Below are positions 1 to 33,478 of a stretch of 33,478 nucleotides of DNA, piece after piece. The position numbers and the translations under genes are program-made. Position 1 is the first letter of the stretch, and every line of letters begins with the position of its first letter. Below the pieces are notes generated by a model. That model was not told the DNA's origin, ran no database searches, and was given only the letters and a program-made list of their open reading frames with translations. Source of the stretch: an uncultured Agathobacter sp. (GTDB taxonomy: Bacteria > Bacillota > Clostridia > Lachnospirales > Lachnospiraceae); NCBI GenBank assembly GCA_945910395.1, contig CAMDYX010000024.1:1-33478 (forward strand). Direction: 5' to 3'.

Positions 1-102
1 CGGTACTAAATTCGCAATAAATTGCTCATTAAGTGCCGACGCTTTTTAAACGTTTTGATTCCAATAGAAAAATTCATTCGGGAACACTTTCCCGAAATGG
101 GA
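1..102 (+). repeat. Repeat A, copy 1 (right half, cut by window edge)
   Basis: This is the right half of the long palindromic repeat seen in full at 8078-8254. It begins in the central CGGTACTAAATTCGC segment, passes through the symmetric centre (GCAATAAATTGC) and the GACGCTTTTTAAACG arm, and ends in the terminal arm GGGAACACTTTCCCGAAATG. The left half would lie before base 1. The end of the element is only about 4 bases from the stop codon of the LysR gene on the other strand. Confidence 0.85.
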
Positions 103-105
103 TTT

Positions 106-990
106 TTACAATGCCGGAAACAATTCAAGGAATCGTTCCGCTGCCGCAGAAAGCGGGAAAACGGTATTGGCAGAGATTGCAATCTGTCTTGATGGAAGGT
201 TTTCCTTTAGCTTTACAACAAACAAATCGTCGGTCTTTTCCGTCAGACAGTAATCCGGGATAAAGGCGATTCCAAGTCCGATTTTTGCAAGGTCAATGAG
301 AAGATCGTTACTGCTAAGCTCAATTTCCGGTACTAAGTCTAACTGCTTCTGAAGGAAGAGCTGGTGCAGGAACTCACTGGTGGTGCTGTTTCGGTCGAGG
401 GTCATCAGGGGATATTTCTGCAGCTCCTCAAAGGAAAGCTCCTTGTCCTTTATTGGAAATGCCTCCGGGTTGGCGATAAAGGCATCCTTAAAATCCAATA
501 CGGTCTTTTGGATATAGCTGCGATTTAGGTAGCCGTTGGGGAAATTGGTAACAATAAGATCTACTTTCCTTTGATTCAACAAATCTACACATTGGATAGA
601 TGTAGCATTGGTTACTTTAATCGGAACATGAGGATATGCTTCATGAAATTTTTTTAAGTAGGGAACGAGAAAATACCGGCAGATGGTATCGCTTGCTCCG
701 ATATGCAGCTGTTCTAAGCCCAGGGGACTTGTGGCAAGAAGCTGGCTTTCTCCTCTGGAAATCAGGTTCATGGCAGGCTCAATGTGTTTAAAGAGTACAT
801 TCCCAGCAGGCGTCAGCGTAACTTTTTTTGTGCTTCGAACAAACAGAGGCTTCCCAAGCTTAGTCTCTAAGGTTTTGATGGACTGGCTGACGGCAGACTG
901 GGAAATGTAAAGCTTTTTGCTGGCCTCCGAGAAGCTTAAGGAGGTAGCCACATAGTAGAAGACTTTATATAGTTCGTAATTGATATCCAT
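106..990 (-). CDS. LysR-family transcriptional regulator
   Basis: The 294-residue protein has the normal length for the LysR family. An N-terminal winged helix-turn-helix covers about residues 1-62, with the recognition region SEASKKLYISQSAVSQSI and the wing segment KPLFVRSTKKVTLTPAG. A type 2 periplasmic-binding-like effector domain follows, from about residue 87 to the end. LysR regulators bind DNA as dimers or tetramers and respond to a small-molecule effector, which cannot be read from the sequence. The gene is divergent from purL across a 320-base gap holding two matching dyads with T-N11-A spacing, so control of purL or of itself is plausible but inferred. The stop codon almost touches repeat A copy 1, and no other terminator is visible within the window. 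Confidence 0.93.
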   Translation of the reverse strand: MDINYELYKVFYYVATSLSFSEASKKLYISQSAVSQSIKTLETKLGKPLFVRSTKKVTLTPAGNVLFKHIEPAMNLISRGESQLLATSPLGLEQLHIGASDTICRYFLVPYLKKFHEAYPHVPIKVTNATSIQCVDLLNQRKVDLIVTNFPNGYLNRSYIQKTVLDFKDAFIANPEAFPIKDKELSFEELQKYPLMTLDRNSTTSEFLHQLFLQKQLDLVPEIELSSNDLLIDLAKIGLGIAFIPDYCLTEKTDDLFVVKLKENLPSRQIAISANTVFPLSAAAERFLELFPAL

Positions 991-1143
991 GGTAAAAATC
1001 CTTTCTAATTGGTTTTCTATAAGAAATCAGTAATTTGCGTCAGTAAAAAGGGGGAGCAGGATTCTATTTTTCTGACATGCAAAAATCCATTCGCCCGTAA
1101 AAGCATGCAACAGATGATCTTAGAAAAATCCGCTAACATTATA

Positions 1144-1158
1144 ATAAGTATCACTTAT
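1144..1158. promoter_or_regulatory. Dyad operator candidate 1 (LysR-purL gap)
   Basis: A perfect inverted repeat, ATAAGT-ATC-ACTTAT. It contains a T-N11-A core (T1145, A1157), the spacing classic for LysR-type binding sites. It lies about 22 bases upstream of the proposed purL -35 element and shares its ATC centre with the second dyad at 1205-1219. Confidence 0.5.
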
Positions 1159-1180
1159 AAATTAGTCAATAAAAATTAAT

Positions 1181-1209
1181 TTAACTTATGAAAAGAAACA
1201 TGGTATACT
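1181..1209 (+). promoter_or_regulatory. purL promoter
   Basis: A -35 element TTAACT (1181-1186) is separated by exactly 17 bases from a -10 element TATACT (1204-1209). A TG one base upstream of the -10 (TGGTATACT) makes it an extended -10. Transcription would begin near 1216, giving a leader of about 95 bases before the purL start at 1311. The -10 region is overlapped by a dyad. Confidence 0.7.
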
Positions 1210-1219
1210 TATCAAGTAT
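1205..1219. promoter_or_regulatory. Dyad operator candidate 2, over the purL -10
   Basis: A perfect inverted repeat, ATACTT-ATC-AAGTAT, again with T-N11-A spacing (T1206, A1218). It covers most of the -10 hexamer and the predicted start site, a position from which a bound regulator would be expected to repress. Its centre is 61 bases from that of the first dyad. Confidence 0.5.
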
Positions 1220-1310
1220 CGGGAAAAATGTATTCTACAAAATGAAGAAGACTGCTTCGACAGGATGTAGAGAAAATAAAAATAAATCAAACAAAATGGA
1301 GGAACCTATC

Positions 1311-4300
1311 ATGAGTAATGTACGCCGCGTATACGTGGAAAAAAAGCCGGATTTTGCTGTAAAAGCGAAAGAGCTTAAGCATGAGATCAAGCACTACCTT
1401 GGAATCACAACCATCGAGGCAGTAAGGGTGCTGATCCGATATGATATTGAGAATATTTCAGAGGAGACTTACAAAAAAGCTCTATTAACTGTATTTTCAG
1501 AACCTCCTGTTGATGATATTTATGAAGAAACCTTTGATGCAAAAAATGCAAGAGTATTTTCTGTAGAATTCTTACCGGGACAGTTCGACCAGAGAGCTGA
1601 TTCCGCAGAACAGTGTGTAAAGCTGTTAAATGAAAACGAAGAACCGATTATCCGCAGTGCAACGACCTATGTGATTGAGGGTAAGATCAGTGATGCCCAG
1701 TTTGAAGCAATCAAGAAGCACTGCATCAATCCGGTTGATTCCCGTGAAACCGGTCTGGAAAAGCCGAATACATTAATTCAGAATTTTGATGATCCGGCAG
1801 ATGTGCTGATCTTCGATGGCTCAAACGGGGATACTGCATTTATCAAGATGCCGGAGAGTGAGCTTAAGAGCTTGTACGATTCCTTGAATCTTGCAATGAC
1901 CTTTAAGGATTTCCTTCATATTCAGAATTACTTTAAGAATGAAGAAAAGCGTAATCCATCTATGACGGAGATTCGCGTGCTTGACACCTATTGGTCCGAT
2001 CACTGCCGTCATACCACATTCTCCACAGAACTTAAGAATATCACCTTTGATGATGGATTCTACCGTGCACCGATGGAAGCAACCTATCAGGATTACCTGG
2101 ATTCCTTTAAAAATCTCTATGAGGGAAGATCTGACAAATTTGTCTGTTTAATGGACCTTGCACTGGTGGGAATGAAGAGACTGAAAAAGGAAGGAAAGCT
2201 TGCGGATCAGGAAGAGTCTGATGAAATCAATGCATGCTCCATCGTTGTTCCGGTTGAAGTGGACGGAGAAGTAGAAGAGTGGCTTGTAAACTTTAAGAAT
2301 GAGACCCATAATCATCCGACGGAAATTGAGCCCTTCGGTGGTGCTGCTACATGCCTCGGAGGAGCAATCCGTGACCCGCTTTCCGGACGTACCTATGTAT
2401 ATCAGGCAATGCGTGTAACGGGTGCTGCTGATCCTACAGTTCCTGTGGCCAAGACCATTGAAGGAAAGCTTCCGCAGAAGAAGCTGGTTCGTGAGGCTGC
2501 GCATGGATACAGCTCTTATGGTAACCAGATCGGACTTGCTACCGGCTATGTAAAAGAGGTTTATCATCCGAACTATGTGGCAAAACGAATGGAAATCGGT
2601 GCTGTTATGGGTGCTGCTCCAAGACGGGCGGTACAGAGATTAAATTCTGATCCGGGTGATAAGATTATTCTTCTTGGCGGACGTACCGGCCGTGACGGAA
2701 TCGGAGGAGCAACCGGATCATCTAAGGCTCACAATACAGAATCTACCGCAGTATGTGGCGCAGAGGTTCAAAAGGGTAATGCACCCACCGAGCGTAAATT
2801 ACAGAGACTTTTCCGCCGTGAGGAGGTCAGCCATATCATTAAGAAATGTAATGATTTTGGTGCCGGCGGTGTATCTGTTGCAATCGGAGAGCTTGCAGCA
2901 GGACTTACCGTTTGGCTGGATAAGGTTCCGAAAAAGTATGCAGGTCTTGACGGAACGGAAATCGCAATTTCCGAGTCCCAGGAGCGTATGGCTGTTGTGG
3001 TTGCGCCGGAGGATGTAGAGCAGTTCATGGCATATGCAAAGGAAGAAAATCTTGAGGCAACTGAGGTGGCTGTGGTAACCGAAGAGCCAAGACTTGTTCT
3101 GGTATGGAGAGGAAAGGAAATTGTAAATATTTCCCGCGCATTCCTCGACACCAACGGAGCACATCAGGAAACCGATGTAGAAGTTGAAATGCCGGAGGAA
3201 AAGGACAACTATTTCGCAAAGATCAATACTCCTGCAGTAGCCGAAAAGGTGGAAGCCGGAGATATGAAGGGCGCATGGCTTGCAGAGCTTTCCGACCTTA
3301 ATGTATGCTCACAAAAGGGACTTGTGGAAATGTTCGACGGCTCCATCGGAGCAGGAAGCGTATATATGCCATACGGTGGAAAATATCAGCTTACCGAGAC
3401 ACAGTCCATGGTAGCGAAGCTTCCGGTATTAAAAGGAAAATGCGATACCGTAACCATGATGTCTTACGGATTTGATCCATACCTTTCCAGCTGGAGTCCA
3501 TACCACGGTTCTATCTATGCGGTACTGGAATCTCTTTCACGTATCGTAACTGCCGGTGGAGATTACAAAAAGATTCGTTTCACATTCCAGGAGTATTTCC
3601 GCAGAATGAGCGAGGATCCGAAACGCTGGAGCCAGCCATTTGCTGCTCTGCTCGGAGCGTACAGCGCACAGATTGGATTTGGACTTCCGTCCATCGGAGG
3701 AAAGGACTCCATGTCCGGAACCTTCAATGAGATCGATGTTCCTCCAACACTGGTTTCCTTTGCAGTGGACGTAGCAAGAGAAAAGGATATCATTACACCG
3801 GAATTAAAAGCAGCCGGAAACCAGCTGGTATTATTTGAAATCGAGAAGGATCAGTATGATCTTCCAAACTACAAGCAGGTTATGAAGCTCTATGATGCCA
3901 TCCATGAAATGATTCAGAAGGGTGCAATTGTTTCCGCATATGCCTTAGACGGAAAAGGACTTGCGGCAGCTGTTTCTAAGATGGCATTCGGAAATAAGCT
4001 TGGTGTAACCATAGAGGAAGAGGTAACCAGCGACACCTTATTTGCTCCGGGCTTTGGAAATATTGTTGCGGAAATTCCGGTTGAGAAGCTTTCGGTTGTA
4101 AGAGCATGTCTAGACGAAGCAGGACTTTGCGGCGTAGAAAGCGTTGTGGGCTTTGTAAATGATACACAGACCATCGAGTGCGATGATATGGTTCTTTCCT
4201 TAGATGAGGCCATTGCAGCCTGGACAGGAAAGCTGGAAGGTGTATTCCACACCAGAAGCCATGAAGATACTTCGGATGTAAAGACAGATGTATTTGACAC

Positions 4301-5132
4301 AAAAAATGTGTATGTATGCAAAAATAAAGTAGCAAAGCCAACCGTATTTATTCCGGTATTCCCCGGAACGAACTGTGAGTACGATAGTGCAAGAGCCTTC
4401 GAGCGTGCCGGTGCAGACACTATCGTAAAAGTATTCAAGAATCTGACCGCAGAAGATATCCGCGATTCCGTGGACGAATTTGTAAAAGCAATCGACCAGT
4501 CACAGATCATTATGTTTCCGGGTGGATTCTCCGCAGGTGATGAACCGGAAGGCTCTGCGAAGTTCTTTGCTACCGCATTTCGGAATGCAAAGATGACAGA
4601 AGCGGTAAACCGCCTGTTAAATGAGCGAGACGGACTTGCACTTGGTATCTGTAACGGATTCCAGGCGCTGATTAAGTTAGGACTTGTTCCTTACGGAGAA
4701 ATCCGTATGCAGGATGAGACCTCACCTACACTTACCTACAACACCATCAACCGTCATATCAGTAAGATGGTGTACACAAAGGTAGTTACCAACAAGAGCC
4801 CATGGCTTGCAGGAGCAGAGCTTGGAAAGGTTTACTGCAATCCGGCATCTCATGGAGAGGGACGCTTTGTAGCACCAAAGGAGTGGCTGGATAAGCTGTT
4901 CGCAAACGGTCAGGTAGCTACCCAGTATGTAAATGAAGCCGGACAGCCTACCATGGATGAAGAGTGGAACGTAAACGGCTCTTACATGGCAATCGAGGGT
5001 ATTACTTCTCCGGACGGACGTGTTCTTGGAAAAATGGCTCACTCAGAGCGCCGGGGACAGTCTGTTGCAATCAACATTTACGGAGAGCAGGATATGAAGA
5101 TTTTCGAGAGCGGAGTAGCCTACTTTAAATAA
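1311..5132 (+). CDS. purL: Phosphoribosylformylglycinamidine synthase, single chain
   Basis: The enzyme converts FGAR, glutamine and ATP to FGAM, the fourth step of de novo purine synthesis. At 1273 residues it is the long form, with synthetase and glutaminase in one chain rather than the separate PurL, PurQ and PurS of Bacillus. The synthetase part shows DTYWSDHCRHTTF near residue 225 and NETHNHPTEIEPFGGAATC near residue 330. The C-terminal class I glutaminase (about residues 1010-1273) has the nucleophile in GICNGFQ (Cys1114) and the His-Glu pair in SHGEGRF (His1181, Glu1183). I chose ATG 1311 because GGAGG (1298-1302) sits 8 bases upstream. An in-frame ATG at 1188 would precede the predicted transcript start and encode 41 residues unlike the family. 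The gene is monocistronic, with its own promoter and terminator. Confidence 0.97.
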   Translation: MSNVRRVYVEKKPDFAVKAKELKHEIKHYLGITTIEAVRVLIRYDIENISEETYKKALLTVFSEPPVDDIYEETFDAKNARVFSVEFLPGQFDQRADSAEQCVKLLNENEEPIIRSATTYVIEGKISDAQFEAIKKHCINPVDSRETGLEKPNTLIQNFDDPADVLIFDGSNGDTAFIKMPESELKSLYDSLNLAMTFKDFLHIQNYFKNEEKRNPSMTEIRVLDTYWSDHCRHTTFSTELKNITFDDGFYRAPMEATYQDYLDSFKNLYEGRSDKFVCLMDLALVGMKRLKKEGKLADQEESDEINACSIVVPVEVDGEVEEWLVNFKNETHNHPTEIEPFGGAATCLGGAIRDPLSGRTYVYQAMRVTGAADPTVPVAKTIEGKLPQKKLVREAAHGYSSYGNQIGLATGYVKEVYHPNYVAKRMEIGAVMGAAPRRAVQRLNSDPGDKIILLGGRTGRDGIGGATGSSKAHNTESTAVCGAEVQKGNAPTERKLQRLFRREEVSHIIKKCNDFGAGGVSVAIGELAAGLTVWLDKVPKKYAGLDGTEIAISESQERMAVVVAPEDVEQFMAYAKEENLEATEVAVVTEEPRLVLVWRGKEIVNISRAFLDTNGAHQETDVEVEMPEEKDNYFAKINTPAVAEKVEAGDMKGAWLAELSDLNVCSQKGLVEMFDGSIGAGSVYMPYGGKYQLTETQSMVAKLPVLKGKCDTVTMMSYGFDPYLSSWSPYHGSIYAVLESLSRIVTAGGDYKKIRFTFQEYFRRMSEDPKRWSQPFAALLGAYSAQIGFGLPSIGGKDSMSGTFNEIDVPPTLVSFAVDVAREKDIITPELKAAGNQLVLFEIEKDQYDLPNYKQVMKLYDAIHEMIQKGAIVSAYALDGKGLAAAVSKMAFGNKLGVTIEEEVTSDTLFAPGFGNIVAEIPVEKLSVVRACLDEAGLCGVESVVGFVNDTQTIECDDMVLSLDEAIAAWTGKLEGVFHTRSHEDTSDVKTDVFDTKNVYVCKNKVAKPTVFIPVFPGTNCEYDSARAFERAGADTIVKVFKNLTAEDIRDSVDEFVKAIDQSQIIMFPGGFSAGDEPEGSAKFFATAFRNAKMTEAVNRLLNERDGLALGICNGFQALIKLGLVPYGEIRMQDETSPTLTYNTINRHISKMVYTKVVTNKSPWLAGAELGKVYCNPASHGEGRFVAPKEWLDKLFANGQVATQYVNEAGQPTMDEEWNVNGSYMAIEGITSPDGRVLGKMAHSERRGQSVAINIYGEQDMKIFESGVAYFK

Positions 5133-5161
5133 GCCGATAATTTTTCATAACAAATTCAAAT

Positions 5162-5194
5162 AAAAAGACATCTGCGAAAAGCAGATGTCTTTTT
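5162..5194 (+). terminator. purL intrinsic terminator
   Basis: A perfect 14-bp stem (AAAAAGACATCTGC paired with GCAGATGTCTTTTT) has a GAAAA loop, and its right arm ends in a T run. It lies 30 bases after the purL stop. The matching A run on the left would allow function in both directions. Confidence 0.9.
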
Positions 5195-5250
5195 GGGCTA
5201 TCATTACCAGTTGAAAAGTCAGAAAATCAAGGATTTCATCTACAATTTTG

Positions 5251-5279
5251 TTTACAGCTTTCTTTTTTTGTCATATGAT
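5251..5279 (+). promoter_or_regulatory. Promoter of the hybrid histidine kinase gene
   Basis: TTTACA (5251-5256) and TATGAT (5274-5279) are separated by 17 bases, downstream of the purL terminator. The predicted leader is about 45 bases. Confidence 0.6.
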
Positions 5280-5329
5280 ATACCTAATGATGTTAGCCTG
5301 CAAATGATAGCATTTACCGAAAGCGACTG

Positions 5330-8071
5330 ATGAGAAAGATTATGGAAAAAATTCAGAAATCCAACCTAATATATCAAATAATGATTGGAGCCATTGTTAT
5401 AGTTGCGTTGCTCTATTTTATTTTAGGGCAATTTTTGCTACCCTCCGAAAGAGACACCTATGAATACCGGGAATTTATAAGCGGCTGGGAACAGCTTGGG
5501 GAAGACTCCACAACGAATCCTGTAGAGATTCCTTACAAGACGGTATTGAGTGCTGGAGAGACTCTGGTGATAAAAGCCACACTTCCCGAGTCCATGCCAC
5601 ATGCTGCCAGTATGATTTACTGGAATGAGTTTGATCAGGTTGAGGTTTTCATTGATGGTAAAATCCGGCTGGAGTATGACAAACGAGGGAATCGTATACG
5701 CAAAAACGTCGGTCCTATCGAATATGTTACCGTTGATCTGGAAGCAACGGATGCAGGAAAAGAAATAATGCTTTATCTGCATGCCGGAGAAAATGCCACC
5801 TATGTTCTGGACAAAATCTATTTGGGCGACGAAAACGGAATCTGGACAACCATTATTGCAGATAATATTTCATCTGCTGTTATTGTGTTTCTGGCAATCG
5901 TATTGGCCATGATGTGCTTTTTTGTCAGTATCTATTTCGAGAAAAAGGTTACAAAGGTCGTACCATTAAAATATATAAGCTTAGGAACGATTCTGACTGC
6001 AATCTGGGTACTTGCAAATTCAAAGATACATCAGTTGATTTTCCCGAATGTATCCGTGATCTGTGACATTGCCTATATTATTCCTTCCTTTGTCGGGCTG
6101 GAGTTTCTGGCATATATGAATCTTTCACAAAAACGAAAATATGTAAAATTGTTTCATTTTGCAGAAATGTATGTTCTGATCGACTGCGTGATTTACAATA
6201 TGCTGGTATTAACAGGAAAATTCTACTATTCCGAAATTTTCCTACCTATGGTAACAGGAATGATACTGGCTATTGCAGTTATTCTTGGAACGATTGTTAT
6301 GGATATCGTAAAGAAACGGATTAAGGAATATATGTTTTCTGCCTTAAGTGTTTCCGTGCTATGTATAGCCGGGGTGATACAGGTAGCTTTGTATATCACG
6401 AAAAGTGCTGCTGCCTATACCGGTATCGTGATCGCCAGTGCACTATTTATCATGATTGTTGTTGCATTGATTGGAACACTAAGTGATATGCTGCAAATAA
6501 CAAGGGATCGTGATGAGGCAATTTTTGCAAGTAAGTCAAAGGCGCAGTTTCTTGCAAACATGTCACATGAGATAAGAACTCCGATTAACGCGGTTCTGGG
6601 AATGAACGAAATTATTTTAAAGACTTCAAAGGAGCCTGAAACCTTAAGCTGTGCCGCAGATATCCAGAGCGCAGGAAAGAGTCTCTTGGCGTTGGTTAAT
6701 GATATTTTGGACTTTTCAAAAATAGAGTCAGGGAAAATGAAAATCATTCCTGTCAATTACGAAATATCATCACTTCTCAATGACTGCTACAACCTTTTGA
6801 ACGCAAGAGCGTCCGAGAAAGGGTTGAAGCTTGAAGTGAAAAATAATCCGAAGATGCCTCATCTGCTATATGGAGATGAGGTCAGAATCCGCCAGATTAT
6901 TGTAAATTTTCTGACAAACGGGATCAAATATACCGAGCAGGGAACCGTTTGTCTCTCGCTTGATTATGAAGAGCGTGATGAAGAAAGCATCCTGCTGAAA
7001 ATATCTGTTTCTGATACAGGAAAAGGAATATCCGAGGAGGACCAGCAAAAACTGTTTTCGTCCTTCCAGCGTGTGGATGAAAAGAATAATCGAAATATTG
7101 AGGGAACCGGTCTTGGACTGTCCATTACAAAGCAGCTGACAGATCTTATGGATGGTGTGATATCTGTGGAGAGCGAGCTGGGAAAAGGCTCCGTATTTTC
7201 TGTGCAGATTCCGCAAGAAGTAAAGAACTGGGAAAAGGCCGGAACACTTCAGATGCAATCCTTGGGCCAATCAAGGCAAATGAGTGTTCATCACATGGAA
7301 TTTACAGCTCCTACGGCCAGAATTCTTGTTGTGGACGACATGGAGATGAACCTAAAAGTAATCAAGGGGCTGCTTAAGGAGACGAGGATTTCGATTGATA
7401 CCTGCACAAACGGAAAGGATACCCTGGTAAAAGTATGTGATACGAAGTACGATGTTATTTTGCTGGATCATATGATGCCGGAGATGGATGGAATAGAAAC
7501 CTTCCGCCGGATGAAGGAGCTGCCGGATAACCGGAATAAGAACACGCCTGTTGTTATGCTGACAGCCAATGCCGTAAGCGGTGCAAGAGATGAATATTTG
7601 GCAGAAGGCTTTGACCAGTATCTGTCAAAACCAATCGAGAGCGTCTCACTTGACAAATTGCTTCGGAAATATCTTGCGGATAAGATCAGTGAGGAAGCTT
7701 CTGATGCCGGAGAACAAAGCACGGACAGCTTAAGTAAACTTTCCTTTTTGAATGTGGAAAAAGGAATGGAATACTGCGGCAACATCAAAGATATTTTTCT
7801 GGAAGCTGTTGAAACATTCGCAAATAGTGATATGCGAAGTGAAATTCAGTCCTATTATGAAGCAAAAGACTGGAAGAATTACCAGATACTTGTCCATGGA
7901 CTGAAGAGCTCCTCTAAAACCATAGGTGCTACAAAGCTTAGTACATTAGCCCAGAAGCTTGAAAATGCAGCAAAGGAAGAGGATGAGGTCATCATACACA
8001 ATGGTCATGAACGCATGATGCATATGTATGTGGAACTTATTGAAAAATTATGTAGTCTTGATTTTAAATAA
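5330..8071 (+). CDS. Membrane hybrid sensor histidine kinase (HK-REC-HPt)
   Basis: A 913-residue tripartite phosphorelay protein. A first membrane segment (about 15-34) is followed by an extracytoplasmic region (about 35-175). A cluster of roughly seven hydrophobic segments (about 178-385) comes next, similar in layout to 7TMR-DISM sensors. The HisKA domain has its phospho-acceptor His413 in NMSHEIRTP. The ATPase domain shows the N box (FLTNGIKYT), DTGKGI and GTGLGLSI. A receiver domain (about 662-785) has Asp713 in LLDHMMPEMDG and the conserved Lys in LSKPI. A C-terminal HPt domain carries His856 in VHGLKSSSKT. No DNA-binding output or partner regulator is adjacent, so phosphate probably passes to a regulator encoded elsewhere. 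The ligand is unknown. Neither ATG 5330 nor ATG 5342 has a strong Shine-Dalgarno site, so the start is uncertain by four codons. Confidence 0.93.
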   Translation: MRKIMEKIQKSNLIYQIMIGAIVIVALLYFILGQFLLPSERDTYEYREFISGWEQLGEDSTTNPVEIPYKTVLSAGETLVIKATLPESMPHAASMIYWNEFDQVEVFIDGKIRLEYDKRGNRIRKNVGPIEYVTVDLEATDAGKEIMLYLHAGENATYVLDKIYLGDENGIWTTIIADNISSAVIVFLAIVLAMMCFFVSIYFEKKVTKVVPLKYISLGTILTAIWVLANSKIHQLIFPNVSVICDIAYIIPSFVGLEFLAYMNLSQKRKYVKLFHFAEMYVLIDCVIYNMLVLTGKFYYSEIFLPMVTGMILAIAVILGTIVMDIVKKRIKEYMFSALSVSVLCIAGVIQVALYITKSAAAYTGIVIASALFIMIVVALIGTLSDMLQITRDRDEAIFASKSKAQFLANMSHEIRTPINAVLGMNEIILKTSKEPETLSCAADIQSAGKSLLALVNDILDFSKIESGKMKIIPVNYEISSLLNDCYNLLNARASEKGLKLEVKNNPKMPHLLYGDEVRIRQIIVNFLTNGIKYTEQGTVCLSLDYEERDEESILLKISVSDTGKGISEEDQQKLFSSFQRVDEKNNRNIEGTGLGLSITKQLTDLMDGVISVESELGKGSVFSVQIPQEVKNWEKAGTLQMQSLGQSRQMSVHHMEFTAPTARILVVDDMEMNLKVIKGLLKETRISIDTCTNGKDTLVKVCDTKYDVILLDHMMPEMDGIETFRRMKELPDNRNKNTPVVMLTANAVSGARDEYLAEGFDQYLSKPIESVSLDKLLRKYLADKISEEASDAGEQSTDSLSKLSFLNVEKGMEYCGNIKDIFLEAVETFANSDMRSEIQSYYEAKDWKNYQILVHGLKSSSKTIGATKLSTLAQKLENAAKEEDEVIIHNGHERMMHMYVELIEKLCSLDFK

Positions 8072-8077
8072 AAATCT

Positions 8078-8254
8078 CCCTTTTCGGAATTGTGTTCCCG
8101 AATGAATTTGCATATTTGAATCAGAACCCACTCTCGTTTGTAAAAAGCGTAACGGTACTAAATTCGCAATGAATTGCTCATTAAGTGCCGACGCTTTTTA
8201 AACGTTCTGATTCAGATAGCAAAATTCATTCTCGGGAACACAATTCCGAAATGG
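8078..8254 (+). repeat. Repeat A, copy 2 (full length reference copy)
   Basis: About 177 bases that form one long imperfect palindrome. The left end, CTTTTCGGAATTGTGTTCCC, matches the reverse complement of the right end almost base for base for about 50 bases. Inner arms GTAAAAAGCG and GACGCTTTTT then pair, and the symmetric centre is GCAATGAATTGC. One asymmetric patch of about 12 bases (CCACTCTCGTTT) interrupts the left arm. It fills the gap between the convergent kinase and pucR genes, starting 7 bases after the kinase stop. No other terminator is seen here, so the transcribed hairpin may end or protect both messages. No reading frame of note lies inside. Confidence 0.92.
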
Positions 8255-8283
8255 AATATAAAAATTACATATTATGTTTTCAC

Positions 8284-9435
8284 TCATAGGCTACAAATCA
8301 TGCAGGCAACCAGATACTTTATTCGTTCTTCCGGAGTGTCAAGGTCACAATTCAGCATTTTTTTAATATTATTCAGACGGTAAATGACGGTGTTACGGTG
8401 GGTGAAGGTGGCTTCTGATACGCTTTGGATGCTGCCGTTACTCATAAGATAATACTTTAAGGTTTCCACATAATTGGTCCCGTGTTCGCGGTCATGTTCT
8501 AAAATGGGCAGGAGAGTATCCTCGCCCATTTCTTTTATCAGCTTTTGGTCAGAGACCATTCCCAAAAGGCGATAGATTCCCATTTCATCAAAAAAGAGCA
8601 GCTCCTTTCCCGAGCGAAGGGCAGAATCCACCGCAACACGTGCCCGTCGGTAGCTTAAGGAAAGATTGCTGATGTCCGTCACAAGACTGCCGACTCCCAC
8701 CGCGATTTTTTTCTGGGGCATTTTTCGCATGGTGCGTTTCACAAATCCATGTAAGATTTCAGAAGCCTGATGGGGGGTTACATCGTTAAGCACTAGCGCA
8801 AAACAGGAATCATAATAGAAAAAGTGACCATTGTGTGTAATATTTTCCAAATAGATGCGAAGCTGATAGTCAATGCGCCTTCGCTCAACGGTATCCATGA
8901 CGTCCAAATCCCCCGTAGACATTAATACCATTTGGAAGCTTCCATCCACATCAAAATATGGCAGCAGATCTTTTTCGTAGAGATTTTTGGCGGTTGGGTC
9001 CTCGATGGCATGAATCAAAGCGTTGGATATCTGCTCATCAGCAACACTCTGCAACAGAACCCGAAGGCTTAAATCCTTGATCATATCGTAAAGTGTTGTA
9101 TTCCAGGGGACGGTTAAAAGCGGAAAATCATTGTCATTGCAGTAGGCTATGACAGAGTCGGGAATTTCGGAAATATAAGGCCCGATATTGATGATAAGAC
9201 CGGAGGCATGAACTTCCACCAGACCTTCCACTAAGGCGGTGAGCTTTTCTGGGGTGTCAAATCCCATGCCGGTAGTTACGGCAAGATCCCGGCCCTTGAA
9301 ATTCTTAAGAATCAGCCTGTCTTCAACCAGAAGAATCCAGCTGATAGAATTAGACCAGCCCTTAGAGCCGCCAATCAGTTGCATTTCATACTTGCCTTTT
9401 GAAATGGTAAGCATATCTTCAATGGTAAGTCCCAT
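8284..9435 (-). CDS. PucR-family transcriptional regulator
   Basis: A 383-residue regulator. The N-terminal PucR-type sensing domain (about 1-125) begins MGLTIEDMLTISKG. A GGDEF-like central region (about 160-280) follows. The C-terminal PucR-type helix-turn-helix (about 320-383) contains NGSIQSVSEATFTHRNTV. Founding members control purine catabolism in Bacillus, but many relatives control other amino-acid or nitrogen genes, so the regulon cannot be named here. I chose ATG 9435, which has GGGAG correctly placed upstream; an earlier in-frame ATG at 9501 would lie upstream of the likely -10. It is divergent from a small ORF, with a perfect dyad between them. Confidence 0.9.
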   Translation of the reverse strand: MGLTIEDMLTISKGKYEMQLIGGSKGWSNSISWILLVEDRLILKNFKGRDLAVTTGMGFDTPEKLTALVEGLVEVHASGLIINIGPYISEIPDSVIAYCNDNDFPLLTVPWNTTLYDMIKDLSLRVLLQSVADEQISNALIHAIEDPTAKNLYEKDLLPYFDVDGSFQMVLMSTGDLDVMDTVERRRIDYQLRIYLENITHNGHFFYYDSCFALVLNDVTPHQASEILHGFVKRTMRKMPQKKIAVGVGSLVTDISNLSLSYRRARVAVDSALRSGKELLFFDEMGIYRLLGMVSDQKLIKEMGEDTLLPILEHDREHGTNYVETLKYYLMSNGSIQSVSEATFTHRNTVIYRLNNIKKMLNCDLDTPEERIKYLVACMICSL

Positions 9436-9471
9436 AAAAATCTCCCTTTCTCTTCGTGCCATGTTAGACTT

Positions 9472-9503
9472 ATTATAACACAATATGTGCTGACGGCACA
9501 TAT
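9472..9503 (-). promoter_or_regulatory. pucR promoter region with perfect dyad
   Basis: On the minus strand a TATAAT -10 occupies 9477-9472. The -35 region is poor and is covered by a perfect inverted repeat, ATATGTGC-N5-GCACATAT (9483-9503). A weak -35 under an operator suggests a regulated, possibly activator-dependent promoter. The dyad also lies upstream of the divergent promoter at 9533-9560, so one bound protein could serve both. Confidence 0.5.
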
Positions 9504-9532
9504 AAAAGTGAAAAATTTAGGATAATAGGCCC

Positions 9533-9560
9533 TAGAAAACCAGAAAAAGAAAGCTATAAT
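9533..9560 (+). promoter_or_regulatory. Promoter candidate for the small ORF at 9645
   Basis: TAGAAA (9533-9538) lies 16 bases before a consensus TATAAT (9555-9560). Transcription would start near 9567, leaving a leader of about 78 bases before the ORF. Confidence 0.45.
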
Positions 9561-9644
9561 ATAGTTATAAGATACAAAAAACAATATGACATATAAGAAG
9601 TAGAATACACAGGAAACATAAAATATAAAGGGAGGGAGATTCTT

Positions 9645-9812
9645 ATGACAACATTCTCAACTGTAGGAATTGGAAATTTTACAACATACCATACGATACC
9701 GGAAGAATTGAAGAGTGAGCGTTACGAGTACTGCGAGCCGTTTTTCGAGAGAATCGGCAGGAGAAAAAATGAGAAGAGAAAGAGCTCTCTTCGGAGATTT
9801 TTCTTACTGTAA
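9645..9812 (+). CDS. Small protein of unknown function, 55 residues
   Basis: I do not recognise this protein. It begins MTTFSTVGIGNFTTYHTIPE and has an acidic, aromatic middle (SERYEYCEPFF). It ends in a strongly basic tail with about nine Arg/Lys among the last 17 residues, finishing RRFFLL. No membrane segment is evident and there is one cysteine. A very strong purine-rich Shine-Dalgarno site (GGGAGGGAG, 9630-9638) sits 6 bases before the ATG, a TATAAT lies upstream and a robust terminator follows at 9898. Together these make translation more likely than for a random frame of this length. It is divergent from pucR and convergent with the PHP gene. Confidence 0.5.
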   Translation: MTTFSTVGIGNFTTYHTIPEELKSERYEYCEPFFERIGRRKNEKRKSSLRRFFLL

Positions 9813-9897
9813 AGGAAGTGGGAGATGAGAACTGCTCCAAAAATAAACAGTTAGAACATCACAAAAGGAATCAAAAAGCAAATATAGCATAGCTCAT

Positions 9898-9943
9898 AAA
9901 GCAAGCAGCCGCGATATCTTCGGATATCACGGCTGCTTGCTTT
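9898..9943. terminator. Bidirectional terminator between the small ORF and the PHP gene
   Basis: A long stem of about 20 bp (AAAGCAAGCAGCCG then GATATC, paired with GATATC then CGGCTGCTTGCTTT) is closed by a TTCG tetraloop with one mismatch in the stem. A/T runs on both sides suit termination in both directions. It ends 8 bases before the stop of the minus-strand PHP gene. Confidence 0.88.
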
Positions 9944-9950
9944 ATATTGT

Positions 9951-10772
9951 CTAGGGTATTTGGTAAAAAACAGGCTTACGCTGCTTGAATACGGTAAAGT
10001 ACTCAAAACCTGCTTCCTTTAAAATAGAAGGTATCTTGGGAAAATCATAGGCCACATGCTCCGGCTTATGGGCATCGGAACCGATGGTGATGATTTCTCC
10101 GCCAAGCTTTCGGTAGCGTTTTAAGATGGCTTCGGTGGGATTTGGATGTCCTAATCCATATTTGAAGCCGGCAGAATTGATTTCAATCCCTTTGCCCTTT
10201 TGAATGAGCAACCGCAGAATCTCATCAATCACATCCTTGTACCTTTCATAGGAATAGAACTGATTGCGATTTGGGCCATAGCGGACAATATAGTCAATAT
10301 GACCGTAGACATCATAGTCTGCTTCGGAATGAATGTTTTCGATAATGCTTTCAAAATAATCCCGGTAGGCTTCTTCCTCCGAGCGTCCTTCGAAAAAGGC
10401 CGGATAATAGACATCTATGCAGCGGACACAGTGGGAAGAACCGATGACGACATCAAAAGGGTACTTTCTTGTGAGGGCAAGATTCTGTTTCACCACATGT
10501 GGCTGCAACCCAAGTTCAATTCCCCACAGAACCTCAAAGCCCGGTTGCTCGGAAGCGGCGGAGTTGTATTTTTTTTGCAACTCAGATATTTCGGCCCGAT
10601 AGGCATCTACATTCAGATCAAATAGGCCGGGAGTTTCTTTATAATCAAAATCCTGATGGTCGGTAAAGCATATTCCGTCCAGTCCTTTTTGTATTGCTGC
10701 CGAAATCATGTCCTTAGGATCGGCATCGCTGTCACCGGAAAAATGGCAGTGCATATGTGTGTCCCAGAGCAT
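9951..10772 (-). CDS. PHP-family phosphatase, histidinol-phosphatase type
   Basis: A 273-residue protein of the PHP metal-dependent phosphoesterase fold. Metal-ligand motifs appear in order: DTHMHCHFSGD at the N-terminus, CFTDHQDFDY near residue 40, GSSHCVRC near 110, YGHIDYIVRYG near 170 and IGSDAHKPEHV near 235. The spacing resembles HisJ/HisK-type histidinol-phosphatases, which dephosphorylate L-histidinol phosphate in histidine synthesis. No other his gene is in the window, so the substrate is inferred and a different phosphoester is possible. ATG 10772 is used because GGAGG lies 8 bases upstream. The upstream TTG at 10790 would place that Shine-Dalgarno site inside the coding region. Confidence 0.85.
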   Translation of the reverse strand: MLWDTHMHCHFSGDSDADPKDMISAAIQKGLDGICFTDHQDFDYKETPGLFDLNVDAYRAEISELQKKYNSAASEQPGFEVLWGIELGLQPHVVKQNLALTRKYPFDVVIGSSHCVRCIDVYYPAFFEGRSEEEAYRDYFESIIENIHSEADYDVYGHIDYIVRYGPNRNQFYSYERYKDVIDEILRLLIQKGKGIEINSAGFKYGLGHPNPTEAILKRYRKLGGEIITIGSDAHKPEHVAYDFPKIPSILKEAGFEYFTVFKQRKPVFYQIP

Positions 10773-10865
10773 AACGGAACCTCCTTCCAAAACGTGTACT
10801 GGTTGTACTGTTTTGTATAGAAAAAATTGTAAGGGTTTTAATGGTTTTTCGCAAGCAAAAATAAA

Positions 10866-11048
10866 TACCTATTGAGGAAATGTGTTCCCGAAGGAATCCT
10901 GCTATTTGAATCAGAACCTACTTTCGTTTGTAAAAAGCGTAACGGTACTAAATTCGCAATAAATTGCTCATTAAGTGCCGACGCTTTTTAAACGTTCTGA
11001 TTCAAATAGCAGGATTCTTTCTAAGGAACACATTTCAGAAATGGGATA
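10866..11048 (+). repeat. Repeat A, copy 3 (full length)
   Basis: A full copy with left end ACCTATTGAGGAAATGTGTT and right end GAACACATTTCAGAAATGGG. The stem-proximal sequence AATCCTGCTATTTGAATCAG is paired by its complement on the other arm. Where copies 2 and 4 read AATTTGCATATTTGAATCAG, both arms here carry the same changes (ATCCTGCTATTT), so the arms have changed together. It fills most of the gap between the PHP gene start and gap. It ends about 50 bases before the gap -35, outside the predicted gap transcript. Confidence 0.9.
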
Positions 11049-11096
11049 TAATAAAAACATTTAGTGAAAAAATTAACGAACTTGAAGAAAAAGGAC

Positions 11097-11125
11097 TTGA
11101 ACTTTCTACAAGAATTGGTTAAAAT
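11097..11125 (+). promoter_or_regulatory. gap promoter
   Basis: TTGAAC (11097-11102) and TAAAAT (11120-11125) are spaced by exactly 17 bases, with a leader of about 57 bases before the gap start. No CggR-like regulator gene precedes gap, unlike the Bacillus glycolytic operon. Confidence 0.65.
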
Positions 11126-11188
11126 GAAGTCAGTTTGGGAATACTTTTCCAAAAATATACATTTTAAATTCTTAGGAGGAATTAAAAC

Positions 11189-12190
11189 ATGGCAGTAAGA
11201 GTAGCTATCAATGGATTTGGCCGTATCGGTCGTCTCGCATTCAGACAGATGTTCAAGGCAGAAGGATATGAGGTTGTTGCAATCAACGATTTAACAAGCC
11301 CAAAAATGCTTGCACACTTATTAAAGTATGATTCTTCACAGGGAAAATACGCATTAGCTGATAAGGTAACAGCTGGTGAGGATTCCATTACTGTTGACGG
11401 ACAGACAATCAAGATCTACGCTTTCCCGGATGCAAACAATTGCCCATGGGGAGAATTAAAGGTAGACGTTGTATTAGAGTGCTCTGGATTCTATACAAGC
11501 AAAGAGAAGGCTCAGGCTCATATCAATGCTGGAGCTCGTAAGGTTGTTATTTCTGCACCAGCAGGAAACGATCTTCCTACCATCGTTTACAATGTTAACC
11601 ATACAACACTTAAGCCGGAAGATACCATTATCTCAGCAGCTTCTTGTACAACAAACTGCTTAGCACCAATGGCTAAGGCTCTTAATGATTTAGCAGGAAT
11701 TAAGGCTGGTATCATGACAACTGTTCATGCTTACACAGGAGATCAGATGATCCTTGACGGACCACAGAGAAAGGGTGACCTTAGAAGATCACGTGCAGGA
11801 GCTGTTAACATCGTTCCTAACTCAACAGGAGCAGCAAAGGCTATCGGTCTTGTTATCCCAGAGTTAAACGGAAAGCTCATCGGATCTGCACAGCGTGTAC
11901 CAACCCCTACAGGATCTACCACAATCTTAGTTGCAACTGTTGAGAAGTCAGTAACTAAGGAAGAAATCAATGCAGCTATGAAGGCAGCTTCTACCGAGTC
12001 CTTCGGATACAATGAGGAAGAGATCGTTTCTTCTGATATCGTAGGAAGCACCTATGGTTCTATCTTCGATGCTACCCAGACCATGGTTGGTCCAGATAAC
12101 CTTGTTCAGGTTGTTTCTTGGTATGATAACGAGAACAGCTACACCTCTCAGATGGTTCGTACAATTAAGTACTTCTCAGAGTTAGCATAA
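11189..12190 (+). CDS. gap: Glyceraldehyde-3-phosphate dehydrogenase
   Basis: This glycolytic enzyme oxidises glyceraldehyde 3-phosphate to 1,3-bisphosphoglycerate with NAD. It is 333 residues, the normal length. The Rossmann fold starts [11 protein letters not shown], and Asp34 in INDLTS supports NAD over NADP preference. The catalytic Cys153 is in SAASCTTNC and the assisting His180 in TVHAYTGDQ. The C-terminal [13 protein letters not shown] segment is typical. A perfect AGGAGG (11174-11179) fixes the start. Codon use is biased towards a few favoured codons, as expected for a highly expressed gene. A terminator separates it from pgk, so pgk probably receives a fraction of readthrough transcription. 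Confidence 0.98.
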
Positions 12191-12223
12191 TTCTTTTTGA
12201 AAAACTGAACAAAAAAACTTTTT

Positions 12224-12257
12224 AAGGTCCGGTCCGGATGGACCGGGCCTTTCTTTT
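12224..12257 (+). terminator. Terminator or attenuator between gap and pgk
   Basis: A 12-bp GC-rich stem, AAGGTCCGGTCC with GGACCGGGCCTT (one mismatch), has a GGAT loop and is followed by TCTTTTT. The pgk start is only 26 bases beyond it and no separate pgk promoter is evident. Partial termination would set a higher gap than pgk level. Confidence 0.85.
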
Positions 12258-12282
12258 TAAATATTATAAGGAGGACATACCT

Positions 12283-13506
12283 ATGTCATTAAACAAGAAG
12301 TCTGTTGATGATATCAACGTAAAAGGCAAAAGAGTACTCGTAAGATGTGATTTCAATGTTCCGTTAAAAGAGGGCGTGATCACAGATGAAACACGTATTG
12401 TAGCTGCTCTTCCTACAATCCAGAAGTTATTAAACGATGGTGGAAAGGTAATCCTTTGCTCACATCTTGGAAAGGTTAAGAACGGACCAAACGAAGGGGA
12501 GTCCCTTGCTCCTGTTGCAAAGAGACTTTCTGAGAAGCTTGGAAAGGAAGTTGTTTTCGTTTCTGACTACAACGTAACCGGCGAAGCTGCAACCGCCGCA
12601 GTAAACGCAATGAAAGAGGGAGATGTAGTTCTTTTACAGAATACACGTTTCCGTGGCGCAGAAGAAACAAAGAACGGTGAGGAGTTCTCTAAGGAGCTTG
12701 CAGATCTTGCTGATGTATATGTATGTGACGCTTTTGGTTCTTCCCACAGAGCACACGCTTCTGTAGCAGGAGTTACAAAGTTCATCTCTGCAAAGGGCGG
12801 AGAAAATGTAGTTGGATACTTAATGCAGAAGGAAATTGATTTCCTTGGAAATGCAGTTGAGAATCCGGTTCGTCCATTCGTTGCAATCCTTGGTGGAGCT
12901 AAGGTTGCTGACAAGCTTAACGTAATTGATAACCTTCTTGAGAAGGCAGATACCCTGATCATCGGTGGTGGTATGGCATACACCTTCTTAAAGGCTAAAG
13001 GATATGAGATTGGAAAATCCATGCTGGATGAGACCAAGATTGATTACTGTAAGGAAATGATGGCTAAGGCAGAAAAGCTTGGAAAGAAGATCCTTCTTCC
13101 GGTTGACGCTGTTACCATCGCAGAGTTCCCGAACCCAATCGATGCACCGGTTGAGACAGTAACCGTTGATGCAGAGAATATGCCGGCTGACCGTGAGGGC
13201 TGCGATATCGGACCTAAGAGCCGCAAGCTTTTCGCAGAGGCTGTTGCATCTGCTAAGACCGTTGTTTGGAACGGACCAATGGGTGTATTCGAAAATCCTA
13301 CTCTTGCAGCAGGTACACTTGCAGTGGCTGAGGCACTTGCTAAGGCTGATGCTACCACAATTATCGGTGGTGGAGATTCTGCAGCAGCAGTAAACCAGAT
13401 GGGACTTGGCGACAAGATGAGCCATATTTCTACCGGTGGCGGAGCTTCCCTTGAATTCTTAGAGGGTAAGGAATTACCGGGCGTTATGGCAGCTGATGAC
13501 AAATAG
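12283..13506 (+). CDS. pgk: Phosphoglycerate kinase
   Basis: This glycolytic enzyme transfers phosphate from 1,3-bisphosphoglycerate to ADP. At 407 residues it is near the usual bacterial length. Recognisable segments are [15 protein letters not shown] at the N-terminus, the SHLGK substrate loop, [20 protein letters not shown] mid-protein, [11 protein letters not shown] and the C-terminal [11 protein letters not shown] with [15 protein letters not shown] chose ATG 12283 because AAGGAGG (12268-12274) lies just upstream. An in-frame ATG at 12238 falls inside the gap terminator hairpin and would add residues unlike the family. Confidence 0.97.
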
Positions 13507-13508
13507 AA

Positions 13509-13658
13509 ACGAATAAGACGAGCCAATGAAGCACGTGAGTATGCTTGCATACAGAACGTGCTTCATTGAGTGAGTTAACGAATCCGAGCAAGTAGCAACT
13601 TCGAAGAAGTTCGCGGATTGCGAGGAGTCGTAGGATTGCGGGAGCAATCCGTATTCGT
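13509..13658 (+). ncRNA. Structured intergenic element between pgk and tpiA
   Basis: This gap holds no ORF but folds on paper into a closed multi-branch structure. P1 is ACGAATA (13509-13515) with TATTCGT (13652-13658). P2 is CAATGAAGCACGT (13524-13536) with ACGTGCTTCATTG (13556-13568), a perfect 13-bp stem capped by GTATGC-TT-GCATAC. P3 is AATCCG (13581-13586) with CGGATT (13614-13619), enclosing AACTTC-GAA-GAAGTT (13597-13611). P4 is GGATTGC (13633-13639) with GCAATCC (13644-13650). It lacks a T tract, so it is not a plain terminator, and it ends about 32 bases before the tpiA start. It could be an RNA processing or stability element, a cis-regulatory RNA or a mobile structured repeat. I do not recognise it as a known class. 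Confidence 0.55.
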
Positions 13659-13690
13659 GTTAGGATTAAATTATTGAGGAGAATCTAAAA

Positions 13691-14437
13691 ATGGCAAGAA
13701 GAAAAATTGTAGCCGGCAACTGGAAGATGAACATGACTCCAAGCCAGGCTGTAAAATTAGTAGAAGAGTTAAAGCCACTTGTAGTTTCTGACAGCGTTGA
13801 TGTAGTTTACTGCGTACCGGCTATCGATATTGTTCCGGTTGTAGAGGCTGTAAAGGGAACAAACGTACAGATTGGTGCCGAGAATATGTACTTTGAGGAG
13901 AAGGGTGCTTACACCGGAGAAATCTCCGCAGAGATGCTTGTTGACGCAGGGGTTAAGTATGTTGTAATCGGACACTCTGAGAGACGTGATTATTTCAAAG
14001 AGGATGATGCTCTTTTAAACAAGAAGGTAAAGAAGGCAATTGAAGCAGGACTTACACCGATTCTTTGCTGTGGAGAATCTCTTGAGCAGAGAGAAATGGG
14101 TGTTACCCTTGACTGGATCAGACTTCAGATTAAGTCTGACCTTGCCGGAGTTGCAGCAGCAGACGTTGCAAACATGGTAATCGCCTACGAGCCAATCTGG
14201 GCAATCGGAACCGGAAAGACTGCTACTTCTGATCAGGCACAGGAGGTTTGCGGTGCAATTCGTGAGTGCATTAAGGAAATCTATGACGAGGCTACTGCTG
14301 AGGCTGTTCGTATTCAGTATGGCGGATCTGTAAATGCAGGAAATGCGGCAGAGTTATTTGCTAAGCCGGATATCGACGGAGGTCTTGTAGGAGGCGCTTC
14401 CCTTAAGGCTGATTTCGGAAAGATCGTAAATTATTAA
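13691..14437 (+). CDS. tpiA: Triosephosphate isomerase
   Basis: This enzyme interconverts dihydroxyacetone phosphate and glyceraldehyde 3-phosphate. It is 248 residues, the usual length of the TIM barrel. Active-site signatures are AGNWKMN (Lys12), VIGHSERR (catalytic His near 96), [14 protein letters not shown] (catalytic Glu near 168, followed by the flexible loop) and the phosphate-binding [17 protein letters not shown] site precedes the ATG. It follows pgk after the structured intergenic element and probably shares its transcript. The stop codon is followed directly, with no spacer, by repeat A copy 4. Confidence 0.98.
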
Positions 14438-14618
14438 TCCTATTTCGGAAAAGTGTTCCCGAATGAATTTGCATATTTGAATCAGAACCCACTCTCGTTT
14501 GTAAAAAGCATAGCGGTACTAAATTCGCAATAAATTGCTCATTAAGTGCCGATGCTTTTTAAACGTTCTGGTTCAAATTGCAAAATTCATTCTCGGGAAC
14601 ACAATTCCGAAAAGGGAT
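14438..14618 (+). repeat. Repeat A, copy 4 (full length, abuts tpiA stop)
   Basis: A full copy starting TCCTATTTCGGAAAAGTGTT on the base after the tpiA TAA and ending CACAATTCCGAAAAGGGAT. The internal AAGCATAGCGGTAC and GTGCCGATGCTTT arms differ from the other copies (CATAGC and GATGC instead of CGTAAC and GACGC) by changes that keep the stem paired. TTATTA before it and TATTA just after it could be remnants of a target duplication, but this is weak. Confidence 0.92.
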
Positions 14619-14638
14619 ACTATTAAAAAGTAAAAATG

Positions 14639-14678
14639 CAGCGTGTTTTCATAACTTGAAAGCACGCTGTTTTTTTTA
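14639..14678 (+). terminator. Terminator downstream of tpiA
   Basis: A 13-bp stem CAGCGTGTTTTCA with TGAAAGCACGCTG (one G-U pair) and loop TAACT is followed by eight T. It terminates the pgk-tpiA transcript after repeat A copy 4. Its right arm also contains the -35 element of the next promoter. Confidence 0.88.
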
Positions 14679-14684
14679 TATAAT
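14656..14684 (+). promoter_or_regulatory. Promoter of the CapA-like gene, nested in a terminator
   Basis: TTGAAA (14656-14661) lies exactly 17 bases before a consensus TATAAT (14679-14684). The -35 sits in the loop and right arm of the tpiA terminator, and its T tract forms the end of the spacer. Confidence 0.65.
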
Positions 14685-14722
14685 GTTCGTATATTTAGGC
14701 GAATTTTACGAATGAGGAAGTT

Positions 14723-16264
14723 ATGAAGAATAGAAAAAAGATAGCCCCATGGGTCATTTTGCTTAGTATGCTTTTGCTTGGAGTATTCTTATCAAGGGGA
14801 AGCCGGGTCTTTTCCTCGAAGGAAAAAGTAAGCGATACCATTCAAATGGAAGAGCAGAGGATACCGGAAGCATCCGTTGTTATAGAAGAGGAAAAAGCAG
14901 AAAATGTTCTGTCGGATCTGTCGGAGTCCTTTTCTGCCATATTGAATCAGGGAAAAGCAGGAATGTATTCGAACTATCCCATCGATGAAGCCTTTCTGCT
15001 TTGGGTGAATGCAAGGTACAAGGATGAGATAATCCGGGAACTGGCACAGGCCGCAATGGACGGAATTGAGGATTCCGAAGTTTGGTATGAAAAAACGGGA
15101 AGCAGCATTCATGTGCTATGGTTAGAATATTGTAATTCCTTAAATTATTCTTCCTATCTGCTTTCCAACGTTACCTGGCAGGAGACGGAAAGTACGGATC
15201 AGATCGTCATTGATTTTACAGGAGATATTAATTTTGATGAATCCTGGTATACGATGGAAGCTGCTGCAGAGCGGGATAATGGAATTTTCGACTGCTTTTC
15301 GGAGGATATTTTGCAGGAGCTTAAGTCCGCAGACATTACGATGGTAAATAATGAGTTTACCTATACTACAAGAGGAGAGCCGATACCGGGAAAATCCTAT
15401 ACCTTTCGGGCAGATCCAGATCAGGTAAGCAATCTGGAGCTGTTTGGAACGGATATCGTGTCTCTGGCAAATAATCATTCCTATGATTTTGGGGAAGTAT
15501 CTCTTTTGGATACCATGGAAACACTAAGAAATGCAGGGGTCGTATATGTTGGAGCAGGAGAAAACATACAGGAGGCAACGCTGCCACAGTTTTTTATTAT
15601 AAACGGAAGAAAGATTGCCTTTGTTGCAGCAACACAGATCGAAAAAAGTACACTATATACGAAGCAGGCAACGGAAGATGCAGCAGGTGTGCTTCGGACC
15701 TCAAATCCAAAGCAGTTTGTGGCAGAAATTGAGCAGGCAAAAAAGGTAAGTGACTATGTCATCGTATATGTACATTGGGGAACGGAAGGTATGCTGTACC
15801 CGGAGGAGGACCAAAAGAATCTTGCAAAGCAGTATGCAGAGGCTGGAGCTGATCTGATCGTGGGAAATCATTCCCACCGGCTGCAGGGGGCCTATTATGT
15901 GGAGGGAGTGCCTGTGTTTTACAGTCTTGGAAATTTCTGGTTTTCAGATGGAGCACTCTATACGACAATCCTGCAGGTAAGAATCGCAAAAGACGGAGAG
16001 ATGGAAGTCTCCATGCTGCCCTGTGTGCAGCAGGATATGACAACCTCTATGCTAAAAGAGGAAACGGAAATAAAGGATTTTTACGAATATGTGGCAGATA
16101 TCTCCGAAAATGTAGTGTTTGATGAAAATGGAACGATATCTCTGCAATCTACCGCCGGGGAGGGAACATATGTCTTTCAATCCGGCAGCCATTATGGCAC
16201 ACATTCCGGAGCCTATGATCTGCTGGGAAGAAGAATAGATATTGTGGGAAATTTGAGGAATTAG
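14723..16264 (+). CDS. CapA-family secreted or membrane-anchored protein
   Basis: A 513-residue protein with an N-terminal membrane anchor or signal sequence (MKNRKKIAPWVILLSMLLLG) and a long low-complexity linker. From about residue 155 there is a CapA-type metallophosphatase-like domain: VIDFTGDINFD, NNEFTYTTRGEP, ANNHSYDFGE, VYVHWGTEG, VGNHSHRLQG and FYSLGNFWFSD. Family members take part in poly-gamma-glutamate capsule synthesis or export, but most Clostridia homologues have no capB or capC nearby and none is seen here. A role in cell-surface polymer handling is therefore the most that can be said. It splits tpiA from gpmI and has its own promoter. Confidence 0.88.
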   Translation: MKNRKKIAPWVILLSMLLLGVFLSRGSRVFSSKEKVSDTIQMEEQRIPEASVVIEEEKAENVLSDLSESFSAILNQGKAGMYSNYPIDEAFLLWVNARYKDEIIRELAQAAMDGIEDSEVWYEKTGSSIHVLWLEYCNSLNYSSYLLSNVTWQETESTDQIVIDFTGDINFDESWYTMEAAAERDNGIFDCFSEDILQELKSADITMVNNEFTYTTRGEPIPGKSYTFRADPDQVSNLELFGTDIVSLANNHSYDFGEVSLLDTMETLRNAGVVYVGAGENIQEATLPQFFIINGRKIAFVAATQIEKSTLYTKQATEDAAGVLRTSNPKQFVAEIEQAKKVSDYVIVYVHWGTEGMLYPEEDQKNLAKQYAEAGADLIVGNHSHRLQGAYYVEGVPVFYSLGNFWFSDGALYTTILQVRIAKDGEMEVSMLPCVQQDMTTSMLKEETEIKDFYEYVADISENVVFDENGTISLQSTAGEGTYVFQSGSHYGTHSGAYDLLGRRIDIVGNLRN

Positions 16265-16278
16265 TACCCCCAAAAACC

Positions 16279-16306
16279 TTGCAATCGTTGAAAAATCATG
16301 TATTAT
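16279..16306 (+). promoter_or_regulatory. gpmI promoter candidate
   Basis: TTGCAA (16279-16284) and TATTAT (16301-16306) are spaced by 16 bases. The predicted start near 16313 would place the transcript 5' end a few bases before the hairpin at 16317. Confidence 0.45.
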
Positions 16307-16316
16307 AAGATAGGAG

Positions 16317-16339
16317 GCAAAGGTCCAGCAGACCTTTGC
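16317..16339 (+). promoter_or_regulatory. 5' leader hairpin of gpmI
   Basis: A perfect 9-bp stem, GCAAAGGTC-CAGCA-GACCTTTGC, ends 2 bases before the Shine-Dalgarno site AAGGAGG (16342-16348). At the predicted 5' end of the mRNA it could protect the message from 5' decay or tune ribosome access. It lacks a T tract, so it is not a terminator. Confidence 0.55.
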
Positions 16340-16356
16340 ATAAGGAGGATAAAAAA

Positions 16357-17898
16357 ATGAGCAAAAAGCCGGTAGTTTTAATGGTACTTGATGGTTATGG
16401 ATTGAATGAGCGTACAGAAGGAAATGCCATTGCAATGGCAAATACTCCTGTCATGGATAAATTGATGAAGGAGTGCCCTTTTGTAGAGGGTGCTGCATCC
16501 GGAATGGCAGTAGGGCTTCCTGATGGACAGATGGGAAATTCTGAGGTAGGCCACATGAATATTGGTGCAGGCCGCATTATCTATCAGGATCTTACAAAGA
16601 TTACCAAGGATATTGAGGATGGTGTATTTTTCGAGAATAAGGTTCTTCTTGAGGCAATGGAGAATTGTAAGAAGAATGATTCGGATCTTCACTTATGGGG
16701 ACTTCTTTCAGACGGAGGAGTTCACAGCCATATTACACATCTTTACGGACTTCTTGAGATGGCAAAGAGAAATGGTCTTTCAAAAGTGTATGTACATGCA
16801 TTTTTGGATGGTCGTGATACGCCGCCGGCATCCGGAAAAAGCTATGTAGAGCAGCTTCAGGCTAAGATGGACGAGCTTGGAGTAGGAAAGATCGCTTCCC
16901 TTTCCGGACGTTACTATGCAATGGACCGTGATAATAACTGGGATCGTGTACAGCTTGCCTATGATTCTCTCACAAAAGGGGAGGGAGTTAAGGCTACCAA
17001 TGCGGTAGAAGCTATGCAGGCTTCTTATGATGATGGAAAAACGGACGAGTTCGTTCTTCCTACAGTGATCGTTGATGAGAATGGAAAGCCGCTTTCTCTT
17101 GTAAAGGATGGGGATTCCGTAATCTTCTTTAACTTCCGCCCGGACCGTGCAAGGGAAATCACCAGAGCCTTCTGTGATGACCAGTTTACCGGATTCGAGA
17201 GACCATTCTTAAAGCTTACCTATGTATGCTTTAAGAATTATGATGAGAGCATTCCAAACAAGAAGATTGCTTTTGAAAAGGAAGAGCTTACCAATACCTT
17301 TGGAGAGTTTTTGGCAAAGAACGGCTTAAAGCAGCTTCGTCTTGCGGAGACCGAAAAGTATGCACACGTTACCTTCTTCTTTAATGGTGGAGTAGAGGAT
17401 CCAAATGTAGATGAGTTCCGTCTTCTTGTGAACTCACCAAAGGATGTTGCTACCTACGACTTAAAGCCGGAGATGAGTGCACCGGAGGTTGGAATGGATC
17501 TTGTGGAGGCGATCAAGTCCGACAAATATGATGTAATTGTTATCAACTTCGCAAACCCGGACATGGTTGGTCATACCGGCGTGATTCCTGCAGCAGTTGC
17601 AGCCGTTGAGAAGGTAGACGAGCTTGTTGGAAAGGCTGTTGAGGCTGTAAAGGAAGTAAATGGTGTCATGTTTATCTGTGCAGACCACGGAAACGCAGAG
17701 AAGATGATCGATTATGAGACCGGTGCACCACATACCGCTCATACCACCAATCCGGTTCCGTTTATCTTAGTAAATGGCGATCCGGACTGGAAGCTTCGTG
17801 AGGGCGGATGCCTTGCAGATATCGCACCAACACTCATTGATATTATGGGTATGGAACAGCCGGCAGAGATGACCGGAAAATCACTTTTGATAAGATAG
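16357..17898 (+). CDS. gpmI: 2,3-bisphosphoglycerate-independent phosphoglycerate mutase
   Basis: This enzyme converts 3-phosphoglycerate to 2-phosphoglycerate using two Mn ions and a phosphoserine intermediate. The 513-residue length matches the family. Metal-binding Asp is in VLDGYGLNE and the catalytic Ser62 in GNSEVGHMNIGAG. DGRDTPP and FRPDRAREI follow, and the C-terminal metal site is ADHGNAEKM with PHTAHTTNPVPF. ATG 16357 follows a perfect AAGGAGG. The ATG at 16336 would lie within the leader hairpin and upstream of that site. Cofactor-independent mutase in a glycolytic cluster is typical of Clostridia. No clear terminator separates it from purC. Confidence 0.97.
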   Translation: MSKKPVVLMVLDGYGLNERTEGNAIAMANTPVMDKLMKECPFVEGAASGMAVGLPDGQMGNSEVGHMNIGAGRIIYQDLTKITKDIEDGVFFENKVLLEAMENCKKNDSDLHLWGLLSDGGVHSHITHLYGLLEMAKRNGLSKVYVHAFLDGRDTPPASGKSYVEQLQAKMDELGVGKIASLSGRYYAMDRDNNWDRVQLAYDSLTKGEGVKATNAVEAMQASYDDGKTDEFVLPTVIVDENGKPLSLVKDGDSVIFFNFRPDRAREITRAFCDDQFTGFERPFLKLTYVCFKNYDESIPNKKIAFEKEELTNTFGEFLAKNGLKQLRLAETEKYAHVTFFFNGGVEDPNVDEFRLLVNSPKDVATYDLKPEMSAPEVGMDLVEAIKSDKYDVIVINFANPDMVGHTGVIPAAVAAVEKVDELVGKAVEAVKEVNGVMFICADHGNAEKMIDYETGAPHTAHTTNPVPFILVNGDPDWKLREGGCLADIAPTLIDIMGMEQPAEMTGKSLLIR

Positions 17899-17969
17899 TT
17901 CCAAAGTTAGTGGAAAATTATAAAATATACAATAATTAAAACATAATATAATTTTTACGGAGGTCGAGC

Positions 17970-18848
17970 ATGACAGAGTATAAGCCATTCAAAGAGGGAA
18001 AGGTCAGAGAAGTATATGATATCGGAGAGAATCTGATCATTACAGCGACAGATCGTATTTCTGCATTCGATGTTATCCTTAAGAACAAGGTAACAGATAA
18101 GGGAGCAATTCTTACACAGATGTCCAGATTCTGGTTTGATTTTACAAAGGATATTTTGCCAAACCACATGGTATCTGTTGACGTAAAGGATATGCCTGAA
18201 TTTTTCCAGCAGGAGAGATTCGATGGAAACAGCATGATGTGTAAGAAGCTTGAAATGCTTCCGATTGAGTGTATTGTTCGTGGATATATCACAGGAAGCG
18301 GCTGGGCAAGCTACAAAGAGAATGGAACCGTATGTGGCATTAAGCTTCCGGAGGGACTGGTTGAATCTGACAAGCTTCCTGAGCCGATTTATACACCAAG
18401 TACAAAGGCTGAGCTTGGAGATCATGATGAGAATATCTCATTTGAGAGAAGCGTTGAAGTGTTAGAGAAAATCTATCCCGGCAAGGGACTTGACTATGCA
18501 ACCCAGATTAAAGATTGCACCATTGCACTCTACAAGAAATGTGCAGAGTATGCTCTTTCTAAGGGAATTATTATTGCAGATACCAAGTTTGAGTTCGGTT
18601 TGGACGAGGATGGAAACGTTGTGCTGGGTGATGAGATGCTGACACCGGACAGCTCACGCTTCTGGCCATTGGAGGGCTATGAGCCGGGACACGGACAGCC
18701 GTCCTTTGACAAGCAGTATGTAAGAGACTGGTTAAAGGCAAATCCGGACAGCGATTATAAGCTTCCGGAGAATGTCATCGAAAAAACCGTTGAGAAGTAC
18801 AAGGAAGCCTATAAGCTTCTTACCGGAACAGAGTTTTCTAGAAATTAA
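17970..18848 (+). CDS. purC: SAICAR synthetase
   Basis: This enzyme joins CAIR and aspartate with ATP to give SAICAR in purine synthesis. The 292 residues exceed the short Bacillus and E. coli form (about 240) and fit the longer subgroup. Motifs are GKVREVYDIG at the N-terminus, TDRISAFD, ECIVRGYITGSGW mid-protein and the C-terminal LGDEMLTPDSSRFWP with QPSFDKQYVRDW. GGAGG lies 9 bases before the ATG. It begins 71 bases after gpmI with only a weak promoter-like TATAAT at 17947. It is followed at 84 bases by purF, so gpmI-purC-purF-purB could share transcription. Confidence 0.96.
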   Translation: MTEYKPFKEGKVREVYDIGENLIITATDRISAFDVILKNKVTDKGAILTQMSRFWFDFTKDILPNHMVSVDVKDMPEFFQQERFDGNSMMCKKLEMLPIECIVRGYITGSGWASYKENGTVCGIKLPEGLVESDKLPEPIYTPSTKAELGDHDENISFERSVEVLEKIYPGKGLDYATQIKDCTIALYKKCAEYALSKGIIIADTKFEFGLDEDGNVVLGDEMLTPDSSRFWPLEGYEPGHGQPSFDKQYVRDWLKANPDSDYKLPENVIEKTVEKYKEAYKLLTGTEFSRN

Positions 18849-18905
18849 TGGGGATTATTTTTTAGAATATGGTTGATGTATAAGCTATAAATTTTACAAA
18901 ACGGG

Positions 18906-18922
18906 TTTCGGGGATCCCGGAA
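18906..18922 (+). promoter_or_regulatory. Inverted repeat just before the purF ribosome site
   Basis: TTTCGGG-GAT-CCCGGAA can form a stem of about 7 bp with one wobble pair, ending where the purF Shine-Dalgarno site (AAGGGAG) begins. GGGATCCC at its core is a perfect palindrome. The stem could limit access to the start or mark a protein-binding site; no T tract follows. Confidence 0.35.
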
Positions 18923-18932
18923 GGGAGAACAA

Positions 18933-20420
18933 ATGGGACAAGATGTTTTAGCCGATAGTTATTACGACGAAGATACCCTGCATGAGGAATGCGGTGTCTT
19001 CGGAATGTATGACTTTGATGGAGGAGATGTTGCCTCAACCATCTACTATGGGTTGTTTGCATTGCAGCATCGCGGACAGGAAAGCTGTGGTATTGCAGTA
19101 AGTGATACTAACGGACCAAAAGGGAAGGTCTTATCTTACAAAGGAATGGGGCTGGTGAACGAGGTATTTACTCCGGAGGGCTTAGAGTCCATGAAGGGGG
19201 ACATTGGTGTAGGACACGTCCGCTATTCGACAGCTGGCTCCTCCACACGGGAAAATGCCCAGCCGTTAGTGCTGAATTATGTGAAAGGCGCACTTTCGAT
19301 GGCACATAATGGAAACCTCATCAATGCGACCGAGCTTCGCGATGAACTGGCATACACGGGAGCCATTTTCCAGACCACCATCGATTCGGAAGTAATTGCC
19401 TATCTCATTGCAAGAGAGCGTATTCATTGCCATACAGCAGAAGAGGCAGTAAAAAGAGCCTGTATGAGATTAAAGGGAGCCTACGCCCTTGTAGTATCGA
19501 GCCCCCGGAAGCTGATTGCCGCCCGTGATCCTTTTGGATTTAAGCCGCTTTGTATCGGAAAACGGGATAATGCCTACATTGTTGCCTCGGAAACCTGCGC
19601 TCTTGATACCATCGGTGCAGAGTTTGTCCGGGATGTAAAGCCCGGAGAGGTTGTGACGATCACTCCGAATGGAGGAATCTCTTCAGATATGTCCATGGCG
19701 ATTGCACCGGAAAACGAAGCAAGATGTATTTTCGAGTATATCTATTTTGCACGTCCGGACAGCCGTTTTGACGGAGTGAGCGTATATGCAAGCAGAATCA
19801 AGGCCGGACGCTTTCTGGCAATGGATTCTCCGGTGGAAGCAGATATTGTTACCGGCGTACCGGAATCCGGAAATGCTGCAGCACTGGGGTATTCCCTGGA
19901 ATCCGGTATTCCATACGGCACGGCATTTGTAAAAAACAGCTATGTGGGACGAACCTTTATCAAGCCAAAGCAGTCCAGTAGAGAGTCCAGCGTACAGATT
20001 AAGCTGAATGTATTAAAGGAAGCTGTCGATGGCAAACGGGTGATTATGATTGATGACTCCATTGTAAGAGGCACCACCTCGGACCGCATTGTCCGTATGC
20101 TTCGGGATGCCGGTGCAACGGAAGTACATGTACGTATCAGTTCACCGCCGTTTTTATGGCCTTGCTATTTCGGCACAGATATTCCGGCGAGAGAGCAACT
20201 GATAGCATATAATCGCTCCATTGAAGAAATCCGACAGATTATCGGGGCAGATTCCCTCGGGTATCTGGAGATTTCCCGTCTGTCCCAGATGGCGGAAGGA
20301 CTTCCCATCTGCCATGGCTGCTTTGACGGACAATATCCAATGGAACCGCCGGTGGAGGATATCAGAGGAGAGTACTTTGATAAGGAAGCCGATTTGGAAA
20401 AAAGAATTTTAAATCGATAA
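18933..20420 (+). CDS. purF: Amidophosphoribosyltransferase
   Basis: This enzyme makes phosphoribosylamine from PRPP and glutamine, the committed step of purine synthesis. It is 495 residues. The Ntn glutaminase nucleophile is Cys20 in HEECGVFGMYD, so a 19-residue propeptide must be removed as in the Bacillus enzyme. HRGQESCGIAV and HNGNLINATELRDEL complete the glutaminase domain. The PRPP motif VIMIDDSIVRGTTSD lies near residue 370. Four cysteines fit the iron-sulfur cluster of the Bacillus-type enzyme: one in NEARCIFEY, one in FLWPCYFG and two in ICHGCFDG. The ATG follows GGGAG. It sits between purC and purB. Confidence 0.97.
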   Translation: MGQDVLADSYYDEDTLHEECGVFGMYDFDGGDVASTIYYGLFALQHRGQESCGIAVSDTNGPKGKVLSYKGMGLVNEVFTPEGLESMKGDIGVGHVRYSTAGSSTRENAQPLVLNYVKGALSMAHNGNLINATELRDELAYTGAIFQTTIDSEVIAYLIARERIHCHTAEEAVKRACMRLKGAYALVVSSPRKLIAARDPFGFKPLCIGKRDNAYIVASETCALDTIGAEFVRDVKPGEVVTITPNGGISSDMSMAIAPENEARCIFEYIYFARPDSRFDGVSVYASRIKAGRFLAMDSPVEADIVTGVPESGNAAALGYSLESGIPYGTAFVKNSYVGRTFIKPKQSSRESSVQIKLNVLKEAVDGKRVIMIDDSIVRGTTSDRIVRMLRDAGATEVHVRISSPPFLWPCYFGTDIPAREQLIAYNRSIEEIRQIIGADSLGYLEISRLSQMAEGLPICHGCFDGQYPMEPPVEDIRGEYFDKEADLEKRILNR

Positions 20421-20521
20421 CAAAACAACCGCGGCTAAAATGTAATTGATGAATTTTAGTGAACGAAACACAAAATAGTAAAATTAGAACATGAATTAAC
20501 AAAATAGGGAGAAAAAACATT

Positions 20522-21973
20522 ATGAGTACAGATCGTTACAGCAGTCCATTGTCTGAGCGTTATGCCAGCAAAGAAATGCAGTACATTTTTTCACAGGACA
20601 TGAAGTTTACCACATGGAGAAAGCTTTGGATCGCTCTTGCAGAGACCGAGATGGAGCTGGGGCTTTCTGAGAATGGCAAGCCAGTCATTACCCAGGAGCA
20701 GATCGATGAGTTAAAGGCTCATGTCAATGATATCAATTATGAAGTGGCAAAAGAACGTGAAAAACTGGTACGTCATGATGTTATGAGCCATGTATACGCC
20801 TATGGACAACAGTGTCCGAAGGCTGCAGGCATTATCCATCTCGGAGCCACCTCCTGCTATGTGGGAGATAATACGGATATCATTATCATGAATGAGGCCC
20901 TTAAGCTTGTGCACAAGAAGCTGGTGAGCGTAATCGCTGAGCTTGCAAATTTTGCAGAAAAGTATAAGGATCTTCCTACGATTGCATTTACCCATTTCCA
21001 GCCTGCACAGCCAACCACCGTTGGAAAGCGTGCAACCCTCTGGCTCAATGAGTTTATGATCGATCTTGAGGATTTGGAGTATGTGCAGAGCACATTAAAG
21101 CTTCTCGGTTCCAAGGGAACTACGGGAACCCAGGCAAGCTTCCTGGAGCTTTTCAATGGAGATAACGAGATCATCGATAAGATTGATCCGATGATTGCAG
21201 AAAAGATGGGATTCAAGGAGTGCTATCCGGTATCCGGACAGACCTATTCCAGAAAGGTGGACACACGTGTGATCAATGTTCTTGCCGGAATTGCAGCAAG
21301 TGCTCACAAGATGTCTAATGATATTCGGCTTTTGCAGCATTTAAAGCAGGTGGAGGAACCTTTTGAGAAGAATCAGATCGGATCTTCCGCAATGGCATAT
21401 AAGAGAAATCCTATGAGAAGTGAGCGCATCGCCTCCTTAGCCGATTACGTTATGGTGGATGCCTTGAATCCGGCTATTGTTTCCTCTACCCAGTGGTTCG
21501 AGAGAACCTTAGACGACTCTGCAAATAAACGTCTTTCTGTACCGGAGGGATTTTTGGCAGTGGATGGTATCCTTGATCTTTGCTTAAATGTCGTGGACGG
21601 ACTTGTTGTATATCCAAAGGTAATCTACAAGCAGTTCATGAGCGAGATTCCATTTATGGCAACTGAGAATATTATGATGGATGCCGTTAAGAATGGTGGA
21701 AATCGTCAGGAGCTTCATGAAAGAATCCGACAGCTTTCCATGGAAGCAGGCAAGACTGTGAAGGAGGAAGGCAAGGATAACAATTTAGTCGATCTGATTG
21801 CCGCAGATCCATCCTTCGGACTGACCAAGGAGCAGATCGAAAGTACCTTAAAGCCGGAGCTTTATGTCGGACGGGCACCATATCAGGTAGAGGTTTATCT
21901 CCGGGATGTGGTAAAGCCGGTTCTTGAGGCAAACAAGGACGAGCTGGGCGTAACGGCAGAGATTAATGTGTAA
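20522..21973 (+). CDS. purB: Adenylosuccinate lyase
   Basis: This enzyme cleaves SAICAR to AICAR and fumarate, and adenylosuccinate to AMP and fumarate, so it completes what PurC starts and also serves AMP synthesis. The fumarase/aspartase-superfamily signature GSSAMAYKRNPMRSE lies near residue 288 on the flexible active-site loop. HLGATSCYVGDN and THFQPAQPTTVGKR supply other active-site residues. At 483 residues it is longer than the Bacillus type (about 430) and closer to the long form found also in animals. GGGAG lies about 8 bases before the ATG. No simple terminator follows; the next 490 bases hold a repeat mosaic. Confidence 0.96.
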   Translation: MSTDRYSSPLSERYASKEMQYIFSQDMKFTTWRKLWIALAETEMELGLSENGKPVITQEQIDELKAHVNDINYEVAKEREKLVRHDVMSHVYAYGQQCPKAAGIIHLGATSCYVGDNTDIIIMNEALKLVHKKLVSVIAELANFAEKYKDLPTIAFTHFQPAQPTTVGKRATLWLNEFMIDLEDLEYVQSTLKLLGSKGTTGTQASFLELFNGDNEIIDKIDPMIAEKMGFKECYPVSGQTYSRKVDTRVINVLAGIAASAHKMSNDIRLLQHLKQVEEPFEKNQIGSSAMAYKRNPMRSERIASLADYVMVDALNPAIVSSTQWFERTLDDSANKRLSVPEGFLAVDGILDLCLNVVDGLVVYPKVIYKQFMSEIPFMATENIMMDAVKNGGNRQELHERIRQLSMEAGKTVKEEGKDNNLVDLIAADPSFGLTKEQIESTLKPELYVGRAPYQVEVYLRDVVKPVLEANKDELGVTAEINV

Positions 21974-21983
21974 TAGAGATTAC

Positions 21984-22416
21984 ATTTCGCAAATGTGTTC
22001 CCCTATGAATTGGCATATTTGGAATCTGAAAAGGGATTATCTAAATTGGAATTGTGGAATTTGGCAAGATTTGAGGTGTTGGAACTGCCGTATACCTAAA
22101 ATCCTTGAAAAACAGCCTCAAATTGCTGTTTTTTCGCTCGAATTGTATTATTTTGAGGCGTGAATTTTGCGGTATACCTAATATTTGCAATTTCTTAGGT
22201 ACAGGCTAAAATTGATCTTGCAAAAACATACAATCGACCCCAAAAAAAACTTTAAATGCCGCTTTTTTCATGGATTTTAGGTATTGGAAGAAAATCAACC
22301 GGCGAAATGATACAATTTGCCAATCAAGCATGAAATTCATTCTTAGGAACACAATTCCGAAAAGGGAGAATATTTACTCATTAGGTACCGATGCTTTTTA
22401 ACGTTTGGATTTGAAT
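21984..22416 (+). repeat. Repeat A locus 5: rearranged mosaic between purB and eno
   Basis: This is the main non-coding block in the 494-base purB-eno gap. A degenerate left end of repeat A (TTTCGCAAATGTGTTCCC, 21977 onwards) and a good right end (AATTCATTCTTAGGAACACA at 22335 to AAAAGGGA at 22368) are about 300 bases apart, with the normal centre missing. The space between carries repeat B sequence and a nested hairpin with arms GCCTCAAA (22115) and TTTGAGGC (22152). Beyond the right end, at 22374-22416, is a further fragment of the repeat A centre and right arm (ACTCATTAGGTACCGATGC). I see no credible gene; a 65-codon frame at 21966 has no ribosome site. Confidence 0.7.
22172..22212 (+). 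repeat. Repeat B, copy 1
   Basis: GGTATACCTAATATTTGC followed by AATTTCTTAGGTACAGGCTA aligns well with the perfect palindrome downstream of eno (23783-23825), in the same orientation. Here the palindrome is degraded. Half-copies of the same motif appear at 22090 (GTATACCTAAAATCC) and 22274 (TTTTAGGTATTGG). Confidence 0.6.
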
Positions 22417-22467
22417 AAAAAACAGTCTTCTGGGAAATACTAGTAAAAAATCTCAGGAGGCTTTTTT

Positions 22468-23766
22468 ATGTCTTTAGAAATTAAAATTATTGATGTACAT
22501 GGAAGAGAAATCTTAGATTCCAGAGGAAATCCCACAGTAGAGGTGGAGATTACTGCTCAGACAGAGACTACGGGTAGAAAGACCATTGGAAGAGAATCGG
22601 TTCCCTCCGGTGCAAGTACCGGAAAATTTGAGGCAATTGAGCTTCGTGACGGAGACAAAAAGTATTTCGGACTTGGCGTGGAGAAGGTCGTGGATCATAT
22701 CAATGAGCGTATCAGAAATGAGCTTCTTGGTATGAATGTTTTAGATCAGATTGCCATAGACAGGAAGCTGATTGAATTGGATGGAACAGATAATAAAGGG
22801 AATCTGGGAGCCAATGCCTTACTTGGAGTATCACTTGCCTGCGCAAAATGCGCAGCCTGTGCCCTGGAAATGCCATTATATCGATATATTGGCGGAATTA
22901 ACGCAAAGGTCCTTCCAAGACCTATGATGAATGTCATCAATGGCGGTGTACACGCAAAAAATAAGCTGGATTTTCAGGAATTTATGATTATTCCATTTGC
23001 GGATAACTTTAGGGATGCACTTCGAATGGGTGCAGAAGTATATCACTATTTAAAGAAGATTCTGGAAGAAGACGGTATGCTCACCGCAGTGGGGGATGAG
23101 GGAGGATTCGCGCCGGATCTGGCTGATGCAAAGGAAGTGTTCACGTATTTACAGAAAGCGGTGGAAAAAGCAGGATACAAACCGGGAACTGACTTTGCTT
23201 TCGCAATGGATGCCGCGGCAAGTGAATTGTATAATGAAAAATCAAAGCGGTACATTTTTCCGGGAGAAGGAAAAGAACGAGACCGGCAGGAAATGATAGA
23301 GTTATATGAAGAACTGGTAAGTGAGTTTCCGCTGATTTCCATTGAGGATGGATTGGATGAAGAGGATTGGGAAGGCTGGAAGGAGTTTACCGGTCGAATG
23401 GCGGATCATTCCTGGAGAATGCATGACAAGGAAGAATCGCAGCGTGTCATGCTGGTGGGAGATGACCTTTTTGTGACGAATACAAAGCGTATTCGCTGCG
23501 GAATCGGAATGAATGTGGGAAATGCGGTTCTTATCAAGGTAAATCAGATCGGAACCCTTACCGAAGCCATGGATGCCATTGCCTGTGCGCAGCTTGCCGG
23601 CTACAAGGCGGTCATTTCCCATCGCTCAGGGGAGACAGAAGACTCCTTTATTGCAGATCTGGCAGTAGCAGTGAATGCAGGCTGGATTAAGACAGGAGCA
23701 CCATGCAGAGGAGAACGAACGGCGAAATATAATGAGCTGCTTCGTATTTCGGAGCTGATTGTATAA
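22468..23766 (+). CDS. eno: Enolase
   Basis: This enzyme dehydrates 2-phosphoglycerate to phosphoenolpyruvate with Mg. It is 432 residues, the standard length. The N-terminal [19 protein letters not shown] and [18 protein letters not shown] are typical. The catalytic acid is Glu211 in GDEGGFAPD and the catalytic base Lys357 in [14 protein letters not shown]. The C-terminal [18 protein letters not shown] and [17 protein letters not shown] are conserved. [18 protein letters not shown] differs slightly from the common INGGSHADN form. AGGAGG (22455-22460) sets the start. It is flanked on both sides by repeat B and faces the convergent pilT. Confidence 0.97.
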
Positions 23767-23782
23767 ATATGAATAAGGAAAA

Positions 23783-23825
23783 CTAGCCTATACCTAAAAT
23801 TTTTCATTTCTTAGGTATAGGCTAG
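23783..23825. repeat. Repeat B, copy 2: perfect palindrome between eno and pilT
   Basis: CTAGCCTATACCTAA (23783-23797) and TTAGGTATAGGCTAG (23811-23825) are perfect 15-bp arms around a 13-base loop. It is the only strong hairpin between the two convergent genes and may work as a terminator in both directions, although it lacks a clear T tract. It matches the degraded copy at 22172-22212 upstream of eno. Confidence 0.75.
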
Positions 23826-23888
23826 AATTTGATGCATGAAAATGGAAAAATCCTCGAAAAAATAGCTTATAAAAGCACTTGTCCAAAA

Positions 23889-24950
23889 TTATCCCAAATT
23901 TAATCTCTTTTCCATCATCTCAGGATTTACTGCTTCAGAGATTGCTGTATGCTTGGAAATGATACCTTCCTTATAGAGGTTGAAAATACTGGTATCCATG
24001 GCAATCATATTCTCAGAAGCTGAGGTGTAGATAATGCCGTCAATCTGATGAACCTTTCCTTCCCGGATCAGGTTGCGGATCGCAGGGGTAAGAACCATGA
24101 TTTCAAAGGCAGGAACCATGCGGCCGTCCACAGAAGGAAGAAGCTTCTGGCTGATGACCGCGTTGAGAACAGAGGCCATCTGAATCGAAATCTGATGCTG
24201 CTGCGTGGCAGGAAACGCATCAATAATTCGGTCTATGGTATTTGCGGCTCCAATGGTGTGCAGAGAGGAGAAAATCAGGTGTCCGGTTTCTGCTGCGGTA
24301 ACCGCGGTATTGATGGTCTCGTAATCACGCATCTCGCCAAGAAGAATGACATCCGGACTCTGACGGAGTGCAGCACGGAGAGCGGTTAAGTAGCTTTCCG
24401 TATCGGTAGAGATCTCTCGCTGGGAAACAATACTCTTTTTATGGCGATGTAAAAATTCCAGAGGATCCTCCAAGGTGATAATATGGGATTCCCTTTCATG
24501 ATTGATCTTATCGATGATGCAGGCAAGGGTCGTGGATTTTCCGCTTCCTGCAGGTCCGGTTACAAGCACCATTCCCCGACGGGCAGAAGCAAGGTTCATG
24601 ACGGCTTCAGGGATCATAAGCTCTTTCGGGTCCGGAAGCTCAAAGGAAATCACACGGATTACGGCAGAGTAGGAACCACGCTGCTTGAAGGTGCTGACAC
24701 GGAATCGGGAAACACCCGGAATGGCGAAGGAAAAATCATCATCTCCATTTCGCTCAAAATACGTGATATCACGCTCAGCCAGTGCATAGATTCCGACAAC
24801 AAATTCGTAGGTATCCTTTGGAAGCATGATATTGTCTTCTAAGCTTGACATATTTCCCTTTACTTTAAACGTAAGAGAGCGTCCTGCAATAATGAAAATA
24901 TCGGAGGCTCCCTGTTTTGTTACTTCTTCTAATACGTTACGTACATCCAT
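23889..24950 (-). CDS. pilT: PilT-type twitching/retraction ATPase
   Basis: A cytoplasmic hexameric ATPase of the PilT/GspE superfamily that drives pilus retraction in known systems. At 353 residues it has PilT length and lacks the long N-terminal region of PilB/GspE. Walker A is GPAGSGKST (132-140) and the Asp box is ITLEDPLEF (158-166). An arginine-rich segment, LRAALRQSPD, leads into the Walker B strand VILLGEMRD, and the His box is ETGHLIFSSLHT (221-232). The C-terminal AIRNLIREGK matches the AIRNLIRE motif of PilT proteins. It is the last gene of a seven-gene minus-strand operon, 14 bases after the preceding gene. No PilB-like extension ATPase is encoded in the window. Confidence 0.93.
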   Translation of the reverse strand: MDVRNVLEEVTKQGASDIFIIAGRSLTFKVKGNMSSLEDNIMLPKDTYEFVVGIYALAERDITYFERNGDDDFSFAIPGVSRFRVSTFKQRGSYSAVIRVISFELPDPKELMIPEAVMNLASARRGMVLVTGPAGSGKSTTLACIIDKINHERESHIITLEDPLEFLHRHKKSIVSQREISTDTESYLTALRAALRQSPDVILLGEMRDYETINTAVTAAETGHLIFSSLHTIGAANTIDRIIDAFPATQQHQISIQMASVLNAVISQKLLPSVDGRMVPAFEIMVLTPAIRNLIREGKVHQIDGIIYTSASENMIAMDTSIFNLYKEGIISKHTAISEAVNPEMMEKRLNLG

Positions 24951-24964
24951 AGTAAATCCCTTTC

Positions 24965-25447
24965 TTAATTATCTCCCCCAATGAGGTTTAGTGGTTGTTC
25001 TTCAAATGGTGTATCTATGTGAATGGATTGCCATTTTTCTATTTCATAAAAGGTGTCAATTTCAGTTTCCGGATATTTAAGCAATAGTGAAACCTCCAGA
25101 TACTGATCTAAGGTGATGCTTTTGGAAAAAGAAAAAAGCATCCGGCCGTCCTTGGTATCAAAGGTCCCCTCAAAGCGAGCAGAGATTGCTGCTAACGCAG
25201 ATTCGTAATATGTTTCTTCGTCAGGAGAGGCTTCATAGCATTGCAGCAGAAGCCGATCGATATCGGAAAGCTCATCATAGGCCTGCTCTTGTGCCTCATA
25301 GTAGGAAGAATTTCGATCCGCAACCTTTTTGCTGAGCTTAAAATCGGAATTTGCAGTCAACAGAGTCAGTGCCGTAAATGTAAGAATGCAGATGATGATA
25401 AAGGAGAGCAGGATTGTTGAATAACCGAAATTAGAATGTTTATTCAT
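24965..25447 (-). CDS. Single-TM pilus-operon protein, 160 residues
   Basis: I cannot assign a named family with certainty. An N-terminal hydrophobic helix (about 10-32, STILLSFIIICILTFTALTL) is preceded by FGY. A predicted helical region (KLSKKVADRNSSYYEAQEQA) and a probably extracellular C-terminus follow. The layout resembles PilX/GspK-like minor pseudopilins, but there is no recognisable prepilin peptidase site. The start overlaps the previous stop by 8 bases, indicating translational coupling, and pilT follows after 14 bases. Confidence 0.75.
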   Translation of the reverse strand: MNKHSNFGYSTILLSFIIICILTFTALTLLTANSDFKLSKKVADRNSSYYEAQEQAYDELSDIDRLLLQCYEASPDEETYYESALAAISARFEGTFDTKDGRMLFSFSKSITLDQYLEVSLLLKYPETEIDTFYEIEKWQSIHIDTPFEEQPLNLIGGDN

Positions 25448-25898
25448 TTGCGTTACCTCCCAAATCTATCGGAGTAAGTGCACGGTACTGGCATGCAGTA
25501 AGCTGATAGATGATATCCTCTCCTTTTTGACAGCTGACAACAGCCCTTTTCACAGGAGAATCACCTGGTAAAAGGGTGACGGTCATTATAAATACAGCAT
25601 CTTCGGAAGGACAGTCAATAAAGCTTTTATCAAGATAGACCACCAGCTGACCATCTACGAATATTTTATTGTTGTACATCGAATAGATGGATTCGAGGGT
25701 GCCATCGCCTGTCTCAAACATATTTGCCGCATTGGAACAGCAGGTTACCGCGCGCTCCAATTCCGTCGTGGAGTTGGTAAGCTTGTGTGCCTTGACGAAA
25801 AACTGAAGGCAGAAGGATAGCATGACGGAAAAAAGCAGAATGTTCAGCAGGATTTCCATGAGGAAAAGACTGCTCCCGGAGCCCTTTTTGTGCTTCAT
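25440..25898 (-). CDS. Pseudopilin-like protein, 152 residues
   Basis: A short basic leader (MKHKKGSGSS) is followed by a hydrophobic helix starting LFLMEILLNILLFSVML. A glutamate at the fifth position after a possible cleavage point, as in type IV prepilins, supports a minor pseudopilin. The residue before the cleavage point would be Ser, not the usual Gly, so processing is uncertain. Two adjacent cysteines (VTCCSN) and a beta-rich C-terminal half follow. It overlaps the genes on both sides by a few bases within the operon. Confidence 0.75.
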   Translation of the reverse strand: MKHKKGSGSSLFLMEILLNILLFSVMLSFCLQFFVKAHKLTNSTTELERAVTCCSNAANMFETGDGTLESIYSMYNNKIFVDGQLVVYLDKSFIDCPSEDAVFIMTVTLLPGDSPVKRAVVSCQKGEDIIYQLTACQYRALTPIDLGGNANE

Positions 25899-26392
25899 AG
25901 GTCCTCCTTTCTGCTGCTGTGGATTGCAAGATAAACCGGATAGGAGGTGCCATCCGTACCTGTAAATGTGATTTCAAGCAGATCTGTACCGGCAAATGCT
26001 GCAGAAAAATCAGAGACTTCAACAATTTTTTGACCGGCATCCAGAGAAAACACTGCGGATTCTGAAACAAACAATTCCCGCAGCCAGCCCTCGTAATAAT
26101 AGATGTAGGTGGTATAGTTCTTTTCATTTTCCACAGTGGAAATGGCAAGAGCATCTACGCCGGAAAGCGTAGTTACACAAATATCGCAGGAGGAATCATT
26201 TTGCCGGATTTTTTCCGTGATATAGGAGGCTGCGGTGCGAACCTCATAATTGTAATTCATGTTATCCGCAGTTTTCTGATACTGCTTTGCACCAATCAGT
26301 ACTACCAAAAAAGCAGTGGCCGCAAAAACGGTAAAAAGCGCAACAACGAAAATCGTATCAATTTTATGTGCGGATGAATGTAGCTTAATCAT
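25895..26392 (-). CDS. DUF4860-like membrane protein
   Basis: A 165-residue protein with an N-terminal TM helix (IDTIFVVALFTVFAATAFLV) followed by a periplasm-side domain containing ASYITEKIRQND. From memory this pattern fits the DUF4860 family found in Clostridial pilus-like operons; the name needs a profile search. I use ATG 26392, whose ATGATTAA overlaps the upstream stop by 8 bases, a coupled-translation arrangement. An ATG at 26401 is a possible alternative. The 3' end overlaps the next start by 4 bases (ATGA). Confidence 0.75.
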   Translation of the reverse strand: MIKLHSSAHKIDTIFVVALFTVFAATAFLVVLIGAKQYQKTADNMNYNYEVRTAASYITEKIRQNDSSCDICVTTLSGVDALAISTVENEKNYTTYIYYYEGWLRELFVSESAVFSLDAGQKIVEVSDFSAAFAGTDLLEITFTGTDGTSYPVYLAIHSSRKEDL

Positions 26393-26717
26393 ACAATCCA
26401 TCTCTTTCTATAATCATGGTATCAGGCCTTAAGTTAGACCCAATGTATTGATAATCAATAAAATAATGCTCGCTGTCGTAGGTCAGACCATAATTTTCAA
26501 CAAGATAAGACAAGCTGGATGGGTAAGCACCCTCTAAGGCGTAGCATTGTGTGATGCTTCGATCCAGAGCGTTTTGAAGGATTTCTTTTTCACGGGCATC
26601 GTTCGTCCGGGAAACGGAGCCTGCCGCGAAATAGAAAACAATCAGTACCAGAATCAGAAGAATGACCGGCAGAAAGGAAGCAATATTCTTTTTTTCTTTC
26701 TTTGCTTCAAATAACAT
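26385..26717 (-). CDS. Small single-TM pilus-operon protein, 110 residues
   Basis: The N-terminus (MLFEAKKEKKNIASFLPVIL) leads into a hydrophobic helix ending FYFAAGSVSRTND. A region with YALEGAYPSSLSYLVENYGL follows, which resembles the YP-x-L-x-x-L segment after the helix in GspG/GspH-type pseudopilins. No canonical cleavage site is seen. ATG 26717 is chosen because AAGGAGG lies 8 bases upstream; the longer frame from 26753 overlaps the gspF-like gene. The function is unknown beyond likely membership of the apparatus. Confidence 0.75.
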   Translation of the reverse strand: MLFEAKKEKKNIASFLPVILLILVLIVFYFAAGSVSRTNDAREKEILQNALDRSITQCYALEGAYPSSLSYLVENYGLTYDSEHYFIDYQYIGSNLRPDTMIIERDGLYD

Positions 26718-26727
26718 AGGTACCTCC

Positions 26728-27747
26728 TTAGCCGATGCTGGACATAATACCAAGAAGCGGCAACAGGAATGAAATTAAAATCAATCCGATAAACAAGGAA
26801 AGAATAATCACCAGAGTCGGTTCAAGGACAGAGATGAATCGATTCAGCCGTTCCTCCACTTCATTTTCATAAGCGTTCCCAACCTTTTCCATGACCTCAT
26901 CCATGGAACCGGTCTTGTAACCGATGGTAATCATGCTTGAGTAGGTACGTGAAAAAATGCCGGACAGAAGCAGTGCGTTTGAAAAGCTTTCCCCATGGCG
27001 GATATGCTCACGGCATTTGTTGATTTTGGCCTGCATATACGGATTGTCAACCAGTTCATATGCAAGCTCTAAGCCCTGGTCCGTATCCAGTCCGCTGGCA
27101 AGGGCAAGGTACATGCAGTTTGCAAACCTGCTGGCGGCAATGGATAAGGAGATTCCCTTTCCCTGAAACAGTACCCTGGTCAGCCCCGAAAAATAAAGCA
27201 GCAGCGCCACTGCCAGCAGCACCACAAAGATCAAAACAAAAACAATCAGGTATTTATCCAACACGGTGCTGATATTCATAAGAACCCTTGCGGTTCCGGT
27301 AAGCTCGCTGCCCAGCTCCTCGTAGATCTGGGAAAAAACAGGAAGCACCTTGGCGATGAGAACAACAATAACCGCCAGCATCATAACCGTCATAATGAGA
27401 GGATAGGTTACAGCACTTTTGATGCAGGAGCGGATGGATGCCTCCCGCTCATAATACACTGTCAGTGATTTTAATACTTCCTCAAGACGACCGGTCTGTT
27501 CTCCCAGTTCAACCATGTGAACCATATATTTTGGAAAAACACCGGTTCCTTCCAGGGCACTGTGAAGGGTACCGCCGGATTCCATTGGCTTATAGATCCG
27601 GGACAACAGTTCTTTGGTTTCGTCGTCCGGTGCATCATCCATGAGAATGGAAATACCATAATAAGTTGGAAGACCAGCGTCGATTACCATTGCAATCTGC
27701 TGGCAGAAGGCAGAAATTTCTGCATTGGAAAGAGCCCTTTTGCTCAT
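26728..27747 (-). CDS. GspF/PilC-family inner-membrane platform protein
   Basis: A 339-residue polytopic protein with two T2SSF domains (about 5-130 and 205-330). Each begins with a cytoplasmic helical bundle: FCQQIAMVIDAGLP with GIFPKYMVHMVELGEQTG-like sequence (here GVFPKYMV) in the first, and FANCMYLALASGLD with MITIGYKTGSMDEV in the second. TM helices lie at about 112-137, 163-183 and 307-334. GspF/PilC proteins anchor the ATPase and pseudopilins in type II secretion and type IV pili. At 339 residues it lacks the longer N-terminal region of PilC. It starts 13 bases after the transglutaminase gene. Confidence 0.92.
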   Translation of the reverse strand: MSKRALSNAEISAFCQQIAMVIDAGLPTYYGISILMDDAPDDETKELLSRIYKPMESGGTLHSALEGTGVFPKYMVHMVELGEQTGRLEEVLKSLTVYYEREASIRSCIKSAVTYPLIMTVMMLAVIVVLIAKVLPVFSQIYEELGSELTGTARVLMNISTVLDKYLIVFVLIFVVLLAVALLLYFSGLTRVLFQGKGISLSIAASRFANCMYLALASGLDTDQGLELAYELVDNPYMQAKINKCREHIRHGESFSNALLLSGIFSRTYSSMITIGYKTGSMDEVMEKVGNAYENEVEERLNRFISVLEPTLVIILSLFIGLILISFLLPLLGIMSSIG

Positions 27748-27760
27748 CTATGAAAACCTC

Positions 27761-28774
27761 CTAATAAATATACTTCGTAATATAGCCATCCGCTTCGGCG
27801 ATGAATTTTTTCGGACTGGAGCTTGTTGCAGCAAAGGTTGGATCAAGCAGATGCCAGGCACTTCCGTCGAATTCAATGATTCCGTTAATCCATCCGATAT
27901 CCTTTATATATGTACTGATCCATGCGTGATATTCCTCACCTTTATAGCCTACCTCAAGGCGGGTCGGAATGGACTGGCTTCGAAGCATTGTGGCTGTGAC
28001 TGCGGCGTAATCAAAACAGATACCGGTCTGAATCTGATAGATTTCATCCACATCCGGAAGATAGCCGGACTGGACAGTCGCTGCCTTGTCATAATCATAG
28101 GTGTAATTTTCAATCATGTAATTGTATACACTTGCAACCACATCCAAATCATTATTGGCAGGCTTGGCAAGCTCTGCTGCCTTTGCCACCGGAAGTGAGT
28201 TTGCAGTAAAATTCACATACTGGTTTGGATACAAATAGGGTCCGAATTCATTCGTAATGTTGGCGGAAATCATTTCGGACATGGTTGTGGCATATTTATT
28301 TGCTGCGATATCTACGCTTTCAAAAATGCTGATGGTATAGGTTCCGTTTCCAGCAGTTAGAGGAAAAACCTCGTAACCGCCGTGGAGATTGTAGGTATAT
28401 GTAACGCTGTCAGGACCGGTAATCTGAAGCTTTACCTTTTCATTTGTACCTTCGTAGCTTACCATGATATAGCCTTCCGAGGAATTCGATGCATCGATGA
28501 CTGCTACGTCACAGCTGTAGCATTCCGTCCCATCAGCAGAAGGAACCAGCACCTGGGAAGTGTTGTCCCTTAAGCCGTCACTAAGAGGAACAGAAGCGTC
28601 GCTATGATCACCGTTAGAAGCTAAGCTATCAGGCACATCGCCTCCGCTTGAATTGGAAGGAGTAACGGAAGGCATGGAATTTCCGGAAGAACCATCCCCA
28701 CAGGAGCATAATGAAAAACATAGACTAAGCAGAAGAAGCAGACTGGCTGCTTTTTTCATAGTCAAATGTGTCAT
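27761..28774 (-). CDS. Transglutaminase-like lipoprotein
   Basis: A 337-residue exported protein. The N-terminal hydrophobic stretch ends in a lipobox-like LCSC, with Cys25 as the likely lipidated residue, followed by a Ser/Gly/Asn-rich linker. The C-terminal transglutaminase-core domain has a Cys-His-Asp triad: Cys253 in TGICFDYAAV, His283 in EYHAWIST and Asp311 in HLLDPTFA. Domains of this type act as cysteine proteases, amidases or cross-linkers; which applies is unknown. I chose ATG 28774, with AAGGAG 6 bases upstream, over earlier in-frame ATGs. It is the first gene of the pilus-like operon, 13 bases before the gspF-like gene, so a role on the pilus or cell surface is inferred. Confidence 0.87.
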   Translation of the reverse strand: MTHLTMKKAASLLLLLSLCFSLCSCGDGSSGNSMPSVTPSNSSGGDVPDSLASNGDHSDASVPLSDGLRDNTSQVLVPSADGTECYSCDVAVIDASNSSEGYIMVSYEGTNEKVKLQITGPDSVTYTYNLHGGYEVFPLTAGNGTYTISIFESVDIAANKYATTMSEMISANITNEFGPYLYPNQYVNFTANSLPVAKAAELAKPANNDLDVVASVYNYMIENYTYDYDKAATVQSGYLPDVDEIYQIQTGICFDYAAVTATMLRSQSIPTRLEVGYKGEEYHAWISTYIKDIGWINGIIEFDGSAWHLLDPTFAATSSSPKKFIAEADGYITKYIY

Positions 28775-28801
28775 GGCTTTCTCCTTATCCATATCTACTA
28801 T

Positions 28802-28807
28802 ATTATA
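28802..28807 (-). promoter_or_regulatory. -10 element of the pilus-like operon
   Basis: TATAAT on the minus strand, 28 bases before the transglutaminase start. The -35 region at 17-base spacing is weak (TTCCTA). No other promoter is evident within the seven tightly packed genes, so this probably drives the whole operon. Confidence 0.5.
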
Positions 28808-28837
28808 AAGGAAAATGGGAAAAATAGGAATCAAAAA

Positions 28838-28866
28838 TTTGCAAAAAGTGACGGATATTGTATAAT
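28838..28866 (+). promoter_or_regulatory. mscL promoter
   Basis: TTTGCA (28838-28843), 17 bases, TATAAT (28861-28866). Transcription would start near 28873, so the 5' leader of about 168 bases includes the short repeat A copy at 28879-28951. Confidence 0.55.
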
Positions 28867-28878
28867 ATAAAAGAATTT

Positions 28879-28951
28879 ATCCTATTTCGGAAAAGTGTTT
28901 CTGATTCAAATAGCAAAATTCATCCTATAGAACACTTTTCCGAAATGGATT
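28879..28951 (+). repeat. Repeat A, copy 6 (short internal-deletion form)
   Basis: About 73 bases. The left terminal 20 bases (ATCCTATTTCGGAAAAGTGT) are joined directly to the right arm (TCTGATTCAAATAGCAAAAT), ending CACTTTTCCGAAATGGAT. The whole palindromic centre and the rest of the left arm are gone. Outer arms of about 18 bp still pair. TTA lies on both edges and could be a target duplication, but it is too short to trust. Confidence 0.85.
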
Positions 28952-29040
28952 AAGAGCTTTTGCATATTAACTTGTCAGAAGATGAATTCAAAACAGCACA
29001 AAATCGAAAAATGTAAAAAGAAGAAACGGAGAATCAAAAA

Positions 29041-29469
29041 ATGAAAAAATTTATGAAGGAATTTAAAGCATTCATCAGTCGCGGAAATGTGATGGATATG
29101 GCAGTTGGTATTATTATCGGTGGTGCGTTCACCGCAATCGTGAACTCTTTGGTAAATGATATCATTAACCCGATTATCGGATTGTTCGGAGGTATGAACT
29201 TCGACCGGCTGTCGATTCCGCTGAAGGGTGAGGCAACCTTGAATTACGGAAGCTTTATCACAAATATTCTAAACTTCCTAATTATGGCCCTTGTGGTATT
29301 TTTGATTGTAAAAGCAGTAAATGCAGCAGCAAAGAAATTGGAAAAGAAGGAAGAAGAAAAGGCACCGGACACCAAAGAATGTCCGTATTGTATGAGCAAG
29401 ATCGCAATAAAAGCCACCAGATGTCCAAATTGTACCTCAATGTTGGAAGAAATGCAGGAAGAAAAGTAG
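29041..29469 (+). CDS. mscL: Large-conductance mechanosensitive channel with zinc-ribbon tail
   Basis: A membrane channel that opens under hypo-osmotic stress. The MscL core shows the N-terminal helix KKFMKEFKAFISRGNVMDMA, TM1 with VGIIIGGAFTAIVNSLVNDI, a short loop and TM2 near residues 75-97. After the cytoplasmic lysine/glutamate-rich helix the protein continues with CPYC-x9-CPNC near residues 119-134, a rubredoxin-like zinc-ribbon pattern absent from the E. coli protein. Such tails occur in Firmicute homologues; the function is not known to me. GGAG lies about 9 bases upstream of the ATG. Confidence 0.93.
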   Translation: MKKFMKEFKAFISRGNVMDMAVGIIIGGAFTAIVNSLVNDIINPIIGLFGGMNFDRLSIPLKGEATLNYGSFITNILNFLIMALVVFLIVKAVNAAAKKLEKKEEEKAPDTKECPYCMSKIAIKATRCPNCTSMLEEMQEEK

Positions 29470-29476
29470 AAAGTGC

Positions 29477-29505
29477 TTGAAATGCGGCTAATCTTATGCT
29501 ATACT
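29477..29505 (+). promoter_or_regulatory. secG promoter
   Basis: TTGAAA (29477-29482), 17 bases, TATACT (29500-29505), with TGC just before the -10, giving an extended -10. It begins 8 bases after the mscL stop. Confidence 0.7.
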
Positions 29506-29543
29506 TCTTGGAGTTGTTGATTTGAAATTAGGAGGTGTAAATC

Positions 29544-29783
29544 GTGACCGTTCTAAAAACGATTTTAACTGTATTATTCATTATAATCAGTCTTGTAATT
29601 ACAGTAATCATTTTGATGCAGGAAGGCAAGTCTCAGGGACTTGGAGCCATCAGCGGAGCTGCCGACACATACTGGGGCAAGAACAAAGGTCGTTCTATGG
29701 AAGGTATGCTTGTCAAGCTCACTAAAGTTTGTGTTGCCTTATTCCTTATTTTAGCTGTTGTGCTTAATTTAGGAATCTGGTAA
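29544..29783 (+). CDS. secG: SecG subunit of the protein translocase
   Basis: A 79-residue inner-membrane protein that helps SecYE-SecA export. Two TM helices (about 5-24 and 55-77) flank the conserved loop QEGKSQGLGAISGAADTYWG. It starts with GTG; AGGAGG (29530-29535) is 8 bases upstream, which settles the start. secG upstream of rnr and smpB is a common Firmicute order. Confidence 0.94.
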   Translation: MTVLKTILTVLFIIISLVITVIILMQEGKSQGLGAISGAADTYWGKNKGRSMEGMLVKLTKVCVALFLILAVVLNLGIW

Positions 29784-29802
29784 ATCGAAGGAAGGCAAAA
29801 GG

Positions 29803-29852
29803 AAAAGCATCTACACGAGATACTTACAGGAGTGATCGTGGGATGCTTTTTT
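29803..29852 (+). terminator. secG terminator
   Basis: A stem AAAAGCATC with GATGCTTTT encloses a second short stem CACGA with TCGTG, and is followed by TTTATTTT. It separates secG from rnr. Confidence 0.75.
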
Positions 29853-29862
29853 ATTTTCCTGA

Positions 29863-30038
29863 TATCTTGGAAATGTGTTCCTGAGAATGAATTTTGCTAT
29901 TTGAATCGGAACGTTTAAAAAGCGTCGGCACTTAATGAGCAATTCATTGCGAATTTAGTACCGCTACGCTTTTTACAAGCGAGAGCGGGTTCCGATTCAA
30001 ATATGCAAATTCATTTAGGAACACAACTTCGAAAAAAC
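29863..30038 (-). repeat. Repeat A, copy 7 (full length, inverted)
   Basis: A full copy in the opposite orientation to the others. It reads TTGGAAATGTGTTCCTGAGA, then GAATCGGAACGTTTAAAAAG, the centre GCAATTCATTGC, TAGTACCGCTACGCTTTTTA, and ends at GGAACACAACTTCG. It ends about 12 bases before the rnr Shine-Dalgarno site, so a transcript entering rnr would carry the whole hairpin in its leader unless a promoter lies inside the element. Confidence 0.9.
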
Positions 30039-30062
30039 TTCATTTGAAAAGGAGGTGTATGT

Positions 30063-32177
30063 ATGGAATTGTATGAAAAAAGAAAGAAATTAATTTATGA
30101 TTTTATTTGTGACGAGCATTATGTTCCGATGAAAATAAAGGAGCTTGCCATCATGCTTGAGGTAAAAAAGGAGGACCGGCCGATTCTGGAACAGATCCTT
30201 CTTGAACTGCAGCAGGAAGGAAAAATAACACTTTCCAAAAGAGGAAAATATACAAAAACAGAGGAACGAAAAATTACCGGAGTCTTTACAGCCCACCCAA
30301 AGGGCTTTGGCTTTGTAACGGTGGAGGGGGAGCCGGAGGATATATTTATCCCGGAAGCCAAGGTCAATGGCGCGATGCATCAGGATGTTGTAGAAGTCAA
30401 GGTTTTTCCTCAGGAGACGGGCCGGCGTAAAGAAGGTGCTGTGCTTCATATCATTTCCCGCGGAATGAAGCAGGTGGTCTGCACCTATGAAGAAAGCAAA
30501 AATTTTGGGTTTGGTGTACCGGACAATGCAAAGTTTAGCAAGGACATTTTTATTCCCTTAGAGCGCTCGAAGGGGGCAGTAAGCGGGCACAAGGTGGTCG
30601 TAGAAATTACGAACTATGGAAAGAACGGAAAAAATCCGGAAGGAAAAGTGGTAGAAATTCTTGGTCATATCAATGATCCGGGGGTAGATATTTTATCGAT
30701 TGTACGAGCCTATGGTCTTCCTGTGGAGTTCTCGGAAAAAATCATGCATCAGGTGGAAAATGTTTCTAAGGAAGTAAGCGATGCGGATATGGCCGGCCGG
30801 ATGGATTTGAGGGATGTACAGATGGTTACCATAGACGGGGAAGATGCAAAGGATCTGGATGATGCGGTTTCCCTGACCATGGAGGGGGAAAATTATGTGC
30901 TTGGGGTTCACATCGCAGACGTGTCGAACTATGTGCAGGAGCACAGCGCCCTTGATGTAGAAGCGCTAAACCGCGGAACCTCGGTCTATCTTGTGGACCG
31001 CGTGATTCCAATGCTTCCCCATGCACTTTCCAACGGAATCTGCTCCTTAAATCAGGGAGAAAACCGGTTAGCCTTAAGCTGTATCATGACCATAAATCCC
31101 AAGGGCGAAGTGATCGATCATACCATTGCAGAGACTGTTATCAGGGTGGACCGCCGCATGAGCTACACCAATGTGAAAAAAATTCTGGCAGACCACGACT
31201 CCTCTGTAATTGAAGAATATAAAGAGTTCGTTCCGATGTTTGAAAGAATGGAGACGTTGGCCGGACTCCTTCGCAAAAAGAGAATGAGACGGGGATCTAT
31301 CGATTTTGATTTTCCGGAGACAAAGGTGATTCTGGACGAAAACGGAAAACCGGTAGACATCAGGCCCTATGAGAGGAACGTTGCCACGAAGATTATTGAA
31401 GACTTTATGCTGATTGCAAACGAAACTGTGGCAGCGGACTATTTCTGGCAGGAAATTCCCTTTGTATATCGAACCCATGAAAAGCCGGACAGTGAGAAAA
31501 TCAATAAGCTGTCTACCTTTATTAACAACTTTGGCTATACCATTCACATCGGACAGGATGAGGTTCATCCGAAGGAGCTGCAGAAGCTGTTAGAAAAAAT
31601 CGAAGGAAGCGATCAGGAAGCTTTAATCAGCAGACTTACTCTAAGGTCCATGAAGCAGGCCAGATATACCACAAGCTGCAGCGGGCACTTTGGACTGGCG
31701 GCAGATTATTACTGTCACTTTACCTCTCCGATCCGCCGGTATCCGGATCTTCAGATTCATAGAATTATCAAGGAAAATCTTCGGGGCCGCATGAATGAAA
31801 AGAGAAGAGAGCATTACGAGAGCATCCTGGATGGCGTTGCAAAGCACGCAAGCGAGATGGAACGCCGGGCAGATGAAGCCGAGAGAGAGACCGTTAAGCA
31901 GAAGAAGGTAGAATACATGGAAAATCATCTGGACGAGGAATTTGAAGGAGTCATATCCGGAGTGACCGAATGGGGATTTTTCGTAGAGCTGCCGAATACG
32001 GTAGAAGGACTTGTGCGAATCTCCGAGCTCAGAGGCTATTATCATTTTTACGAAGACACCTATGAGCTGGTGGAGGAAACCGGCCAAAAAAGCTATAAGC
32101 TTGGTCAGAGAGTTACCGTTCGCGTGGCAAATTGCGACCGATTGACACGAACCGTAGATTTTGAGGTTGTGGAATAG
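30063..32177 (+). CDS. rnr: Ribonuclease R
   Basis: A processive 3'-5' exoribonuclease of the RNase II/RNB family that can degrade structured RNA. In known systems it also acts with tmRNA-SmpB in removing defective mRNA. It is 704 residues: an N-terminal winged-helix region (1-70), two cold-shock-like OB domains (about 70-230), the RNB catalytic domain (about 250-580) and a C-terminal S1 domain (about 625-704). Catalytic metal ligands lie in DGEDAKDLDDAVSL near residue 257. SGHFGLAADYYCHFTSPIRR is the late RNB motif and VISGVTEWGFFVELP opens S1. GGAGG (30051-30055) precedes the ATG. It is followed by smpB and ssrA. Confidence 0.97.
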   Translation: MELYEKRKKLIYDFICDEHYVPMKIKELAIMLEVKKEDRPILEQILLELQQEGKITLSKRGKYTKTEERKITGVFTAHPKGFGFVTVEGEPEDIFIPEAKVNGAMHQDVVEVKVFPQETGRRKEGAVLHIISRGMKQVVCTYEESKNFGFGVPDNAKFSKDIFIPLERSKGAVSGHKVVVEITNYGKNGKNPEGKVVEILGHINDPGVDILSIVRAYGLPVEFSEKIMHQVENVSKEVSDADMAGRMDLRDVQMVTIDGEDAKDLDDAVSLTMEGENYVLGVHIADVSNYVQEHSALDVEALNRGTSVYLVDRVIPMLPHALSNGICSLNQGENRLALSCIMTINPKGEVIDHTIAETVIRVDRRMSYTNVKKILADHDSSVIEEYKEFVPMFERMETLAGLLRKKRMRRGSIDFDFPETKVILDENGKPVDIRPYERNVATKIIEDFMLIANETVAADYFWQEIPFVYRTHEKPDSEKINKLSTFINNFGYTIHIGQDEVHPKELQKLLEKIEGSDQEALISRLTLRSMKQARYTTSCSGHFGLAADYYCHFTSPIRRYPDLQIHRIIKENLRGRMNEKRREHYESILDGVAKHASEMERRADEAERETVKQKKVEYMENHLDEEFEGVISGVTEWGFFVELPNTVEGLVRISELRGYYHFYEDTYELVEETGQKSYKLGQRVTVRVANCDRLTRTVDFEVVE

Positions 32178-32292
32178 GAAGTGATATGCTACAATCATTT
32201 TTGCTTCGGAAGGAAAAGTAAAATTCAACCACAGGTTTATTTTTTTCCTGAGAAAGAAGCTGTATACTGGAAAAAGAAAGGAGGATGCCGGT

Positions 32293-32760
32293 ATGGCAAA
32301 GGAAACAAAAAAATTGATCGCCAACAATAAAAAGGTCTACCATGACTATTTTTTGGAAGAAACCTATGAAGCCGGCATTGCTCTTGCCGGAACAGAGGTA
32401 AAGGCCCTTCGTATGGGAAAGGGAAGTATCAAGGAGGCATTCATCCATATCGAGGATGGGGAAGTCATCCTGTATGGAATGCACATCAGCCCTTACGAAA
32501 AAGGCAACATTTTCAATAAGGACCCACTTCGGCCAAAGAAGCTTCTGATGCACAAAAAGGAAATTCAGAAGATGGTGGGGAAAATCGCACAAAAGGGTTA
32601 CACAATTGTGCCGGTTGAGGTATACTTTAAGGGAAGCCTTGTGAAGGTTGAGGTAGCACTTGCAAGAGGAAAGAAGCTCTATGACAAGCGGGCCGATATC
32701 GCAAAGAAGGATATCAAGCGAGAGGCGGAACGGGATTTCAAGGTAAGGAATCTCGGATAG
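32293..32760 (+). CDS. smpB: SsrA-binding protein SmpB
   Basis: The tmRNA partner that delivers it to stalled ribosomes. It is 155 residues, the standard length. Family segments are [36 protein letters not shown], the [10 protein letters not shown] loop, and [11 protein letters not shown]. The basic C-terminal tail [20 protein letters not shown] inserts in the mRNA channel. AAGGAGG lies 9 bases before the ATG. It lies 115 bases after rnr and 72 bases before the tmRNA gene, the classical pairing. Confidence 0.98.
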
Positions 32761-32794
32761 AAGCTTTCTTCATATTTATATTTCAAATGCAGTT

Positions 32795-32813
32795 CCTCCG
32801 CTTTATGCGGAGG
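32795..32813 (+). other. Hairpin in the smpB-ssrA gap
   Basis: CCTCCGC-TTTAT-GCGGAGG, a perfect 7-bp stem with a 5-base loop. It lacks a T tract, so it is a weak terminator candidate at best. It may mark processing of a joint smpB-ssrA transcript. Confidence 0.4.
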
Positions 32814-32832
32814 GTGCAGATATATAATTCTT

Positions 32833-33170
32833 GGGCTAGTAATGGTTTCGACGGGGATCATGCAGCTGGAGAAGCGAGTCGTACGGCGATGCGTCAAATG
32901 GCCAAATTAAAATTAAACGCTAACGATAATTTAGCATACGCTGCCTAGTTGCAGCAGTCGGCTCTAGAGCACTCACACTTTAGAATCCCGGCTTCGACTA
33001 TGTGAGAAACGACACTTGCAAAGCTTTGAGCATGTGGGCGTATCATGAAGCTACTAAAATCACCAGGGTGTTTATCCCCGGGTGACAGAGGGAATGTCAA
33101 AGGATAAACTACGCTCGTAGAAGGACAGGGAATTGGTTTTCGGACACGGGTTCGACTCCCGTCTAGTCCA
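32833..33170 (+). ncRNA. ssrA: tmRNA (transfer-messenger RNA)
   Basis: The 5' end GGGCTAGTAATGGTTTCGAC and the 3' end GGGTTCGACTCCCGTCTAGTC form the tRNA-like domain, with the acceptor stem GGGCTAG pairing with CTAGTCC and A33170 as discriminator base. CCA is not encoded and must be added. The tag reading frame starts at the likely resume codon GCC (32901) and ends with TAG (32946-32948), giving AKLKLNANDNLAYAA. The hydrophobic end YAA fits recognition by ClpXP-type proteases. Pseudoknot regions follow, including the paired CCAGGGTG and CCCCGGGTG segment. Its partner smpB lies immediately upstream. Confidence 0.96.
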
Positions 33171-33478
33171 CTCAACCGCGCGAGGACGAACCCCGTCCAA
33201 AGCGCACAAATAGAGGTCTTTAGAAATGTATTCAGCGTCATACTGCATATAGATATGAATGCTGAATACGAAGACGCTATTCCAAGCGACATAATTACTT
33301 TTTCAGCTGTAGCTGAATCAAATCCAAAACTGAAAAGTCGAAAAGAAAAGTTGGTTTTGGAAGCATTTAAACATTATAGAATTATCAGCTAACGGTGCTT
33401 GTGTTATACAGGCATCGTATTTTTGGTCAAATGAAAAACTAAATTCCGGTTCAAGCTGATTTGACCTCGTATTTTCGA
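33171..33478. other. Region downstream of ssrA without a clear gene
   Basis: I see no confident gene in these 308 bases. A plus-strand frame is open from inside ssrA to the TAA at 33390. Its only late ATG (33255) would give 45 residues beginning MNAEYEDAIPSDIITFSAVA, with no ribosome site; it may be a remnant. The stretch has two dyads: GTATTCAGC (33228-33236) with GCTGAATAC (33261-33269), and TTCAGCT-GT-AGCTGAA (33302-33317). The hexamer TTCAGC thus appears four times, alternating in strand. Tail ends of tmRNA genes are common integration sites, but no integrase is visible before the window ends. Confidence 0.4.

Follow-up and report, generated by a model that had tools for sequence, protein, structure and literature searches.

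A MITE-like repeat of an Agathobacter genome and the conserved hairpin inside it

The stretch of DNA analysed in this study (33,478 bp, further referred to as the window) contains several copies of a palindromic repeat, repeat A, which is probably a MITE-like non-autonomous transposon of two modules: ends of a type that we call T1 and a REP-like conserved hairpin between them. Its MITE-like nature is of a known kind. The new part would be the hairpin inside the element, which appears to be common to a bacterial family and to occur within unrelated transposon ends.

Repeat A in the window and in its genome

All seven repeat places reported by an earlier, sequence-only reading of the window were recovered, but one and the same element, about 182 bp long, is present only in copies 1-4 and 7; copies 5 and 6 are different units with the same ends. 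The features are as follows, the strand of each copy being the one that carries the GNRA loop.

1..105, minus strand: copy 1 of repeat A, truncated by the contig start (model positions 4-110)
8068..8075: left 8-bp target duplication of copy 2, ATAAAAAT, on the stop codon of the kinase ORF 5330-8071
8076..8257, minus strand: copy 2, full element (model match and target duplications)
8128..8140, minus strand: asymmetric patch of copy 2, a GNRA mini-hairpin (from the fold)
8258..8265: right target duplication of copy 2, ATAAAAAT
10866..11048, minus strand: copy 3, full element (model match)
14430..14437: left target duplication of copy 4, ATTATTAA, on the tpiA stop codon
14438..14618, minus strand: copy 4, full element immediately downstream of tpiA (model match)
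14619..14626: right target duplication of copy 4, ACTATTAA
21984..22369, no strand given: "copy 5", T1-like ends enclosing a second palindromic repeat, core absent
22374..22440, minus strand: damaged core fragment adjoining "copy 5" (model positions 22-89)
28879..28951, no strand given: copy 6, ends only, without core
29863..30038, plus strand: copy 7, full element in the opposite orientation (model match)

The duplications of copy 2 are identical in 8 of 8 letters, and the ORF whose stop codon they cover is a histidine kinase gene; those of copy 4 (ATTATTAA and ACTATTAA) agree in 7 of 8 letters. The unpaired patch between the arms was confirmed (8128-8140 in copy 2), as was the paired change ATCCTGC in both arms of copy 3. 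The fold energy calculated for the four full copies (2, 3, 4 and 7) with short flanks ranges from -75 to -94 kcal/mol. The claim that all copies are intergenic holds for the full copies of the window; across the genome, overlap with a mechanically called, uncurated ORF of at least 90 aa was noted for 7 of 76 full copies. The element has no coding capacity of its own, in line with the earlier remark that no copy contains a plausible ORF.

The second palindromic repeat, enclosed in "copy 5", is about 290 bp long (TATACCTAA...TTAGGTAT, window positions 22030-22320). Nine further copies of it with 79-90% identity were found in the sampled contigs; it is present on contigs C1, C2, C3, C15 and C18 of the same genome, and several of its copies directly adjoin copies of repeat A. 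The Rfam search of the window also identified a Clostridiales-1 RNA at 13509-13658, between genes preceding tpiA, and a tmRNA gene at 32833-33173.

The genome to which the window belongs (G000) comprises 3.14 Mb in 127 contigs and is 89% complete. A 37-base pattern allowing up to three mismatches identified 191 cores in it, whereas the reversed control pattern identified none. Hence further copies are not few, and no catalogued RNA family was matched, the opposite outcomes having been named as speaking against a mobile element: Rfam gave no listed match on any core (window at the gathering cut-off; 13 loci up to an E-value of 10). The 778,859 bases read (the window and 40 stretches, 20 of which were picked around known cores) contain 125 elements; 76 of them are full, with matched lengths of 169-187 bp. 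From C1 and the first 80 kb of C2, which were taken before the core-based choice and hold 31 elements in 385,668 bases, about 250 elements per genome are extrapolated.

Perfect 8-bp duplications flank 22 of the 76 full copies, compared to 2.6% in controls made of halves of different copies with equal freedom of offset, the best 8-base flank match being scored in each case. Therefore, judging from the sequence, repeat A is a MITE-like element, as had been suspected. The duplications imply element edges of the form N-TCCC...GGGA-N, and terminal inverted repeats are present. The absence of an own ORF, the inverted ends, the 8-bp duplications and the 191 intact cores support the view that it is non-autonomous and mobile.

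Bacterial MITEs are non-autonomous derivatives of insertion sequences. Like repeat A, they are short, lack ORFs, have inverted ends and target duplications, and occur in many copies. Unlike them, repeat A is in its entirety one near-palindrome, conservation of its interior extends over a bacterial family and over different end types, and no insertion sequence was matched to T1.

One region of C1 (approximately 79,516-296,513, 217 kb) contains no element at all, and its GC content falls to about 0.32. Recent import was our first impression. Eight large ORFs from this region were checked, and three glycosyltransferases and one YfhO protein among them offer an alternative: long surface-glycan operons may explain the gap.

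Transposon ends and spread of the hairpin

The T1 end, N-TCCC[A/T]TTTCGGAA[AA/TT]GTGTTCC, occupies in inverted orientation the outer 25-30 bp of repeat A. With up to one mismatch allowed, T1 ends were found in 12 of 62 genomes of the genus; with up to three, 18 of 392 genomes from the order have them, and both counts include the window's genome. Elsewhere such ends enclose units roughly 300 to 1500 bp long, which often contain a single gene and are bordered by 8-bp duplications; some T1 ends have no partner inside the fetched stretch. Units resembling single-gene cassettes with inverted CTCCCTTTTCGG ends occur across the family (L352, L356, L361, L366, L370, L351, L053, L037 and L084). The duplications of five units, as identified by eye, are the following.

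L352: TAAATTAA
L356: TAAAATTT
L366: ATGTTTTT
L370: AAAAATAA
L351: TTAAATTT

Eight genes located within T1 units or interior to a T1 end were compared to Pfam. They encode three GNAT acetyltransferases, one helix-turn-helix protein, one DUF5301 protein, one metallophosphoesterase, one protein with an Imm33 domain and one protein without a match; no transposase was seen among the eight. Since T1 ends elsewhere enclose genes with no transposase seen, the element of the window looks like a T1 unit carrying a hairpin as its cargo.

That the ends are common to a wider family which also flanks genes goes beyond the earlier reading; the insertion sequence with the same ends, for which it had suggested a search, was not found. 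Models of the IS256, IS66, ISL3 and Y1 transposases gave no matches in the window's genome (89% complete), and no autonomous element sharing T1 ends was found using these four models, the ORFs inside T1 units and a search of 392 genomes of the order with the T1 end. At L283 of genome G022, there is an IS256 fragment about 0.5 kb inward from a T1 end; no second end was found there, and we mention it as a lead only.

The same hairpin occurs in other wrappings. Near-identical copies in genome G004 carry the core between ends that begin with GTAACAGTTCAGCC. At L294 of this genome, ATGTTTCG stands on both sides as an 8-bp duplication; the other G004 copies match by eye in 7 of 8 letters or less. 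In genome G033, an element at L340 contains an IS66-family transposase gene, and one of its ends starts with the 14 letters GTAACAGTTCAGCC, the other agreeing in 13 of 14. G004 itself gave no match to the IS66 model. The G004 version thereby resembles an IS66-family MITE, its ends matching the IS66-type element at L340, whereas the element of the window has unrelated ends. The core seems to be carried by at least two unrelated transposon ends, T1 here and an IS66-type end in G004; fast drift of the ends within one lineage could also explain the difference. In genomes G023, G038 and G043, the arms differ among copies and remain complementary, and a conserved side loop (GTAAGAAA / TTTCGTA) lies outside stem P1. 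The outward flanks of inverted hairpin pairs in G043 (e.g. L318/L319, L320/L321 and L322/L324) look alike by eye, as if a larger palindrome enclosed each pair.

Other genomes were searched with a profile of the core, R1, under strict filters that may miss weak matches. At an E-value of 0.01, matches were found in 17 of 62 genomes of the genus (32 matches in G043, 29 in G033 and 22 in G004); at 1e-4, in 64 of 392 genomes of the order, representing 32 of 173 genera. These 64 genomes are among the 131 sampled Lachnospiraceae, whereas none of the 261 genomes from other families of the order had a match. Record titles of the carriers among the matches listed (at least 105 stretches) name Lachnospiraceae, Lachnoclostridium, Falcatimonas, Eubacterium, Eubacteriaceae, Clostridiales and "bacterium". 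Copy 2 had no match in 50,697 phage and 72,556 plasmid records, the exact core pattern was absent from the viral contigs searched, and no account of these repeats was found in the openly licensed literature. The hairpin was thus found in about half of the sampled Lachnospiraceae genomes and in none of the catalogues searched. The fold-bearing repeat of the earlier reading stands; the family-wide conservation of its interior goes further than what was claimed.

The two end types and the spread across the family also fit a different view of the hairpin, as a family-wide hitchhiker: a folding module of Lachnospiraceae, no transposon itself, that would have been repeatedly enclosed by unrelated ends and amplified, the folded DNA or RNA aiding the element (e.g. 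by attracting a host factor) or making insertions at gene ends harmless. We consider it a tentative possibility, on the doubtful side. If true, the structured module would be selfish or symbiotic and would not depend on any single transposase.

Fold, mutation pattern and gene context of the hairpin

The interior of repeat A is a hairpin about 105 nt long with conserved bulges. Stem P1 leads to a junction that bears a GNRA mini-hairpin; then come stem P2, a bulge of 2 nt, a helix containing U.U and tandem G.A pairs, and a variable tip. The asymmetric patch, when read on the strand opposite to that used by the earlier reading, is a stem of two base pairs capped by a GNRA tetraloop. This tetraloop is present in 71 of the 76 full copies of the window's genome, and with two closing pairs in 81 of 85 model matches, many of these loci having been found with a pattern that omits the GNRA patch. 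The remaining four matches comprise two on the wrong strand of copies from the window's genome and two in which the loop is preserved and one closing pair is mismatched. The closing pairs change jointly (AC/GT, GC/GC, GT/AC, CC/GG).

In alignment A1 (16 cores from five genomes), double changes are observed at 20 of 33 pairs, in 72 cells compared to 23.5 in shuffles, and sliding the partners reduces pairing from 91% to 30-39%. Alignment A2, for which 84 distinct rows were fitted to the model, shows covariation at 30 of 33 pairs (583 cells vs 185). Hence the stems appear to vary in sequence yet remain paired, and covariation supports the fold. The core itself also seems to be under constraint, as supported by counts of private changes, part of the copies coming from stretches picked by an intact core: per 1000 cells there are 7.1 in the ends, 7.1 in P1 and 3.4 in the core (p = 0.03, ends vs core), and the 25 copies from C1, C2 and the window have 27, 16 and 8, respectively (p = 0.0003 for the ends and 0.07 for P1, each vs core).

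If one RNA strand were under selection, G.U mismatches should exceed A.C ones. The arm mismatches do not show that: 113 are G.U and 115 are A.C. Splitting the mismatches by transcribed strand yields an effect in the copies of the window's genome (p = 0.0026) and a trend in the relatives (p = 0.12). In the arms of the 76 full copies, C>T changes exceed G>A changes by 82 to 36 on the strand that is transcribed together with the adjacent gene, while A>G and T>C are nearly equal (40 and 37); rare variants lean the same way for both change types (19 to 9 and 23 to 13), neither being significant alone. These polarised changes fit mutation bias, which can explain the transcribed-strand effect; therefore we do not claim it as a sign of a one-strand RNA. 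The C>T excess is possibly a signature of deamination in palindromic DNA.

In the relatives, 67 elements have both neighbouring genes called: 23 lie in convergent gaps, 19 and 21 between tandem genes of either direction, and 4 in divergent gaps; 12 of the 23 are outside pairs, and one place is counted twice (L161 and L244). The window's genome has 72 copies with a mechanically called gene on both sides: 39 lie between tandem genes that run against the GNRA strand and 14 between tandem genes that follow it, while divergent gaps contain 11 and convergent gaps 8. Unlike the relatives, this genome shows no enrichment in convergent gaps (8 of 72), and its tandem bias (39 vs 14) is not present in the relatives. 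Close pairs (gap below about 1.2 kb) outside the window's genome, some genomes possibly being present twice, include at least 19 in minus-plus and at least 4 in same-strand arrangement, and none in plus-minus among the matches listed. Gene 3' ends are the main location of the hairpin in relatives, where inverted pairs of it are frequent. No recurrent partner gene was found near the cores. Five protein clusters are common to at least four core loci, the two largest by eye resembling ABC transporters and histidine kinases.

The strong covariation, the conserved bulges, tandem G.A and the GNRA loops whose closing pairs compensate each other could be taken to mean that the GNRA strand encodes a structured non-coding RNA which serves the cell in its own right, the transposon ends being incidental. 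We regard this as unlikely, given that the arm mismatches show no overall strand preference, G.U is rare in A2 (48, compared to 53 A.C and 2347 Watson-Crick pairs), the copies of the relatives lie in tandem genes of either direction, and partner genes do not recur. An unselected fold is quite improbable too. Arm-from-arm correction in long DNA palindromes (template switching) would mimic compensatory evolution, and the mostly double changes with few one-sided intermediates in A1 and A2, as well as the symmetry of mismatch types, are what it predicts. However, identical asymmetric bulges, GNRA loops and side loops are kept across genera, and the persisting bulges count against correction, because it should erase them; moreover, the core changes less than the ends.

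Relation to known systems and biological meaning

REP, BIME and REPIN sequences, as described in PMC3733652, are similar to the hairpin in being palindromic, dispersed, mostly downstream of genes and arranged in close pairs of opposite orientation. Repeat A differs from them in being five to ten times longer, with a complex internal fold, in the 8-bp duplications of its MITE versions and in the lack of a Y1 transposase in 8 of 10 carrier genomes. That it is a REP or REPIN element moved by a RAYT (Y1) transposase is thus highly implausible and largely refuted, despite the shared 3'-end location and paired arrangement, by its length (about 180 bp instead of 20-40), its duplications and the occurrence of Y1_Tnp (PF01797) in only 2 of 10 carrier genomes, several of them incomplete, and not in that of the window. 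Bcr1, for which a table of PMC2267715 gives 167 bp and 31 copies, is likewise a repeated stem-loop of similar size, found in the Bacillus cereus group and called mobile in a title cited there; it belongs to another host group and is likened to repeat A by description, not by sequence.

For the two-module transposon that we favour, the following course of events is suggested. A DDE-type transposase acting in trans would recognise the T1 ends, and insertion would generate the observed 8-bp duplications of AT-rich targets, often next to stop codons. The second module, the conserved imperfect hairpin present across Lachnospiraceae in other settings, would be a REP-like module of gene 3' ends, either tolerated or retained behind genes, and could fold there in read-through transcripts or as DNA. 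It would be multiplied when placed between active transposon ends, T1 here and IS66-type in G004. We infer that the hairpin does something for the element or the host.

Reaching about 200 or more copies in a genome, present in about half of the sampled Lachnospiraceae genomes and lacking an Rfam match, the hairpin represents a large annotation gap. Its fold in different transposon ends offers a natural experiment on how a passenger structure may benefit a transposon. Moreover, because it adjoins central genes at their 3' end, tpiA in the window, it may affect gene expression in abundant gut and rumen bacteria.
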